DNA of 64,000 bases from an uncultured Roseicyclus sp. (GTDB lineage: Bacteria > Pseudomonadota > Alphaproteobacteria > Rhodobacterales > Rhodobacteraceae): positions 806,001-870,000 of the forward strand of contig CANMRT010000002.1 of assembly GCA_947500415.1 (NCBI GenBank). The letters run 5' to 3'. The notes beneath the pieces are model-generated. The model searched no databases, was not told where the DNA came from, and worked only from the letters and a program-made list of their open reading frames with translations. This document shows, one piece after another, positions 1-64,000 of this stretch (within the stretch, counting starts at the first letter, position 1; every line of letters begins with the position of its first letter). A program made the translations under genes and the position numbers.

Positions 1-426
1 ACCGTGATTTTTGCCCACGGCGCTGCGGCACAGATGCAGCTTGATGAAACCTGTGTCGAGGTGGAGGGGTCAGAGACCTCCTGCGTCCATGCGGTCGCCT
101 GTATTGGAGACGATTTATTGCTGGTGGGCCAAGCGGTTGGCTGGGATCAGGGCCTATTGCAGGGCGAGTTGTCGTCTGGTGCGACCTGCACCGGGGTCTG
201 GAGCAATATCGAAAACCTCGCGAACTTCACCTGCGAGGATGGGATGACGGGGATCGTGACCTACTCGTTAAAGGACCCGGACACCAATGTCGCGGTCGGC
301 GCGGGGCAGACGATCGTTGGCCTGCCCATCAACGCATGGTCAGGCGCAGACCTTGCGGCCTACATCGCGCAGACAACTGGCGAGAGCGAACTGACATGCG
401 GCGCACATAGCGTCGCGCTCAACTAA
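1..426 (+). CDS. Secreted hypothetical protein, 5' end outside window
   Basis: The frame is open from the first base, so the start codon lies upstream of the window. The first residues (TVIFAHGAAAQ) look like the end of a Sec signal peptide with an Ala-X-Ala-type cleavage site. The mature part, about 130 residues, has six cysteines (in the segments DETC, ETSC, VAC, ATCTG, FTC and LTC), which suggests disulfide bonds in the periplasm or outside the cell. I recognise no family. Its last 8 bases overlap the end of the convergent DUF2459-type gene. Export is inferred; function is unknown. Confidence 0.6.
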   Translation, partial: TVIFAHGAAAQMQLDETCVEVEGSETSCVHAVACIGDDLLLVGQAVGWDQGLLQGELSSGATCTGVWSNIENLANFTCEDGMTGIVTYSLKDPDTNVAVGAGQTIVGLPINAWSGADLAAYIAQTTGESELTCGAHSVALN

Positions 427-1087
427 GCCCCGCCCGCCAAAGTGATAGTCGCAAGCTGTAGGGAGTGGGCGTCCAGATGCCCGCTTGCACGCCTGCCGTG
501 CGAAGCAACCGCCCAACCCAGGTGTTGCACGTCCGCAGGATGTGAAACCGTCCCTCCGCTTCCACAAACCCGTCCGTGGGCGTGAAACCCACGCCGGTGA
601 GCGGTGGTCCATTGGCCGTGGCGGCAATTGCTTCCAGCAACGCCTCGTATTGCGCGATGCTGAGGTGCAGGCGCGGATAGTCTGCCGACGCTGGGATCGG
701 CCCGGTCACATCCACGCGCAAGACGGAGGCATCTCCCATCACCGCACGCGCAGTCGCACCCAGCGTGATGTCCGCATAGGTGCCGGCCGTAGTGTAGAAC
801 TCCCGCGCGCCCCAACCGACAATGAAATGCTCGACGCGTCCGTCGCCCACCGGCACGCCCGCGCCTTCCGCAAACCCAAGCGCCGCGCGCGTTTCTTCGG
901 TGGCAGGCAACAAGAAATCGACGTGGATCGGCCCGAAGAGAAGACCGATTTCGACGTCATCGCCCTCAGCCACTTCGGCCACCTGCCCCGGGATCAATCC
1001 GCCGAGTGCCGCCACGCCGAGATACAGCACCAAAACGACAAAGACCGCCCCGAAGAGGCGGCCCATCCAACGCATCAGCCTGCGCAT
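419..1087 (-). CDS. DUF2459 / TIGR02117-type membrane-anchored protein
   Basis: About 222 residues. There is one N-terminal membrane segment (residues about 10-32, hydrophobic after [10 protein letters not shown]), followed by a globular exported domain. The pattern VDFLLP, then FIVGWGAREFYTT near the middle and RTCNTWVGRLLR near the end resembles the TIGR02117/DUF2459 family, whose function is unknown. A GTG three bases upstream (1090) overlaps the stop of the upstream zinc-finger gene as GTGA; the ATG at 1087 is equally plausible and is used here. It probably lies in one transcription unit with the zinc-finger gene. Confidence 0.7.
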   Translation of the reverse strand: MRRLMRWMGRLFGAVFVVLVLYLGVAALGGLIPGQVAEVAEGDDVEIGLLFGPIHVDFLLPATEETRAALGFAEGAGVPVGDGRVEHFIVGWGAREFYTTAGTYADITLGATARAVMGDASVLRVDVTGPIPASADYPRLHLSIAQYEALLEAIAATANGPPLTGVGFTPTDGFVEAEGRFHILRTCNTWVGRLLRTAGVQAGIWTPTPYSLRLSLWRAGLS

Positions 1088-1269
1088 CACTTGGCCTTAT
1101 CGGCGAAATCCTGATGGATGAATTTCTTGTCGCAATAGCCGCATTCGACTTCACCGGTCACGCGGCTCAGCGACAGCCAGACACGAGGATGGCCCAAGGC
1201 GCCCTCGCCCCCATCACAGGCGACGCGCCATTGGCTTACAACTTCGGTCTCAGGGGCGTCGATGCTCAT
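1087..1269 (-). CDS. CHCC-type zinc-finger protein
   Basis: This is a 60-residue protein of the small CHCC zinc-finger family, which is related to the zinc-binding domain of mitochondrial complex I subunit NDUFS6. The ligand pattern is visible as VAC, then GHP, then CGYC followed by DKKFIHQ. The normal bacterial length is 55-75 residues, so it looks complete. Its stop overlaps the start region of the DUF2459-type gene. A role in respiratory complex I is suggested only by family resemblance. Confidence 0.75.
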
Positions 1270-1351
1270 CGTTTTGGTCCTTCCAGCGCTAGCGCTTCTC
1301 TATCGCACCTCGCCCAAACCCCGGCAAGAGGCATAGCTGAAACGGCGCGCC

Positions 1352-1732
1352 TCAGGCCTTGGCCAACATGCGGCCCAACGGACGCCCACCAAGGATATGC
1401 ATGTGGTAATGCGGTACTTCCTGCACGCCCGCCTCGCCTGCATTCGAAATAGTCCGGTAACCGCCCCCGCCCTCGCCGGGTGAAACCTCCAGCTCGGCGC
1501 AGATCTTGGCCGCAACCCGGTGGAAATCGGCGATCTCGGCGTCGCTGGCCTCGGCTGCGAAATGATCGAAGCACACATAGGCGCCCTTGGGGATCACCAG
1601 CACATGGACCGGGGCCTGTGGGTAGAGGTCGGCGAAGGCCAGCGTGTGGTCCGTTTCGGCCACGGTTTTGTTGGGAATTTCGCCGCGCAGGATACGGGCG
1701 AAGATGTTCTGGTCGTCGTAGGTGTAAGCCAT
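1352..1732 (-). CDS. hinT: HIT-family purine nucleotide phosphoramidase (HinT-like)
   Basis: 126 residues, the usual length for bacterial HinT. The histidine triad HYHMHIL lies at residues about 108-114 and supplies the nucleophile for hydrolysis of AMP-lysine or adenylate conjugates. The N-terminal NIFARILRGEIPNK and the LVIPKGAY segment are typical of the family. It is cytosolic. It lies 11 bases downstream of the glycosyltransferase gene on the same strand, so the two are probably cotranscribed, although no functional link is obvious. Confidence 0.88.
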   Translation of the reverse strand: MAYTYDDQNIFARILRGEIPNKTVAETDHTLAFADLYPQAPVHVLVIPKGAYVCFDHFAAEASDAEIADFHRVAAKICAELEVSPGEGGGGYRTISNAGEAGVQEVPHYHMHILGGRPLGRMLAKA

Positions 1733-1743
1733 GATAGCCCCCG

Positions 1744-3321
1744 TCAGTCGGCGAAGAGGTGTTGGGTTTCGGCCAGCTCATGGGCCCGGTTCGGGTCGGC
1801 CCCGAAGAATTCCGCAAGGACCGCGCCGTTCTCTTCGGGCGATTTACCCTCTTTCAAGCGCCAATGCTGTTTGAATTCGGCCTCGCGGATCGCAGTTTGC
1901 TCGTCCAGGAATTCGTGGCGCAGGGTGGGCAGCATCCGCTGGATCACCTCGCCCGGCGTGTCTTCGGTGGCAAGGCCCACGCGATGGGCGTGGCCCACGA
2001 GGTATTGGTCGTCGAAGTGGCACTGCAACTCAAGAATGCGGGCATTGGCGCGGTCTGACATGAAGTCGCGCATCAGGTCGAGGTTCGCGGGATCAAGGCA
2101 GATTATGAGCTGCTCGGTCCCGTAGTAGTCGAACAGCATCCGCATCAGCGCGCGGCGGTGGCGGTTGCGCTTTTCCAGGGTCCGTTCAATGCCGCCCAAA
2201 TGCGGGACGCGGCAGCCAGCCTCATCAAAGAGGTATTCGATGCCCTTGATGTCGAGCTTTTCGGAGGACGCCTTCAGCAATCGCTTGGCGACGTGCCATT
2301 TCTTGCAGACGAGCATGTAAAGGTCGCGGTCGGCACCCAGGGTGCTTTCGCGTTCCCAAAAGCGGGTGCCGAAGCGTTTGCCGACCCGGCCCCGGCCCGT
2401 GAGGAAAGCGTGGAGCTTCGGCCCCTCCTTCGAGGTGGCGAAATCCTTGCGGTCGGAATTCCACAGCGCGCCCAAGCGTTTCTTGAGCAGGTCCGCTTCG
2501 GGCGAGATTTTGCGGGCGAACAGATAATCCTGTGAAATCAACAGGTCATACTGGTCGTTGTAGAAGGTCACGGGCATCCCGTAGTCGCTGAACATCTTGA
2601 AGGTCAGCGTGCGGCTTTCAATCTCCCGTGTGGGCACGAGGTGGCGTACGAGAGTTTGAAAGAATGTCTCGTCCGGGATCCAGGTGGTCTTGAAGAAGCG
2701 GATCACATCCGGGCGTTCCTTACAGAAATCGAGGATCGCTTGAACGGTGTTACGCCGCAGGCACCACCATTGGCTGCCGATCATGACCTGGATGTCTTCG
2801 GGGATCTTGCGTTCCATCCGCAGGCGGCGCTGCAGGTTGAAAGAGGTGTAGAACAGCCATTTGCGTTGGCGTTCGTTGAACCAGTGGCGGTAGAACAGAC
2901 GCTCACCTTTGAAGCCGGTTTTGATCCAGTCGGAGTTGAAGAAATCAAAGCTTTCGACGTAATCGACGTCGCGGTCGTCGAGGAATTTGTGCGCGTAGGT
3001 CGCCGATTTGACCGAGGCGCAATCGCCCGACAGCATGTAGAAATGCGTGGCCTTCGGAAACGCTTCAACCGCCGCTTCGACCGCATGAAGGGTGGCTTGG
3101 CACAAAGACCACTCCCCCCAGCCGCATTTGATGCGCTTGGTTGCGAAGGTCACACCGGCATTGTCTTTGAGTGCTTCGGTGATCGCGGCAAAGTCCGCAG
3201 CCTTCGCGCGCGCATCGAAATGGATCGAGACATAGTCGCCCGTCGCCGTCAGACGCTCAGCCTGATGGATGATGCTTGGCGCATCTTTGTGACACAGGAG
3301 AATGAAGGCGATTTTTGCCAT
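1744..3321 (-). CDS. GT14-like (Core-2/I-branching type) glycosyltransferase with C-terminal extension
   Basis: 525 residues. The N-terminal part (about 1-300) begins MAKIAFILLCHKDAP and continues with VSIHFDARA and HFYMLSGDCASVKS, the pattern of GT14 beta-1,6-N-acetylglucosaminyltransferase-like enzymes. WIPDETFFQTLV near residue 220 fits the same fold. The remaining ~200 residues resemble an extension found in rhodobacterial homologues (the DUF5928 type, from memory). No signal peptide or membrane segment is visible, so it is probably a cytosolic or peripheral enzyme acting on surface polysaccharide precursors. It is divergent from a sulfotransferase gene. The substrate is unknown. Confidence 0.75.
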   Translation of the reverse strand: MAKIAFILLCHKDAPSIIHQAERLTATGDYVSIHFDARAKAADFAAITEALKDNAGVTFATKRIKCGWGEWSLCQATLHAVEAAVEAFPKATHFYMLSGDCASVKSATYAHKFLDDRDVDYVESFDFFNSDWIKTGFKGERLFYRHWFNERQRKWLFYTSFNLQRRLRMERKIPEDIQVMIGSQWWCLRRNTVQAILDFCKERPDVIRFFKTTWIPDETFFQTLVRHLVPTREIESRTLTFKMFSDYGMPVTFYNDQYDLLISQDYLFARKISPEADLLKKRLGALWNSDRKDFATSKEGPKLHAFLTGRGRVGKRFGTRFWERESTLGADRDLYMLVCKKWHVAKRLLKASSEKLDIKGIEYLFDEAGCRVPHLGGIERTLEKRNRHRRALMRMLFDYYGTEQLIICLDPANLDLMRDFMSDRANARILELQCHFDDQYLVGHAHRVGLATEDTPGEVIQRMLPTLRHEFLDEQTAIREAEFKQHWRLKEGKSPEENGAVLAEFFGADPNRAHELAETQHLFAD

Positions 3322-3380
3322 GCTCGAAACATTTGCCCTTGGTTGAGGCTTATTATCCCTTCTTTAATGAATAATGTGCG

Positions 3381-3408
3381 TTGATGCGACACCATTTCTT
3401 TGTATTTT
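3381..3408 (+). promoter_or_regulatory. Possible sigma-70 promoter of the sulfotransferase gene
   Basis: A TTGATG -35-like hexamer and a TATTTT -10-like hexamer are separated by 16 bases, in an AT-rich 141-bp divergent region. The promoter would lie about 55 bases before the preferred ATG at 3463. This is motif reading only. Confidence 0.35.
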
Positions 3409-3462
3409 GTGAACGTTAAGACCCGGTGCATAAGTCCGGGCGTTAGTGAAGGTGACGAGCAA

Positions 3463-4281
3463 ATGGGTTTCCCAGGCACCTGGATGACGACGAGTGAAAG
3501 CATGGTGTACCGTGTGGTGCCCAAATGCGCCTGCTCGACGATCGGCCAGATCATGTATTACACCGATAATGGTGAGTTTTTCGACGGCGACATCCACGAC
3601 GCAAAGGGCGGGATGCACAAATGGGCCTTCGATGACAGCCAGCCGGTGATCGAAACCAACGTGAAGGCGCACAAGAGCTTTGCCTTCACGTGCGTGCGCA
3701 ATCCTTACACGCGGATCCTGTCGAGCTTTTTCGACAAGATCTGTGGCATCCAGCGCAATGGGAAACGGTATCGCGGCAACCTAGTGCCACTTTTGATCCA
3801 GAAATACGGGATCGAAGTGGGCGGCGAAGATGGCAAGGGAGAGTTTGACCAGATCGCCAGCTTCCGCAGGTTCCTTCTGTTCACCCGCGACACCATTCGC
3901 TGGCGGCGTCCGATGGACCCGGACATCCACTGGTCGGCGATGTCTGGCCATGTCTCGACCTTCATTGTGAACGGTGGAAAATACGACCGCATCTTCTGGA
4001 CGGAGAGCTTTAACGACGGTATGCAAAGCGTTCTGGAATCAACAGAAAACGCCAATCCGATCAAGCTGAAGGATGTGCCGCGTTTCAATGAATCTGAGGG
4101 GCACGGCCCCAAGCGTTTGCACCCGGTTGAGGATTACTTCGACGATCTGTCGATGCATCTGATCTATGAAATCTACAAGCGGGATTTCGAGCTGTTCAAA
4201 TACGATTTCGAGAACCCGGGCAACAAGATGCCTATCGGCGAAATCGACCTGGACGAGGTTCATGCCAAACTGGGTGACTAG
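3463..4281 (+). CDS. Sulfotransferase family protein
   Basis: 272 residues from the ATG at 3463, which has GAAGG ten bases upstream; the frame extends 21 codons further up without a ribosome site. The PAPS-binding elements of carbohydrate sulfotransferases are visible: VVPKCACSTIG near residue 18 (5'-phosphosulfate loop) and FTCVRNPYTRILSSFFDK near residue 70 (3'-phosphate binding). It should transfer sulfate from PAPS to a glycan or similar acceptor. Its end overlaps the next gene by 20 bases, implying translational coupling with the GH18 protein. Acceptor unknown. Confidence 0.82.
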   Translation: MGFPGTWMTTSESMVYRVVPKCACSTIGQIMYYTDNGEFFDGDIHDAKGGMHKWAFDDSQPVIETNVKAHKSFAFTCVRNPYTRILSSFFDKICGIQRNGKRYRGNLVPLLIQKYGIEVGGEDGKGEFDQIASFRRFLLFTRDTIRWRRPMDPDIHWSAMSGHVSTFIVNGGKYDRIFWTESFNDGMQSVLESTENANPIKLKDVPRFNESEGHGPKRLHPVEDYFDDLSMHLIYEIYKRDFELFKYDFENPGNKMPIGEIDLDEVHAKLGD

Positions 4282-5212
4282 CCTCGTCGCCATGCTCCTG
4301 TGCACGACGGGCGCGGCGGCTGAGCCGCGCTACGTCATCTACTACGGCTCTCCTGCTACACCGCTTTTGCATGCGGCATCTGCCCACTACACCCACGTCA
4401 ACATCGCCTTCACGACGGTTGCACCCGTCCCCGCTGACGCACCCATCGTTCTGGTCGAGCCCGATTTCATGGACGGTCAGTGGGGCGACGTGGCCGCGCT
4501 GCAGACGAGCGGCCAGATCGTCATGCTGTCGTTCGGGGGCGGGGCGATGGACGAGGCCGCCTGGGCGTCCCTGGTGGGGCGCGAAGCCGAACTCGCGGAG
4601 GCATTGGCGGCCTGTGTCGCATTGCGAGGCCTTAATGGGATCGACATTGATTTCGAGATCTCGGCCTCGCTAACCGGGCAATCTAGCCGCCCTTTCGACG
4701 GCGTGGCCTTTCTGATTGCACTGACGGAGGCCCTGCGTGCGGTCCTGCCAGAAGAAATGTCCATCAGTCATTCGCCGCAAGCCCCCTACCTTAGCCAGCG
4801 CTGGAACGATGCGCCTTACCTGCAAGTGATGGAGGCGGTGGGCGATCAGATCGATTGGCTGCTTGTGCAGTACTACAACAACCCCGGCTTTGATGCGCCA
4901 TTGGCCGAGCAGATCATCGGTGTGGCGGATGACCCGGTCGACAGCTCCGTCGCGGGCATGATCTCAGGCGCTGGTGGGTTTGCGATACCCGGCGATCAGA
5001 TCGTGGTGGGCCTGCCAGTTTACCATGCGGATGCGTCCAACGGGCATTTGCCGCCTGAAACCGTTCGCTCGGACATCCTGCTGCCCCTGATTGCGCAATA
5101 TGACGACCAGTTCGGCGGGTTGATGGGATGGCAGTATTCGGACCTGACTGACGACCATCGCTATTGGAACGAGCAGATGGTGGCAGGCACAATCATGGGG
5201 CCGCCGGAGTAA
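4262..5212 (+). CDS. Secreted glycoside hydrolase family 18 (chitinase-like) protein
   Basis: 316 residues from the ATG at 4262, chosen because it gives a signal peptide (MPNWVTSLVAMLLCTTGAAA, then EPRYVIYYGS). The GH18 hallmark DxDxE is present as GIDIDFE (about residues 126-132), with Glu132 as the predicted acid/base. A beta-strand segment LVQYYNNPGF and the C-terminal GGLMGWQYSDL, carrying the conserved Trp, also fit. It should hydrolyse beta-1,4-linked N-acetylhexosamine polymers in the periplasm or outside. It overlaps the sulfotransferase gene by 20 bases, suggesting modification and trimming of the same glycan. Confidence 0.85.
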   Translation: MPNWVTSLVAMLLCTTGAAAEPRYVIYYGSPATPLLHAASAHYTHVNIAFTTVAPVPADAPIVLVEPDFMDGQWGDVAALQTSGQIVMLSFGGGAMDEAAWASLVGREAELAEALAACVALRGLNGIDIDFEISASLTGQSSRPFDGVAFLIALTEALRAVLPEEMSISHSPQAPYLSQRWNDAPYLQVMEAVGDQIDWLLVQYYNNPGFDAPLAEQIIGVADDPVDSSVAGMISGAGGFAIPGDQIVVGLPVYHADASNGHLPPETVRSDILLPLIAQYDDQFGGLMGWQYSDLTDDHRYWNEQMVAGTIMGPPE

Positions 5213-5431
5213 CGGGCATTCCGCTGCGTCGATTCGAGCTACGCCGGTGAGCCATCGGCGCGAGAGCGTGTCCTGAGGGGGTATGGGCGGTAAACTGCTG
5301 ATTTTGCGTTGCCCATAAGCCTCAACCCCCCGGTGATTGCAGCCCTCTTGGGGCCACTTGCGTTGATCGTAGCGGGCCATGCCGTTAGCGTTCGCGAGCG
5401 ACAGACGTTTATTAGTAGCGAGGAATTTTCC

Positions 5432-6661
5432 ATGTTGCGTGCCACTATTTTGGCATCGGCGGCGACGCTGGCCCTTTTGGCCGCGCCCGCTTCGGCGCAA
5501 TCTGCAGATCTTGAGGCGCAGCGGCAGGCCGTGTTCCAGCAAATGCTGGCCGATCCCGCCAACCGCAGCCTGATGCAGCAATACGCCCAACTCTCCGTGC
5601 AAATGCGCGATTTTGAGGCCGCGGCCGCGACGCTTGAGCGTTTGGTCGACCTGGAACCTACGAACACCGCCGCGCGGGTTGAATTGGCCATCGCCTACTT
5701 CGCGCTCGGCTCCTATGACGTGGCGCAATATCACCTTGCCGCTGCCCAAGCCTCTGGCGCGCTCAGCCCGGCTGATGCGGCCCGCGTGGCGCGCTATCAG
5801 GCGGAAAGCGAAGAACGCGGTGACGGAACCGAGTTGGACGGTCGGATTGAGGCCGGTTTGGCGTGGCCTGCAGAGAGCGGCGACACCGGCACTTTCTTCA
5901 ACGCCAACCTCGACTATCGGTTCGATCTAGGCGACGCGAATGTGACGATGTGGGTGACGGAGTTTGCCTATTCGAACTACACGCCCGATACCGGTAGCCT
6001 GAATGCACGGCAAAGCGCGCGATTGCGCACGGGCCCGGAATTCCGCATCTCTGGCGACGCTTACGGGCCGCGCCTGCAACCCTATGTTGAGTTTGAGTGG
6101 CTGGACCGCGACCCGACCCTGTCGATCAGCTACACCTCGGTGGCGGTTGGTGCGGCCTACCAAAACCCGATCAACGAACGCTTCACGGCCTATGCCGACC
6201 TGCAATTCGGGCGCGCATCGGCGACAGAGCCCGCAGACGTTGATTTCGAATTTCACGAAGCCTCGCTTGGCCTGACCTACCGTCCGTCCCGCGACACCCG
6301 TTTCCGCCTATCCGGTTGGGTCGAGGAATTGCGTGAGGTTGACGTGGCCAACCCCTTCACGACTGGAATTGCCGGCGTACGGCTGAGCGCACAACACGCG
6401 TTCAACCCCGATTTCAATGTGCTGCCGAACCGTTGGGTTGCCGGCGGGTTTGTTGAAATTGAACAGATCGACCGCGAAAACACTTTTACAATGACCGAGA
6501 TCGAGGAACAATCGTATGGCGCGTTCCTTCGGGCTTTCGTCTTCGAAGATATTTACGTTGAGACCGCCTGGGCGCAGGTGATGCAGGACGCGACAACGTC
6601 CGGCGTCACGACCTCTTCCGAGGAAAGCGTCGTTTCCGTCCAACTTGGTTGGGAGTTTTAA
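5432..6661 (+). CDS. TPR protein with C-terminal outer-membrane beta-barrel (Slam/PgaA-like architecture)
   Basis: 409 residues from ATG 5432 (GAGGA upstream), giving the signal peptide MLRATILASAATLALLAAPASA. Residues about 25-135 are helical repeats of TPR type (DFEAAAATLERLVDLEPTN, VELAIAYFALGSYDVAQYHL). From about residue 145 on the sequence alternates polar and aromatic residues as beta strands, and it ends in SVQLGWEF, a terminal Phe typical of outer-membrane barrels. The layout matches surface-lipoprotein-assembly-modifier or exopolysaccharide porin proteins. The fecR-like gene follows after 2 bases, so they form an operon. Cargo is unknown. Confidence 0.72.
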   Translation: MLRATILASAATLALLAAPASAQSADLEAQRQAVFQQMLADPANRSLMQQYAQLSVQMRDFEAAAATLERLVDLEPTNTAARVELAIAYFALGSYDVAQYHLAAAQASGALSPADAARVARYQAESEERGDGTELDGRIEAGLAWPAESGDTGTFFNANLDYRFDLGDANVTMWVTEFAYSNYTPDTGSLNARQSARLRTGPEFRISGDAYGPRLQPYVEFEWLDRDPTLSISYTSVAVGAAYQNPINERFTAYADLQFGRASATEPADVDFEFHEASLGLTYRPSRDTRFRLSGWVEELREVDVANPFTTGIAGVRLSAQHAFNPDFNVLPNRWVAGGFVEIEQIDRENTFTMTEIEEQSYGAFLRAFVFEDIYVETAWAQVMQDATTSGVTTSSEESVVSVQLGWEF

Positions 6662-6663
6662 GG

Positions 6664-7464
6664 ATGTCATTCAAACCATTCATGCTGTGCGCAGCAGCGG
6701 CAATTGCGCTGGCGCTGCCCGCTGCGGCCCAGAACATCGGCACCGTCGCCAGTCAGGAGCCGACCTTGCGCGGCACGCCGCCGGGGGGTGGCACCCGCGC
6801 GCTGAGCCTTGGGACGGGTGTTGTGCAAGATGAACGCATCGCCTCTTCTGCTTCGGGGCGCGGTCAGATCCTGTTCATCGACCAAACCACGCTGAGCCTG
6901 GCGCCGAATACGACGATCGTTCTGGACCAGTTCGTTTTCAACCCCGGTGGCGGCGGCCAGTTGGGGTTGCAGATGACCGAAGGCGCGTTGCGCTTCATCG
7001 GTGGCTCGCTGAGCCGCGATCAGGAGGCCACGGTCGCTACGCCAACGGCCACGATCGGTATCCGCGGTTCTTCCGCGCTAGTGATCCGGGCGCGCGGTGA
7101 AACAATCACGATCTTTCTGGCCGGTGAACGGCTGTGCCTGACCAACCAGGGCGGCCAGCAATTCTGCACCAGCCGCCGGGGCGGTGTTCTGACCGAAGAT
7201 GGCTATGTCGGGCGCCTGAACCCCGCCTTTCTTGCCCGCGCGCTGGAGCTGATCGACGGCATCCCACGCGGCGGCGGTGGATCGGGCCTGGGGTCGGGCG
7301 TGAACAGTCCGAACCCCTCGGATCGCGGGCCAGTTTCGACCACGGGCGAAGAGTTCGACCGGGATATTTTCGACGATGATTTCACCTTTGATGATCTGGT
7401 CGAATGGCTGCCGGAGGATCCGCCAACTGGCTTCATAGGCTGTACCAATCCAGCCAGCTGCTGA
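6664..7464 (+). CDS. Secreted FecR-domain protein
   Basis: 266 residues with signal peptide MSFKPFMLCAAAAIALALPAAAQ. The FecR domain covers about residues 55-165 (LFIDQTTLSLAPNTTIVLDQF, then TEGALRFIGGSL and TPTATIGIRGSSALV). The C-terminus is glycine-rich and then acidic (FDRDIFDDDFTFDDLVEWLPEDPP). Unlike true FecR there is no membrane segment or sigma-factor partner, so it is a stand-alone periplasmic or surface protein of the type found beside CHASE2 cyclases. It starts 2 bases after the barrel gene's stop and is followed by an intrinsic terminator. Confidence 0.8.
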   Translation: MSFKPFMLCAAAAIALALPAAAQNIGTVASQEPTLRGTPPGGGTRALSLGTGVVQDERIASSASGRGQILFIDQTTLSLAPNTTIVLDQFVFNPGGGGQLGLQMTEGALRFIGGSLSRDQEATVATPTATIGIRGSSALVIRARGETITIFLAGERLCLTNQGGQQFCTSRRGGVLTEDGYVGRLNPAFLARALELIDGIPRGGGGSGLGSGVNSPNPSDRGPVSTTGEEFDRDIFDDDFTFDDLVEWLPEDPPTGFIGCTNPASC

Positions 7465-7478
7465 TTGCAAACAAGTGT

Positions 7479-9674
7479 CTACCGCTTTGTGAGTGCCACA
7501 AACGCCCCCGCCCAATCGTCTGGCGGGGGCGTTTTTCTGTAGTCTGCAATCCGATCCAGATAGAGCTGCGCCAGAAGGCTGGTGTTGCAGAACGGCGCGT
7601 TCAGGCGCGCGACGCGGCCAAAGGCGGCCTCGGCCTCGGACCAATCGCGCGCCACGTAGGCCGCTCGCGCCTCGATCATCGCTTGCGCGAAGGCCTCGGC
7701 CCCATCACTCATCCGGGGCAATACGGTGGAGACTTCAACCGCATTGGCAAAGCCTTTCACCGCAATCAGGTCGAGGCCCACGGCGATCAGGTGATCGGGG
7801 CATTCCGCGACGGTAGCGGGCCCCACGCAATTGCGCGTGCCGTAGATACGGGTCAGCCCCTCAAGCCGCGCGGCCAGTGTGACGCTGTCGCCGATGCAGG
7901 TGTAGCTGAGGCGATCTTTCGAGCCCATCAGCCCGACCGACGCCGGGCCAGTATTCAGCCCGATGCCCAGATTGATGCGTGGAAGGCCTTGGGACGTGAG
8001 TGAGAAATTCGCCTGCTCTGCCGCGTCGTTGACCGCATGCAACGCGCCCAAGGCTGCACGGGCATGGTCTTCGCGCGCAATCGGCGCGTTCCAGAAGGCC
8101 ATGACTGCGTCGCCCATGAATTTGTCGATGGTGGCGCCGTGATCCACAAGCGTCTCTGCCACGGCACTCAAGAAGGTGTTCACCAGTGTCACCACGCGGT
8201 CCGGCGGCATTCCTTCGGTAACGGTCGAAAAGCCGCGCATGTCGACGAACATCACGGTCAGGTCGCGCTCTGCCCCTTCCGGCGTCAGGGCTGCGGCGGG
8301 GTTCTTTTCGATCTCCGCAATCAGGGGCGGTGGCAGGAACCGGGCGAAGCGTTCACGGATCGAGCGGCGGGCGCGTTCCTTGGCGAGGTATCCCAGCGTG
8401 GTGCCAGGGATATAAACCAGGACGGCGGTCAAAACGGTCATGACGGGGCTGAAAAGGAGGCCCCAGTTCATGAAGGCGAGCAGGCCACCCGCAACGGAGC
8501 CGCCACCGAAGGTCAGAGCGGCGGCCAGGCCCAGCAGGGGCCGTTCGAGCCGGTTGAAGATGGTAAGTGCAATGCCCGCGAGGGCGACGATGAGGATCTC
8601 AAGCCCGCGCATCCAGTCGGGGCGGGTCAGAAAGCTTTGCTCGATGACCTGTTCGATGATCTCGGCATGGAGCGTGACGCCCGCAATCTGGCCATCCAGC
8701 GGCGTGGTGCGGATGTCGAAAAGCCCCTGCGCCGACGAACCGACGAGGATGATCCGCCCTTCAATGCGCGCCTGCAGGTCTGGGTCAATGCCGTCAGCCT
8801 CCAGCAGATCGGCGACGGCCGTAACGCGGTCGGGCTGATAGCCAGAGAAGTAGATGCGAAAGCGGCCATCGGCCTCCAACGGGTAGCTCAACACGCCGGT
8901 CTGCATGGCGGTGGCGGCAACCGTGCCGCCCGAAACCTCACCCGAGGCTTGGGAGGTTTTCAGGACATGGCCCCCTGCCCCTTGCGCCACACGCAAAAGC
9001 TCGGCTGAGAGCGACGGCACGAGCACGCCGCCGAAGTCAGAGACCATGGGGACGGTACGGGTGATCCCATCGGCGTTTCGGCCCAGGCTGATCGTGCCAA
9101 GGCCCATCGCGGCGGCGGTGAGGTCGGGCAGGTTGCCGATGGCGGCGGGATAGCGGGTGAGCGTGTTGGGCACTTCGCCAGTGACGGCGAACCCGGCAAG
9201 GGGTGCGGCAGGCTCTCCCTCCAGCCCGCCGGCCATGGCCAGAACCACGGCGCGACCCTGCATGGCTTGGGCAAAGCGGGTGTCGTGGGGCATGATCCCC
9301 AGATCGGGCAAGGCTGGTGGCACCTGATCAGAGAACCTCACCCAGCTTTCCACGATCCGGTCCGGCGACGTGCGGTCGGGTTCGGGGAAGAGAACGTCGA
9401 AGCCTACGGCAGCAGCACCATGTTCGAACAGGCGGTCGGTCAGTTCGGCCAAATATGACCGGGGCCAAGGCCATTGGCCGTATTCATCCAACGCAGCCTC
9501 GTCGATGTCGATGATATGAACCGGGGATTCCGGGTCGTAAGGGCGCGGTTGGGTGCGTTGGTAGCCGTCGAACACCGCATCGCGCGCTCGGTCCAGAATT
9601 GGCGGCGGAAAAGCCGTAAGCAAGACCAGTGCAAAGGTTACAATCAGGCCAAGCGCAAACGTCAGGCGCGGCAT
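7479..9674 (-). CDS. CHASE2-domain adenylate/guanylate cyclase
   Basis: 731 residues from ATG 9674, which has GGAAGG about ten bases upstream; a longer frame lacks a site. Order: one membrane segment (MPRLTFALGLIVTFALVLLTA), an extracytoplasmic CHASE2 sensor (about 25-340, with IIDIDEAALDEYGQWPWPR and a GRIILVGSSAQGLFDIRTTP end), further membrane segments (about 355-435), then a class III cyclase catalytic domain (about 470-660). The metal-binding Asp segments FVDMRGFS and KFMGDAVMAFWNAP are present, so it should be active. It converges on the fecR-like gene and probably supplies cyclic nucleotide to the two cNMP-binding proteins next door. Confidence 0.87.
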   Translation of the reverse strand: MPRLTFALGLIVTFALVLLTAFPPPILDRARDAVFDGYQRTQPRPYDPESPVHIIDIDEAALDEYGQWPWPRSYLAELTDRLFEHGAAAVGFDVLFPEPDRTSPDRIVESWVRFSDQVPPALPDLGIMPHDTRFAQAMQGRAVVLAMAGGLEGEPAAPLAGFAVTGEVPNTLTRYPAAIGNLPDLTAAAMGLGTISLGRNADGITRTVPMVSDFGGVLVPSLSAELLRVAQGAGGHVLKTSQASGEVSGGTVAATAMQTGVLSYPLEADGRFRIYFSGYQPDRVTAVADLLEADGIDPDLQARIEGRIILVGSSAQGLFDIRTTPLDGQIAGVTLHAEIIEQVIEQSFLTRPDWMRGLEILIVALAGIALTIFNRLERPLLGLAAALTFGGGSVAGGLLAFMNWGLLFSPVMTVLTAVLVYIPGTTLGYLAKERARRSIRERFARFLPPPLIAEIEKNPAAALTPEGAERDLTVMFVDMRGFSTVTEGMPPDRVVTLVNTFLSAVAETLVDHGATIDKFMGDAVMAFWNAPIAREDHARAALGALHAVNDAAEQANFSLTSQGLPRINLGIGLNTGPASVGLMGSKDRLSYTCIGDSVTLAARLEGLTRIYGTRNCVGPATVAECPDHLIAVGLDLIAVKGFANAVEVSTVLPRMSDGAEAFAQAMIEARAAYVARDWSEAEAAFGRVARLNAPFCNTSLLAQLYLDRIADYRKTPPPDDWAGAFVALTKR
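7501..7536 (+). terminator. Intrinsic terminator of the barrel-fecR operon, inside the cyclase 3' end
   Basis: A perfect 12-bp stem (AACGCCCCCGCC with GGCGGGGGCGTT) encloses a 9-base loop and is followed by a T run on the + strand. It begins 36 bases after the fecR-like stop. The hairpin lies within the last codons of the convergent cyclase gene (encoding PPPDDWAGAF), so the terminator sequence is also protein-coding. Confidence 0.85.
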
Positions 9675-9880
9675 GGCGCGGCCCTTCCGTGGCTTGGACT
9701 GTAGTTCTGCACGTGATCGCCTCCCTAAGGCCGCGCGGCCTTGTTCAGGCGCGAGAGTGGCGGAATTTTCCTGTCGTAGCAAACCCTTCCGGTGTCGTTT
9801 CAGGATTTGACAGGGCGAGTGGCGCGCGCCACCTTGTGCCTCGGCACGGGAGCCCCTTCTCCGCTGCAAGGGACCGCAGT

Positions 9881-10582
9881 ATGGAATTTTCTATCTGGAC
9901 GGCTGCCGGCCTTCTGGGCGTTGCGCTGTATCTGAGCGCCTATGGAGCCTTGCAGCTTGGTTTTCTGCGCGGCTCCTCGCCTTGGTACACGATCCTGAAC
10001 ATGGCCGCGGCAGTTTTCGTCCTCGTCAGCCTTATCGAGGCCTTCAACATGTCGTCGCTGTTGATTCAGGTGTTCTGGATCACGTTGTCGATCATCGGTC
10101 TGGCCCGCATGGCGTGGGAGCGCAGCAATACAAGGTTCTCCGACGAAGAGCGCGTATTTCTTAGCGCCCATTTCGCGAGCCTGCCGCCGCATCTGGCGCG
10201 CAAGTTCCTGAAACTGGGCCGTTGGCAAACGCTGAGCGCGGGGACCGTCCTGACAAGGCAGGGACAAGCAGTGCATGAGTTGGTGTATGTGGCCAAAGGT
10301 CAGGCCGACGTTCGCGCCCATGGCTCTAGCGTGGCCACGCTCGGCCCCGGCGCGTTGATCGGAGAGCTGACAATCATGCACGGGTCGGAAGCCACGGCAG
10401 ACGTTGAAATCACCGAAGAGGCGCGCGTCTTTACCCTGCCCCGCGCGGCGTTGATCCGCGAGTTGGAGGCCGATCACGACTTTTCGCTGGCCGTGTCTGG
10501 CGCGTTGCAGATCGAGGCACAGCGCAAGATCGACATCGCAAATCGGGAACGTGCAGGTACGGTGGCGCAAGGAGCCCTCTAG
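9881..10582 (+). CDS. Membrane protein with cyclic nucleotide-binding domain (A)
   Basis: 233 residues from ATG 9881 (CAAGGGA upstream). There are three closely spaced membrane segments in residues about 5-82 (TAAGLLGVALYLSAYGAL, ILNMAAAVFVLVSLI, VFWITLSIIGLARM). A cNMP-binding beta-roll follows at about 110-210 (LSAGTVLTRQGQ, GPGALIGELTIMHGSEATADVEI). There is no DNA-binding helix-turn-helix, so it is not a CRP regulator. It is divergent from the cyclase gene with a 206-bp shared upstream region and is probably a membrane effector of that cyclase's product. Its stop codon is shared with the next gene through CTAG. Confidence 0.78.
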   Translation: MEFSIWTAAGLLGVALYLSAYGALQLGFLRGSSPWYTILNMAAAVFVLVSLIEAFNMSSLLIQVFWITLSIIGLARMAWERSNTRFSDEERVFLSAHFASLPPHLARKFLKLGRWQTLSAGTVLTRQGQAVHELVYVAKGQADVRAHGSSVATLGPGALIGELTIMHGSEATADVEITEEARVFTLPRAALIRELEADHDFSLAVSGALQIEAQRKIDIANRERAGTVAQGAL

Positions 10583-11268
10583 GACGAGGCGCGGTCCATC
10601 GGCACGGAATAAGCGACCTTGCGTGCCAGTTCATGCCCGAAGAGCGCTACCATCGCGTTGTTGAACGCCGGAGAGCGCGCCATGCGTTTCTTGAGCGCTG
10701 CGTTTTCGACACGCAGGACCGTGCCGCCGTGGGGCAAGGTCACGGTGGCGCTTGAGGTGTCGCCGGTCAGAAAGGCGATCTCGCCCACAAAGGCGGGGCC
10801 TGAGATGGGGAAGCTTTGGGCGTCCTTGGTGATCGTGATCTCGGAAGTGAAGACGAGCATCAGGTCATCCACGCCGTCCCCCTCTCGCGCCAGGACCGTG
10901 CCGGGGTCGGCCTGATCTGTCTGCATCATCCGGCGCAGGCGGCGGAATTGGCCGGGGGTGAGCGTTGGGAACAGCACAAAGACCTCGCGGTCATCGGGGG
11001 TCATGCGCCAGGTCGTGCGCTCAAACAGGATGGCCCCGATAAGGATCACGTTGACCGCCAGAAGCGCGATATTCGACAGGACCGATGGCACAATCGGATC
11101 GGGACGGAAGAAATAGTAGCCCGCGTCGCAGATGAAACCGCAGACCACAAGCAGGCGCAGCATCAGCTCATCGCGCACGGCAAAGCCGGTCAGTTTGAAG
11201 ACGAGGCCAACCAACAGGATCCAGATTGATCCGCCGCCTACCGTCAAACTGTCCAACATATCCGTCAC
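10579..11268 (-). CDS. Membrane protein with cyclic nucleotide-binding domain (B, Popeye-like layout)
   Basis: 229 residues. Membrane segments lie at about 14-34, 36-55 and 63-84; a cNMP-binding fold covers about 105-205 (PGTVLAREGDGVDDLMLVF, GPAFVGEIAFLTGDTSSATVTL). The order of short transmembrane bundle then cNMP domain is that of gene A and of Popeye-type proteins, but sequence identity between the two is low. It converges with gene A, and both stops sit in the palindrome CTAG. A role as a second cyclic nucleotide sensor is inferred from architecture and position. Confidence 0.75.
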   Translation of the reverse strand: MTDMLDSLTVGGGSIWILLVGLVFKLTGFAVRDELMLRLLVVCGFICDAGYYFFRPDPIVPSVLSNIALLAVNVILIGAILFERTTWRMTPDDREVFVLFPTLTPGQFRRLRRMMQTDQADPGTVLAREGDGVDDLMLVFTSEITITKDAQSFPISGPAFVGEIAFLTGDTSSATVTLPHGGTVLRVENAALKKRMARSPAFNNAMVALFGHELARKVAYSVPMDRASS

Positions 11269-11289
11269 GCGCGTTTCAGACCCTCAGAA

Positions 11290-12285
11290 TTAGATCAGGC
11301 CTGCGTCGGCAAACACCACGCGCAAGGACCGTTTCGGACGTGGGCCGACGTGGGCGATGACCTCTGCCGCTGCAGCGACGCCCATTTTTGCAGATGTCTC
11401 AAGCGTTTGGCCCGTGGCCAATCCGTATAGGAACCCGGCTGCGAACTGGTCGCCTGCGCCGGTGGCATCGACGGGCGTGACGCGCGTCACGGGCACTTCG
11501 ACGCGCTCACCGCCGCGAATGGCCACGACCGGATTGCCTGAGCGGGTGCAGACCACGGTTTCACAGACCTTGGCCGCCTGCCCCAGCGCCGTGTCCAGGT
11601 CATCGGTTTGGTAGAGGGAAAGCCATTCTTCCTGATTGCCCAGGGTGATTTCCATCTCTTCCTCGATCAGACGGCGGAAATCGTCGCGGTGACGGTCGAC
11701 GCAGAACGGGTCGGACAGCGAGATGCCCGCCTTGCCGCCACCAGCGTGGCAGGCCTGCGCGGCCGCGGTGAAGGCGCGTTTGCCTTCGTCCTTGTCGTAA
11801 AGGTAGCCCTCAAGAAACAGGAAACGCGTGTCTCCCGCGACGCTTGTGTCCACGTCGCCTTCATCGAAATCCGCGCCCGCGCCGAGGTAGGTGTTCATCG
11901 AACGCTCGCCATCGGGTGAGACGAAGATCATCGAGCGCGTCGTTGGCGGGATATGCGCGCCTGAAACGGGCGGGTTGGGAAACCCGATGCCATCTTCGGT
12001 CATGGCCTTTTGATAGAACAGGCCCAGCCCGTCGTCTTTGACCTTGCACAGAAAGGAAGTCTTCAACCCAAGTGATCCAACGCCTGCGACCGTGTTGGCG
12101 ACCGAGCCACCGGGGGTTTGCACCCGGTCTTGCATCGCGCCGTAAAGGATCTCGGCCCGTTCCCGTTCGATCAGCTGCATGATCCCTTTCTCGATCCCCA
12201 TGTTGTCAAGAAAGCTGTCATCGGCGTGGGAAATCACATCTACAACGGCATTGCCGATGCCGACGAGGTCGTAGGTCTGGGTCAT
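11290..12285 (-). CDS. PfkB-family carbohydrate/adenosine kinase
   Basis: 331 residues from ATG 12285, which overlaps the stop of nth as ATGA. PfkB signatures are present: an N-terminal TPGGSVANTVAGVGSLG sugar-binding segment and the C-terminal DATGAGDQFAAGFLYG with the catalytic Asp and anion hole. The length and the MTQTYDLVGIGNAVVDVI start fit the adenosine kinase-like group of alphaproteobacteria. Phosphorylation of a nucleoside or sugar at the expense of ATP is expected in the cytosol. The exact substrate cannot be read from sequence. Confidence 0.83.
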   Translation of the reverse strand: MTQTYDLVGIGNAVVDVISHADDSFLDNMGIEKGIMQLIERERAEILYGAMQDRVQTPGGSVANTVAGVGSLGLKTSFLCKVKDDGLGLFYQKAMTEDGIGFPNPPVSGAHIPPTTRSMIFVSPDGERSMNTYLGAGADFDEGDVDTSVAGDTRFLFLEGYLYDKDEGKRAFTAAAQACHAGGGKAGISLSDPFCVDRHRDDFRRLIEEEMEITLGNQEEWLSLYQTDDLDTALGQAAKVCETVVCTRSGNPVVAIRGGERVEVPVTRVTPVDATGAGDQFAAGFLYGLATGQTLETSAKMGVAAAAEVIAHVGPRPKRSLRVVFADAGLI

Positions 12286-12962
12286 GGAAGGGTCCTTTTG
12301 GGCGCCGGGTCGGGCGTTTTGTCTTCGAAGGTGCACAGGTCGCGGATCAAACACGCCCCGCATTTTGGTTTGCGCGCCACGCAGATGTAGCGGCCATGCA
12401 GTATCAGCCAATGGTGCGCATGAAGCTGGAATTCAGCCGGAATATTGTCTTCGATCTGGCGCTCGACCGCGTCCACATCCTTGCCAGGCGCGATGCGGGT
12501 GCGGTTGCCGACACGGAAGATATGGGTGTCGACGGCCTGCGCGGGCTGGCCCCACCACATGTTCAGCACCACATTCGCGGTCTTGCGTCCTACGCCGGGC
12601 AGCGATTGCAGCGCCGCACGGCTCGACGGAACCTCGCCGCCGTATTCGTCGACAAGAATTTGGCTGAGCTTGATGACGTTCTTGGCCTTGTTGCGGAAAA
12701 GGCCAATGGTTTTGATGTGCTCAATGACCCCCTCTTCCCCCAGGGCCAGCATCTTTTCCGGCGTATCGGCGATCTCGAACAGTTTCGCGGTGGCTTTGTT
12801 GACGCCCGCATCGGTGGCCTGCGCGGAAAGCGCCACGGCGACGACCAGCGTATAGGCGTTCGTGTGGTGAAGCTCTCCCTTCGGCTCAGCCTCGGCCTCG
12901 CGGAACCGCGTGAAGATCTCGTAGATCGTTTGATAGTCGAGGGGTTTTTGCACCTTTGCCAT
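12282..12962 (-). CDS. nth: Endonuclease III, DNA N-glycosylase/AP lyase
   Basis: 226 residues from ATG 12962. It contains the helix-hairpin-helix LPGVGRKTANVVL with the catalytic Lys, the catalytic Asp in VDTHIFRVGNRT, and the C-terminal 4Fe-4S ligands C-X6-C-X2-C-X5-C (CVARKPKCGACLIRDLC). It removes oxidised pyrimidines and cleaves the abasic site in base excision repair. It is translationally coupled to the downstream PfkB kinase gene by a 4-base overlap. Confidence 0.96.
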   Translation of the reverse strand: MAKVQKPLDYQTIYEIFTRFREAEAEPKGELHHTNAYTLVVAVALSAQATDAGVNKATAKLFEIADTPEKMLALGEEGVIEHIKTIGLFRNKAKNVIKLSQILVDEYGGEVPSSRAALQSLPGVGRKTANVVLNMWWGQPAQAVDTHIFRVGNRTRIAPGKDVDAVERQIEDNIPAEFQLHAHHWLILHGRYICVARKPKCGACLIRDLCTFEDKTPDPAPKRTLP

Positions 12963-13039
12963 GGCGTCTTTTGGCCTGTGCGGTGCTGCGCGGCAAGGGC
13001 TCAAGTTTCGTCAAATTGCAGGCGAATACGCACGGCGCC

Positions 13040-13054
13040 TTAACCCATGGCTAA
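13040..13054. promoter_or_regulatory. CtrA-like half-site pair upstream of the Hint gene
   Basis: TTAA, seven bases, then CTAA; one mismatch to the CtrA consensus TTAA-N7-TTAA. It sits 44 bases before the Hint-domain gene and within a rough inverted repeat (GCCTTA / TAAGGC). Motif match only. Confidence 0.25.
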
Positions 13055-13097
13055 GGCAAGTCGGGCCAATTGGGGCGGTTCAGTTCAAGGACCGCCC

Positions 13098-14186
13098 ATG
13101 GCCACCTACGATTTCTACATCTACTCCGGCGCCGCCCTGCCCTTTGATCCGGGCAGCGGCACGTTCACCTTCGACCCGAACTACGACTTCACGGAAGATC
13201 GGGTGCACCTGTCCGTCACGGACGACGACATCTACATGGATGGCGACGAGAAGGCGGATGAGATTGGCGAGGATGCGAACCAGACCGCAATAGCCACATT
13301 GCCGAACGGCACACAGATCGCTTCCGGACAGGTCTACGCCGAGCAATATGCGGTGATCCAGGCCCCTGATGGCACCCAAATCACCATCGACCGGATCGAG
13401 ATGGACGGCGTACTGATCGGCTATTCGCCATCCCAACCCCTGACCCCCGGCATGACCTACAGCTATGTCGACGGCAACGATGTCGACAATTCGCTGGCCT
13501 CGCAGGACGGCGCGGATACCCGCCTGACCTACAGCCAGTATCAGGCGCAATCGGTGCCCTGTTTCGTCTCGGGCACAATGCTTCTGACCCGTGATGGCAT
13601 GACGCCGGTGGATTGGATTGGCGTGGGCGATGATGTTTGGACGCAGGACCACGGTTGGCAAAAGGTACGATGGCGGGACCTGAGGCATTTTGAGGAAGGC
13701 CCGCATTTTCCCACTCCGGTCGAGATTGCGGCAGGGGCGCTTGGCCCCGGTTCACCCGCGCGCGCAATCCGCGTGTCGCCCCAACATCGGGTCGTGCTTT
13801 CGGGTCCGATCTGCGTCCTGCACTTTGGTGTGGAGCAGGTTCTGGTGGCCGCCAAACATTTGTTGCATTGGCCGGGCGTCAACGAGGTATCGATGGAGGC
13901 AGATCACGCCTACCAGCATCTGTTGTTCGACCGGCACGAGGTTCTGATGTCAGAGGGGGTTGCAACCGAAAGCCTCTATCTGGGCGAGCAGATTGAAGTA
14001 CTGAGGCCTGGCCCGCCAATCCTGATGCGGCGTGCTTTGGCCGTAGGACATCGCCAAACGGCCCGTCTTTGCCTGTCGGCACGCGAAGCGCGGGTATTGC
14101 CGCCGGGCCGGTTTCCAACTGTATTCGATGTCCCAGAAGACGCAGGAGTCGCGTCACGCGCCACCCCGGCCGTTCGAGCGGCTTAA
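13098..14186 (+). CDS. Hint (hedgehog/intein) domain protein
   Basis: 362 residues from ATG 13098, with AAGGA seven bases upstream. The N-terminal half (about 1-160) is acidic and beta-rich (FYIYSGAALPFDPGSGTF and repeated D/T/Y segments) like secreted adhesin-type proteins. The Hint domain starts at about 170 with CFVSGTMLLTRDGMTPVDWIGVGDDVWTQ, split here by the usual Cys nucleophile; the core SPQHRVVL and the later HLLFDRHEVL are present. Rhodobacteraceae carry many of these; most are unstudied. There is no classical signal peptide. Autoprocessing is possible but not shown. Confidence 0.82.
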   Translation: MATYDFYIYSGAALPFDPGSGTFTFDPNYDFTEDRVHLSVTDDDIYMDGDEKADEIGEDANQTAIATLPNGTQIASGQVYAEQYAVIQAPDGTQITIDRIEMDGVLIGYSPSQPLTPGMTYSYVDGNDVDNSLASQDGADTRLTYSQYQAQSVPCFVSGTMLLTRDGMTPVDWIGVGDDVWTQDHGWQKVRWRDLRHFEEGPHFPTPVEIAAGALGPGSPARAIRVSPQHRVVLSGPICVLHFGVEQVLVAAKHLLHWPGVNEVSMEADHAYQHLLFDRHEVLMSEGVATESLYLGEQIEVLRPGPPILMRRALAVGHRQTARLCLSAREARVLPPGRFPTVFDVPEDAGVASRATPAVRAA

Positions 14187-14388
14187 CCCGGCGAAAAAGC
14201 GTCTTGGTGCATCGAAGCCATTGCTTCAGCGCTGTTTGAAACCCTGAACTCGGGCGCGGAAACGTGGTTCCTCAAGTTTTAATAAGATTCACTTTATCCA
14301 TATTTTTCAGGCTATTGGGCAGCTTGTACAACCGTGCACAAACCGCGAATTTCGATAACCGCAGCTTCCGGGTCGCGCCGCCGTTCGC

Positions 14389-14412
14389 CCTTGCCTAAAT
14401 TACCCGGCAAGG
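14389..14412 (+). promoter_or_regulatory. Leader hairpin covering the ribosome-binding site of the Ada-like gene
   Basis: CCTTGCC and GGCAAGG form a perfect 7-bp stem with a 10-base loop. The right arm includes the first part of the Shine-Dalgarno AAGGAG (14409-14414), ten bases before the ATG at 14422. Folding would hide the ribosome site. Structure is by eye only. Confidence 0.4.
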
Positions 14413-14421
14413 AGACCCGCG

Positions 14422-15279
14422 ATGACCGATCAGACCCCGCCAGACGGCCAAGGCCAATACCATTTCAACGTCATGCGCCGTGCGCTTGATCTGATTGATG
14501 CCGACCCACACCAATCGCTCGACCATCTGGCCGCCAGCCTGAACATGAGCCCCGCGCATTTCCAGCGCACCTTCTCGGGTTGGGTGGGCGTCAGCCCCAA
14601 GCGCTACCAGCAATATCTGACGCTGGACCATGCGCGCCGCCTGCTGGCAGAGCGTTTCACGATGCTCGACACCGTCGCCGAGACCGGGCTGACCAGTGGC
14701 GGCCGGCTCCATGATCTGTTCATCCGGTGGGAAGCGATGAGCCCCGGCACCTATGCCAGCGGCGGCGAAGGTTTGACCATACGTTGGGGCTGGTTCGACA
14801 GCCCCTTTGGCCCAGCCCTTGTGATGGCGACTGACAAAGGCATCTGCGGTATCGGATTTGCCACGGAAACGGGACCTGAGCCTACGATGGCTGATTTGCG
14901 CAGCCGTTGGCCGAATGCGAATTACGTGGAGGACCCGACGGCCCTGAAGCCTTTGGCGGACGCAGCGTTTGGAGCGGGTGGCAACGTGCAACTGGCCCTG
15001 ATCGGTGCGCCGTTTCAGATCAAGGTATGGGAGGCGCTGCTGTCTATCCCCACGGGCCACGTCACCACATATTCTGAGATCGCAGGCGCCATCGGCAAGC
15101 CCCGCGCCGTGCGCGCCGTGGGCACCGCCGTGGGCCGCAACCCGATCAGCTGGCTCATCCCCTGTCACCGGGCATTGCGCAAATCTGGTGGTCTAGGCGG
15201 CTATCACTGGGGTATTCCGGTCAAACGGGCCATGCTGGCTTGGGAATCCGCCACAACCGAGGAAGAGGGTGCGGCCTGA
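14422..15279 (+). CDS. AraC-HTH plus O6-methylguanine-DNA methyltransferase (Ada-like, lacking the Zn-Cys domain)
   Basis: 285 residues. Residues about 15-110 are an AraC-type helix-turn-helix domain (LAASLNMSPAHFQRTFSGWVG). Residues about 115-275 are the methyltransferase, with acceptor Cys248 in PCHRALRKSGG and GGLGGYHWG after it. It repairs O6-alkylguanine by suicidal transfer. The N-terminal zinc domain that senses methyl phosphotriesters in E. coli Ada is missing, a form common in alphaproteobacteria, so activation of its own promoter by that route is not expected. The leader hairpin may affect translation. Confidence 0.9.
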   Translation: MTDQTPPDGQGQYHFNVMRRALDLIDADPHQSLDHLAASLNMSPAHFQRTFSGWVGVSPKRYQQYLTLDHARRLLAERFTMLDTVAETGLTSGGRLHDLFIRWEAMSPGTYASGGEGLTIRWGWFDSPFGPALVMATDKGICGIGFATETGPEPTMADLRSRWPNANYVEDPTALKPLADAAFGAGGNVQLALIGAPFQIKVWEALLSIPTGHVTTYSEIAGAIGKPRAVRAVGTAVGRNPISWLIPCHRALRKSGGLGGYHWGIPVKRAMLAWESATTEEEGAA

Positions 15280-15402
15280 GCGCCCGCCCGCCGGTGCCGT
15301 GAGCCGCGCGCGTTTCCCCCTATCCCACTTCCGCGCCTTTGCTATACTGCGCTGCAATAACCCCTTGGAAACGGGGCAACAGGCGACAACAAAGGCAAGT
15401 CC

Positions 15403-16071
15403 ATGGCATATCTGATCAAACCCCTCCTTCTGGCAGGCGCGGGCGCTTTGGCGCTTTCGGGCTGCGTGGGCAATTCACTCGCTCCGGGCGTTCCGGCGGA
15501 CCCAAACGCAAACCGTACCCGTGATGGTGCCGTGATCGGCGGCATACTTGGCGGTTTCCTCGGCGCAACGGCTGACGACGACAACCAGGGCCGCAACGCG
15601 GTGTTGGGTGCGGTGGTTGGCGCGGCTGCAGGCGGTGCCATTGGCAACGCGCTTGACCGGCAGGCGCAGGATCTGCGCGGCTCCCTCAACAACAGCCAGA
15701 TCCAGATTGAGAACACGGGCTCTGAGCTGGTCGTGACGATGCCTGAGGGCATCCTTTTTGACTTCGACAGCGCCGCGATCCGCGCGGGCCTTCAAGGTGA
15801 TTTGCGCGCATTGGCATCAAACCTGAACCAATATCCGGCCACGGATGTGATCGTCGAAGGCCACACCGACAACACCGGCTCTGCCGCTTACAACCAGGAC
15901 CTGTCGACGCGCCGCGCGCAGGCTGTGGCAGGTGTGCTGCTGGAAGCTGGCGTTTCGCCGGGCCGCGTCCGCTCGATCGGGCGTGGCGAAGATGATCCGG
16001 TGGCGACGAACCTCAACGAGGCTGGCCGTCAGCAGAACCGCCGGGTCGAGGTCATCATTCGGCCGCGCTAG
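15403..16071 (+). CDS. OmpA-family outer-membrane lipoprotein with glycine zipper
   Basis: 222 residues. A lipoprotein signal ends in ALSGC (Cys21). A glycine-rich segment with alternating small residues (GGILGGFLGATADD, AVVGAAAGGAIGNAL, about 45-88) forms a glycine-zipper. The OmpA C-terminal peptidoglycan-binding domain covers about 110-220 (MPEGILFDFDSAAI, VEGHTDNTGSAAYNQDLSTR, GRGEDDPVATN, NRRVEVIIRPR). The layout is that of YiaD-type proteins that tie the outer membrane to peptidoglycan. A strong terminator follows directly. Confidence 0.9.
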   Translation: MAYLIKPLLLAGAGALALSGCVGNSLAPGVPADPNANRTRDGAVIGGILGGFLGATADDDNQGRNAVLGAVVGAAAGGAIGNALDRQAQDLRGSLNNSQIQIENTGSELVVTMPEGILFDFDSAAIRAGLQGDLRALASNLNQYPATDVIVEGHTDNTGSAAYNQDLSTRRAQAVAGVLLEAGVSPGRVRSIGRGEDDPVATNLNEAGRQQNRRVEVIIRPR

Positions 16072-16093
16072 ACTCCGCAGCGATCTGAACATG

Positions 16094-16124
16094 AAGGCCC
16101 GCACCCAGTCGTGCGGGCCTTTTT
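16094..16124 (+). terminator. Intrinsic terminator after the OmpA lipoprotein gene
   Basis: An 11-bp perfect stem (AAGGCCCGCAC with GTGCGGGCCTT) has a 6-base loop and is followed by a T run, 23 bases past the stop codon. Confidence 0.9.
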
Positions 16125-16150
16125 CATGGGCGCGCGCCCCTAGACACACG

Positions 16151-16177
16151 TGGTCAAGTGGTCATACCATTTGACCA
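16151..16177. promoter_or_regulatory. Nested FadR/GntR operator
   Basis: An 11-bp core TGGTcatACCA (16159-16169) fits the TGGT-N3-ACCA pattern of FadR-subfamily GntR regulators. It sits exactly between the arms of a wider inverted repeat, TGGTCAA (16151-16157) and TTGACCA (16171-16177), all centred on base 16164. It ends 16 bases before the regulator's ATG, as expected for autoregulation. Confidence 0.75.
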
Positions 16178-16193
16178 ATTCCGGAGGGGTCCC

Positions 16194-16961
16194 ATGCCAT
16201 TCCAGCGCATCGAAGCCGAAAAACTCTCGCAATCCGTGGTCAAGCAGATCGAGAAACTCGTTCTGCGCGGCATCCTGCGGCCCGGTGACCGGCTGCCGTC
16301 GGAGAGGGAGTTGAGCGAGCGACTTGGCGTCTCGCGCCCATCATTGCGGGAGGCAGTGGCAGAGCTACAATCGCGCGGGCTTCTGGCGACGCGGGCCGGG
16401 GCGGGTATCTATGTGGCCGACGTTCTGGGCTCTGCCTTTTCGCCGGCGTTGATCGAACTCCTTGGCTCCCACGATGATGCGATTTTCGACTACATCGCCT
16501 TTCGCCAAGACCTTGAAGGGATCGCAGCAGAGCGGGCGGCGCTGCAAGGCTCAGACACCGACCTGAAGGTGATCGATACGATCTTGCAGAAGATGGAGGT
16601 GGCCCACCGCAAACGAAATCCGTCCGACGAGGCGGAACTGGATGCGGAGTTTCATCTGGCCATTATCGAGGCGAGCCACAACGTGATCCTGCTGCACATG
16701 ATGCGCGCCAGTTTTGATTTGTTGCGGCAAGGTGTGTTCTACAACCGCCAGCAGATGTTCAAGAACCGCACGACACGAGACATGTTGCTGGATCAGCACC
16801 GCGCCATAAACGCGGGTATTCAGGCGCGCGATCCGGCGGCGGCAAAGGCCGCTGTGGTCGCGCATCTGGATTATGTGACCGAGGAATTGTCTTCGTTGAA
16901 GTCATCGGAGAAGAACGAAGAAGTGGCCCGATTGCGTTACGCGCAGGAGCGCGAGCGCTAG
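16194..16961 (+). CDS. FadR-subfamily GntR transcriptional regulator (FCD domain)
   Basis: 255 residues from ATG 16194, which has GGAGGGG five bases upstream; an upstream GTG would lie inside the operator and is rejected. The winged helix-turn-helix covers about 10-75 (GDRLPSERELSERLGVSRPS), the FCD ligand-binding domain about 95-235, with acidic/His residues that bind metal in this group (DAEFHLAIIEASHN, DQHRAINAGI). It is similar to PdhR/LldR-type regulators of carboxylate use. It converges on the enolase-superfamily gene, its probable target together with the dehydrogenase. Confidence 0.88.
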   Translation: MPFQRIEAEKLSQSVVKQIEKLVLRGILRPGDRLPSERELSERLGVSRPSLREAVAELQSRGLLATRAGAGIYVADVLGSAFSPALIELLGSHDDAIFDYIAFRQDLEGIAAERAALQGSDTDLKVIDTILQKMEVAHRKRNPSDEAELDAEFHLAIIEASHNVILLHMMRASFDLLRQGVFYNRQQMFKNRTTRDMLLDQHRAINAGIQARDPAAAKAAVVAHLDYVTEELSSLKSSEKNEEVARLRYAQERER

Positions 16962-16983
16962 GCCACACGTAATTGTGCGTTTT

Positions 16984-18204
16984 TTAGTCCACCGACCCAC
17001 CCGCAAAGGCATTGCCGTTTTGCCAATCACAGGGCGCATCCTGCATCTCTAGGTGCAGCCGGTCGCCGGTGTAGAGATTGGCACGGGCCAGATCGTCGTT
17101 CAGCTCGATGCCCAGGCCGGGGGCTTCTGGGGCCGAGACAAACCCGTTCTCCACCTTGGGCCGCCCGGTGACGAGGGCGTCGTGGAACGGCGTTTCAATC
17201 GCTTCGACCATCAGAAGGTTGGTGCAGCTGACGCCCAGATGGACATTGGCCGCCCATTCGACGGGGCCCGCGTAGAGGTGCGGGGCCAGCTGCGCGCCAG
17301 CGGCCTCGGCAAGCGTAGCGATTTTCTTGCCCTCCCAAATGCCGCCCGCCCGGCCCAGGGCCGGTTGCAGGATCCGCGCGCCATAGCGCAGGGCGAGAGC
17401 GAATTCGCCTTTGGTCGTAAGACGTTCGCCGGTGGCCACGGGGATTGACGTGCGCGCCGCAACTTCGGCTAGGCATGGCAGATTATCGGGTGGGATCGGC
17501 TCTTCGAACCAGAGCGGATCGTAGGGTTCGATGGCTTTGGCCAAACGGATCGCACCGCTGGGGATGAATTGGCCGTGCGTGCCGAAAAGTAGGTCGGCGC
17601 GCGTGCCCACGGCGGCGCGGATCGCGGCACAGAAACGGGCGGAAAGGTCGATGTCCGACAGCGCGGGCATATGGCCACCGCGCATGGTGTAGGGGCCAGC
17701 AGGGTCGAATTTGACCGCGGTCCAGCCTTCGTCGGCGCGGTTTGCGGCAGCCTCGGCAGCGGCGTCGGGATCGATCCAGAAGCTTTGCGGGTCGTGATGC
17801 GGTTCGGGATAGAGGTAAGTGTAGGCGCGCAGGCGGTCATTCATACGCCCGCCAAGAAGCGCCCAGACTGGGCGATCGCGGGCTTTGCCGAGGATGTCCC
17901 AGCAGGCCATCTCAAGCCCAGAGAAGGCACCGAAGACGGTTGGATCGGGCCGCTGGGTGAAACCGGAGGAATGCGCGCGGCGGGACATTTTTTCAATGTC
18001 TTCAGGGCTTTCGCCATGCATGTGGCGGTGGAAGACGTCCGTAATGACGGCCTCCATCGCTTTCGGCCCGACGCCTGCGGCATAGACCTCCCCCAGGCCA
18101 GTTATCCCGCAGGCCGTGGTGACGCGCACGATCAGCCAGTAGCGCCCACCCCAGCCGGGGGGCGGTGGGGCGATGGCAAAGATTTCTAGGCTGTCGAGTT
18201 TCAT
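16984..18204 (-). CDS. Mandelate racemase/muconate lactonising enzyme family protein (acid-sugar dehydratase-like)
   Basis: 406 residues. An N-terminal capping domain (about 1-120) is followed by the enolase-superfamily barrel. Visible active-site segments are WTAVKFDPAGP (catalytic Lys region), LWFEEPIPPDN (second metal Glu), VATGERLTTKGEF (third metal Glu region) and QLAPHLYAGPVEWAAN (catalytic His). At the usual first metal position (Asp in DFHGR of galactonate dehydratase) this protein reads GTHGQ. It probably acts on a sugar acid. It lies 85 bases downstream of a dehydrogenase gene on the same strand and converges on the FadR-type regulator. Confidence 0.82.
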   Translation of the reverse strand: MKLDSLEIFAIAPPPPGWGGRYWLIVRVTTACGITGLGEVYAAGVGPKAMEAVITDVFHRHMHGESPEDIEKMSRRAHSSGFTQRPDPTVFGAFSGLEMACWDILGKARDRPVWALLGGRMNDRLRAYTYLYPEPHHDPQSFWIDPDAAAEAAANRADEGWTAVKFDPAGPYTMRGGHMPALSDIDLSARFCAAIRAAVGTRADLLFGTHGQFIPSGAIRLAKAIEPYDPLWFEEPIPPDNLPCLAEVAARTSIPVATGERLTTKGEFALALRYGARILQPALGRAGGIWEGKKIATLAEAAGAQLAPHLYAGPVEWAANVHLGVSCTNLLMVEAIETPFHDALVTGRPKVENGFVSAPEAPGLGIELNDDLARANLYTGDRLHLEMQDAPCDWQNGNAFAGGSVD

Positions 18205-18289
18205 GGCGGGTGAACCCTTGGGGGCCAGCGCCCCAAACCCCCTAGCATTTTCAGGGCAAGGAGGGGCGCAGAGCCGTGGATGGGACGGA

Positions 18290-19375
18290 TCAGAACACGA
18301 TCACATTGCGCCGTGCCTGGCCAGAGTTGGTGTCGGCGATGGCCTCGTTGATCTGGTCGAAGGACCAGGTTTTGGAGACAAGCTCATCGAGTTTGAGACG
18401 GCCCTGGCTATGCAGGTCGACCATCCAGGGAATATCGCGTTTCAGCACAATTTCGCCGAGGTAAGAGCCGCGAATGCCCTGACCGGTGGCCGCGAAAATG
18501 ACCGGCTCATAGGGCGTGGTGTCACCGGTATGGGGCATACCCACGGCGTAGACAGTGCCGCGCGGCGCGATAAGGCGCAGAGCACTTTCATAGGCGGGGA
18601 TGGCACCGACGGAGACAAAGACATGGTCCGCGAGGTGGCCGCCGAGGAGCTTGTAGAGCGCCTTATGGGGTTTCGGTTCGGACGCCAGCAGGGTGTCGGT
18701 GGCGCCGAATTCTAGCGCGTCGGCAAGTTTCTTTTCCTCAAGGTCCATCGCCACGATCCGGGCGGCACCGGCGATGCGCGCGCCCTGGATGGCGTTCAGG
18801 CCAACGCCGCCTGCGCCGATCACCACCACCTTGTCGCCGGGACGCACCTTCGCGGTGTTGATGGCCGCGCCCACACCCGTGGGCACGCCGCAGGCCAGAA
18901 GGCAGGCAACCTCGGACCCAATATTGTCGCCAATGGGCGCGGTCTGGCTGGGGTCGACCACGACCTTTTCGGCAAAAGCGCCGCAGTTCATCGCCTTGGT
19001 GACTTCGCCGCCGTCTTGCGTGGTCAGCACGGGGGCTTCTGCGGTATTACCCGAGCAATACATTGGTTGCGCGGAGGCGCAGGACGCGCAGCCGCCGCAG
19101 GATTTCGCCAGCGTCACGATCACGCGGTCGCCCATGGCCACGCCGGTGACGCCGTCGCCCATCGCCGTCACACGGCCCGCCGCTTCATGGCCGTAGACCG
19201 CAGGCAACGATCCGCCCCACGCGCCTTCCATATAGGAGATGTCGGAATGGCAGATCGCCACCGCATCGAGGCTGACTTCGATCTCGCCTGGACCGGGATC
19301 GCGCAGGCGCAGGGTTTCGATTTTCAGTGGCTCGCCAAAGGCATGGCAGACAGCGGCGCGGATATTCTTGGGCAT
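18290..19375 (-). CDS. Zn-dependent alcohol dehydrogenase (MDR family, class III-like)
   Basis: 361 residues from ATG 19375; the longer open frame upstream overlaps the divergent pcaD region and lacks support. Zinc ligands are visible: CHSDISYMEG (Cys), GHEAAG (His/Glu) and the structural-zinc cluster CGGCASCASAQPMYC. The Rossmann motif VVIGAGGVGLNAIQGA near 185 binds NAD(P). It oxidises an alcohol or the reverse in the cytosol. It lies upstream of the enolase-superfamily gene on the same strand, so the two may degrade one compound. Confidence 0.87.
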   Translation of the reverse strand: MPKNIRAAVCHAFGEPLKIETLRLRDPGPGEIEVSLDAVAICHSDISYMEGAWGGSLPAVYGHEAAGRVTAMGDGVTGVAMGDRVIVTLAKSCGGCASCASAQPMYCSGNTAEAPVLTTQDGGEVTKAMNCGAFAEKVVVDPSQTAPIGDNIGSEVACLLACGVPTGVGAAINTAKVRPGDKVVVIGAGGVGLNAIQGARIAGAARIVAMDLEEKKLADALEFGATDTLLASEPKPHKALYKLLGGHLADHVFVSVGAIPAYESALRLIAPRGTVYAVGMPHTGDTTPYEPVIFAATGQGIRGSYLGEIVLKRDIPWMVDLHSQGRLKLDELVSKTWSFDQINEAIADTNSGQARRNVIVF

Positions 19376-19521
19376 GGCCCCCTCCCCGGTTTTTCGTGAC
19401 TTAACCATTGCGCGGGCAGCTGATGCAAGCGGGCCGGAACGCGTCACGCGAGGAGCATTTCGCGACCTTGGCCAGACGGGAGGGGCTTGCACCGGGCGGG
19501 CGGTTGGGCAGAAGTGGGGCC

Positions 19522-20313
19522 ATGGATATGCTGAGTTTTGATGATGTGAGCCTGCATGTGCAGGTTGAGGGGCCCGAAGATGGCCCGCCCGTGGTCTTTG
19601 CGAACTCGCTGGGGACGGATTTTCGGCTGTGGGATGGCGTCGTCGCCGCGCTGCCGCCGGGCCTGCGTGTGATCCGCTATGACAAACGCGGCCATGGGCT
19701 GTCGACCTGTCCACCCGCGCCCTACGGCATGGGGGCTCTGGTGCGCGATGCGGAGCGGGTTATGGACGCGCTGGCAGTGCGCGATGCGGTTTTTGTGGGC
19801 CTCTCGATTGGCGGGATGATCGCGCAGGGGCTCGCGGCGAAGCGGCTGGATCTGGTGCGCGCGGTGGTGTTGTCGAACACCGGCGCCAAAATCGGCACGC
19901 GGGAGATGTGGGAGGATCGCATCGCGATGCTGCGGGCGGATGGTTTGCCCGCGATGGCCGACGCGATCATGGAGCGCTGGTTTGCGCCCGAGTTCCGGGG
20001 CTCGGAGGCCGTGACCCCGTGGCGGCGCATGGTCGAGACCTGCCCTGAGGAGGGCTACGCGGGATGTTGCGCGGCGATTGCGGGCAGCGATTTCTATACG
20101 ACAACAGCCGCGCTGCGTTTGCCGGCGCTGGTGATTGCGGGCGACCGTGACGGGGCGACGCCACCCGATCTGGTTCGGGAATTGGTGGATTTGATCCCGG
20201 GCGCGCGGTTTGAGTTGATGCATGGTGTGGGACATTTGCCATGTGCGGAGAAGCCTGCGGAATATGCGGCGCTGCTGACCAGTTTTCTGAGCGATATCGG
20301 GCATTTGCCATGA
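19522..20313 (+). CDS. pcaD: 3-oxoadipate enol-lactonase
   Basis: 263 residues (MDMLSFDDV start; ATG 19528 is an alternative). It has an alpha/beta hydrolase fold with nucleophile elbow GLSIGG, YDKRGHGLS, and C-terminal acid/His in IAGDRDGATPPD and GVGHLPCAEKP. It hydrolyses beta-ketoadipate enol-lactone in the protocatechuate branch of the beta-ketoadipate pathway. It overlaps pcaB by 4 bases (ATGA). The assignment rests on the pair with pcaB as well as on sequence. Confidence 0.86.
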   Translation: MDMLSFDDVSLHVQVEGPEDGPPVVFANSLGTDFRLWDGVVAALPPGLRVIRYDKRGHGLSTCPPAPYGMGALVRDAERVMDALAVRDAVFVGLSIGGMIAQGLAAKRLDLVRAVVLSNTGAKIGTREMWEDRIAMLRADGLPAMADAIMERWFAPEFRGSEAVTPWRRMVETCPEEGYAGCCAAIAGSDFYTTTAALRLPALVIAGDRDGATPPDLVRELVDLIPGARFELMHGVGHLPCAEKPAEYAALLTSFLSDIGHLP

Positions 20314-21614
20314 GCGTTGCGATCTTCGATAGCCCGATGCATCGGCATCTGTTTGGCGATGCAGAGATCGGGCGCCTGTTCAGCGACACGGCTGAAGTGC
20401 GCGCGATGATGCTGGTTCTTGGCACGCTCGCCAAGGTGCAGGGCGAGGCAGGCGTGATCCCGAAAGTGTCGGGCGCGTTCCTGCACCGCGCGGCAATGGA
20501 GGTGCAGATTGATCCCGAAGGTCTTGGCGGCGCGAATGGGGTTATAATTCCCGCGCTGGTCACGGCCTTTCGCAAGGCGCTGGATGCACCGGAACATGGG
20601 CAATATTTGCATTGGGGCGCGACCAGTCAGGACATTCAGGACACCGGTTTGATGCTACGGATGCGGCAGGTGTTGAGTCTGATTGAAGAGCGGCTGAAAG
20701 TAGCGTTGGGGCATCTGGCGGATATGGCGGAGGCCGAGGCCGACACGTCACAGGTCGCGCGGACCTATGGACAGGCGGCGGTGCCGTCGAGTTTTGGTGC
20801 GCAGGTGGCGAGTTGGGGTTGGCCTGTGCTGCGGCTTCTGGAGCGTTTGGACGGGGTGCGGGCGCAGGCTTTGGCGGTGTCGTTGAGTGGGGCTGCGGGC
20901 ACGTCGAGCCAGTTGGGGGAAGATCCAGCGGCGTTGCGCGAGGCACTGGCGGAGGCCTTGGGGTTGAGCGATCCGGGGGCAAGTTGGCACAGCGAACGGA
21001 GCCGGATTGTGGAGCTTGCACAGTGGCTTGACAGCCTTTGTTCATGTTGCGGAAAGGTCGGAACGGATATTCTAGTCGGCGCACGCTCGGACGTTGAGGA
21101 GTTGCGGTTGGAGGGGGCTGGAGGCTCCTCAACCATGCCGCAGAAGCAGAACCCGGTTGGGCCGTCGGTGATGGTTGCCTTGGCGCGGTTCGCCCCAGCT
21201 CAGACAAGCATCCTTTCCGCACCCCACACGGAGGCACGCGATGGAGCGGCTTGGTTTGCAGAGTGGATGGCATTGCCCCAGCTGGCCATGGCTGCGGCGC
21301 GATCTGCGGCTTTGATGGGTGAGACATTGCAGGCGCTTTCGCCGGATCGGGCGGCGATGGCGGCAAGGATGGAGGCTGGCCACGGCGCGCTTCATGCGGA
21401 GGCGCTTTCTTTTGCGCTGGCAGGAAAATTGGGGCGCGCGGAGGCGCAGTCGGAGGTCAAACGGCTGGCGCGGGAGGCAGCGGCGACCGGCACGTCCCTA
21501 CCTGCGCTAGTCGCCGCGGCGCATCCCGATGTGGCCCTGCCGGATCTATCCGACCTCGGCCAAGCGCCAAACGAAGCCCGCGCGTTTGCGAAGGCGGCCC
21601 GCGCGGTCCTGTGA
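20310..21614 (+). CDS. pcaB: 3-carboxy-cis,cis-muconate cycloisomerase
   Basis: 434 residues from ATG 20310, which overlaps the pcaD stop. It belongs to the fumarase/aspartase superfamily; the signature loop GGSSTMPQKQNPV is at about residue 270, HWGATSQDIQDTG at about 100, and RTYGQAAVPSSFGAQVASW at about 150. It converts 3-carboxymuconate to 4-carboxymuconolactone. The protocatechuate dioxygenase (pcaGH) and decarboxylase (pcaC) genes are not in this window. Confidence 0.93.
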   Translation: MSVAIFDSPMHRHLFGDAEIGRLFSDTAEVRAMMLVLGTLAKVQGEAGVIPKVSGAFLHRAAMEVQIDPEGLGGANGVIIPALVTAFRKALDAPEHGQYLHWGATSQDIQDTGLMLRMRQVLSLIEERLKVALGHLADMAEAEADTSQVARTYGQAAVPSSFGAQVASWGWPVLRLLERLDGVRAQALAVSLSGAAGTSSQLGEDPAALREALAEALGLSDPGASWHSERSRIVELAQWLDSLCSCCGKVGTDILVGARSDVEELRLEGAGGSSTMPQKQNPVGPSVMVALARFAPAQTSILSAPHTEARDGAAWFAEWMALPQLAMAAARSAALMGETLQALSPDRAAMAARMEAGHGALHAEALSFALAGKLGRAEAQSEVKRLAREAAATGTSLPALVAAAHPDVALPDLSDLGQAPNEARAFAKAARAVL

Positions 21615-21636
21615 ACGAGCCACTTGTTGTCAGGCG

Positions 21637-21658
21637 TGTGTCAATCTAGATTGACACA
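21637..21658. promoter_or_regulatory. Perfect 22-bp palindrome upstream of the MFS pump gene
   Basis: TGTGTCAATCT is followed directly by its exact reverse complement AGATTGACACA. It lies 17 bases before the pump's ATG and 23 bases after the pcaB stop. A perfect dyad of this size in front of an efflux gene is typical of a MarR- or TetR-type repressor site; the arm TTGACA also looks like a -35 element. No such regulator gene is adjacent. Confidence 0.75.
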
Positions 21659-21675
21659 ACCTAAGCGAGACCCCG

Positions 21676-22893
21676 ATGCGCCTGCCCACCGTTTTCATCC
21701 TGATCACCGTGACCATCGACGCGATGGGCATCGGACTTATCCTGCCGGTCATGCCCGACCTGATCGCCGATGTGCGCGGCGGAAATCTGGCGCAGGCCGC
21801 GGCCTGGGGCGGGGCATTGTCGTTTGCCTACGCGGTGATGCAATTCCTTTGCGCGCCGGCACTCGGCAACCTGTCGGACCGCTTCGGCAGACGCCCGATT
21901 CTGCTAATTTCAATGGCGGTTCTGGCTCTCGACTACGTGGTGATGAGCCTCGCCTCCACGATCTGGCTCCTGCTGATTGGCCGCATTGTCGCGGGCATCG
22001 CGGCGGGCACACACGCGACGGGGTTGGCGTATATGGCCGACATCTCCCCACCCGAAAAGCGGTCACAGAACTTCGGTCTGATTTCCGCAGGGTTCGGTGT
22101 TGGCTTCATCCTTGGCCCCCTGATGGGCGGCCTTCTGGGCGACCTGGACCCACGCGCGCCCTTTGTGGCTGCCGCCTGCCTTGCGGCAGCGAACTTCGCT
22201 TTCGGCTATTTCGTCCTGCCTGAAAGCCTGCCGAAAGAACGCCGCCGCCCGTTCCAACTGCTGCGTGCCAATCCCATCGGCGGGCTGATCATGATCGGCA
22301 AATTGCCCGGCGTGGTCACCCTGCTGGCCGTGATGCTGGCCTATCAGACGGCCAACTTCGTCTATCCCGCGATCTGGGCCTATTTCACGCAAGCCGCCTT
22401 TGGGTGGAGCACTGGGCTGGTCGGGTTTTCACTGGCGGTCTACGGCGTCTCGATGGCCTTCGTGCAGGGCGGGCTGATCCGCCCCGTTCTCGCCCGCTTG
22501 GGGGAGACGCGCGCCGTCTACTACGGGCTGATCCTCAACACCGTCTGCCTTGTGGCATATGGCGTCGCGGGCGAGCCATGGATGATCTGGGTGCTGATCC
22601 CGATCTCGGCTTGCGGCGCACTTGTGGCCCCGGCGATGCAGGGCGTGATGAGCCGGGCAGCAGGCGCCGACCAGCAAGGCGAGTTACAGGGCGTGCTCGC
22701 GTCCATCTCATCGCTGTCGATGATCCTGAGCCCGGTGATGATGACGCAGGCGTTCTTCTGGTTCACCCGCGACGGGGCGGATCCATACCTGCCGGGCGCG
22801 CCGTTCCTGTTGGCCGCGATCCTGATGGCCCTGGCCTTTGCGATCTTCGCGGCGACGCAACGGGGGTCTGCGCCCGCGAAGGATCCGGCCTAA
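21676..22893 (+). CDS. MFS transporter, tetracycline-efflux (TetA/DHA1)-like
   Basis: 405 residues, about 12 membrane segments. The first helix and loop carry TIDAMGIGLILPVMPDL, and motif A reads GNLSDRFGRRPILL, as in the drug:proton antiporter family. Helix 5 has FGVGFILGPLMGGLLGDL. It exports a drug-like or aromatic compound from the cytoplasm. It is probably transcribed on its own under the palindrome at 21637. Its final bases overlap the convergent dehydratase gene by 4. Tetracycline specificity is not implied. Confidence 0.88.
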   Translation: MRLPTVFILITVTIDAMGIGLILPVMPDLIADVRGGNLAQAAAWGGALSFAYAVMQFLCAPALGNLSDRFGRRPILLISMAVLALDYVVMSLASTIWLLLIGRIVAGIAAGTHATGLAYMADISPPEKRSQNFGLISAGFGVGFILGPLMGGLLGDLDPRAPFVAAACLAAANFAFGYFVLPESLPKERRRPFQLLRANPIGGLIMIGKLPGVVTLLAVMLAYQTANFVYPAIWAYFTQAAFGWSTGLVGFSLAVYGVSMAFVQGGLIRPVLARLGETRAVYYGLILNTVCLVAYGVAGEPWMIWVLIPISACGALVAPAMQGVMSRAAGADQQGELQGVLASISSLSMILSPVMMTQAFFWFTRDGADPYLPGAPFLLAAILMALAFAIFAATQRGSAPAKDPA

Positions 22894-23864
22894 CCCTCCG
22901 CCATGATCCGCGCGTAGAGGTCGGGGTCGACGTTACCGCCCGAAAGCGTGGCAATCACCGGCCCATCGGCCAGCTCTTTGCCGTGGAACAAGACCGCCGC
23001 CAGAGCCACCGCCCCGCCCGGCTCCACCACCAGCTTCAAGCGGGAGGCCGCATGGCGCATCGCTGCTTTCGCCTCCTCATCCGTTACCACAAGGCCTGGC
23101 CCGCAATGGGCGGCCATGATTGGGAAGGTGATGTTCCCCGGCGCACGCGTTATGATGGCGTCACACAGGCCGACCTCTGGGCCGTTGTTTTGCTCGATTC
23201 CGCCGGAGCGCAGGGAGCGTGCGACATCGTCGAACCCTTCAGGCTCCACCGGGCGCACGACCGTTCCCGGCGCGTGGGTGGCCAGCGCCGTGGCGATGCC
23301 CCCGGTCAGGCCACCCCCACCACAGCAGGTCAGCACAGTGGCCTCGGTCACGCCCGCCTCGGCCGCTTGCTCCGCAATCTCTAAGCCGCAGGTGCCCTGC
23401 CCGGCGATCACCATCGGCTCATCATAGGGCTTCACCAGCGTCAGCCCGCGTTCAACGCGCAGGGCTTCCCCCATCTCTTCGCGGCTTTCGCCACCCGCGC
23501 GGTCATAGAGCACAACCTCCGCCCCCATCGCGCGCGTGTTTTCGATTTTCAGCGCAGGCGCATCGGCGGGCATCAGGATTGTGGCGGGGACCCCGTGCAG
23601 TTTCGCAGCCCAGGCCACACCCTGCGCGTGGTTGCCGGACGAGAAGGCCAATACACCTTGTTTCCGGGTCGCTTCATCCATGGCCGACAAGGCGGACCAC
23701 CCGCCGCGGAACTTGAACGAGCCGGTGTGCTGCAAAACTTCGGCTTTGAGGAACACTTGCCGTCCAGCGATCTCATCAAGGAACGGCGAGGACAAAAGCG
23801 GCGTCCTGCGCACAACGCCTTTGGCGCGGTCTGCCGCCGCTTCGATATCTGCAACAGTGATCAT
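22890..23864 (-). CDS. PLP-dependent threonine/serine dehydratase-like enzyme
   Basis: 324 residues. The PLP lysine lies in HTGSFKFRGG (about residue 51); SSGNHAQGVAWAA binds the substrate carboxylate, and CCGGGGLTGG binds the cofactor phosphate. The fold-type II family includes catabolic threonine/serine dehydratases, hydroxyaspartate dehydratases and serine racemase; there is no ACT regulatory domain, so it is not the biosynthetic IlvA type. Its start overlaps the stop of the upstream hydrolase gene (ATGA), forming a three-gene operon with the dehalogenase. Confidence 0.85.
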   Translation of the reverse strand: MITVADIEAAADRAKGVVRRTPLLSSPFLDEIAGRQVFLKAEVLQHTGSFKFRGGWSALSAMDEATRKQGVLAFSSGNHAQGVAWAAKLHGVPATILMPADAPALKIENTRAMGAEVVLYDRAGGESREEMGEALRVERGLTLVKPYDEPMVIAGQGTCGLEIAEQAAEAGVTEATVLTCCGGGGLTGGIATALATHAPGTVVRPVEPEGFDDVARSLRSGGIEQNNGPEVGLCDAIITRAPGNITFPIMAAHCGPGLVVTDEEAKAAMRHAASRLKLVVEPGGAVALAAVLFHGKELADGPVIATLSGGNVDPDLYARIMAEG

Positions 23865-24694
23865 TCAGCCTGCTCCACAACACTATCAATCACCGCCCTT
23901 GAACCCGGTTCATCAAGGAACGGAACATGCCCTCGGTCACCCAATTCGACGAAGGCCATATCGGGCCTACGCCGCCGCATCTCTGCCGCTGTTTCCGCCG
24001 ACAGGATGTTGGATTGCGCGCCCCGGATCAGGCCAAGGGGCAAGCCGTTCAGCGCATCGAACAGCGGCCAAAGGTCAGGCGCCACGAAATCCGGCGCGAA
24101 GGCCGGGGCCACCGCGTCGCGTAGTTTGGGATCGTAGCGCAAGTGCAGCGCGCCGCCATCCTCCCGCCAGATGCGGCGCACGAAGGCCTCCCATGTGGTG
24201 GCCGGCACGTTGCGGAAGATGCCATCGTAAACCGTCGGCATCGCCGCTGCGGCCTCGGCCAGCGAGGAGAAGGCAGGCGGTTTGCCGATGTAGTCCATGA
24301 TAACAGAGAGGCCTTCGCCCATGATGTCCGGCCCGATGTCGTTGAAGATCACACCGGACAGCCGGTCCCGCGCCATGACCGCTAGCATCAGCGCGACAAG
24401 ACCGCCGCGTGAGGTGCCTAGAATGCAGGCTTTCTCAATGCCCAGATGATCGAGCAGGGCGACCACATCCTGGGCTTCGTGAGGCGGCGAATAGGTCGCA
24501 TAGTCCGTGTGATCCGAGGCGCCGCGTCCACGGAAATCCATACGGATGACCCGCGCGCGGGTGGCGTAGTGCTCCAGCACCGGCTCGAAATCGTCCATGT
24601 TGCGCGTCAGCCCGGGAAGGCACAGCAAAGGCACGCCCTGCCCCTGATCGTCATAGGCTAGCCGGACACCATCGGCTGCGGTCACGAAATCCAT
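23861..24694 (-). CDS. Alpha/beta hydrolase
   Basis: 277 residues from ATG 24694; a GTG three bases upstream is possible. The segments are LCLPGLTRNMDDF (oxyanion hole region), FRGRGASDHTDYATY, the nucleophile elbow GTSRGGLVAL and a C-terminal GDRGHVPFLDEP with the catalytic His. Substrate unknown. Its start overlaps the stop of the upstream dehalogenase gene by one base (TGATG) and its stop overlaps the downstream dehydratase start, so all three are coupled. Confidence 0.83.
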   Translation of the reverse strand: MDFVTAADGVRLAYDDQGQGVPLLCLPGLTRNMDDFEPVLEHYATRARVIRMDFRGRGASDHTDYATYSPPHEAQDVVALLDHLGIEKACILGTSRGGLVALMLAVMARDRLSGVIFNDIGPDIMGEGLSVIMDYIGKPPAFSSLAEAAAAMPTVYDGIFRNVPATTWEAFVRRIWREDGGALHLRYDPKLRDAVAPAFAPDFVAPDLWPLFDALNGLPLGLIRGAQSNILSAETAAEMRRRRPDMAFVELGDRGHVPFLDEPGSRAVIDSVVEQAE

Positions 24695-25383
24695 CACGCG
24701 ACCCCGGCAATTGTTGGCACACCCGTCAGGTCCGCGGCCACACGACCTGGCTGAGTTCCAAGCCGGTCCACAGGCTCACCTGCGCGGTTCACCCACAGCG
24801 TGTCGAACCCGTAAGCTGCGCCGAAGGCTGCGTCCCAACCATTTGACGAGACGAACAAAACCTCTTCTGGCGCACAGCCAAACCGCGCGCCCACCATGTC
24901 GTAAACCCTGACGTCAGGTTTGAAGATGCCCACATCCTCAACACTCAAAACCGCATCGAGAACACCGCCGATACCGGCACTTTCCACGGCCCCCTTGAGC
25001 ATCTCGGGCGAGCCATTGGACAAGATCGCAGTCTGCAACCCCGCCTGCTTCAACGCCGCCAACATCTCCGGCACCTCCGGATAGGCCGCCAATTGCCAAT
25101 ACAGCCCCAACAGCGCCTCGCGCAGCTCAGGCTCGGCCACATCCGAGCGCTCCAGCGCCCAGTCGAGCCCGTCTTGCGTTACCTGCCAGAAATCAATGTG
25201 ATCGCGGGCCACGGCCCTGAGCCACGAATAGCTCAGCTGCTTGGCCCGCCAATCGGCCGCAACCTGCTGCCAGACCTCGGCGAATGCCTCGCGCCCAGGC
25301 TCATCCGCCAAGGCGCGCGCGGCGGCTGCCACATCAAACAACGTGCCGTAGGCATCGAATACACAGACCTTGATTTGCGCCAT
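24694..25383 (-). CDS. HAD-superfamily (S)-2-haloacid dehalogenase, type II
   Basis: 229 residues from ATG 25383. The motif I nucleophile Asp lies in VFDAYGTLFDV, motif II Ser in ILSNGSPEML, and motif III in FVSSNGWDAAFGAAYGFD, which together mark L-2-haloacid dehalogenases. It should hydrolyse short 2-halogenated acids through an aspartyl ester. It is the first gene of the operon dehalogenase-hydrolase-dehydratase. Confidence 0.87.
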   Translation of the reverse strand: MAQIKVCVFDAYGTLFDVAAAARALADEPGREAFAEVWQQVAADWRAKQLSYSWLRAVARDHIDFWQVTQDGLDWALERSDVAEPELREALLGLYWQLAAYPEVPEMLAALKQAGLQTAILSNGSPEMLKGAVESAGIGGVLDAVLSVEDVGIFKPDVRVYDMVGARFGCAPEEVLFVSSNGWDAAFGAAYGFDTLWVNRAGEPVDRLGTQPGRVAADLTGVPTIAGVA

Positions 25384-25452
25384 GAAACGCCCTCCTCTCC
25401 GGAAGCCTGACACGCGTCCCGGCAGCGCGCAACGCGCCCTTTCATCTTGCCG

Positions 25453-25498
25453 AAAAAACCTCGGGGGGGGGCGCATATGCGACGGGGGCAGCGCCCCC
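25453..25498 (-). terminator. Intrinsic terminator after fabI
   Basis: On the minus strand GGGGGCGC and GCGCCCCC pair across a 16-base loop, followed by CCCGAGG and a run of six T. It lies between fabI's end and the dehalogenase start. Confidence 0.6.
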
Positions 25499-25542
25499 TC
25501 CGCCTTAGCAAGACGCAATGCCGCTTCAGCAGCGCAATTTGA

Positions 25543-26331
25543 TCAGAGGTTCTCCGGCTGCGCCATGCTCAACACATGAAAACCGCCATCCACGGTGACA
25601 ATCTCGCCGGTCGTGCAGGCACCGTAGTCGGAGGCGAGGTACACCGCCGTGCCGCCGACCGCCTCAAGCGTCGCGTTCGAGCGCAATGGCGCATTGGCCT
25701 CGGTCGTCTTGAACGTTTTGCGCGCACCACCGATCGCGGCCCCAGCGAGCGTTTTCATGGGACCGGGCGAGATTGCGTTCACGCGCACGCCCTGCGGGCC
25801 CAGATCATTCGCCAGATAGCGCACCGAAGATTCCAGCGCGGCCTTGGCCACGCCCATCACGTTGTAGAACGGCGTCACGCGGTTGGACCCCTGATAGGTC
25901 AGCGTCAGAAGCGTTCCGCCCTCAGGCATCAACTCCGCCGCACGGCGGGCCACGTCGATGAACGAAAAGCACGAAATCGTAAGCGAGTTCTGGAAGTTCG
26001 CCCGCGTGGTGTTTGTGAAGCGCCCTGTCAGCTCGTTCTTGTCGGAATAGGCGATGGCGTGGACGACGAAGTCCAAAGTGCCCCACCGTTCTTTCAACGC
26101 GCCAAAACAGGCATCCATGCTGTCGTCGTCATTCACATCCACATCGACCATGAAGTCGCTGCCAAGGGAGGCCGCCAGCGGCTCAACCCGCTTGCCGAAG
26201 GCTTCCCCCTGGTAGGAAAACGCCAATTCTGCGCCTTCGCCATGCAACGCCTTGGCAATGCCCCAGGCAATCGAGCGTTCGTTGGCGACACCCATCACGA
26301 GGCCGCGCTTGCCCTTCATTAAATCAGCCAT
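25543..26331 (-). CDS. fabI: Enoyl-[acyl-carrier-protein] reductase (NADH)
   Basis: 262 residues. It starts MADLMKGKRGLVMGVANERSIAWG, the divergent nucleotide-binding segment of FabI, and carries the catalytic Tyr-X6-Lys as YNVMGVAK. It reduces the trans-2 double bond in the last step of fatty-acid elongation and is the target of triclosan-type inhibitors. It follows fabB after 9 bases on the same strand; both belong to a fabA-regulated group. Confidence 0.94.
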   Translation of the reverse strand: MADLMKGKRGLVMGVANERSIAWGIAKALHGEGAELAFSYQGEAFGKRVEPLAASLGSDFMVDVDVNDDDSMDACFGALKERWGTLDFVVHAIAYSDKNELTGRFTNTTRANFQNSLTISCFSFIDVARRAAELMPEGGTLLTLTYQGSNRVTPFYNVMGVAKAALESSVRYLANDLGPQGVRVNAISPGPMKTLAGAAIGGARKTFKTTEANAPLRSNATLEAVGGTAVYLASDYGACTTGEIVTVDGGFHVLSMAQPENL

Positions 26332-26340
26332 ATCGAAAAC

Positions 26341-27570
26341 TCACTTCTCAAATCGGCTCAGGATCATGGAGCCGTTGGTGCCCCCGAACCCGAAGGAATT
26401 CGTCATAACAGAATCTAGCCCGGCGTTTCCCACGTAGGCTGTTGCAATCTCGGCAGGATCAAGCGCGGGATCCAGCGTTTCCACGTTGATCGAGGGCGTG
26501 ATGAAATCACCGTCCAGCATGAGCAGACAGAACGCGGCTTCGAGCGCACCAGCCGCACCCTGCGCGTGGCCTGTCATTGACTTTGTAGAAGAAATCGGTG
26601 GCGTCGTGCCCTGGCCAAAGACCCGGCGCACGGCCTCTACCTCACCCACATCGCCGACGGGTGTCGAAGTGCCGTGGGCGTTGATGTAGCTGACCTTCCG
26701 CCCCTCGGGCAGCGTCTGCAAGGCCAGCCGCATGGCCCGCTCACCGCCTTCACCGCTTGGGGCCACCATATCGTGGCCGTCGGATGTGGCCGCAAAACCA
26801 GTGACTTCCGCGTAGATCTTCGCGCCGCGCGCCACGGCGCGGTCGAGCTCTTCCAGCACCAGCATTGCACCGCCACCGCCGATCACGAACCCGTCGCGAT
26901 CCGCATCGAAGGCACGGGAAGCGCGCTGGGGCGTGTCATTGTATTTGGAGGACATCGCGCCCATCGCGTCGAAGAGGCACGAGAGGGTCCAGTCCAACTC
27001 TTCCGCGCCGCCTGCGAACATGACGTCCTGTTTGCCCATCATGATTTGCTCCGCCGCATTGCCGATGCAATGCAGGGAGGTCGAACAGGCCGACGTGATC
27101 GAATAGTTGATGCCCTTGATCTTGTAGGCCGTCGCAAGGTTTGCAGAGATTGTGGACGACATGCATTTGGGCACCGCAAAGGGTCCGATCCGCTTCGTCG
27201 CACCCGTTTTCAGAACCGTCTGATGGGCCGCAAACATCGCGCTGGTGGATGGCCCGCCGGAGCCTGCCACCAGGCCCGTCTGTTCATTAACGACGTCGTC
27301 TTCGCCAAGCCCCGCATCGGCAATCGCCTGACCCATCGCGATATGAGCATAAGCCGCACCCGGCCCCATGAACCGCAGCGTGCGTTTGTCCACGTGTTCG
27401 GATGTGTCGATCTTCAGGGTGCCCGCGATCTGGCTTCGAAAGCCGTGCTCCGCCATTTCAGCACTGGCTTCGATCCCGGATCGACCCGCCCGCAGGCTGG
27501 CCTCGACCTCTTCGGCATTGTTTCCGATGGGTGAGACAATTCCCAACCCCGTAACGACGACACGGCGCAT
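26341..27570 (-). CDS. fabB: 3-oxoacyl-ACP synthase I
   Basis: 409 residues. The catalytic Cys is in TSACSTSLHCIGNA and the two histidines in NAHGTSTPVGD and KSMTGHAQGAAGALEA, as in KAS I. It starts MRRVVVTGLGIVSPIGNNAEE. With FabA it makes unsaturated fatty acids. Pairing with fabI (9-base gap) and the nearby fabA supports FabB over FabF; a FabF proper is encoded at 40749-42008. Confidence 0.93.
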   Translation of the reverse strand: MRRVVVTGLGIVSPIGNNAEEVEASLRAGRSGIEASAEMAEHGFRSQIAGTLKIDTSEHVDKRTLRFMGPGAAYAHIAMGQAIADAGLGEDDVVNEQTGLVAGSGGPSTSAMFAAHQTVLKTGATKRIGPFAVPKCMSSTISANLATAYKIKGINYSITSACSTSLHCIGNAAEQIMMGKQDVMFAGGAEELDWTLSCLFDAMGAMSSKYNDTPQRASRAFDADRDGFVIGGGGAMLVLEELDRAVARGAKIYAEVTGFAATSDGHDMVAPSGEGGERAMRLALQTLPEGRKVSYINAHGTSTPVGDVGEVEAVRRVFGQGTTPPISSTKSMTGHAQGAAGALEAAFCLLMLDGDFITPSINVETLDPALDPAEIATAYVGNAGLDSVMTNSFGFGGTNGSMILSRFEK

Positions 27571-27630
27571 ACAGCACTCCCTTGAGCTTTCGACCGTATC
27601 TAGGACCTCGCCCCCCGGTCGCGCAACCAG

Positions 27631-28311
27631 TTAGCCCTTTTGGCCGAAGTGAATATTGCTGTCCCGACCGAGCCCGCGCAGCAGGCACCAAGCAATCACC
27701 GCAAGGCTGATGAGGAACCACAATGCGCCCCAGATCATCGTCGTGCCGCCGATTTCCTCGGCCAGCATCCGCGCGTCTGACCGCAGGTAGGAGCGTCGGA
27801 TCGTGTCATCCCAGATGTCGTAGGGCACGTAGATCAGGCTGCTGAGGCCGATGATGCGCAGGATAAGATCGCAGATCTGTTCACTGAAATAGCGCGAGGC
27901 CGCGATGAGGGCCGCGCCAGTGAGACCGCAGATCAGGATCGCAGGGATGTCACGGACGTAGAGGACCAGCACCACCAGCATGACGACGCCGGTGCCCGCG
28001 AGGATGACCTTGTCCATCCGGCTGCGCAGCGCGATGAGCAGAAGGGCCACTCCGATCAGGAGTGAGCCCAAATAACCCGCCGTCAGTGTCAGGAAGCGCG
28101 AGCCGCCCCGCGTCCAGACCTCCCCGCCCTGCTGGAAGTTGACCGAGAAACTTTCGACCGATCCACCCGTGGCAATGGCCATCAGCGCGTGAGAGAGTTC
28201 GTGGAAAAAGACGACAAGAAATTTGAGGGGGAGGACGATGGGCGTGGACCAAAGCGCGAAGACGACTGCGATAATTGCAAGAAGCTGCCAGTGTCCGCGG
28301 AGGTAGGTCAT
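27631..28311 (-). CDS. M50-type membrane metallopeptidase-like protein
   Basis: 226 residues from ATG 28311, which has GGAG nine bases upstream (a TTG further up is less likely). The zinc motif HELSHA lies at about residue 38 within a membrane segment (LKFLVVFFHELSHALMAIA), as in M50B-type proteins; six or so hydrophobic segments follow. The family includes site-2 proteases, but many small members lack proof of activity. It lies between the aldo/keto reductase and fabB genes, all on one strand. Confidence 0.78.
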   Translation of the reverse strand: MTYLRGHWQLLAIIAVVFALWSTPIVLPLKFLVVFFHELSHALMAIATGGSVESFSVNFQQGGEVWTRGGSRFLTLTAGYLGSLLIGVALLLIALRSRMDKVILAGTGVVMLVVLVLYVRDIPAILICGLTGAALIAASRYFSEQICDLILRIIGLSSLIYVPYDIWDDTIRRSYLRSDARMLAEEIGGTTMIWGALWFLISLAVIAWCLLRGLGRDSNIHFGQKG

Positions 28312-28340
28312 GGGCGAGGTCTCCAAGATCAGTACTGCGA

Positions 28341-29171
28341 TTACATCATCTTGAAGACCGAGGGGTCAGGCCCTGTCCGAAGCCCCACGTCGAGCGATTT
28401 GAACGCCTCCACCTCGTCAGCTGTCAGCTCAAAATCGAATAGCGCGAGGTTTTCGGCCTGTCGCTCGGGTTTGATGGAGCGGGGGATGACCGCATGGCCT
28501 GACTGGATGTGCCACCGAAGGATGACCTGCGCCGGGCTTTTGCCAGTGCGTTGCGCCGCAGCCTTGATTGGGTCCGCCTCAAATGAGCGCGCATTTCCCA
28601 ATGGCGTCCATGCCTGCGTCACGATGTTATGGGCGGCATTGGCGGCACGCATCTCGGGTTGCTGCAATTCCGGGTTGAGCTCGATCTGGTTGAGGACCGG
28701 CGCCTCGCCGGTGGCCGAAATGATCCATTCCAAATGGTCGGCGTTGAAATTCGACACACCTATCGACCGCATCAAGCGTTCATCGCGCATTTGGATGAAG
28801 GTTTCCCAAGTTTCCACGAAAAGGTCCTGGCTTGGCACCGGCCAGTGGATAAGGACCAGATCCAGCTGGTCGACACCGATGGTTTCCAAGCTGCGCTGCA
28901 CCGAAGCGCGCGCTTTGTCGCGGCCGTGATCGAAATTCCAGACCTTGGTGGTTATGAACACCTCTTCCCGCGGAACGCCCGAGCGACGCAGGCCTTCGCC
29001 CAGCCCCTCCTCGTTCATGTAGAGATAGGCTCCATCGATCATGCGATAGCCAACTTCAAGCGCGGAGCGGACAACCTCGGCGGCACCGTCCTTGTCGACC
29101 TGCCAGATGCCGAAGCCCAATTGCGGCATTGTGTGGCCGTCATGAAACGTCAGGTTCGGGATGTCGGTCAT
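28341..29171 (-). CDS. Aldo/keto reductase
   Basis: 276 residues. The AKR tetrad is present as DGAYLYMNEEGLG (Asp, Tyr), FITTKVWN (Lys) and LVLIHWPVP (His); GVSNFNADHLEWI and the NADPH-binding VIPRSIKPER follow. It is closest in look to 2,5-diketo-D-gluconate reductase-type (DkgA) enzymes that reduce small aldehydes such as methylglyoxal. It is placed between fabA and the M50-like gene on the same strand. Confidence 0.88.
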   Translation of the reverse strand: MTDIPNLTFHDGHTMPQLGFGIWQVDKDGAAEVVRSALEVGYRMIDGAYLYMNEEGLGEGLRRSGVPREEVFITTKVWNFDHGRDKARASVQRSLETIGVDQLDLVLIHWPVPSQDLFVETWETFIQMRDERLMRSIGVSNFNADHLEWIISATGEAPVLNQIELNPELQQPEMRAANAAHNIVTQAWTPLGNARSFEADPIKAAAQRTGKSPAQVILRWHIQSGHAVIPRSIKPERQAENLALFDFELTADEVEAFKSLDVGLRTGPDPSVFKMM

Positions 29172-29253
29172 CTGCGGGTCCTCTCAGGCAGCGGCGTTTC
29201 GTGCATTCGCCTTTCGCCCTTTCGGCTGTTGCAAGAGCTTAGGCGGAGGTGAC

Positions 29254-29763
29254 TTAACTCTCGCTCAAAGCCACCTTCATGTCCTTGACCTCGTAGATCA
29301 CCTCGCCGTCTGCCTCCACGATCCCATCAGCCACACCCATGGTGAGCCGGCGCGTCTGGATCGCCTTGGTGAAATCGATCTTGTAGGTCAACATCTTGCG
29401 GTCGGGCCGCACCATGCCTTTGAGCTTCACCTCACCCACACCGAGCGCATAGCCGCGCCCCTGCCAACCGCGCCAGCCGAGGTTGAAGCCAGTCAGCTGC
29501 CAAAGGCCATCGAGGCCCAGACAGCCGGGCATGATCGGGTTGCCGGGGAAGTGGCAATCGAAGAACCAAAGCTCGGGCGTGATGTCGAATTCGGCAAGCA
29601 CATGGCCTTTGCCGTGCGCCCCACCGTCGCCGGAGATATCGGTGATCCGGTCCATCATCAGCATCGGCGGCTCGGGCAATTGCGCGTTTCCGGGGCCAAA
29701 CAGCTCCCCCCGCGCGCAGCGCAGTAGTTCGTCCCGATCAAAGCTCGTCGGATAATCGGCCAT
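29254..29763 (-). CDS. fabA: 3-hydroxydecanoyl-ACP dehydratase/isomerase
   Basis: 169 residues, the standard FabA length. The active-site His is in [15 protein letters not shown] and the Asp in [12 protein letters not shown]. It dehydrates 3-hydroxyacyl-ACP and isomerises the C10 product, the entry to unsaturated fatty acids. Usually fabA, fabB and fabI are contiguous; here two unrelated genes lie between fabA and fabB. It is divergent from irr. Confidence 0.94.
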
Positions 29764-29900
29764 ATGCCCCCCGGTCGTTTGTCCCAGCCATCTTCGGCGT
29801 TCACCCCGTCTATCACCCCAGCCTTTTCAGGCGCAAGGCCGGGTCGGGCATAGGCCCGCACACCAGAACATGCACGATAGTGCTGCACCCTTAAGAGGAT

Positions 29901-29930
29901 TTGCAAAGCACGCGCAAAACGCCATATATA
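29901..29930 (+). promoter_or_regulatory. Likely irr promoter
   Basis: TTGCAA and TATATA are separated by 18 bases, and the -10 ends 31 bases before the irr ATG. The region is shared with the divergent fabA gene. No clear Irr or Fur box was found. Confidence 0.5.
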
Positions 29931-29961
29931 AGGGGCGAAACAGACAGAAAGCCACGGGACC

Positions 29962-30381
29962 ATGACCCCCGCAGCCCTAGAACGCTCCAAAACCTGGTTG
30001 TGCCAGTCCGACTTGCGCCCCACGCGGCAGCGGTTGGCTTTGGCGTCTTTGCTGGTGGGTGACGGACAGGACCGCCATGTGACGGCGGAAGGTCTGCATG
30101 AGGCCGTGCTTGGCAGTGGCGACAAGGTTTCGCTGGCGACCGTCTACAACACGTTGCGCGCGTTCTGTGACGCGGGGCTGATGCAGGAAGTCACCGTCGA
30201 CGGAAATCGCAGCTACTTTGACACGCGCGTTGACGATCACCCGCACTTCTATCTTGAGGAAGACGGTGCCCTGACCGACGCGCCTGCGGCTGAGCTGGAG
30301 ATCCGCTCCCTGCCTTCGGTGCCCGACGGTTATGAGATCGCCAAGGTCGATGTGGTAATCCGGCTGCGCAAAAAGGATTGA
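29962..30381 (+). CDS. irr: Fur-family iron response regulator Irr
   Basis: 139 residues. The Fur-type winged helix (LRPTRQRLALASLLV, VSLATVYNTLRAFCDAGL) is followed by the HPHFYLEEDG segment, the His-rich metal/haem-response site that separates Irr from Fur. No N-terminal haem regulatory motif (Gly-Cys-Pro) is seen, as in other Rhodobacterales. It represses or activates haem and iron genes under low iron. The start is divergent from fabA, a common arrangement in this order; the small membrane gene follows with a TGATG overlap. Confidence 0.9.
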   Translation: MTPAALERSKTWLCQSDLRPTRQRLALASLLVGDGQDRHVTAEGLHEAVLGSGDKVSLATVYNTLRAFCDAGLMQEVTVDGNRSYFDTRVDDHPHFYLEEDGALTDAPAAELEIRSLPSVPDGYEIAKVDVVIRLRKKD

Positions 30382-30617
30382 TGGGACGCCTCGGTGCTGG
30401 GATCGCGGCAGCTATTTCTCTGGCGGTCACTGTCATATTCACCTTTGCCTTCTACGACCGGTATTGGCGGCACCGGAACTGCTTCAATGATCGCGGCAAT
30501 TGTTGGGTCAGCGAAGACGGTATCAACTACACTACGAGTGGTTTTGTCTGGGGGCCGCTTGCTATCCTATTCGCAACGCTTTTTGCCATCGCCCTAGTGA
30601 ATACCCTGCGTCGTTGA
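30381..30617 (+). CDS. Small two-helix membrane protein
   Basis: 78 residues from ATG 30381, which overlaps irr's TGA by one base. Two hydrophobic segments (about 5-25 and 53-73) flank a polar loop with two cysteines (RNCFNDRGNCWVSEDG). The overlap suggests cotranslation with irr and thus iron-linked expression. No family recognised. A role in iron or membrane physiology is a guess from position. Confidence 0.6.
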   Translation: MGRLGAGIAAAISLAVTVIFTFAFYDRYWRHRNCFNDRGNCWVSEDGINYTTSGFVWGPLAILFATLFAIALVNTLRR

Positions 30618-30716
30618 AGAGTTTTCTACGCTTGCGCCCTTTCACCCTAGCCATCCCGGACAAAACCGCCTAAGCGCGCGGCAACTCCTGATCTCTTACC
30701 TAAAGGCCATCCTCCC

Positions 30717-32534
<1,818 letters not shown>

Positions 32535-32588
32535 AAGCGGCCGTTTTTCACCGTGACAGGGCAGAAGCGATGCCAGTAACCTGCGGGC

Positions 32589-34811
32589 ATGCTAAAAAAA
32601 CTATTTGCTTTCGTCCTTTTCCCGCTCGTGCCTTTTGCCTCGCCCGCACAGGCGCAATCTAGTCCTTGGCCAACCACCACTTGGGTGGCCGAATGTGTGA
32701 CGAACGTGCCCGGTCAGCCGGATCTTGAGATCCGATATGACGGTCCGCCCGGCTCGTACTGTGTGTACGAAAATTACCGCCCCAACGCGGGAACTGGCGC
32801 GCCTATGACAGTGACATTCTATGAATTTCAGGTGCGGCGCGCGCTTGAAGAGTTGGAATTCGCGTCTGAAATGATGCAGGCCGCCGGCTTTGCGCAACCT
32901 GCCCTTGAACGCGATGACGCGCCCGAAGGCGTACCTGCCAATTTCAGCGGCAGCGGCTACATTTTGCGGCTCAGCCCCGAGCTGACGGGCCAAGGTCTTG
33001 ACGCAGCAGAGGAAATTGCCGCCGGGCAGCAGTATCTTGGCGTATATACTGGACGCAACAACACGGCCCTACGGCGCGCGGGCGGTGTCGGGACGTTGGC
33101 GGCAAGGTTCCTGATCGATAGCGAAGGCTTCAGCACGCCTGCAGATGATCTGGGCGTGACCCTCGCCCATGAACTGTTCCACGCCGTTCACGTCGAATAC
33201 GCGCGCGATTACGCGGCGGCGCGACTTCTGTTTGATGAACATTGGGCGGAGGAGGGATTGGCCGAATACGTCGGCCAGACCATAGGCGCCCAATACGCAA
33301 CCTTTGGAAGCCCATTCGGTCCCAGCCTGCTTGACGGGTTGCCGCTTCACACGCGCGCCGATTTCTCCCCCGATGCGCGCCATACCGATGAACCGGAAGG
33401 GTTGTTTGCAGGAGACGAGGCAGCCGCCTACGACACGTCGGTCTTTTTCAGTCACCTGTTCAACCGCCAGTTGGACGGGTTTGAGGCACTGGATGCGATG
33501 ATGCGCTTTGACGGGGCGGAAGATGCCACCACGGCCGCCGATCTGATGAACACCTTCACCCTGTCGCACCATCAGTTGTCTCTGACCCAAGCCATGGTTG
33601 CGTTTATGAAAGATGTGACGCGGGTTGATGGCCCCTACGCCTCCACCCGATCCCAGATTCTGGATTGCGCCAATGGCGGCACGATTGCCATCGATCCGGA
33701 AGAAGACGCGCCGCGTCGCAGGGTGGTGCTGAATGAGCAACTTGGTGCTGACGCGTACACGGGCTTGGGGGTGGTGTGTTATGATCTGGAGATCGACACG
33801 AGCGCCGGCCAGATCGAAATCTCGCTCGAGCCTGAGATTGACGGGGTAGAACTTTCCCCGCAACAGCATGTCGTCATCGGCAACAGCGTGCTCAGCCAAG
33901 GCGATACGATCACGCTTGAGGCAGGTTATTCGCAACCGCTGACCATCGCGAGCATGGTTGCCCCCTTGGACGGACCCGCAGCAGACGATGACCTGCAGGT
34001 GCGTCTTGCCTCCATCCTGTTCGAAGCCACACCTCTGCGGCCCTGCGGCGAATTCAATGCAGACCTGCATGACCAGATGACGCGCGGCAACCAATACGCA
34101 CAATGGCACAGCGCCATTCCCGGAGCCGTGCCACAATGGGGGGATGCGACGATCACGGTGGAAGCGGGAGGCGCGTTTCAAACCGGCGCGGCCTGCATGC
34201 GCATTGTGCGCAATGCCTTCGAGATGGATGAAGGGTCATTGACCATTCAACTGACCACTAACCCTTCTGATCCGACGTGGCAGGAGCGTCGGTTCCGCCG
34301 CTTTACGCTTTTCGTGCCGGGTGAGTATATTCAGCCCGGCGATCTGTCCGGCGGTCCTGTGACCCTACTGAACCAATCGCCGCGCAGCACAATTCCGCCT
34401 AACCCACAACAAAACCAGTTCTTCTTCGGCCCCATGCATTCAGCCGTCGCACACCCCCTGAACGCACAGTTGAACATGGACATCGAAAGCGGAGGTCGGC
34501 GCGGCCTCTCCGGCACCTACGAGATCATCTACGACGGGCAGGTGTTTCAGGGCACAAGCAACAATGGCCAGCCCATAAGCTTCACGGTGAGCGGAGATTT
34601 TGATGTGCCTGTGCAACAATGGGGCCCAGGGCTGACGGGTCAAGATTGGACGAACTATTGCGACAATGCTCTGTCAGAAGGGCGTGTTCAGGACGCGCTA
34701 TCGTGCAGTGCAGCAGCCCCCGATGGTGGTTACTATGATCGGATGGCTGCAAACATTGGGCTCGCCTATCCCGGCTGGTTTGCCTCGTTTGGACGATCTC
34801 CACAACGCTAG
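32589..34811 (+). CDS. Secreted putative gluzincin-type metallopeptidase
   Basis: 740 residues. Signal peptide MLKKLFAFVLFPLVPFASPAQA. The zinc motif HELFH is at 194-198 and is followed by HWAEEGLAEY at about 218-227, giving the HExxH...W..EGLA.Y pattern of peptidase-MA-like gluzincins, with Glu222 as third ligand. The following ~500 residues are beta-rich, with few cysteines, and of no family I recognise. It is probably a periplasmic or extracellular protease. It converges with cysE after 4 bases. Activity is inferred from the motif only. Confidence 0.68.
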   Translation: MLKKLFAFVLFPLVPFASPAQAQSSPWPTTTWVAECVTNVPGQPDLEIRYDGPPGSYCVYENYRPNAGTGAPMTVTFYEFQVRRALEELEFASEMMQAAGFAQPALERDDAPEGVPANFSGSGYILRLSPELTGQGLDAAEEIAAGQQYLGVYTGRNNTALRRAGGVGTLAARFLIDSEGFSTPADDLGVTLAHELFHAVHVEYARDYAAARLLFDEHWAEEGLAEYVGQTIGAQYATFGSPFGPSLLDGLPLHTRADFSPDARHTDEPEGLFAGDEAAAYDTSVFFSHLFNRQLDGFEALDAMMRFDGAEDATTAADLMNTFTLSHHQLSLTQAMVAFMKDVTRVDGPYASTRSQILDCANGGTIAIDPEEDAPRRRVVLNEQLGADAYTGLGVVCYDLEIDTSAGQIEISLEPEIDGVELSPQQHVVIGNSVLSQGDTITLEAGYSQPLTIASMVAPLDGPAADDDLQVRLASILFEATPLRPCGEFNADLHDQMTRGNQYAQWHSAIPGAVPQWGDATITVEAGGAFQTGAACMRIVRNAFEMDEGSLTIQLTTNPSDPTWQERRFRRFTLFVPGEYIQPGDLSGGPVTLLNQSPRSTIPPNPQQNQFFFGPMHSAVAHPLNAQLNMDIESGGRRGLSGTYEIIYDGQVFQGTSNNGQPISFTVSGDFDVPVQQWGPGLTGQDWTNYCDNALSEGRVQDALSCSAAAPDGGYYDRMAANIGLAYPGWFASFGRSPQR

Positions 34812-34815
34812 CAAA

Positions 34816-35628
34816 CTACGTGATTGACCCACCAAACAGATGGTCCATCGTCATGGAAGGCTGCGCGCAACCGGCCTCGCCCACGATCTTCGCCGGAATA
34901 CCTGCGACCGTCTTCATCGGCGGTACGGCTTCAAGCACGACAGAGCCCGCAGCGATGCGGGAGCAATGGCCGACCTCGATATTGCCAAGCACCTTCGCGC
35001 CTGCGCCGATCAGCACGCCGTTTCCGATTTTCGGGTGACGGTCTTCCTCTTCCTTGCCGGTGCCGCCAAGAGTCACGGAGTGCAGCATGGAGACGTTGTC
35101 GCCCACAACGGCCGTCTCACCGATCACGATGGAATGGGCGTGGTCGATCATGATCCCCTGCCCCACTCGGGCGGCGGGGTGGATGTCAACGCCGAAGACC
35201 TCGGACACGCGCATCTGGATGAAGTAGGAAAGATCCTTGCGCCCCTCGCGCCACAGCCAATTGCCAACGCGGTAAGCGGTCACGGCCTGGAACCCTTTGA
35301 AGAACAACAAGGGCTGCAGGAAGCGATGGCAGGCCGGGTCGCGGTCATAGACGGCCACGATATCGGCACGGGCCTGCGCACCAAGCGTGGGGTCCGAGGC
35401 AAAGGCCTCATCCGCGACTTCGCGCAGCAATTGCTCGGACATCTCGGAGGATGCCAGCTTTTGCGCCACACGATACGCGAGGGCTTTTTCGAGAGTGGGG
35501 TGATGAAGCACGCAGGCATGGACCAGCCCGCCGAGCAAAGGCTCGTCAGCAATGGCGGTCGATGCCTCATCCGTGATCCGGCGCCAGACCGGATCGAGTT
35601 CGCTCACATGGGATTGGGTGCGGGCCAT
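34816..35628 (-). CDS. cysE: Serine O-acetyltransferase
   Basis: 270 residues. An N-terminal helical domain (about 1-140) precedes a left-handed beta-helix with hexapeptide repeats (VGQGIMIDHAHSIVIGETAVVGDN, split across several turns) and the active-site His in DHAHS; the serine/acetyl-CoA loop reads HSVTLGGTGKEEEDRHPKIG. It makes O-acetylserine for cysteine synthesis. It lies 98 bases downstream of the GTA-remnant genes on the same strand, a neighbourhood I recall from other Rhodobacterales GTA loci. Confidence 0.94.
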   Translation of the reverse strand: MARTQSHVSELDPVWRRITDEASTAIADEPLLGGLVHACVLHHPTLEKALAYRVAQKLASSEMSEQLLREVADEAFASDPTLGAQARADIVAVYDRDPACHRFLQPLLFFKGFQAVTAYRVGNWLWREGRKDLSYFIQMRVSEVFGVDIHPAARVGQGIMIDHAHSIVIGETAVVGDNVSMLHSVTLGGTGKEEEDRHPKIGNGVLIGAGAKVLGNIEVGHCSRIAAGSVVLEAVPPMKTVAGIPAKIVGEAGCAQPSMTMDHLFGGSIT

Positions 35629-35726
35629 GGCTGGCCTCCTTTACCTACCGTCGACGCCAGAATACGGCAGCGGCAGGCAAAGGTCCATGCAACGAAAACG
35701 TGTAGTATGTTAGCTGAGCTGACAGG

Positions 35727-36434
35727 TCAGACGACGTCCGGCAGAGCCAGTTCAGCGTAGTGGGCGACAAGACGGATCGTGCCGTCTGCAAAATCCCCGC
35801 CCTGTGCGGTGATTTCCAACGCAGTGGGCGACCAATAGACCTGCGGTGCGCCGGGGCCGTTGACCCAGGAATTCGCCGGAAGTCCCAGGCCCGAGCCATA
35901 GCGTTGCAGATCACCGGTGATGCCGAGATCCCAGGTGGAGACCGCGCCGGTGATGGCCGAAGTCACGCGGCCTGTCACGCCGTAGGCAATCGCGCGCGCC
36001 GGGAACAGAACCGGCGTTGTCACGCTGGCACCGGCGGTCAGTGGCACGTCAACTTCAAGCGATTTTATGGCGACGGAGGCCCCGTTAGGCGTCATGGTCT
36101 GGGCCCCGACCCGCCATTCTGCTCCATCGAAAATGGCCAAGGCACCGGCGTCGAGCACAAGCGCGCGCCAGCCACGCGACGGGCTCACGAAGACCCAGCC
36201 GCCACCAGAGGCGATGGCGACCGTCCCATCCTGCCCGGCCCAATCGTTCACACCGCCGGTCGGCACGCCATAGGCCAGCCCTTCGATGGCGGCGGGCGGC
36301 GTCGTCTCGGTCACGGAAGCCAGGCGCAGTTGGGTGATGCCGTCGAGACGCACCAACGCCTCGTTCACGGTCACATGCTTTTGCGCCTGAGCAGGGGCCA
36401 ATAGCGGAAGGGCCAGGTTTGCGGTCTCAGTCAT
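35727..36434 (-). CDS. DUF2793 protein, GTA/phage-associated
   Basis: 235 residues from ATG 36434. It begins MTETANLALPLLAPAQAQKHV and contains GGGWVFVSPSRGWRALVLDAG and WVNGPGAPQVYWSPTALEITA, the pattern of DUF2793 proteins often found at the 3' end of alphaproteobacterial GTA and prophage tail clusters, where they may be fibre or receptor-binding parts. It overlaps the fusion gene by 8 bases. It appears intact, although most GTA genes that would build a particle are missing. Confidence 0.78.
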   Translation of the reverse strand: MTETANLALPLLAPAQAQKHVTVNEALVRLDGITQLRLASVTETTPPAAIEGLAYGVPTGGVNDWAGQDGTVAIASGGGWVFVSPSRGWRALVLDAGALAIFDGAEWRVGAQTMTPNGASVAIKSLEVDVPLTAGASVTTPVLFPARAIAYGVTGRVTSAITGAVSTWDLGITGDLQRYGSGLGLPANSWVNGPGAPQVYWSPTALEITAQGGDFADGTIRLVAHYAELALPDVV

Positions 36435-38922
36435 TGATTTCGGTCCTTGCAAATGGCCCCGCCCCGAAGCGTTCGGAGACCTGGGCAACCTCGATAAAGT
36501 AGTCAGCAAGCGTGCCATCGCTGGCGCGCATCGCGTCGGTGTAGGTGAAGGCGGATGTGGTCAGGATTTCCTCGCGCCGAATCGAACCGGCATCGACAAC
36601 CCGGAGGATATATTGCTCAGACGCCTCGCCCAACGGCACGTCGGTGCCGTCCCAACTGTCGGCGTCGATCCGCGAGCGGCGGATCCAAGTGACCTCACGC
36701 GCGCTGCCCTGACGCGGGGCGCGCAGGTGCACGGGGCTGTAAGGACGAAGGCCAATCCCCTGAAACGCAACGGTTTCTTCTGTATAGCTTGCATCATCAA
36801 CCGCGCGCCGGGCCGGACCAACGCGCCATGTCCGCTCCAACCCGCGGGCGGAGCTGGCAAGGTCCACCTGCGTGACCGCCGCGTCCAGCAACACGAAGAC
36901 AGAGCCTTCGGGCCAGACCTCCGGCATCACGCCGTCCGTGCCCGCCTGTCCGCGCAGACGCATCCCGATGTCCCAAGTGCCGGGGCCGATCAGGGTGGCG
37001 TCCGCGAATTGGATCACCTCCCACACACCGTCTTGCCCGGACCCAATCGCCGCCGCATTGGCACCCGCCAGAACGAAGGACATCTCAGCCGAGGACAGCG
37101 CGCCGGTCTCAAGCTCAACGCGCAGAACACCTGCACGGTCCCAGATCCCTGATTTCTGTTTGAACAAAGGCGTTTGCAGCGTGCCGACAATCGCTGGTTG
37201 CTCCACGATCTTGTTCAGCGTGAAGCCGTCTGTCCCGGGTGCCGAAAACACCGCCGCACTGCCGGGCCAAGGCTCGGCTGCCACAGCCAGATGCGGGGCA
37301 TGTTCGACCTCATCCCCCGTGAGCAACGGCAAATCGAGGAAGACGGGCGTGACGGGAAGCGGCGGCACAAAGGGTTCGACCCTCACGACCTCCTCAACCT
37401 CGTCGGAGGGGATGGCCGTCGAAGGTTCGACCCGGGACGCCTCGATCTGGCGATACCCGCGGTCTTCGACCCGGTCCACGCGCCAAGTGTGGCCATCTTC
37501 CGTGGCCACAAGCGCGCCCGCGCCCAACGCACGGTCCGAGGGCGGTAGGGCAAAGCGCAACGTGTCTTGCGCCACGCGCCCCTCCGCCAACCAACGTTCG
37601 GCCATCCCCTGGCCCTCTGCCCGCGTCAAAGCGAGGGGCAGATCCACGTCATTCACTTGATCAGCGCCGTCGCCAGGGAAGACCGCTTCGGCAACCTTGT
37701 CGCCGTAGCTGGCCTCAGCTTCGGCAAACCCGATGCGAAGACGTCCCACGGTTTCAGCTTCGGGTGCGCGGATGCGGGTAAAGCCCCCCTCACCGTCATC
37801 GTCGCGGGCCGTATCCGGGGCGTCGATGACCTTTGCGGGCACGTCTGGAAGCGGCAGGAAGACAAGCTTTCCATCCCGTTCCACCGCCTGAAACCCATAA
37901 GCCATCATCAGCGATTGCAACCGCGCACGTGCGGTTTCGGTCTGGGCCGAGACGTGACCGCGCACCAATCCGTAAAGCTTGGACACGTCATAATTAGTCA
38001 CGCCGGCCTGCTCGCAAATCTCTGCCACCACCAGATCAAGCGGCTGCGCATCGAGCCTGCCGGTCAGCCAATGGCCGCGTGTCCAATTTGCACCATCTGT
38101 CCAACGGGAAAGATCGTTTGGGAACGCAGGCCAAGGCCGAGCATCCCACGCCCAAGCATGGGCACGACCAAGGTCAAGCATTGGCCCATCATATTGATCG
38201 GATTGGGGATTTCGCTCCTCCTCCGTCCAATATTCCATGACCGCGCGCAGGTACTGCGCCTGGATCAGGTCATCACGCCGCCCATTTGAGAAATGCGGCA
38301 GATCGCTTTCGGAAGACTTCGGATCGAGGAATTTGTTGGGCTGATTTGTGCCCTTGTCGATCGCGGCACAACCAAATTCATCGGACCATGCCAAATCAAA
38401 TTGCGGCCCCCTGAGCGCCTCCGGATCATGCGACGAATAAAGCCGCGCCTCAGCCCCATTGGGCCAAACCAGCATCCGCTCGCCCGCCACCCAACGCGGC
38501 ACCCGGTCGGGCGGAGAGCAGGCAATCAACCCGCTCTCCCCCTTCACCATCACCGCCAAGGCCTGGTCATAGGTTTCGCCCACCAGCGCAACGCGGCGGG
38601 CCCGACCGGGGGCCTCAGGCGTGTCGCCCTCAACCATCGATCGCACCCACTCTGCCCCCGCGCGGGTCTTGCCGGCACCCCTGCCGCCAAGCACAACCCA
38701 TGTCGTCCAATCCCCTTCCGGCGGCAATTGATGCGGCAGCGCCCAGAATTCAAAGATCCAGGGCAAGGCCGCCAGCGCGTTGTCATCCAGGCTCTCCAGA
38801 AACGCCATCTCCTGCGCGATCGTCGCGGAGGCAAGCAAGGCGGAGCCTGATTTCAGTTCGGGCAGCCCCAAGGTCGAGTTGTCCTGCGCCACTTGCACCG
38901 AACCGTTTGCTTCCTGCTTCAT
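36427..38922 (-). CDS. In-frame fusion: GTA terminase (g2) N-terminus joined to GTA host-specificity protein (g15) C-terminus
   Basis: 831 codons in one open frame. Residues about 45-182 match the large terminase ATPase: LPWIFEFWALPHQLPPEGDW, Walker A GGRGAGKT at 79-86, and Walker B FDLAWSDE at 175-182. From residue 183 on (FGCAAIDKGTNQPNKFLDPK) the sequence is the end of the GTA TIM-barrel domain and the tail-baseplate C-terminus of g15. The nuclease half of the terminase, genes g3-g14 and the first part of g15 are missing. The start has GGGAGAAGG seven bases upstream; ATG 38805 is an alternative because the first 46 codons overlap g1. The protein is probably non-functional for packaging. 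This is a deletion scar or, less likely, an assembly misjoin. Confidence 0.8.
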   Translation of the reverse strand: MKQEANGSVQVAQDNSTLGLPELKSGSALLASATIAQEMAFLESLDDNALAALPWIFEFWALPHQLPPEGDWTTWVVLGGRGAGKTRAGAEWVRSMVEGDTPEAPGRARRVALVGETYDQALAVMVKGESGLIACSPPDRVPRWVAGERMLVWPNGAEARLYSSHDPEALRGPQFDLAWSDEFGCAAIDKGTNQPNKFLDPKSSESDLPHFSNGRRDDLIQAQYLRAVMEYWTEEERNPQSDQYDGPMLDLGRAHAWAWDARPWPAFPNDLSRWTDGANWTRGHWLTGRLDAQPLDLVVAEICEQAGVTNYDVSKLYGLVRGHVSAQTETARARLQSLMMAYGFQAVERDGKLVFLPLPDVPAKVIDAPDTARDDDGEGGFTRIRAPEAETVGRLRIGFAEAEASYGDKVAEAVFPGDGADQVNDVDLPLALTRAEGQGMAERWLAEGRVAQDTLRFALPPSDRALGAGALVATEDGHTWRVDRVEDRGYRQIEASRVEPSTAIPSDEVEEVVRVEPFVPPLPVTPVFLDLPLLTGDEVEHAPHLAVAAEPWPGSAAVFSAPGTDGFTLNKIVEQPAIVGTLQTPLFKQKSGIWDRAGVLRVELETGALSSAEMSFVLAGANAAAIGSGQDGVWEVIQFADATLIGPGTWDIGMRLRGQAGTDGVMPEVWPEGSVFVLLDAAVTQVDLASSARGLERTWRVGPARRAVDDASYTEETVAFQGIGLRPYSPVHLRAPRQGSAREVTWIRRSRIDADSWDGTDVPLGEASEQYILRVVDAGSIRREEILTTSAFTYTDAMRASDGTLADYFIEVAQVSERFGAGPFARTEIND

Positions 38923-39166
38923 GGGCCTTCTCCCGCATACTCATTGCCAGCATGTAGGCGCCGTTCATTTGGCGCACCGCCTTGCTAACTTCGTCCTCGC
39001 CCAACGACGGTTCGGCCTTAAGCTTTTTGCAACTTTCCCGAAGTGCCTCGACAGCAGTGTCGAATGCATCCTGAGCCTGCTCCAAAAGCAATTCGGCACG
39101 CTCCATTCCGGGCGTGGTCTGTCCAATTGTAGCTTTCATGGTCATTTCCCCGTGTCCGTTCATCAT
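38783..39166 (-). CDS. GTA g1-like protein (small terminase)
   Basis: 127 residues. A helical protein with the order seen in rhodobacterial GTA g1: ERAELLLEQAQDAFDTAVEA, then SKAVRQMNGAYMLAMSMREK, then LDLGAARTEIRLRLACL near the end. In Rhodobacter capsulatus the g1 product is the small terminase. It precedes and overlaps the fusion gene, as g1 precedes g2 in intact clusters. ATGs at 39166, 39163 and 39145 are all possible starts. It is probably a remnant. Confidence 0.72.
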   Translation of the reverse strand: MMNGHGEMTMKATIGQTTPGMERAELLLEQAQDAFDTAVEALRESCKKLKAEPSLGEDEVSKAVRQMNGAYMLAMSMREKAHEAGSKRFGASGAGQLDLGAARTEIRLRLACLRDDRAGDGVSGEPG

Positions 39167-39581
39167 CTCCCGGGCACGAGCAGAATGCAGGCTGTCATCA
39201 GAATGCCGACGGTGTCTTGCGACCCCGGCTCACACGGCACAAAAAAACGACCTCCGAGGCGTTACCCCGGGGCCGTTGACCCACATCTTCCAGCGTGCCT
39301 AAAGAGGTGCCATGGACCGTTCGGTCGGTCAAGAAGTTTTGTGTTTTCAAATGGTTAACCGCACCACCGCGCGCTAACCAAATATTAACCAGACCCCGGA
39401 AAACACAAGAGTTTCAACGCTCTGACCATGCGTCAAATCCACAAAGCAGCGCGCTTTGCTCATCCTTGTTCCTGAGATATGCAAATGGCCCGCTCAACCA
39501 AACATCCAAACCCCGGCTTCTCGGCCACCCCACGGGCCGGTGGGCGGGGCGATGTGCTCGCACAAGCGTCGTCCCGGCCCC
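39167..39581. other. 415-bp intergenic region upstream of GTA g1
   Basis: No convincing gene. The part from 39339 to 39408 holds an inverted repeat and TTAACC motifs (separate entry). TTGACC followed by a GGACCG/CGGTC dyad lies at about 39312-39330 on the minus strand. The segment next to the mltG stop is GC-rich with a possible GGGCCGG/CCGGCCC hairpin but no T run. The promoter of g1 must be here. Confidence 0.5.
39339..39408 (-). promoter_or_regulatory. Inverted-repeat control region of the GTA remnant with CtrA-like site
   Basis: TTGTGTTTTC (39339-39348) and its exact complement GAAAACACAA (39399-39408) flank 50 bases containing GGTTAACC (39353-39360) and CTAA-N7-TTAA (39374-39388), one mismatch to the CtrA consensus. 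The block is AT-rich and centred about 207 bases before the g1 start. GTA expression in R. capsulatus depends on CtrA, directly or indirectly. Confidence 0.45.
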
Positions 39582-40742
39582 TTAATTCCCGCTATTGCGC
39601 TCCGCTTCAATCTCGCGCCACCGCGCAACGTTGCGGTTATGCTCATCCAACGTCACTGCAAAGGCGTGCCCACCGGTGCCATCCGCGACGAAGAAGATGA
39701 AATCTGTCTGATCCGGGTTCAGCGCCGCCATGATCGCATCCGCTCCGGGGTTGGCAATCGGCGTCGGTGGCAATCCGTCAATCACATAAGTATTCCACGG
39801 TGTTTCGCCCCGCAGCTCAGATTGCCGCAAACCACGCCCCAGAATCCCGCGCCCGTTTGTAACGCCGTAGATCACGGTTGGGTCTGTTTGCAGACGGATG
39901 CCCTGATTCAAACGGTTGGTGAAGACGCTGGCGACCATGCCACGTTCTTCCGGGACGGAGGTTTCCTTTTCGATGATAGAAGCCAGGATCAACGCCTCCT
40001 CCGGCGAAGATATCGGCAGGTCCGGAGCACGGTTCGCCCAAGCATCGGCTAGGATACGCTCTTGCGCCGCCTGCATCTCGGCAATCAACTCCAGCCGGTT
40101 CTCGCCCCGGTTCACTTCAATTGTTGCGGGTGCCAAGGTACCTTCCGCAGGAATATCCGGAATTTCCCCGTCCAGGAAATCCGCCGCCATAAGCCCCTGA
40201 ACCACCTGCCAGCTTGTAAGCCCCTCGGGGATCACAAGCCGGTAAATCATCGGCACGTCCTGCTCCAGCAGCGCCGTGTACTCCTCGGGCACGCCATCCT
40301 CATAGGCAAAGCGCACGATCTCTTCGACCTCGCCCGTGCCCGGCACCCGCTCACTCAAACGCAACTGCCCGCTGCCCGAGTTCCGTAACACGTAAGTCGC
40401 GCGATAGCGGAACGATGACGGGCCACCAGCCGTCACGATATCCAGCACCTCTTCCATCGTGGCACCCGCTGGGATCTCATAATTCCCAAAGCGCAGATCG
40501 CCTGACCGATCCGCCGCACGAACCCCGACCCGGAAAATCGCCGCAGAGCGGATCACGCCAGCATCTTGCAACCGTTCCGACACTCGACCCAGCGTATCGC
40601 CCTGCTCCACCTCGAAAAATGCCGCCGTCTCAAGCGGACCCTGCGCATCCCACTGGTTTTTACCCCAGCCCAACGCGGCGGCCGCTGCAATAAGCGCGAC
40701 AATCAGAAAGGACATGCCGTTTGCGGCAATGTGTTTCCACAT
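39582..40742 (-). CDS. mltG: Endolytic murein transglycosylase MltG
   Basis: 386 residues. An N-terminal membrane segment (MSFLIVALIAAAAALGWG) is followed by a LysM-like part (VEQGDTLGRVSERLQDAGVI) and the YceG catalytic domain with Glu in LILASIIEKETSVPEERG, then VFTNRLNQGIRLQTDPTVIYG. It cleaves nascent glycan strands at the inner membrane. It is the last gene of the fabD-fabG-acpP-fabF-mltG group, 6 bases after fabF. Confidence 0.94.
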   Translation of the reverse strand: MWKHIAANGMSFLIVALIAAAAALGWGKNQWDAQGPLETAAFFEVEQGDTLGRVSERLQDAGVIRSAAIFRVGVRAADRSGDLRFGNYEIPAGATMEEVLDIVTAGGPSSFRYRATYVLRNSGSGQLRLSERVPGTGEVEEIVRFAYEDGVPEEYTALLEQDVPMIYRLVIPEGLTSWQVVQGLMAADFLDGEIPDIPAEGTLAPATIEVNRGENRLELIAEMQAAQERILADAWANRAPDLPISSPEEALILASIIEKETSVPEERGMVASVFTNRLNQGIRLQTDPTVIYGVTNGRGILGRGLRQSELRGETPWNTYVIDGLPPTPIANPGADAIMAALNPDQTDFIFFVADGTGGHAFAVTLDEHNRNVARWREIEAERNSGN

Positions 40743-40748
40743 GGGGTG

Positions 40749-42008
40749 TTACTCCACCTCGCCCATGATCAGGCAGGCATTGGTTCCACCAAAGCCGAAA
40801 GAGTTGGACTGCACGATGCGGATATCCCCTTCCTGCTTGGCATTGGCGCAGAGATTGATCTCCGTCTCCGCGGCAGGCGTGTCGAGGTTGATCGTCGGCG
40901 GTGCCACATTGTCCCGGATCGCAAGGATCGAGAAGATCGCCTCAATCGCGCCAGCGGCCCCTAATAGATGCCCCGTCATGGACTTCGTCGAAGACATCCG
41001 CAGGTTCTTCGCATGATCTCCCATCAGGCGCTCTACGGCGCCCAGTTCGATCGTGTCCGCCATGGTCGATGTGCCGTGCGCGTTCACGTAGTCGATGTCG
41101 CTCGGCTGCAATCCGGCGCGCTTCAATGCGGCCCGCATAGCCCGCTCCGCACCTTCATGGTCTGGGGGCGGCGCGGTGATGTGATGGGCATCACCCGACA
41201 GGCCGTAGCCTAGTATCTCAGCGTAAATCCTAGCGCCGCGGGCTTTGGCATGCTCGTATTCCTCAAGCACAACCATACCCGCGCCCTCACCCATCACGAA
41301 GCCGTCGCTGTCGGCATCCCATGGGCGCGAGGCCTTCTCAGGCTCATCCGCACGCTTCGTGCTCAGCGCTTTACAGGCGTTGAACCCCGCGATCCCGATG
41401 GCGCAGATCGGGCTTTCCGCCCCGCCTGCAATCATCACATCTGCATCATCCAGCGCAATCAATCGCGCGGCATCGCCAATCGCGTGGGCACCGGTGGAAC
41501 AGGCCGTCACAACCGAATGGTTTGGTCCTTTGTAGCCATAGCGGATCGAGACCTGACCTGAGATCAGGTTGATCAATGCACCCGGCACAAAGAACGGCGA
41601 CACACGCCGTGGCCCGCGTTCATTCAGCACAATCGACGTATCAGCAATCGACGAAAGCCCGCCAATACCAGCGCCAATCAAACAGCCTGTGCGCTCAAGG
41701 CTTTCGGTATCCTCCGGCGTCCAACCCGCATCGGCAATCGCCTGATCCGCAGCCGCCACACCATAAAGGATGAAATCATCAACCTTGCGCTGTTCCTTGG
41801 GCTCCATCCAATCGTCCGGATTGAACGTGCCGTTCGACCCGTCGCCACGTGGCAGTTCGCAGGCATAGGTGGTGCCGAAGCCCTCCGCATCAAACCGTGT
41901 GATCGGCCCCGCCCCGGATTGCCCGGCCAAAAGCCGCTCCCAGGTCTGCTCAACTCCACATGCCAAGGGCGTTACCAGCCCCAGCCCTGTCACAACCACT
42001 CGACGCAT
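40749..42008 (-). CDS. fabF: 3-oxoacyl-ACP synthase II
   Basis: 419 residues from ATG 42008 (MRRVVVTGLGLVTPLACG). Catalytic Cys in VVTACSTGAHAIGDA, His in NAHGTSTMADT and KSMTGHLLGAAGAIEA. It extends acyl-ACP and adjusts membrane fluidity with temperature. It lies between acpP and mltG on one strand, as in most alphaproteobacteria; the 223-base gap from acpP contains a terminator, so part of fabF transcription may be separate. Confidence 0.95.
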   Translation of the reverse strand: MRRVVVTGLGLVTPLACGVEQTWERLLAGQSGAGPITRFDAEGFGTTYACELPRGDGSNGTFNPDDWMEPKEQRKVDDFILYGVAAADQAIADAGWTPEDTESLERTGCLIGAGIGGLSSIADTSIVLNERGPRRVSPFFVPGALINLISGQVSIRYGYKGPNHSVVTACSTGAHAIGDAARLIALDDADVMIAGGAESPICAIGIAGFNACKALSTKRADEPEKASRPWDADSDGFVMGEGAGMVVLEEYEHAKARGARIYAEILGYGLSGDAHHITAPPPDHEGAERAMRAALKRAGLQPSDIDYVNAHGTSTMADTIELGAVERLMGDHAKNLRMSSTKSMTGHLLGAAGAIEAIFSILAIRDNVAPPTINLDTPAAETEINLCANAKQEGDIRIVQSNSFGFGGTNACLIMGEVE

Positions 42009-42174
42009 ATATCGGCCCCCGCGATGCTCTTTGCGCACCAATTACCGGAAAGCGCGCCCCCGGCGCAATCCCTGCGCCTCTACGCCCGGCAAGGCTTCGC
42101 CCGATCGGCGCTATTCTGCGGGACGGCGGGAGGGGCGTCGCTGCAAGCGCGCGTCTCCCAATGTCCCGGAAAAA

Positions 42175-42209
42175 AGAAAAGCGGCGGCCGGATCACTCCG
42201 CGCCGCCGC
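42175..42209 (-). terminator. Intrinsic terminator/attenuator after acpP
   Basis: On the minus strand GCGGCGGC pairs with GCCGCCGC across a loop of about 13 bases, followed by TTTTCTTTTTT. It starts 23 bases past the acpP stop and before fabF. It would allow acpP, whose product is needed in large excess, to be made at a higher level than fabF. Confidence 0.85.
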
Positions 42210-42231
42210 CAATTCTTGTTCAGCGAAGTCC

Positions 42232-42465
42232 TTACTGGGCTTCGTTGATGAACTTGACCGCATCGCCAAACGTCTGGATCGTCTCGGCGGCGTCGTCCGG
42301 GATCTCGATGCCGAACTCTTCTTCAAAGGCCATGACCAGCTCAACCGTATCCAGCGAGTCAGCGCCAAGGTCGTCGATGAACGAAGCGCCTTCGGTCACT
42401 TTTTCTTCGTCAACGCTCAGGTGCTCAACAACGATCTTCTTCACGCGGTCTGCGATGTCGCTCAT
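42232..42465 (-). CDS. acpP: Acyl carrier protein
   Basis: 77 residues from ATG 42465, which has GAGGA seven bases upstream; an in-frame ATG at 42471 lies one base after the same site and is less likely. The phosphopantetheine Ser is in [20 protein letters not shown], split from the acidic helix II. It carries growing acyl chains for all Fab enzymes here. A 218-base gap separates it from fabG, and a strong terminator follows. Confidence 0.97.
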
Positions 42466-42683
42466 TTTCATGTCCTCATGGTCTTTCAGGGTGCAGCCCC
42501 GTGTCGGGCGCCCTTGTTTCAGTACTGCCGTTTCGGCCGCTCAATGTGCCATCACACCAATTATCAGGTGGTCAGGCCGGACCGGTGGAACAAGGCCCCC
42601 CGGCAATTCTCGCGCCGCCTATAGCATAAGTTGCGCCCATGTCCATGCCCTCTGCACGGGTTTCTGACGTGGGGGAAAGCGTG

Positions 42684-43421
42684 CTACAGCATCGCCATCC
42701 CACCATTCACATGCAACGTCGTGCCGGTCAGGTAGCCCGCCTCGGGGCTCGCCAAAAACAAAGTGGCAGCAGCGATTTCAGCGGGTGTGCCCATGCGACC
42801 TGCAGGGATTTGGGTCAGGATCTTGTCCTTCTGATCGTCCGTCAGTTTGTCGGTCATGGCCGTCTCGATGAACCCTGGGGCCACGCAGTTGACGGTAATG
42901 CCCCGGCTCGCAACCTCATAGGCCAGCGATTTCGACATCCCGACCATCCCGGCCTTAGACGCAGCATAGTTGCCCTGCCCCGGATTGCCCGTCGCCCCAA
43001 CAACGCTGGAGATATTCACGATCCGCCCCCAGCGCGCCTTCATCATACCGCGCAGCGCACCTCGGCACAGACGCATGGTTGAGGTCAGGTTCACGTCCAG
43101 AACGCTTTGCCACTCCTCATCAGACATCCGCATAAACAGGTTGTCGCGGGTGATACCGGCATTGTTGACCAGAATATCAAGCGATCCCATTGCCGTAGCC
43201 GCTTCCTTTGGCAGAGAATCGACCGCCGCCGCGTCCGACAAGTTGCAAGGCAGCACATGGGCGCGCTCGCCCAATTCAGCCGCCAGCGCCTCCAAAGGCT
43301 CAATCCGCGTACCCGAAAGGCCAACCGTTGCCCCAGCACTGTGCAAGGCCCGCGCGATGTCCGCGCCGATACCGCCCGATGCGCCTGTGACCAGCGCCGC
43401 TTTTCCCGTCAGATCCGTCAT
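42684..43421 (-). CDS. fabG: 3-oxoacyl-ACP reductase
   Basis: 245 residues from ATG 43421, with GGGGAG before it. SDR fold: TGASGGIG cofactor loop, NNAGITRDNLF, catalytic Ser/Tyr/Lys in SSVVGATGNPGQGNYAASKAG. It reduces 3-oxoacyl-ACP with NADPH. It starts 18 bases after the fabD stop and is cotranscribed with it. Confidence 0.95.
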   Translation of the reverse strand: MTDLTGKAALVTGASGGIGADIARALHSAGATVGLSGTRIEPLEALAAELGERAHVLPCNLSDAAAVDSLPKEAATAMGSLDILVNNAGITRDNLFMRMSDEEWQSVLDVNLTSTMRLCRGALRGMMKARWGRIVNISSVVGATGNPGQGNYAASKAGMVGMSKSLAYEVASRGITVNCVAPGFIETAMTDKLTDDQKDKILTQIPAGRMGTPAEIAAATLFLASPEAGYLTGTTLHVNGGMAML

Positions 43422-43439
43422 GTCGTCTCCCCTTCCCAA

Positions 43440-44381
43440 TCAGCCGTTGATGGCGGCCGCTGCGGCACGCACATCATCCGCGGTTCCAACCGCCTGCGTT
43501 GCAACCGAGCGGTCGATCCGCTTCACCATACCCGACAGCGCCTTTCCGGCCCCGATTTCGTAGAACTCTGTCACCCCTTCAGCGACCATCCAAGCCACAC
43601 TCTCGCGCCAACGAACGCGACCAGTGACCTGATCGACCAAGTGGTTGCGGATCACCATGGCCGAGCTTTCGGCCCGCGCAATTACGTTGCCAACAAGCGG
43701 CACAACGGGGGCCTGCATATCAACGTGGCTCAAGGCCTCCGCCATCGCGTCAGCGGCGGGCTGCATCAAGGCGCAGTGGAAAGGCGCGGACACGGGCAAC
43801 AAAAGCGCGCGCTTGGCCCCCTTTTCCTTCGCCAGATCCGCGGCACGTTCGACCGCCGACTTGTGGCCGGATATCACCACCTGCGCAGGATCATTGTCAT
43901 TTGCAGCTTCGCAAACATCCCCCTGCGCGGCCTCTTCGGCCACAGCCGTAACCGTATCAAAATCGAGGCCCAGAACTGCAGCCATCGCGCCCTCCCCCTC
44001 GGGCACCGCGGCCTGCATCGCCTCACCCCGCAGACGCAACAATCGTGCCGTATCGGCAAGGCTCAACGCGCCAGCGGCTGCCAACGCGGAGTATTCCCCC
44101 AGCGAATGACCGGCCACGAAACTTGCGGCCGTCACCTCGACGCCCTCGGCCTTCAAAGCCGCCATCGCAGCAAGCGACGTCGCCATCAAAGCAGGTTGCG
44201 CATTGCGGGTCAGGGTCAGCGTTTCGATCTCACCCTCCCAGATCAGGGTCGACAGCTTTTCGCCAAGGGCCGCATCAACTTCGTCAAAGACGGCGCGCGC
44301 CTCAGGATAGGCTTCGGCCAGATCGCGGCCCATGCCGATGGTCTGGGCCCCTTGGCCGGGAAAGACAAATGCGCGGGTCAT
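43440..44381 (-). CDS. fabD: Malonyl-CoA:ACP transacylase
   Basis: 313 residues. FPGQGAQTIGMG at the start, the nucleophile in GHSLGEYSALAAAG (about residue 93), and the catalytic His in SAPFHCALM. It loads malonyl groups onto ACP. It is the first gene of the fabD-fabG-acpP-fabF-mltG group. Confidence 0.96.
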   Translation of the reverse strand: MTRAFVFPGQGAQTIGMGRDLAEAYPEARAVFDEVDAALGEKLSTLIWEGEIETLTLTRNAQPALMATSLAAMAALKAEGVEVTAASFVAGHSLGEYSALAAAGALSLADTARLLRLRGEAMQAAVPEGEGAMAAVLGLDFDTVTAVAEEAAQGDVCEAANDNDPAQVVISGHKSAVERAADLAKEKGAKRALLLPVSAPFHCALMQPAADAMAEALSHVDMQAPVVPLVGNVIARAESSAMVIRNHLVDQVTGRVRWRESVAWMVAEGVTEFYEIGAGKALSGMVKRIDRSVATQAVGTADDVRAAAAAING

Positions 44382-44510
44382 CGTGGCGCTCCTGCTGTGG
44401 ATCTCATGTCGCAGGATGGGCTACAGCACGGACGCGCAGGGCGCAATGTAAGACGGCGGCGCCCCAACCGGGACGCCGCCGCCAAATCGTCTCAAACGAG
44501 CGGCTGAGAA

Positions 44511-45431
44511 TTACCAGCCGCGCACTTCCATTCGGGTCGTGCAACTGCTTGGCGAATACGCGCCGATCCAGATATCAACACGACCGTTCAGATTGGCCGT
44601 ATCCGTCAACCGCAAACGAGAGCGCAGGTGGTTCGGGTAGTTGTAGTCATCGTTAAAGAAGAACGTGCCCGAAGCATCACGGATTAGAAGCGTCGTATCG
44701 CAATTGCTGGCTTCCACCAGGAACTGGACGGTGTCGAAGCTATCCATGTCGCTCAAGTACATCGTGAACGTCGGGTTCGCGTCGAAATAGCCACGCCGGT
44801 AGGGCATGCCACCACTACACGACCGCAGATCGGTGTATCCCGAGTGCGCAGTAGTGTGATCGTTGCCATTGCCGAAGTCCGAAGGGCCCTGCACCAGCGG
44901 CTCACCGTTGTAGAAGTTGTTCGGACAGCCTGCGACCTGACCGCTCGCCGGGGGCGGGAACGGATCGTTGCCCGCATTCGGATCGGGATCAGGGTCCGGG
45001 GTCGGATCAGGATCGGGATCAGGCGTCGGATCGGGATCTGGATCAGGCGTCGGGTCCGGGTCGGGATCAGGCGTCGGGTCCGGATCGGGATCCGGGTCGG
45101 GAGTGGGATCGGGGTCGGGATCCGGGGTCGGATCAGGATCGGGGTTCGGATCAGGGTCCGTGCCGCCGCCGCCGGTCGGATCACCACCACAAGTGCCAGC
45201 ACCGTCGCACTCGTCACCGGCTTCGGTGTCGGGCAGAACCGCCAATTGGTTGTCCCAGGCGGTTTCAAACAATCCATCCTGCATTTCACCGCGGATGTTC
45301 GCGGAATGCTCGGTCAAATCCTCGTTGGTTTCATCGGCCAGCCAGACACCCAGTCCGACAAGCGCTGCCAAAACGGCCACATAGTCGACCGTCGCTACGC
45401 CATGTTCTCTAGTCCAAAACGGGTGGAACAC
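44511..45431 (-). CDS. Flp-pilin-like protein with Asp-Pro repeat stalk and CDT-type C-terminal domain
   Basis: 306 residues. Residues 1-33 resemble a Flp/TadE-type pilin: a basic leader, Gly11, then VATVDYVAVLAALVGLGVW, with Asp where the prepilin Glu5 is normal. Residues 91-152 are a stalk of DPDPTP-type repeats. The end (about 169-306) is the shared extracytoplasmic domain: start [50 protein letters not shown]. It suggests a surface protein anchored by the pilin helix and displaying the domain on a rigid stalk. It is divergent from rpsF. The function is unknown; the domain is the same as in the kinase at 55249-57507. Confidence 0.6.
   Translation of the reverse strand: MFHPFWTREHGVATVDYVAVLAALVGLGVWLADETNEDLTEHSANIRGEMQDGLFETAWDNQLAVLPDTEAGDECDGAGTCGGDPTGGGGTDPDPNPDPDPTPDPDPDPTPDPDPDPDPTPDPDPDPTPDPDPDPTPDPDPDPTPDPDPDPNAGNDPFPPPASGQVAGCPNNFYNGEPLVQGPSDFGNGNDHTTAHSGYTDLRSCSGGMPYRRGYFDANPTFTMYLSDMDSFDTVQFLVEASNCDTTLLIRDASGTFFFNDDYNYPNHLRSRLRLTDTANLNGRVDIWIGAYSPSSCTTRMEVRGW
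44976..45161 (-). repeat. DNA repeat encoding Asp-Pro/Thr-Pro stalk
   Basis: A tandem array of about 18-24 base units rich in GGATCAGGATCGGG-like blocks, coding for DPDPDPTP repeats in the pilin-like protein. Copy number is likely to vary between strains through slippage. The antisense reading gives a meaningless Gly-Ser-Val repeat. Confidence 0.8.
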
Positions 45432-45749
45432 CGGGGGCCTCCATTCCTACTCAAATCAAGCCGCCTGAAACGGCCGAAAATACGCTGCACCGCCCACGTG
45501 GACGGAGTTTTCCGATGCCTTCATGGCTGCACTTCATGGTCGAAATGCGGCGAAACCCGGAAATCCCCGTGGCATACACGCGGATCACAGGCGAAACGGC
45601 CAACGCGGGCTGGACATACGCCCCTCCCGCGCCTATACGCGCCCATCGCTTCGTCATGCATCTCGAACGGCGTGATCCCTCGTGGCCGGGGGACGAAGCG
45701 ATACATGCCCGGCCTTTGAAATGCGCCCTGAAAATGAACTGGAGCTCCC
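45432..45749. other. 318-bp divergent intergenic region before rpsF
   Basis: Between the pilin-like gene and rpsF. A short open frame at 45515-45763 ignores rpsF's start and has no ribosome site or recognisable protein. The region must hold the ribosomal operon promoter and possibly an S6:S18 leader, but I could not identify a convincing -35/-10 pair or the leader fold by eye. Confidence 0.4.
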
Positions 45750-46103
45750 ATGCCTCTCTATGAGCATGTGATGATCGCGCGTCAGGACCTGTCCAACGCG
45801 CAAGCCGAAGCGCTGAACGAGCACTTCGGAACCGTCCTGAAAGACAATGGCGGCACCGTGGTCGACACCGAATATTGGGGTGTGAAGACCATGGCCTACA
45901 AAATCAACAAAAACCGCAAGGGTCACTATTCCTACATCCGCACTGACGCACCGTCAGATGCCGTTGTGGAAATGGAACGCCTGATGCGCCTGCACGACGA
46001 CGTGATGCGTGTTCTGACCGTCAAGGTCGACGCCCATGATGAGGGCCCTTCGGTCCAGATGCAGAAACGTGATGAGCGCGACACCCGCCGCGAACGCCGC
46101 TGA
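45750..46103 (+). CDS. rpsF: 30S ribosomal protein bS6
   Basis: 117 residues. MPLYEHVMIARQDLSNAQAEAL start, then YWGVKTMAYKINKNRKGHY and a basic C-terminal tail. It forms a pair with bS18 on the 16S central domain. It heads the rpsF-rpsR-rplI operon, with 21 bases before rpsR. Confidence 0.97.
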   Translation: MPLYEHVMIARQDLSNAQAEALNEHFGTVLKDNGGTVVDTEYWGVKTMAYKINKNRKGHYSYIRTDAPSDAVVEMERLMRLHDDVMRVLTVKVDAHDEGPSVQMQKRDERDTRRERR

Positions 46104-46124
46104 TTCTTAAGGAGTGACATTCCA

Positions 46125-46352
46125 ATGGCCGCAAAACCATTCTTCCGCCGCCGCAAGACCGACCCGTTTGAGGGCGAGAACGCGCCGAAGATCGACTACA
46201 AAGACACCCGCCTGCTTCAGCGTTACATCTCTGAACGTGGCAAAATCGTCCCTTCCCGCATCACCGCGGTAGGCGCAAAGAACCAGCGCAAGCTCGCCCG
46301 TGCGATCAAGCGTGCCCGGTTCCTCGCCCTGCTGCCCTACGCCGTTAAGTAA
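46125..46352 (+). CDS. rpsR: 30S ribosomal protein bS18
   Basis: 75 residues. It contains [25 protein letters not shown], split here from [21 protein letters not shown], the standard bS18 core. It binds with bS6 to the small-subunit platform. It is the second gene of the operon; rplI follows after 12 bases. Confidence 0.97.
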
Positions 46353-46364
46353 GGAGCGAACATC

Positions 46365-47006
46365 ATGGACGTTATCCTACTGGAACGTGTGGCCAAGCTG
46401 GGTCAGATGGGCGAAGTGGTCTCCGTAAAGGAAGGCTACGCGCGCAATTTCCTGCTGCCGCAGAAAAAGGCGCTTCGTGCCAATGAAGCCAACCTTGCCA
46501 CCTTCGAGAACCAGAAAGCGCAGCTTGAAGCCCGCAATCTGGAAACGAAATCCGAAGCCGAAAGCCTTGGCGAAAAGCTCGACGGTCAGCAGTTCATCGT
46601 GATCCGCTCGGCCTCTGACAGCGGCTCGCTCTACGGCTCCGTCACCACCCGTGACGCAGCTGAAGCGGCCACCGCAGAAGGCTTCTCCGTTGATCGCAAG
46701 CAGGTCGCTCTGACCGCACCGATCAAGGATCTGGGTCTGCACGACGTGGTCGTTCGCCTGCACCCCGAAGTTGAGGTGACCATCCAGCTCAACGTCGCGC
46801 GCTCGCCTGAAGAGGCCGAGTTGCAGGCGTCGGGGAAGTCGATCCAGGAACTCGCGGCCGAGGAAGAGGCTCAGGCCGAATTCGAGATCGCGGAACTCTT
46901 CGACGATATCGGTGCTGCTCAGCTCGACGAGCTGGAAGGCGACGACGACGCCCCTGCCGCAGCGGCAGAGGAAGAGGCACCCGCCGAGGACAGCGAAGAG
47001 GAGTAA
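46365..47006 (+). CDS. rplI: 50S ribosomal protein bL9 with acidic C-terminal extension
   Basis: 213 residues against about 150 in most bacteria. The N-terminal rRNA-binding domain ([30 protein letters not shown], in two parts) and C-domain to about residue 150 are normal. The last ~55 residues are Glu/Asp/Ala-rich ([18 protein letters not shown]). Similar tails occur in other Rhodobacterales L9. It is the last gene of the operon, followed by a terminator. Confidence 0.96.
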
Positions 47007-47050
47007 TCACTCCCCGAGCCCTGCGGCTCTCCTTGCACACCACATACGAC

Positions 47051-47081
47051 AGGCCGCGCCCACATCGGGTGCGGCCTTTTT
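47051..47081 (+). terminator. Intrinsic terminator of the rpsF-rpsR-rplI operon
   Basis: AGGCCGCGCCC pairs with GGGTGCGGCCT (11 bp with one G-U) around a 5-base loop, followed directly by TTTT. It starts 45 bases past the rplI stop. Confidence 0.85.
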
Positions 47082-47187
47082 CGTTGGCGGATTTTAGCTG
47101 CGAGGAGGGTCGCACGACCCGAGGAGGGGCTGATTGCGCGAAGCGCACACCTATATCAGGTGTAAGTTCATTCACCACGAGGCTTTC

Positions 47188-48384
47188 ATGCTCCGCGCCC
47201 TGCCCTTTTTACTGCTCGCCACTCCTGCCTTCGCACAAGCCCCCGTTGATGACGGAACACCGAACCTGCCCGACACGGTTCCAGCTTTTCCGGAACAGAC
47301 AGATGCGCCCGAGGTCTTCTCGGACATCACTCTAAGCGAGGAAGTTATCGTCGGCGCCCTTGCACGTCCCTGGGCAGTAGCCGTGCTACCAGACGGCGGG
47401 GGATATATAGTGACCGAACGCGGCGGCACACTGCGCCACATCACGCGGGACGGGACGATGGGCCCCGAGATCACTGGTGTACCGGGCGTGCGCGCAATTC
47501 AGCAGGGTGGGCTTCTGGATGTCGTCCTACACCCGGACTTCGCGGAAAACCCTACGCTGTTCCTGACCTATTCCGCCCGCGAAGGCTTGGCGAGTTCCGC
47601 AACGGCTTTGGCCCGCGCGATGCTGTCAGAGGATCACACCGCGCTGGATGAGGTTGAAGAGCTTTGGCGCCAAACCCCGGCCTCCGTCGTTCCAGCCCAT
47701 TTCGGCAGCCGCGTGGTTGTCATGCCCAACGGCAATCTGATCGTCACCACTGGCGACCGCTTCACCCCTGAAAACCGCGAGCTGGCTCAAGATCCGGTAA
47801 ACACCTCCTATGGCGTTGTGGTGGCCCTCTTCCCCGATGGGACGCCCACGGCAAACGATGCCATGCCAGACATCCTGCCGGGCAATGTCAGCTTCGGACA
47901 CCGCAACATCCAAGGGGCCGCCGTTCAACCGGGTACTGACGTGCTCTGGACGCTAGAACACGGCCCCGCCGGTGGGGACGAGCTGAATATCATCGAAGAA
48001 GGCGGCAACTATGGCTGGCCAGTGGTCAGCTACGGTGTGAACTACAACGGGTCTGACGTGGGCACCGGCGATCAGACCCATGCGCCTGACTATGTGGAGC
48101 CGCGTTACTTCTGGGACCCCTCCATCGCACCCTCGGACATGATTTTCTACGAGGGTGAGATGTTCCCTGACTGGCAGGGCGACATTCTTCTGGGCGCGCT
48201 CGCAGGCCAGTCCTTGGTCCGGCTCGACATCGAAGGCCAGACGGTCATGGGCGAAGAACGGCTGCGCACAGGCGAGGGCCGTGTGCGGGATGTGGCAATC
48301 GACGACGATGGCGCGATTCTCATACTAATCGACGACGATCCGGGTGCGCTAATCCGACTGACGCCTGCCAACGCCCCCGAGTAG
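47188..48384 (+). CDS. Periplasmic PQQ-dependent sugar dehydrogenase (YliI-like)
   Basis: 398 residues from ATG 47188, chosen because it gives the signal peptide MLRALPFLLLATPAFA. The six-bladed propeller of soluble aldose dehydrogenases shows as LARPWAVAVLPDGGGYIVTE, GGLLDVVLHPDFAENPTL, SFGHRNIQGAAVQPGTDVLW, ELNIIEEGGNYGWPVVSYG and FYEGEMFPDWQGDILLGAL. The HGPAGGDE segment supplies PQQ/Ca ligands. It oxidises aldose sugars at C1 in the periplasm with PQQ as cofactor. Confidence 0.9.
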   Translation: MLRALPFLLLATPAFAQAPVDDGTPNLPDTVPAFPEQTDAPEVFSDITLSEEVIVGALARPWAVAVLPDGGGYIVTERGGTLRHITRDGTMGPEITGVPGVRAIQQGGLLDVVLHPDFAENPTLFLTYSAREGLASSATALARAMLSEDHTALDEVEELWRQTPASVVPAHFGSRVVVMPNGNLIVTTGDRFTPENRELAQDPVNTSYGVVVALFPDGTPTANDAMPDILPGNVSFGHRNIQGAAVQPGTDVLWTLEHGPAGGDELNIIEEGGNYGWPVVSYGVNYNGSDVGTGDQTHAPDYVEPRYFWDPSIAPSDMIFYEGEMFPDWQGDILLGALAGQSLVRLDIEGQTVMGEERLRTGEGRVRDVAIDDDGAILILIDDDPGALIRLTPANAPE

Positions 48385-48448
48385 ACCCGCGGGTGCACGC
48401 GTGCACACGGCCGCAACCCATTGAAAAGGTTGAAAGGGCCTTCGAAAA

Positions 48449-48463
48449 TTAACCCTCTCTTAA
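48449..48463. promoter_or_regulatory. Perfect CtrA consensus TTAA-N7-TTAA between convergent genes
   Basis: TTAACCCTCTCTTAA is an exact match to the CtrA recognition pattern. It lies in the 102-bp gap between two gene 3' ends, which is an unusual place for a promoter element, so it may be a chance match. Confidence 0.3.
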
Positions 48464-48486
48464 CGAAATCACCGGCGTTTTCAGGG

Positions 48487-49113
48487 TTATCCCGACCGGC
48501 TTGCTCTCAGGGCGACCAACCCGGCCACACCGAGGCAGGCCGCGCCAATCCGGTTGATCAGGCGCAGCACAAACGGCCCGCTCAGATACTCTCGCAAGCT
48601 ACTTGCCAGAACCAACCACCCCAGTCCGTTGATTGCCGCCACCACGGTGAAGGTCGCGGTCAACACAGCGAATTGCATGAGCACATCGCCACTCGGGTCC
48701 ACGAATTGCGGCACGAAGGCCATGTAGAAAACCGGACCCTTGGGGTTCAGCGCACTGATAAGCGTCGATTGCCGGAACAAGGCCCCCAACGGTCGGCTTG
48801 GGGCCGCGTCGTCAGTGCGGATTGCGTCAACCGGGGCGGTCCACAAACGATAGGCCAGCCACAACAAATAAAGCGCACCCGCCACCTTCATCGCAGTGAA
48901 CAACCCGACAGATGCAGCCAGAATCGCCCCTGCCCCGGCAAGCGAGGCCGACATCGCCAGAAGTGCCCCCAAGGCCTGCCCTGGCACCGTCGCAAGGCCA
49001 GATCGCAGTCCATCCCTGATCCCATAGGTCACGGTCAGCACGATGTTGGGGCCAGGAATGACAACAACGATTGCGCTGGCCACAACGAAGGCCAGCCAGG
49101 TTTCGATTTGCAT
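48487..49113 (-). CDS. LysE/RhtB-family amino-acid exporter
   Basis: 208 residues from ATG 49113. The family pattern is visible: IVVVIPGPNIVLTVTYGIRDG in the first helix, six membrane segments, and LISALNPKGPVFYMAFVPQFV in the middle. It exports amino acids or homoserine-lactone-like compounds. It converges with the PQQ dehydrogenase gene. Confidence 0.9.
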   Translation of the reverse strand: MQIETWLAFVVASAIVVVIPGPNIVLTVTYGIRDGLRSGLATVPGQALGALLAMSASLAGAGAILAASVGLFTAMKVAGALYLLWLAYRLWTAPVDAIRTDDAAPSRPLGALFRQSTLISALNPKGPVFYMAFVPQFVDPSGDVLMQFAVLTATFTVVAAINGLGWLVLASSLREYLSGPFVLRLINRIGAACLGVAGLVALRASRSG

Positions 49114-49192
49114 GGACGTTCTCCCTTTGAACGTCAGCAAATCATCACGCCTGGGAAATGAAAAGGTCTTCCCAATCAGCGCACAAACGAAA

Positions 49193-49216
49193 ACGGCCCG
49201 CCAATTGGCGGGCCGT
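49193..49216 (-). terminator. Intrinsic terminator after the single-domain secreted protein gene
   Basis: ACGGCCCGCC and GGCGGGCCGT form a perfect 10-bp stem with loop AATT. On the minus strand it is followed by a T-rich tail (TTCGTTTG). It starts 30 bases past the gene's stop. Confidence 0.85.
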
Positions 49217-49245
49217 CTCGTTAGACCATATCGGTCTTGGAAAAC

Positions 49246-49701
49246 TTACCAGGTTTCCATCTGCAGCGTCGCGCCACAGGTCTGGGTGCCGTAGGTGCCA
49301 ACCCAGATGTCATAGACACCGGACTGGGGGCTGTAGAGGTTGATGGCAGGGTTCAGGTTGCCATAGCTGTCATCATCGAAATACCAGTTGCCGGTTGCAT
49401 CGTTGACCAGCAGAACCGTGTCGCAAGAGCCGATAACGCGCATCTCAAGGCGGTTGTAGGCATGCAGGCCGTTGATGGTGAATTCGAAGTCGGGGCGCGA
49501 AATCACGTAGCCCGAGTGGTTCCAGCCACAGTTACGCAGGGACTGCGAACCGCCTGCAACAACCGAGTAGCTGTTGGGGGTCCAGAGGTCCTGACCGTTG
49601 GTGACGCCGGTCTGGACGCCTTGGTTCTGCCATGCGGGGCAAGCGGCAGCGATACCAGCGGTGGCGAGAAGGATTGCAGAGGCGGCAAGAAGCTTTTTCA
49701 T
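49246..49701 (-). CDS. Secreted single-domain protein of the CDT family
   Basis: 151 residues: signal peptide MKKLLAASAILLATAGIAAA and one copy of the shared domain. Four cysteines sit as in the other copies (CPAW, RNCGW, GSCDTVLLVNDATGNWYFDD, QTCGATLQMETW); the YDIWVGTYG strand is intact. As the smallest member it defines the domain limits (about 130 residues). Its closest relatives here are the third copy in the triple-domain protein and the end of the first kinase. It is exported and soluble, with a function that is unknown; it could be a ligand or partner of the kinase sensor domain. Confidence 0.7.
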   Translation of the reverse strand: MKKLLAASAILLATAGIAAACPAWQNQGVQTGVTNGQDLWTPNSYSVVAGGSQSLRNCGWNHSGYVISRPDFEFTINGLHAYNRLEMRVIGSCDTVLLVNDATGNWYFDDDSYGNLNPAINLYSPQSGVYDIWVGTYGTQTCGATLQMETW

Positions 49702-49868
49702 CGTGTTACTCCGGGTGTTCTTTTTATCTTCAGCAGAAGGGGTAAAAGGGGTTTTAGGTTCAAAGGGTTAGGGGCGATGGTGCCCCCGGTGAAGGGTAGG
49801 GACACTATCCATTTTTGGGGCTCAGGGCGAAAGGCAGGAAACCCTTACCCTGAGCGCAGGGGGCTGGA

Positions 49869-51413
49869 TCAGAAGTTCCAGGTCTCCATTTCGAACTCGG
49901 CCTCACACGCGATATCCGCGCCAAAGGTGCCAACCCATATGTCCACGCGACCATTGAGGGCAGCGGTGTCCGTCAGGTTGAGTTCAGGCTGCAGGCTTCC
50001 GCCCGCATCGTCGTCGAAGTGCCAGTTGCCCTGGGCGTCATTGACCAGAAGCGTGGTGTCGCAGTCGCTGGAGACTTCGATTTCAAGACGGCCATAAGTT
50101 TCCATGCCCGAAAGCTGGAAGCTGTAGTTCGGGGCCGCGTTGATGACACCGGCACCGGGCAGACCCGAGCAGCTGGCCAAAGAGGTCACGCCGCCGGCTT
50201 GCACCGTGTAGGTGGTGGGGCTGTAAAGCTCCGCACCGTTGGACACGACCTGAATGCCTTCCAGCGATGTGGTTGGGCAACCGCCAGCCGGGGTAGGTGT
50301 TGGCGTTGGTGTGGGTGTCGGGGTAGGTGTAGGTGTAGGTGTAGGTGTAGGAGCCGGTGCTGGCGCCGGAGCCGGAGCCGGTGTTGGCGCCGGTGCCGGA
50401 GTTGGCGTGGGCGTCGGTACAGGTGTTGGAGCCGGTGCTGGCGCAGGTGTCGGTGTCGGCAGTGGCTGCGGCACAGGCTGTACCACTGGCACGGCCTGCA
50501 AAGTGAATGTACCGGCACAGCTGTCACCACCAAAGGTGCCAACCCAGACGTCGATCCGTCCATTCAGCGCCGCTTGATCGGTGATGGTCAGCTCAGGCTG
50601 GAAGTTCCCCTGCCCGTCATCGTTATAATACCAGGTCGTGTCTGCGCCATTCACCAGAAGGGTCGAATCACATTCGGCGTTGGCCAGAAGCGACAGGTTG
50701 TGGCCCTGCATCTCGGACAGGCTGATCGAGAATTGCGGCACCTGGCTTGCAGTACCGCCACCTTCAACACCGGCACAGGATCCGACGGACACACCGCCTG
50801 TGGCTTGCGCGATGTAGCTGAGCGGCTGAAGGATCTGGTTTGCTGTGAATTGCAGCGCCGGACCAGGGACTTCCCAGGTCGGGCAACCGGCAACCGGCGC
50901 AGGCGCGGGTGCCGGGGTCGGAACCGGTGTTGGCACTGGCGTGGGCACAGGTGCGCCGCCTGTGGCCTGAACGGTCAGGGTCGCGGGGCAACCGCCACCC
51001 GAGAAGGTGCCAATCCAGATGTCTACACGGCCATCAGCGGCAGCGGAGGGCAAACGCATACCGGGCTGCAAGCCGTTGCTGTCATCGTTGAAATACCACT
51101 GGCCCGAAGCGTCGTTGACCAGCATCGCGGGGTCACAGCTTGAGTTGACGAACAAGTCGAGCTCGCGCCCAACCATATTAGTCAGTGTAAGGGTCAGATC
51201 GGGGGCGGCGCGGAACTGGCCGTAGCCAAGGCTACCAAGACCACATTGGTCCAGCGTGAACTGGCCGCCCGCCTGGACGTTGAAGTTCAGCCCGTTGGCA
51301 ATCTGTGAGCTGTCGTAGTTGAAACCATTTTGGGCCAATTGGTAATTCGGGCAGGCCATTGCGGCACCGCCCATAGCAATCAATGCGAGTGCGCTTGCAG
51401 TCATAAGACGCAT
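49869..51413 (-). CDS. Secreted protein with three CDT-family domains and Pro-Thr-Ala linkers
   Basis: 514 residues from ATG 51413 (AAGGA upstream), with signal peptide [20 protein letters not shown]. Three copies of the shared domain lie at about 21-150, 177-308 and 379-514. Each has CP at the start, a central Cys, a CDxxxLVN segment, W(Y/H)(F/Y)(N/D)DD and (V/I)D(I/V)W(V/I)GTF followed by a Cys. Linkers are PVPTP-type (154-175) and a long PAPAPTPTP stretch (311-375). It resembles an extracellular multivalent binding protein. No enzyme motif is present. Confidence 0.72.
50285..50480 (-). repeat. DNA repeat encoding Pro-Thr-Ala linker
   Basis: A tandem GGTGTAGGTGTAGG-type array, 6 bases per unit, encodes PTPTP and PAPAP stretches between domains 2 and 3 of the triple-domain protein. 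It is prone to slippage. The opposite strand gives a spurious Gly-Val/Gly-Ala frame. Confidence 0.8.
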
Positions 51414-51538
51414 AGGGGGAGTATCCTTCCTGTGTGTGGGGGCCGTTGAAGGGCAACCGACCCGCCGAAAAATAGACGTAAGCCGGGTCAGGTTATGGGA
51501 TGGCAAACCTCCGCCAAACTGCGGAAACCCTGACCTTC

Positions 51539-51549
51539 GTTATACAACC
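51539..51549 (-). promoter_or_regulatory. Shared GGTTGTATAAC element before the triple-domain gene
   Basis: On the minus strand GGTTGTATAAC, containing a -10-like TATAAC, lies 126 bases upstream of the triple-domain gene. The identical 11 bases occur 100 bases upstream of the gene at 52237-52824. No good -35 is seen at the usual spacing. Confidence 0.4.
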
Positions 51550-51612
51550 TTAACGTTAACGGCGGTCTGGCGGTTCACCAAAGCGTTTTTTCCAAACGAT
51601 CAAAAAAGTTTA

Positions 51613-51636
51613 GGGCCCGGGTGTTTCACCGGGCCC
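51613..51636 (-). terminator. Intrinsic terminator after the 167-residue secreted protein gene
   Basis: GGGCCCGG(G)TG and CACCGGGCCC form a stem with one bulged G and a loop of three T. On the minus strand the tail is TAAACTTTTTTG. It starts 14 bases past the stop at 51651. Confidence 0.8.
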
Positions 51637-51650
51637 GAATCTTTCGGGTG

Positions 51651-52154
51651 TTACTGGCCGAAAATGCGCTGCCAAAGCGACAGACGCGGTGCAGCGGCAT
51701 TGGCCAGTTCTGCGCCATCGCTGTGGATCACGGCCGTGTTGGTTCCGTTCACGACAGCAGTGTTTACGCCGGACGCGACCAGCGTGTTTGCGCCAGCGGG
51801 GGCTTCGACTGCGGCAATATCCATAGCCTCAAGCAGCGCGCCCATGTCGGTTGCAGCGGGGGCCGCCTCGGGCACACGGGCCAATTCAGGGATGGCCAGT
51901 GTGCGCGGGCGCAGCACCGGACGGGGCGAGGACAAGACAGTGGTGTCCAACTGGAGGGCCGCAAGCTCGGCCGGGGCGATCTGGATCACCCTGGGCGCGA
52001 CAATGCGGTTGGCGGCGGCACCGTTCAAAAGGTCACCAAGACCAAGCTCGGCGATCATGGCGCGTGGGTTCATCATATCGTTGATGTCCTGAGCGAAGGC
52101 CGGGGTGGCAAGGCTGGCAGCAAGGGCCAGAACGAGGGGAAGGGAATGTTTCAT
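51651..52154 (-). CDS. Secreted hypothetical protein
   Basis: 167 residues with signal peptide MKHSLPLVLALAASLATPAFA. The rest is rich in Ala, Val, Asn and Thr (LLNGAAANRIVAPRV, VASGVNTAVVNGTNTAVI) with no cysteine and no motif I recognise. It ends RLSLWQRIFGQ. It lies between the triple-domain gene and another secreted hypothetical gene on the same strand, and has its own terminator. Confidence 0.6.
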   Translation of the reverse strand: MKHSLPLVLALAASLATPAFAQDINDMMNPRAMIAELGLGDLLNGAAANRIVAPRVIQIAPAELAALQLDTTVLSSPRPVLRPRTLAIPELARVPEAAPAATDMGALLEAMDIAAVEAPAGANTLVASGVNTAVVNGTNTAVIHSDGAELANAAAPRLSLWQRIFGQ

Positions 52155-52236
52155 GGGTTTGACTACTCGATTGGTTTGAATGGGTTAACTGAAGGGGCGC
52201 CCTGCCCCAGACGACGCGGGGCAAGACAGGATTAGG

Positions 52237-52824
52237 TCAGCGGAACGGGTTGACGATGATCGTGTTCCCGGGATGGCGCGGCAGGTTGTAGTGGTTGATG
52301 ATCGCCGGACCGGAATGACCGAAAGAAAAACGGCCAGGCAGATTCTGCCAATTGAAATGCGGGCGCGGGATCACGTGCAGCGCCTGGGGGCGATGGTCGA
52401 GACGCTCCTGTACTTCTTCCAGAAGCTCGGCAACATCGGCAATCCGGTCACCGGCGCTCTGCTGCCAGCCATAGTTGCCGTGAATGCGTGGCAAGCGCGG
52501 CGCGGGGATGTGGTAAGGCGCATAGTCGTCATAAAGCTCGGCGACTTCCTCCCACTCCTCGGCATGCAGGGCCCAGCGTTTTGCAGCATCGGCTTGCGCC
52601 AGTGCGATCAAGTCCAGGACATCAGCATGGCCTGCTCCGGGAACACTGCAGGCAACGCCAAAGCGGTGGCAAAGCTCAAACGTCTGGTCGAAGGCGTGGT
52701 CTTCAAACGGGGTGTAATCCTCGACCAGATCGGGCCGTGGCAATATGGGAAGCAGCGTGTCAGCCGATGCCGCGGGAACGACCGCGGCAAGGCCAGCAAG
52801 GGCTATGAGGGTGTGTTTCAACAT
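52237..52824 (-). CDS. Secreted hypothetical protein
   Basis: 195 residues with signal peptide MLKHTLIALAGLAAVVPAASA. It has two cysteines (LCHRF and VACSV), an amphipathic helical middle (DLIALAQADAAKRWALHAEEW, ELLEEVQERLDHR) and an aromatic C-terminus (HFNWQNLPGRFSFGHSG, ending NTIIVNPFR). No family recognised. The GGTTGTATAAC element lies 100 bases upstream, as for the triple-domain gene, which suggests shared control. Confidence 0.6.
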   Translation of the reverse strand: MLKHTLIALAGLAAVVPAASADTLLPILPRPDLVEDYTPFEDHAFDQTFELCHRFGVACSVPGAGHADVLDLIALAQADAAKRWALHAEEWEEVAELYDDYAPYHIPAPRLPRIHGNYGWQQSAGDRIADVAELLEEVQERLDHRPQALHVIPRPHFNWQNLPGRFSFGHSGPAIINHYNLPRHPGNTIIVNPFR

Positions 52825-52923
52825 GGGTCAGGGCTTTCGAAAAGAATGGGTGCGTAAAAAGACGTGCAAGAAAATTGTGTGCCATTGATCGGCGATTGCC
52901 CAAACCTGCCCCTGCCTCGACGT

Positions 52924-52934
52924 GTTATACAACC
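52924..52934 (-). promoter_or_regulatory. Shared GGTTGTATAAC element (second copy)
   Basis: This is the exact 11-base match to the element at 51539, 100 bases before the secreted protein gene at 52237-52824. It includes TATAAC as a possible -10. Confidence 0.4.
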
Positions 52935-52999
52935 GCCGGGGTCCGTTATCCGATAACAGACAGGGTTAAGACTTTGATCTACAGAAGTTTTTCGGAGAT

Positions 53000-53542
53000 T
53001 TAGCTGCGCGTGCTATATTTCGGCAAAGTAATCTCCATCAGCAGATCATCATGCCATACATCGCCCATTTTGAGGGATCGCGGCAGCCGCGCAACGGTTT
53101 CGAATCCGCATGACGTGTAGCAACGGATCGCGCGGTGATTAAACTCCAGCACCCGCAAATCGATGCTGACCAGCTCCATCTCAGTGAACCCGTGGTCCAG
53201 CGTCTGCATGATTGCCTGACGCCCGTATCCGCAACCCAGATCCTCTTCCAGAAACAGGCCCACGGCCATCCGCGCGGTCCGTTCTTCGGGGTCGTGACTG
53301 TGCAGTCGAATTTCACCGACCGCCCGGCCATCAACTTCGATGATGCGCGCGAAGGGATGTTCGCTAAGCCACACAAACCACCCTTCCGAGCGCGCAAGGT
53401 TGGCTGTGGGCGGGATCTCAGGATCGCCCCCGTACATCACGTGGATCTCACGGGACTGCGGCAAGGCGAAGTGTATTTCGATGTCACTTGGCACGGGCCG
53501 GCGCAGCGTGATCTCAAATGCGGTGTCGAGGTCCTTCGGCAT
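53000..53542 (-). CDS. GNAT-family N-acetyltransferase
   Basis: 180 residues. The acetyl-CoA-binding segment reads VGLFLEEDLGCGYGRQAI (a variant of the Q/RxxGxG/A motif), and the C-terminal NHRAIRCYTSCGFETVARLP is the usual RimJ/RimL-type end. It acetylates an amino group on an unknown small molecule or protein. It is downstream of tig on the same strand, with a terminator between them, so transcription is probably separate. Confidence 0.83.
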   Translation of the reverse strand: MPKDLDTAFEITLRRPVPSDIEIHFALPQSREIHVMYGGDPEIPPTANLARSEGWFVWLSEHPFARIIEVDGRAVGEIRLHSHDPEERTARMAVGLFLEEDLGCGYGRQAIMQTLDHGFTEMELVSIDLRVLEFNHRAIRCYTSCGFETVARLPRSLKMGDVWHDDLLMEITLPKYSTRS

Positions 53543-53560
53543 ATCCCAACCCTAAGCAAC

Positions 53561-53591
53561 AAAAAAACGCGCCGCCAAGGGGCGACGCGTT
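53561..53591 (-). terminator. Intrinsic terminator after tig
   Basis: On the minus strand AACGCG and CGCGTT pair, with one mismatch and a further 4-bp stem inside (GGCG/CGCC) and a 4-base loop, followed by seven T. It lies 24 bases past the tig stop. Confidence 0.85.
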
Positions 53592-53615
53592 CACATTTCC
53601 GAACCGGCGTTCGGC

Positions 53616-54941
53616 TTATTCCTCGTCGAGGGCGTCGACGGCAGCTTTGAGGTCATCCTTGGAGACCTCTTTTTCCGTCACCTTGGCCAGCTCGCCGATG
53701 AAATCGACAACCTTGTCTTCAAACAGCGGTGCACGCACCTGTTGCTGTGCGGCCTGGTTCTGCTGGATGAACTCAAAGAACTGACGTTCCTGACCAGGAT
53801 ACTGGCGCGCTTGCGTCATGATCGCCTGCGTCATCTCGGCGTCGGAGACCTGCACATCGTTCTTCTGACCCAGCTCGGCCAGCAGCAGACCCAGCTTCAC
53901 GCGGCGTTCGGCCAGCTTGGTGTGCTCATCGGTGGGCTCGACCTTCTCGTGGTCGTGGCCTTCGACGTCAGGGTTTTCTTCGTGCCACAGCTGGTGGGCG
54001 ATCTGGTCGGCCTCTGCCTGCACCAGCGACGGGGGCAGCTCAAACGACACAACATCATCAAGCTGATCCAGCAGGCCACGCTTCATCACAGCACGCGCGG
54101 CACCGGCATATTCCGCCTGCAATCGCTCAGTGATCTGACCTTTCAGCGCGTCGAGGTCTTCGGCACCGAATTTCTTGGCCAGCTCATCATCAACTTCCGC
54201 CGGAACCGGCTTTTTGATCTCTTTGATGGTGCAGGCGAAAACGGCGGCCTTACCGGCCAGATGCTCGGCCTGATAATCCTCAGGGAAAGACACTTCGACG
54301 TCTTTCTCATCCTTGGCCTTCACACCAACCAGCTGCTCTTCAAAGCCGGGGATGAATTGGCCCGAGCCCAGAACCAGCGGGAAGTCTTCGGCAGACCCGC
54401 CGTCAAAAGCCTCGCCGTCCACGGTGCCAACGAAATCGAACACGACCTGGTCGCCGTCCGCCGCTTTGCCCTTTTTGGTGGCAAAGTTCTGGGCGTTCTC
54501 GGCCAGGTTCTTCAGTGCCTCGTCGATTTCATCGTCGCCGGGCTTCACGACCAGCTTCTCCAGCTTCAGCTTCTTGTAGTCGACGTCCGGGATCTCGGGC
54601 AGTTTCTCGTAGGACATGGCGACAACGATATCGTCGCCCTCTTTCCAGTCTTCGTTCGTCATTTTGACGTCAGGCTGCATCGCCGGGCGATCACCGGATT
54701 CTTCGAGGTGGCCCTGCATCGCCTCATCCACCGATTCCTGCATCGCCTCGCCCATGATCCGGGGGCCGAACTGCTTTTTCAGCAGCGCCATGGGCACTTT
54801 ACCCTTGCGGAAGCCCTTCATCTCAACTTCGGGCTGCGCCTCTTCCAGCTTGGAATTCACGCGCGCTTCAAGGTCTCCGGCGGTGACGGTGATCTGGTAT
54901 TCGCGCTTCAGGCCCTCGGACAGGGTTTCGGTGATCTGCAT
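53616..54941 (-). CDS. tig: Trigger factor, ribosome-associated chaperone
   Basis: 441 residues. The N-terminal ribosome-binding domain has the [17 protein letters not shown] signature (about 43-59); the peptidyl-prolyl isomerase domain (about 155-245, with [19 protein letters not shown]) and a helical chaperone C-domain follow. It binds nascent chains at the tunnel exit. Divergent from the first kinase gene. Confidence 0.96.
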
Positions 54942-55248
54942 GGGTTACCTCGTTTGCGGCGCCTCGGGGCGCGCGGGTTCGTGCGGCATTGAAAATCAGA
55001 CGCCCTTCTAGGGGCGGCTTGGACAGGGCGCAAGGGGGTTGGGGCCATGAAATGCTGGGAAAAAGACCCGCGCATACGCTCACCCGTGTTCACGGCAAGG
55101 CGAGCGGCAAAAACAAACGCGTAAGGGAAACCGGACGTTTACAATTTACCCCGGAATTCGCCATATTCGCAGGAACCACGACCTGAGACCCCTTCGCGCC
55201 TGCTGCCCGCAATAAATGGCGCCCCCTCAAAGGCCGGACCAAAAGAAG
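54942..55248. other. 307-bp divergent region between tig and the first kinase gene
   Basis: It holds the tig promoter (separate entry). On the + strand the kinase start at 55249 is preceded by an AAAAGAAG purine run. I found no clear -35/-10 for the kinase and no other gene in the region. Confidence 0.5.
55005..55033 (-). promoter_or_regulatory. Likely tig promoter
   Basis: On the minus strand TTGCGC and TAGAAG are separated by 17 bases; the -10 lies 64 bases before the tig start. The match to sigma-70 is reasonable. Confidence 0.45.
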
Positions 55249-57507
55249 ATGAGTGACGATCCCGCCAAAACTAAGGTGCTGCCCGATGGCCCTGCAGGCG
55301 AATTGCCTGTGGGCGCTGAGCTGTCGTCAGGCATGTACCGCGTCACCGGCCGTATTGCGGCGGGCGGTTTTGGCATCACCTATGAAGCGCGCGATAACCT
55401 GGACCGGAAGGTTGCGATCAAGGAATGCTTTCCTGCGGGCCTTGCCCTGCGCGCGGGCGATTTCACCGTTTCCGCTGCCAGCGCCTCTACAACCGAACCA
55501 TTTGAGACCGCGCGCAACCTGTTCCTCCGCGAAGCGCGCACACTGGCCGCCCTACGCCATCCCAACATCGTCCACGTCCAGACGTTGTTCGAGGAGAACG
55601 GCACCGCCTATATGGCGATGGACTACATTGAAGGCCGCGATCTACAGCACATCATCGACCATGAGCCGGAAAAGCTGACGCCCGCCTATATCATGGAGCT
55701 GACGCGCACGATCCTGGGTGCGCTCGACTATCTGCACCGCGATGCGCCTGAGCGTGGCAAGGAACGGCTACTGCACCGCGACATCAAGCCTGCCAACATC
55801 CGCATCGACCCGCTCGACATGCCCGTGGTGATCGATTTCGGCGCGGCGCGGCAGGAAACGAAGAACCGTTCGCGCGCGGCGGGAACGTTCCGCGTCGTCT
55901 CGGACGGCTACAGCCCGAACGAATTCTATGTGGCCGGCACCGAACAGGGCCCGGCCTCGGACCTCTATTCGCTGGCCGCAACGCTGCACCATTGCATCGC
56001 AGGCAGCGCCCCTGCCCCCGCCGATGAACGCGCGCAGAAAGTCTCCAACGGCGAGGACGACCCTTACGAGCCCATCGCGGGACGCTTCCCTGACCACGAC
56101 CCCCGTCTTCTGGCGCTGATTGACCGGGCACTCGCCCGCCCGATGCGCGACCGTCCTGCCGATGCCGCCGCCTGGTTCGCGGCGATCCCGGATTCGGCCA
56201 CACGCATTGTAGAAGCAGCCCCCATTGCAGCAGCAGTCGTCGCAACGCCTACCCCGGCCCCCGAACCAAGCAAATCCGGCTTCTGGAAAGGCGCGGCTGT
56301 TGGCGGCGGATTGTTGGCTCTACTGGGCGGCGGCGCCTACTTCGCGATTCCAGGCATTGCGTCTTCAGGCGGCGACAACACTGAAATGCAGGGTCAGCTG
56401 GACGAAATGGCCGCCCAAGCTGCCGAGTTGCAGGCCGAAGTGACATCCGTGGCCGAAGCCCGCGATCTCGCGCAATCCCGCGCTGATGAGTTGGACCAGA
56501 CCGTCGAAGACCTGCGCGCTCAATTGGCAGCTGCGGCAGAAGGCGACGAGGCCGCAACAGCAGAATTGCGCACGCAATTGAACCAGGCCCTGACAGATCA
56601 GGACGGGGCCCGCGAAGCTCAGCGAACGCTTGAGGCCCAGGTGGCTGAACTGGAGTCAGCGCTTGCGATGGCACGCGAAGAAGCCTCCGCCTCCGCCGCG
56701 CCCGAAGATGTCGAACGTTTGGAATCCGCGCGTGCCGCTGCAGAAGCTGAAACTGCCGAGGCCGAAGCGCGCGCAACAACCCTTGCCGCTGAACTCGCGG
56801 CTTTAGAAGCTGTCATTGCGGAATCCGGTTCGGACATCGATCCGGCGGCCCTTGCAGCGCTTGAGACTGAACGCGACACCGCCTTGCGCAATGTCGAACG
56901 CGCGCAATCAGATCTGCAACGTATGGCGGCAGACCTGTCGGAGGCCGAGGCCGAGGCAGATCGCCTGACGATGGAACTCCGCGATGCACGCGCCGAGATC
57001 GAATTGATGCTGGCCAGCGGCACAACTCCAAACCCAGGCCCCAACACGCCCGGCGGCACGGTTGCGGGCGGCGGTGGCGGTTCAGCCGCAAACTGCCCGA
57101 CTTTGGCGGTGACCGGGTCGCAACAACGCTTTACCGGCACCGACATTTACACACCTCAGAACCTCCAGGTTCGCGCCAGCGGCACGCAGAACCTCAGTGC
57201 CTGCACGGACCTGCCGTTCAACGTCACAGGCTTTGTAGACCAGATCCCCGACTACACGCTCTACCTGACCGAGATGGCGCAATTCCGGCGGTTGGAGTTG
57301 GAAGTGATCTCGGATTGCGACACCAACCTGCTGGTCAACACGCAAGACACAGTCTGGCACTTCGACGACAGCACTGGCGAGAATGGCGCACCCCTTCTGA
57401 ATCTGACCGGGCAGGCCGCCATCGAGGGTCGCATCGACATTTGGGTTGGAACCAGCGATGGTGCGGGCTGCGACGCGACACTGGAAGTTGAGACCTGGCT
57501 CAACTGA
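55249..57507 (+). CDS. Transmembrane Ser/Thr protein kinase with coiled coil and CDT-family sensor domain
   Basis: 752 residues from ATG 55249. The kinase domain (about 30-310) has the Gly loop IAAGGFGITYEA, VAIKECFP (Lys58), LLHRDIKPANI (catalytic Asp178) and VIDFGAAR (Asp196), so it should be active. A Pro/Ala hinge leads to one membrane segment at about 346-370. Residues about 378-595 are a long Ala/Glu/Leu coiled coil; after a Gly/Pro hinge, residues 615-752 are the shared domain (NCPTL, LSACTD, DCDTNLLVNTQDTVWHFDD, GRIDIWVGTSDGAGC). The domain is periplasmic. A phosphatase gene and a second kinase gene follow. Confidence 0.85.
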   Translation: MSDDPAKTKVLPDGPAGELPVGAELSSGMYRVTGRIAAGGFGITYEARDNLDRKVAIKECFPAGLALRAGDFTVSAASASTTEPFETARNLFLREARTLAALRHPNIVHVQTLFEENGTAYMAMDYIEGRDLQHIIDHEPEKLTPAYIMELTRTILGALDYLHRDAPERGKERLLHRDIKPANIRIDPLDMPVVIDFGAARQETKNRSRAAGTFRVVSDGYSPNEFYVAGTEQGPASDLYSLAATLHHCIAGSAPAPADERAQKVSNGEDDPYEPIAGRFPDHDPRLLALIDRALARPMRDRPADAAAWFAAIPDSATRIVEAAPIAAAVVATPTPAPEPSKSGFWKGAAVGGGLLALLGGGAYFAIPGIASSGGDNTEMQGQLDEMAAQAAELQAEVTSVAEARDLAQSRADELDQTVEDLRAQLAAAAEGDEAATAELRTQLNQALTDQDGAREAQRTLEAQVAELESALAMAREEASASAAPEDVERLESARAAAEAETAEAEARATTLAAELAALEAVIAESGSDIDPAALAALETERDTALRNVERAQSDLQRMAADLSEAEAEADRLTMELRDARAEIELMLASGTTPNPGPNTPGGTVAGGGGGSAANCPTLAVTGSQQRFTGTDIYTPQNLQVRASGTQNLSACTDLPFNVTGFVDQIPDYTLYLTEMAQFRRLELEVISDCDTNLLVNTQDTVWHFDDSTGENGAPLLNLTGQAAIEGRIDIWVGTSDGAGCDATLEVETWLN

Positions 57508-57528
57508 TCGCCCTTGGGCTTCCGATAA

Positions 57529-58179
57529 CTAGAGCGCGTCTGGATCATACTCCGTGCTGATCCACTCCCGCAGACCAATCGGCCCGTCTTGGACCCGACG
57601 CTCATAGGCCTCCAAAAACCGATCCAATACGCCGGTCTTGGACCAACGCACATGCAGATGGCGCAACCCAAGGGCGCGTTTGGCCTCGGCGACAGGGCGC
57701 CCTTCCACATGAATAGCCCACATCGCGGCTGCCAGTCCGGTGCGATCCGCGCCCGACTTGCAATGGATTAGGGCAGGCTTTTCCAAATCATCGAAGATGT
57801 CCAACAGATGAAGCAAGGGTCGTCGGCGCGGCGCGGCGCGCGCTTGAAATGCGACGTTGCGCAACCGCAATCCCAAGGCTTCGCAGGCCTCAGCCTCGAA
57901 CAGGTGAACCGCCGATTGCGCGGGGCGAAGGCTGATGACCTCAACAATACCACGCGCCTTCCAATCAGCCAGCGTCGCAGCGTTGGGATGGTTCGACCGA
58001 TAGACCCCCGGCGCGATGATGCCCTCGTTGCGCCACCGCCTGCGCAAAAGGCCGTGGTCATTGATGGCTGCAAAGAAGCGGCCCTGCCAGAGGCCCATCT
58101 CGCTATCGATCTCTTGATCGTAGCGCCCGCGTGCCACTTCCCACGCTCCGCGCAGTTTTCCGAAAAAGCTCAGTGCCAT
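57529..58179 (-). CDS. Dual-specificity/tyrosine phosphatase-like protein
   Basis: 216 residues from ATG 58179. The Cys-X5-Arg signature reads HCKSGADRTG, with Cys140 and Arg146. GVYRSNHPNAATLADWKARGI and EVISLRP before it match cyclin-dependent-kinase-inhibitor-3/DSP-type bacterial phosphatases. No membrane segment, so it is cytosolic and on the same side as the kinase domains. It lies on the opposite strand between two kinase genes and is their likely antagonist. Substrate specificity (Tyr, Ser/Thr or other phosphate esters) cannot be read. Confidence 0.82.
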   Translation of the reverse strand: MALSFFGKLRGAWEVARGRYDQEIDSEMGLWQGRFFAAINDHGLLRRRWRNEGIIAPGVYRSNHPNAATLADWKARGIVEVISLRPAQSAVHLFEAEACEALGLRLRNVAFQARAAPRRRPLLHLLDIFDDLEKPALIHCKSGADRTGLAAAMWAIHVEGRPVAEAKRALGLRHLHVRWSKTGVLDRFLEAYERRVQDGPIGLREWISTEYDPDAL

Positions 58180-58296
58180 TTGCTCTGACGTGTCCCAGCG
58201 CGCGTCCGATTGCAAGCCTTGGCCGCGCAACAGTGCCCAGACGTCTGGAAAACATACATTTACAGGGACGCGAACCCGCGCGATTGTGCCCGGGCA

Positions 58297-61200
58297 ATGC
58301 CCAACGATACGCCAAATCCCCGCGGCCCTGACGCCACCACACACATGCTACCAGCAGGAGAGCTTCCGCCGGGCTGGAAACTGTTGGGCGGCCAGTACGA
58401 GATCAAGCGCCTGATCGCTTCGGGCGGCTTCGGGATCACCTATCTGGCGAAAGACACGCTGGACCGTGACGTTGCAGTGAAGGAATGCTTCCCGCTGGGT
58501 CTGGCGCAGCGTGCGGCGCAAACCCATACGGTCAGCGCGACCTCCGCCGGAACCTCGGAACATTTTGAGACGGCGCGCGCGCAATTCCTGCGCGAGGCGC
58601 GGATGCTCGCCCGTCTGCGCCACCCAAACGTCGTGCATGTGCAGACCCTATTCGAGGAAAACGGCACCGCCTATATGGCGATGGATTACATCCACGGCCG
58701 CGACTTGCAGGAAGAGATCGTGGCCAGCGATGCGGACCTGCCGCCGCACAAGGTGCTTGAGCTGGCCCGCGACCTTCTGGGCGCGTTGGAATACGTGCAC
58801 AGCCAATCGGTCCTGCACCGCGATATCAAACCCCAGAACATCCGCATCGACCACTTCGGGATGCCGATGCTGATCGACTTCGGCGCAGCCCGTGCTGAAA
58901 CGCAGGCACGGTCACGGATGGCAGGCACCTTCCGTGTGGTTACAGACGGCTACAGCCCCCATGAATTCTACGTCTCCGGCGCACAGCAGGGCCCCTATTC
59001 GGACCTCTACGCGCTGGCCGCGACGCTGCATCATGTCATCACCGGTGCCGCCCCGGTAGCCGCGGACGAACGCGCCAGCGCCATCGCCACGGGCCAACCA
59101 GACCCCTACCAACCCATCGCCGATGCACATGCTGACCAAGATGGTCGGCTGCTGCATCTGATCGACCGCGCCCTGCGCATGACGCCCGGCGACCGGCCTA
59201 AGGACGCGGCGGCATGGCTGGCCGCGCTTGCCGATGCGCCAACCCGCATGGTTGCCGCTTCCATGGCGACAGACGAAGTGGTTGCAGATACGCCGCCCCG
59301 ACGCGGGCGTTTCCTTGGCGGTGCACTCCTTGGCGGAATACTAGCAGCTTCCATCGGTGGCGGGATCTGGGCCACGCAGCCCGGCTGGCTGAACCCCGGC
59401 ATGGGCGAAATGATGGAAGAAATGGGCCGTCTGGAAGAGGCTTTGGCCGAGGCTGAGCTGGCCCGCGAAACCACCCTGCGCGACCTTGAGACCCTCCAAG
59501 CGTCGCTCACCGAAGCCGAAGACAACCTCGCCCGTCTGGAAGCCGCTGATGGCGATATGGCCGCAACCATGGCCGAGTTGGACGCAGCCCGCGACGCCCG
59601 TGATGCCGCGGCAGCCCAAGTTGCCGATCTGGAACGCACGGTTGAAACGTTGGCCGTTACCCAAGCGGCCCTGGAAGACGCCCGCGCGGCCCGCGATGCC
59701 GCTTCGCAACGGGCCGCTGATTTGGCCGATGATAACGCAACCGCCACCTCGCGCATCGAAGCGTTGGAAGGTGAATTGGCAGAGGCGCAGGAAACGTTGC
59801 GCGCGGCCCAAAGTGCCTCCACCGGATTGACCGAAGAGGTGGAGGCCGCAACCGCAGAAATCGCCCGTTTGGAACAACAGCTCGCCTCAGAACGCACTCG
59901 CGCTGCTGCCTTGGCAGAAGTGGACGCCGATCTGACCGCCGCAGAAACTGCACTGGCGGAGGCGTCCGACGAAATCGCAGCGCTGGAAAGCCGTCTCGCC
60001 GCAGCGGTGGAGGCAGGCGCAAGCACTGACGCCATGGCACAGGAAATGGACCGGCTGGAATCGGCGCTAGAGCTGTCCGAAGCCGAGCGTATGCGCCTGC
60101 TGAATGACCTCGAAGAAGCTGAGGATGCGGCCAATAACACCGATGCCAACGCGTCAGAAATCGACCGCCTGCGGGCCCGGATCACCGCGCTCGAGGCTGA
60201 GAATGCCGCACTGCAAGAGGCGCTGAACATCGCTGAAGAAGCCCTGGCCGAAGCGCTGACAAGCGATGAGATGTATCTGGTTGAGACCGCGACACTCAGC
60301 GCGCCCAATGGTACCTTGTCGCTGTTACCGCGCTTCTCGTGGGACAATGAAACCGTAGGCCTTGTTGACAGTACCGGGGGCATCGCCCTTTTTGACCGCG
60401 AAAGTGGCGCCTACCGCGCCCATCTGGCACGCGGCATTCCTGATGAGATCACGCGGCTTGGTTTCTCCATGTCCGGCGGCTTTGCCATTGCCACCACCGG
60501 TGCGGGCACGCCCAACCGCCTCTACGACATCGCCGCACGGCGCGAGATCTTGCGGTTTGAGCCGACGACCGTAACCACCGCCAACCGCGCCATATCAGGC
60601 AGTGAAAGGCATTTTGTCTACACCCGCGCAAGTGTCGGCGGGCAAACCGACATCGTGTTGGTAAACCTGGCTGAGACAACCATCGGCGCGCCGTCTGAAG
60701 AGATCCTGACTTCGGTGCCCGCCGGAACCTCGGTCCGTGTGACTTTTGCCGAAAACCAGGATCAGATCACCGTCATCACACCCAGCCTTGTACGCATATT
60801 CGCAACGGACGGACGGCTAGTACAAACCGCCGGGAACCGCATCGGGGCGTTCGTTGCGATGTCACCCATGGGTGGCGATCAAGGGCTTTTGGTGCTCCGC
60901 GGGGACGGAACCGTCACACTCTACGACAATGCACTTGACCAACGGGAACTGGCGGAATTTGCACCCGACGGCACCTACACCAGCTACCGTCTTTCAGGCG
61001 ACCGGCTCAGCTTCATGCGCGCCAATGCGACCCGGTGGGAGGTCATCGACCTTGCCGGACGCACGATCCGTGGCGCGGGCGAGTTGCCGGCGGGCGAAGG
61101 CGATGCATTCCTTTCGGTTTCTGCCGACGGCACGATGGTGTTTGTCGGGGCCGCGGGTGACACGCCTGCCCGTCTGGTGGATGTGGCGACGGGCGGCGAA

Positions 61201-61857
61201 ATCCACGACTTCGGCGATGCGGCCCAGGGCTATTTCAGCTTCGACAACAGCCATATTGCGGTCGGCAGCCCCGATACCGCACAGGCGCGCATCGTGCGCC
61301 GCGAAGGGTCACCGCCCGAGATCACCTTTGACGAGCCCGCAATCGTCAGCATCGCCCCGCAGGTCCCCGCACCGGTGGTGCGCATCGACACGGGCGTTTG
61401 CTCGGCGCTTGGGCAGGTTGGCGACAGCGCCGGGATCACCCCCGATTTCCAAGGCCGCTCGCGCCTTTTCCCGGCTCAGGCCGGCGGTGCGATGAACCTT
61501 TCCGAATGCTGGTCGCAATTGCCTGGCGACCTCACCGACATCGTCGAAGCGGCCAACCGCCCGCTTTTCATCGCGCCTCAGCCCGATTTCTCAACATCCA
61601 TTCTCGCAACTTCGCGCCCAATCTCGCTCGACCTATTGGCGCGGTCCAGCTGCGACGCCCAAATCGTCGCGCAATTCGGTCAGACTTGGCGCATCGCCGA
61701 CCCGCTGTCCGTCGATGGCGCGATCCGGTTCAGCGATGCGGGCGACATCAGCCAACCCCTGCGCGTTTGGCTCGCCACCGCCGATGGCGACACCACCTGC
61801 GATGCACTGATCGAGTTGCGTTTGAATGAACCGGACGGCGAAGGTATCGGCGAATAA
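58297..61857 (+). CDS. Large transmembrane Ser/Thr protein kinase with coiled coil, beta-propeller-like region and degenerate CDT domain
   Basis: 1186 residues from ATG 58297 (ATG 58345 is also possible; neither has a strong ribosome site). The kinase domain (about 30-310) has LIASGGFGITYLA, VAVKECFP, VLHRDIKPQNI and LIDFGAAR, all intact and close to the first kinase. One membrane segment lies at about 338-360. Residues about 368-660 are a long coiled coil; about 665-1030 is a beta-rich, repeated strand region resembling a WD/propeller. The end (about 1040-1180) keeps the four-cysteine layout of the shared domain (SSCDAQIVAQFGQTWRIAD, VWLATADGDTTCDA) but has lost the LLVND and DIWVGT signatures. 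Confidence 0.82.
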   Translation: MPNDTPNPRGPDATTHMLPAGELPPGWKLLGGQYEIKRLIASGGFGITYLAKDTLDRDVAVKECFPLGLAQRAAQTHTVSATSAGTSEHFETARAQFLREARMLARLRHPNVVHVQTLFEENGTAYMAMDYIHGRDLQEEIVASDADLPPHKVLELARDLLGALEYVHSQSVLHRDIKPQNIRIDHFGMPMLIDFGAARAETQARSRMAGTFRVVTDGYSPHEFYVSGAQQGPYSDLYALAATLHHVITGAAPVAADERASAIATGQPDPYQPIADAHADQDGRLLHLIDRALRMTPGDRPKDAAAWLAALADAPTRMVAASMATDEVVADTPPRRGRFLGGALLGGILAASIGGGIWATQPGWLNPGMGEMMEEMGRLEEALAEAELARETTLRDLETLQASLTEAEDNLARLEAADGDMAATMAELDAARDARDAAAAQVADLERTVETLAVTQAALEDARAARDAASQRAADLADDNATATSRIEALEGELAEAQETLRAAQSASTGLTEEVEAATAEIARLEQQLASERTRAAALAEVDADLTAAETALAEASDEIAALESRLAAAVEAGASTDAMAQEMDRLESALELSEAERMRLLNDLEEAEDAANNTDANASEIDRLRARITALEAENAALQEALNIAEEALAEALTSDEMYLVETATLSAPNGTLSLLPRFSWDNETVGLVDSTGGIALFDRESGAYRAHLARGIPDEITRLGFSMSGGFAIATTGAGTPNRLYDIAARREILRFEPTTVTTANRAISGSERHFVYTRASVGGQTDIVLVNLAETTIGAPSEEILTSVPAGTSVRVTFAENQDQITVITPSLVRIFATDGRLVQTAGNRIGAFVAMSPMGGDQGLLVLRGDGTVTLYDNALDQRELAEFAPDGTYTSYRLSGDRLSFMRANATRWEVIDLAGRTIRGAGELPAGEGDAFLSVSADGTMVFVGAAGDTPARLVDVATGGEIHDFGDAAQGYFSFDNSHIAVGSPDTAQARIVRREGSPPEITFDEPAIVSIAPQVPAPVVRIDTGVCSALGQVGDSAGITPDFQGRSRLFPAQAGGAMNLSECWSQLPGDLTDIVEAANRPLFIAPQPDFSTSILATSRPISLDLLARSSCDAQIVAQFGQTWRIADPLSVDGAIRFSDAGDISQPLRVWLATADGDTTCDALIELRLNEPDGEGIGE

Positions 61858-61861
61858 AGCC

Positions 61862-62818
61862 CTACGTGACCAACAGATAGACGCTCGACGCGATGATCCA
61901 GATCGACGCCAGCGTCTTGAGCCACAGCGACCCCAGCAACGAAGCGATCCCCTTGGCCAGGAACCCGCCCACGATTGCACCAGGCACAGCGATCAGGGCA
62001 ATTTCCAGCCGCACTAGATCATTCAAGTAGCCGTCCCAGAAACCCACGATCACACAGACCACACTGACCCAAACGGCCACCGCGATGGCCACTTTCGTGG
62101 GGAAACGGCGCAGGATCAGGTAGATGGCAAGGAACTCACCGATACCGACGGAGAACAGCGCCGTCACAGCGCCCCCGATGATCCCAAGGCCCATCAGCAC
62201 CCAAATCTCACCGGGTGACACCCAAAGCTTGCGGTCCTTCGCTGCCTGCCTGCGTTGGACCCATGTGAAGATCAGTAGGGTCACACCCAGCGCCAGCGAG
62301 AAGAACTTGAACCAGATGATAAGCTGGTCGCCCTCAACCTCAACAAAGGCCTGCGTCAGCAGAAGCGCGGGGATGCCCGTGGCCAATGGCGCGAACGTCA
62401 GCGCGGCCAAGGTCTGCGACGAGACCTTTTCATCCCACGCCAGATTGTCTTTCACGAAGATCCCATAGGCCCAGGTCAGCGCCCCGATGGACATACCAAA
62501 GCATTGGATAGTGAAGGAAACGGCCACGCTTTCCTCAGGCTTTAAGGTGGCAATGCGCACCAGTTCCGGCGGGATCATTATGCCGCCGTCCTGCAAGGCC
62601 GCAAAGACCGGTACGAAAACCACGCCGCCCCCGGTGCCCGTCGCATTGGCGATGATCGCGCCCATGATGCCGACGGGAAAGAAGAACCACAGCCCCATCA
62701 TGATCGACAGGTCCAGCGTGCTTTCGCGGAACAGCAGGAAATAAGCTCCCGCCAGAAGGGCAAGATGGATCGGGATCCACGCCTTCACCACAGGCGTCAT
62801 GGCGGATTGCACGGCCAT
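61862..62818 (-). CDS. TauE/SafE (TSUP) family anion permease
   Basis: 318 residues from ATG 62818. Eight or more membrane segments; the characteristic early GIMGAIIANATGTGGGVVFVP, split here, and the second-half IGGAVTALFSVGIGEFLAIYL repeat. Family members move sulfite, sulfoacetate or other sulfonates and small anions. Its start overlaps the stop of the upstream membrane protein gene by one base (TGATG), so they are coupled, and the oxidoreductase is upstream again. Confidence 0.85.
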   Translation of the reverse strand: MAVQSAMTPVVKAWIPIHLALLAGAYFLLFRESTLDLSIMMGLWFFFPVGIMGAIIANATGTGGGVVFVPVFAALQDGGIMIPPELVRIATLKPEESVAVSFTIQCFGMSIGALTWAYGIFVKDNLAWDEKVSSQTLAALTFAPLATGIPALLLTQAFVEVEGDQLIIWFKFFSLALGVTLLIFTWVQRRQAAKDRKLWVSPGEIWVLMGLGIIGGAVTALFSVGIGEFLAIYLILRRFPTKVAIAVAVWVSVVCVIVGFWDGYLNDLVRLEIALIAVPGAIVGGFLAKGIASLLGSLWLKTLASIWIIASSVYLLVT

Positions 62819-63303
62819 CAGAGCTTGCCGAACTGGCCGCCCTTGAAGCGCCAGCGGACGAAAATCGCCTGCAAGGGGCCGAGAAGGGCAAAGAACGATG
62901 GGATGAAGACACATGTGAAATGCAACAACGCGAGACCGATCGCTGCCGAACTAGAGAAATCAACCAGAGGCGCTGGTTGGCCTTCGACGGAAACCGGCAG
63001 CCAAGGGATCAGACCCGCGCGCGCCAGCGCGAAGACCACGGCGAATTCCACCCAGGAAAAGAAGAACTGATAGGCAAAGGGCCAATCGCGGTCCCACCGC
63101 GTTGTCTGGATGAAAATGTAGATCGGGTCGAGCAGCAGACCCAATCCCGTGATCGTCACCAGAAACAGCAGGAACGGCATCGCGATGTCGTAGTCCCACT
63201 TCCATCCCGCAAGGATGAAGACATAGGCCAAAGTGATCGGTATGCCTATGAAGAGAAACAGGAAAAGGCGGGTTTGCAGCCGTCCGGCGAGGGTGGGGAT
63301 CAT
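62818..63303 (-). CDS. Four-helix integral membrane protein, unknown
   Basis: 161 residues with four hydrophobic segments (about 12-32, 40-60, 76-98 and 115-140). The loop FIQTTRWDRDWPFAYQFFFSW, in two halves, and the C-terminal RWRFKGGQFGKL are the main features. No family recognised. It is coupled to the TSUP permease gene and lies 13 bases after the oxidoreductase gene, so it probably works with them on one substrate or redox step. Confidence 0.6.
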   Translation of the reverse strand: MIPTLAGRLQTRLFLFLFIGIPITLAYVFILAGWKWDYDIAMPFLLFLVTITGLGLLLDPIYIFIQTTRWDRDWPFAYQFFFSWVEFAVVFALARAGLIPWLPVSVEGQPAPLVDFSSSAAIGLALLHFTCVFIPSFFALLGPLQAIFVRWRFKGGQFGKL

Positions 63304-63316
63304 GGTCTTTCTCCTC

Positions 63317-64000
63317 TCACGGCCGTGCGCCGACCATCCACTTGGTCCAGCCCCCGAAGGACCGGAACGGCCCCAGGTTGCGCACCTTGTGAATGCGTTC
63401 CGTTACAAGATGATCGACGGAGCGCAGGGCCGAATATTGCAGGCCCAGAAAGCTGTCGACGGCCAGATAGGGCCCGCCGGTTGTGATCGTGCCCGCAGCA
63501 TAAACCCGGCCCGCGTTGTTGCGCAGCCCCTCGATCTCGAAATCATTGGTGCAGCGCAGGCCTGTGGCCCCGCCTTGGCTCGGCTTGCCGTCCTTCAAGC
63601 GATAGGCGTGGTTGCGCGGCAAGTGATAGGTATCGAGCATATCGGCCAGGAAGGGCGAACGTCGGATATCTGCAATAAGCCCCGTACAATCAATCAGATA
63701 GTCGGCGTTGAGTGTTTCGATATTGCCCTCGACCGTATCAATCGACACTTGCACGCCGTCCGGTTGCTCTGGCCCGGGTGAGGGCAGCGGCTGAAGCTCC
63801 GAGATGTTGCCATAGACGGGCCTGTACCACCCCTCCTCCGCGCCGCGCTCAGCAATAGCGATCCAGTCTGAGCGTTCGGCGGTCGTTGTCCCGCCCAGCT
63901 GACCCAGCATGATGCCGCGATCCTCGTCACTGGCGCGTTCATATTCCACCCGAAGATCGCCACCCCAGCAGGATTTCGGCCAATTAAACGGTTGAATTTC
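63317..64000 (-). CDS. FAD-dependent oxidoreductase, C-terminal part (5' end outside window)
   Basis: 227 codons are visible and the frame is open to base 64000. Segments ADYLIDCTGLIADIRRSPFL (second nucleotide-binding or substrate strand) and GRVYAAGTITTGGPYLAVDSF with the following FLGLQYSALRSVDHL match the FAD-binding C-terminal part of flavoprotein monooxygenase/reductase-type enzymes. The N-terminal Rossmann GxGxxG should be in the neighbouring sequence. It is upstream of the membrane protein and permease genes on the same strand. Confidence 0.72.
   Translation of the reverse strand, partial: EIQPFNWPKSCWGGDLRVEYERASDEDRGIMLGQLGGTTTAERSDWIAIAERGAEEGWYRPVYGNISELQPLPSPGPEQPDGVQVSIDTVEGNIETLNADYLIDCTGLIADIRRSPFLADMLDTYHLPRNHAYRLKDGKPSQGGATGLRCTNDFEIEGLRNNAGRVYAAGTITTGGPYLAVDSFLGLQYSALRSVDHLVTERIHKVRNLGPFRSFGGWTKWMVGARP

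Follow-up and report, generated by a model that had tools for sequence, protein, structure and literature searches.

The domain-bearing genes of the locus

The window, the whole 64,000-nucleotide stretch of DNA from an uncultured Roseicyclus sp. analysed here, holds seven copies of one domain on five ORFs, all of which were present in our ORF check. Three of these ORFs encode secreted or pilin-like proteins and two encode receptor kinases. The single-domain secreted protein (49246..49701, minus strand, 151 aa) consists of a signal-peptide-like hydrophobic N-terminus and the domain (49249-49644, minus strand). The triple-domain secreted protein (49869..51413, minus strand, 514 aa) carries, on the same strand and with Pro-rich linkers, domains A (50961-51356), B (50490-50888) and C (49872-50282). 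The pilin-like protein (44511..45431, minus strand, 306 aa) combines a Flp-like N-terminus, an Asp-Pro-rich linker and one domain copy (44514-44930, minus strand). Each of the three proteins is encoded in 13/13 genomes of the Roseicyclus-like genus (that of the window and 12 congeners).

The N-terminus of the pilin-like protein reads HGVATVDYV followed by a hydrophobic stretch, a feature also read in its orthologues. The general form of this motif, G-x-x-T-(V/I)-(D/E)-(W/Y), with the hydrophobic stretch after it, recurs in 13 further distinct loci besides the window; E occupies the +5 position in one of the 13. We take this motif, with D or E at +5, to be of the processing type known from Flp/Tad pilins. 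Motif and hydrophobic stretch are common to both; however, the window protein is much longer than Flp/Tad-type pilins, it carries the linker and the domain as a head, and its gene lies outside any Tad operon in the window. TadE-type genes occur in the same genome, and no pilin family model of Pfam or NCBIfam matched the protein.

Receptor kinase 1 (55216..57507, plus strand, 763 aa) has a Hanks-type kinase domain (Pkinase E 4.1e-29), and receptor kinase 2 (58210..61857, plus strand, up to 1215 aa) matches the same model at E 1.3e-33; HRDIKP and DFG motifs are present in both. The two ORFs stand as originally predicted, but the starts then assigned to them are internal ATGs, an alternative start in kinase 1 (55249) and the likely one in kinase 2 (58297). 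Hydropathy gives one hydrophobic segment per kinase (about 56293-56349 and 59311-59367, with peaks of 1.68 and 1.75) and the C-terminal domain is Cys-rich. In kinase 1, the kinase domain is followed by the hydrophobic segment, a coiled coil (residues 387-596 have matches of this type in the NCBIfam scan) and the C-terminal domain (57091-57504, plus strand). Kinase 2 has the same order with a propeller-like part between its coiled coil and its degenerate domain copy (61387-61854, plus strand). For these approximately 320 residues, Foldseek found WD40-type propellers as best matches (E 2.5e-14), and we predict with medium confidence a beta-propeller at 60346..61302 (plus strand; model m6d7059b01800); the model of the outer part of kinase 2 has four rows and a whole-model mean pLDDT of 62.7, and only the propeller class is used from it.

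Pfam matched no PASTA repeats in either kinase, and the NCBIfam PASTA-kinase model covered only the kinase part, below its cut-off. The two proteins share with Hanks-type receptor kinases such as PknB, with its PASTA repeats, and PknD, with its propeller (PMC6213207), an intact kinase domain with HRD and DFG, one hydrophobic segment and a putative outer C-terminal sensor, and kinase 2 shares with PknD a predicted propeller. Unlike PknB and PknD, they have as sensor a four-cysteine PPC-like domain on a putative periplasmic coiled coil and lack PASTA repeats, and among the genomes examined such a sensor occurs only in the Roseicyclus-like genus.

Kinase 1 with its domain is present in 13/13 genomes of the genus, its gene being cut by contig ends in G003 and G007 and its frame interrupted near the kinase N-terminus in G004. 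Kinase 2 is present in 12/13 (it was not seen in G004) and keeps the domain in nine of these 12; in G003, G009 and G010 the domain is absent from an ORF of 1018 to 1027 residues, and the kinase-2 domain is probably decaying or being lost. Between the two kinases, on the minus strand, lies a gene for a tyrosine/dual-specificity-type phosphatase (57529..58344) with the motif HCKSGADRTG and a Y_phosphatase3 score of 28.3 against a cut-off of 22.2 bits; it was found in 12/13 genus genomes, G011 being the exception.

The original prediction that all seven are copies of one domain was borne out. Profiles built each time from the other six copies recovered six of the held-out copies at E 4.5e-49 to 3e-30 and the kinase-2 copy at E 5.2e-07, while the best of 1000 shuffles per copy never fell below 0.033. 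These alignments run over the full length of the copies, beyond short motifs, and nine columns are invariant, including C2, C38, C74, C126, D75, D91 and W116 (numbered by the first alignment row); the proposed conservation of cysteines is upheld, with four of them fixed in all seven copies. BLAST links the six good copies mutually and the kinase-2 copy more weakly (at best 26% identity, E 2e-8, to kinase 1). This copy had been described as degenerate, which agrees with our data, but the CP expected at its start is not there, as the P is absent, and most of the acidic loop is missing as well. In the own genome, the seven-row profile matched nine places, the seven copies of the window and two more distant ones outside it: C2:759405-759782, within a protein of 328 residues that has Cys-rich repeats, and C3:128896-129213, within one of 408 residues that runs into a trypsin-like protease (Trypsin E 1.3e-10).

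Fold, family and relation to PPC domains

In the five window proteins, the domain is covered by no Pfam or NCBIfam family. Scanned singly against Pfam, 120 copies gave no family that matches more than two of them (best E 0.0029); this set consists of the seven window copies and 113 others at less than 88% identity, taken from 151 in the loci of other genomes that were found with a four-copy alignment as query. PHROGs, searched with three of the sequences, returned one match, over a low-complexity linker region, and a sequence search of the PDB yielded nothing significant with the seven-row profile (best E 0.069) and zero matches with the 120-row profile. The earlier view that this is no characterised family holds in the libraries searched (Pfam, NCBIfam and, for three sequences, PHROGs), and the domain, which has no entry in them, can now be given a predicted fold and superfamily.

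With the 120 rows as input, AlphaFold2 modelled the kinase-1 copy as a confident beta-sandwich of nine strands and one short helix (pLDDT 97.1, pTM 0.92; model ma60458cd751c). In the PDB, Foldseek placed claudin-binding domains from the enterotoxin of Clostridium perfringens in the top three positions, ahead of PPC; the other best matches are the PPC domain 5sv5, PliG, the ColG collagen-binding domains and CUB domains, with TM near 0.5 (a modest 0.45-0.60 for 5sv5 and 1nqj). Searching viral folds returned weak matches to viral proteins and opened no lead. The structural comparison proposed at the outset has thus produced a confident beta-sandwich with PPC and collagen-binding domains among its best matches.

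Profile comparisons point in the same direction. A distant branch of the domain with another Cys pair occurs in other Alphaproteobacteria and in the S1-protease protein of the own genome, and its profile (33 copies) matches the 120-row profile at 99.8% (E 6.6e-30). Within this branch, the last copy of a four-domain protein (L051) passes PF04151, the Pfam model of PPC, with 33.8 bits against a cut-off of 25.9, and L052 is just under it with 25.4. In addition, four PPC-type copies of the own genome are matched by the 120-row profile at 83.7% (E 8e-6) and by the distant branch at 85.1%, comparisons that comprise only these four PPC-type rows and whose E-values are for single comparisons. PF04151 itself matched three other places of the own genome at E <= 1 and none of the nine own copies, in a search in which only four candidates passed the first look; nor did it match the five window proteins (E <= 1) or the 120 copies (E <= 0.1). 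Because fold and profile links are present and PF04151 matches no own copy, the domain is related to PPC and PPC-like in fold, yet it is no member by Pfam's test, and the weak PPC likeness originally noted is upheld at the superfamily level, by the fold matches and the profile links of 99.8% and 83.7%.

PPC domains, including the collagen-binding domains of bacterial collagenases, are beta-sandwiches of the same kind; both share a D...G...NDD...G-Y pattern in the profile alignment, and both are borne by secreted proteins and found adjacent to S1 proteases. In contrast to PPC, the present domain has four Cys in a fixed pattern and the motifs W-x-F-x-D-D and DIWVGT, is often repeated, and is fused to pilin-like stems and to kinases. 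In a census of 269 unique copies (loci L015-L196 and the window; kinase-1 numbering with one column of tolerance), 213 have Cys at 2, 38, 76 and 127, 44 at 38 and 91 only, and 12 are partial or odd. These fixed sets would fit disulfides, which in turn would place the domain outside the cytoplasm.

Spread of the domain and its link to kinases

The domain was found in 13/13 genomes of the genus, with 8 to 11 matches each, in 36/198 genera of the family (one genome each, own included), in at least 17/385 genomes of the class and in at least 21/398 of the phylum, all but one of the latter lying within the class; for class and phylum, up to ten candidates were scored in each genome. The carriers inspected beyond the genus comprise small secreted proteins, repeat proteins with two to five copies, pilin-like proteins, S1 proteases and some large secreted proteins; a single one (L177) is TadE-like. 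No kinase is among the domain-bearing ORFs inspected outside the genus, a set that does not include four ORFs of at least 350 residues (G112:C57, 370; G172:C47, 411; G214:C50, 501 and 474) and frames of the same minimum length in G868, G796, G873, G892 and G849, none of them above 673 residues.

In 19 loci of other genera, a secreted domain protein adjoins tig, with rplI-rpsF-fabD on its other side where the locus reaches that far, and no kinase lies within the at least 2.7 kb beyond tig (L110-L113, L118-L120, L122, L124-L129, L131, L137, L139, L144 and L076; L190, whose contig is exactly as long as that of L128, was not counted). Multi-repeat homologues of the triple-domain protein also adjoin tig in other genera, and in the window 275 bases separate tig from the start of kinase 1. 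Since it stands beside tig in these 19 loci without a kinase, the secreted cluster predates the kinases. A mobile origin was set aside because the secreted cluster sits between core genes in many genera.

Related kinases are encoded in 43/198 genera of the family, own included (E <= 1e-60), and in other genera 0/29 loci inspected carry the domain on them, three of these kinases running off the end of the locus. By eye, several of the related kinases seemed to have PDZ-like tails, a likeness on which we base no claim, as the Pfam support lies below the cut-off (PDZ_6 gave 16.5 of the 27 bits needed, in one of the eight scanned). Kinases with canonical PPC domains were absent among 96 ORFs of 30 loci from 299 genomes; these loci are short and may cut long ORFs, so general absence is not implied. 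The kinase link is strong, and confined to one genus as far as we looked: it holds in 13/13 genus genomes, and the possibility, raised with the original prediction, that a domain-kinase link would be missing from all other genomes describes the inspected ORFs outside the genus but not the genus itself. In the literature, as covered by titles and abstract openings, we found nothing on this domain or on a PPC-type kinase sensor.

Origin of the kinase copies and what they may recognise

In a tree of 178 copies (those of the genus and a choice from other loci) out of 318, kinase 1 contributes one clade of 13 (SH-aLRT 100), situated in a region with repeats of the secreted protein, the second and the last ones; kinase 2 contributes another of nine (SH-aLRT 99), on a long branch. 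The tree was computed quickly from 135 columns, was rooted at its midpoint and leaves many forks open, so that we infer, rather than read from it, which way the copying went; most likely the kinase copy was taken from the repeat protein. Our best reading is that the domain belongs to the PPC/collagen-binding-domain-like beta-sandwich superfamily as a branch with four cysteines, serving as a general binding module outside the cell, and that a Hanks-type receptor kinase captured it once, keeping the scaffold and altering the contact site; we give the two parts jointly a probability of roughly 55%. The outer domain of a receptor kinase would apparently have been taken, within one genus, from a secreted family encoded alongside it.

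The residues of the acidic loop separate the kinase copies from the others. D93 and D94 are found in 65/65 secreted and pilin-like copies of the genus (13 each of single, A, B, C and pilin-like), whereas kinase 1 has D93 in 9/13 and D94 in 5/13, and kinase 2 has D93 in 2/9 and D94 in 0/9. The scaffold, in contrast, is kept: C38, C76, C127, W89 and W118 are present in 22/22 kinase copies and C2 in 21/22. Kinase 1 is also marked by T17, E61, F65, R66, G107, I111 and D123, each present in at least 12/13 of its copies and rarely seen in the secreted ones. The acidic loop may hold a metal or a ligand. A scaffold maintained throughout, with an acidic loop kept only outside the kinases, favours a changed contact in the kinase copies over a ligand simply common to all; progressive loss of function could also give this pattern.

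It is tempting to speculate, although this remains a tentative proposal, that the altered contact is homotypic, with the kinase copies binding the secreted or pilin-like domain proteins of the same cell and reading their amount, their assembly or surface contact. The cell would then monitor itself: re-tuned copies of its own adhesion domain would sense by domain-domain contact whether this surface layer or pilus has been assembled or is in touch with something, and translate this into phosphorylation, with the phosphatase opposing it. This is consistent with the presence of the single-domain, triple-domain and pilin-like proteins in all 13 genomes with kinase 1, with the closeness of their genes to kinase 1 where the loci are intact, with the grouping of the kinase copy nearest to the repeats, and with the retained scaffold, changed acidic loop and own fixed residues of kinase 1, as expected of a new contact site. 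However, many genera have the secreted set without such a kinase, and the likeness of neighbours could be explained by relatedness alone.

The original prediction had named, besides recognition of one another, one ligand for soluble, pilus-anchored and kinase copies. In this reading, all of them would bind a single external molecule, such as a glycan or a surface protein of a host or alga, through the acidic loop. The common fold agrees with this, as do D77 and D116 in 12/13 kinase-1 copies and position 93, which is D or N in 12/13. PPC-type domains do bind extracellular polymers: the PPC domains of collagenases bind collagen, for which the ColG domains need calcium and the Grimontia segment does not, in the account given in PMC6168687. 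Nevertheless, the fixation of D93 and D94 in all 65 non-kinase copies, set against the 5/13 and 0/9 for D94 in the kinases, weakens the prediction, so that we hold a common ligand to be doubtful and a weaker reading than a captured and re-tuned sensor.

We consider it unlikely that the domain is a passive spacer or stabilising tail that shields the C-terminus without recognising anything in particular and is free to decay in the kinases. The history of kinase 2, whose domain is lost in 3/12 genes and strongly diverged in the other nine, would suit such a role, as would the occurrence of PPC domains across many secreted proteins that are unrelated to each other; but the kinase-1 copy persists in 13/13 genomes with its four Cys, both Trp and its own fixed residues. 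Finally, it is highly improbable that the small secreted protein is a PliG-type lysozyme-inhibitor-like module and that the kinases sense attack on the cell wall. In its favour, PliG (4dzg) ranks seventh among the Foldseek matches (E 1.5e-3), and the single-domain protein combines small size with a high Cys content. However, many other beta-sandwich binders reach similar scores, and the repeat arrays and pilin-like fusion are ill-suited to a soluble inhibitor.

Returning to the capture of the domain by a receptor kinase, we can outline how it may have come about and how the kinase may work. In Rhodobacteraceae, the domain is borne by secreted proteins with one to five repeats and by pilin-like ones. 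In the ancestor of the Roseicyclus-like genus, a Hanks-type receptor kinase beside the cluster would have gained one copy as its C-terminal outer domain. With the kinase domain in the cytoplasm, a periplasmic coiled coil would dimerise the protein and present the domain; an envelope or surface partner binding there would alter the dimer and thereby the activity of the kinase, which the adjoining phosphatase may counteract. To our knowledge, the ligands of Gram-negative Hanks-type receptor kinases are mostly unknown. Here, candidate partners are encoded in the same 17 kb as the kinases, and the locus suggests signalling through a domain borrowed from the cell's own surface proteins, which makes it a place to study how such kinases acquire and use sensors. 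Kinase 2 would probably sense mainly via its propeller, its domain copy being on the way out. WD40 and TPR are common as periplasmic parts of planctomycete kinases according to PMC11032199, the main text of which contains neither 'PPC' nor 'pre-peptidase'.

Cluster genes in the window and in a congener

On the reverse strand at 51651-52824 of the window, the triple-domain gene is separated from the genes for GNAT and tig by two genes whose products look secreted and are 167 and 195 residues long. Neither product has a match in Pfam, and within the genus both are less conserved than their neighbours, with about 31-62% identity where they are found. In the congener G004, a stop lies inside the match in the kinase-1 frame (C1:300866-303124), and the longest open reading frame starts within the kinase domain; this may reflect decay of the gene or an error in sequencing.

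Copies of the domain elsewhere in the source genome

On contig C3, a distant two-Cys copy (128896-129213; protein at locus L016:4765-5991, forward strand) precedes, N-terminally, a trypsin-like protease. Proteins like this fusion are also found in congeners (for example, at loci L058 and L059), and genome G023 encodes a similar one (L049). On contig C2, a copy without the last two of the usual four Cys (759405-759782) belongs to a secreted-looking protein of 328 residues (L015:5373-6359, reverse strand), in which it is fused to a pair of Cys-rich repeats (CPYTNDGDCDEPNGLNLC...GTDANDC).

Domain architectures at other loci

Nioella-type loci encode a domain protein that carries a very long Ala-Pro repeat tail (L113:9744-10586, L116:2261-3115, L120:10907-11695 and L122:10595-11317, all forward strand). 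In Roseibacterium persicicum (L138:7443-9158, forward strand), a domain pair is followed by more beta-rich sequence and a tail with some likeness, judged by eye, to a C-type lectin. Finally, the protein at L177:2394-4253 (reverse strand) ends in a C-terminal domain copy, and its N-terminus was judged by eye to be TadE-like, which would make it a second kind of pilus-related stem.
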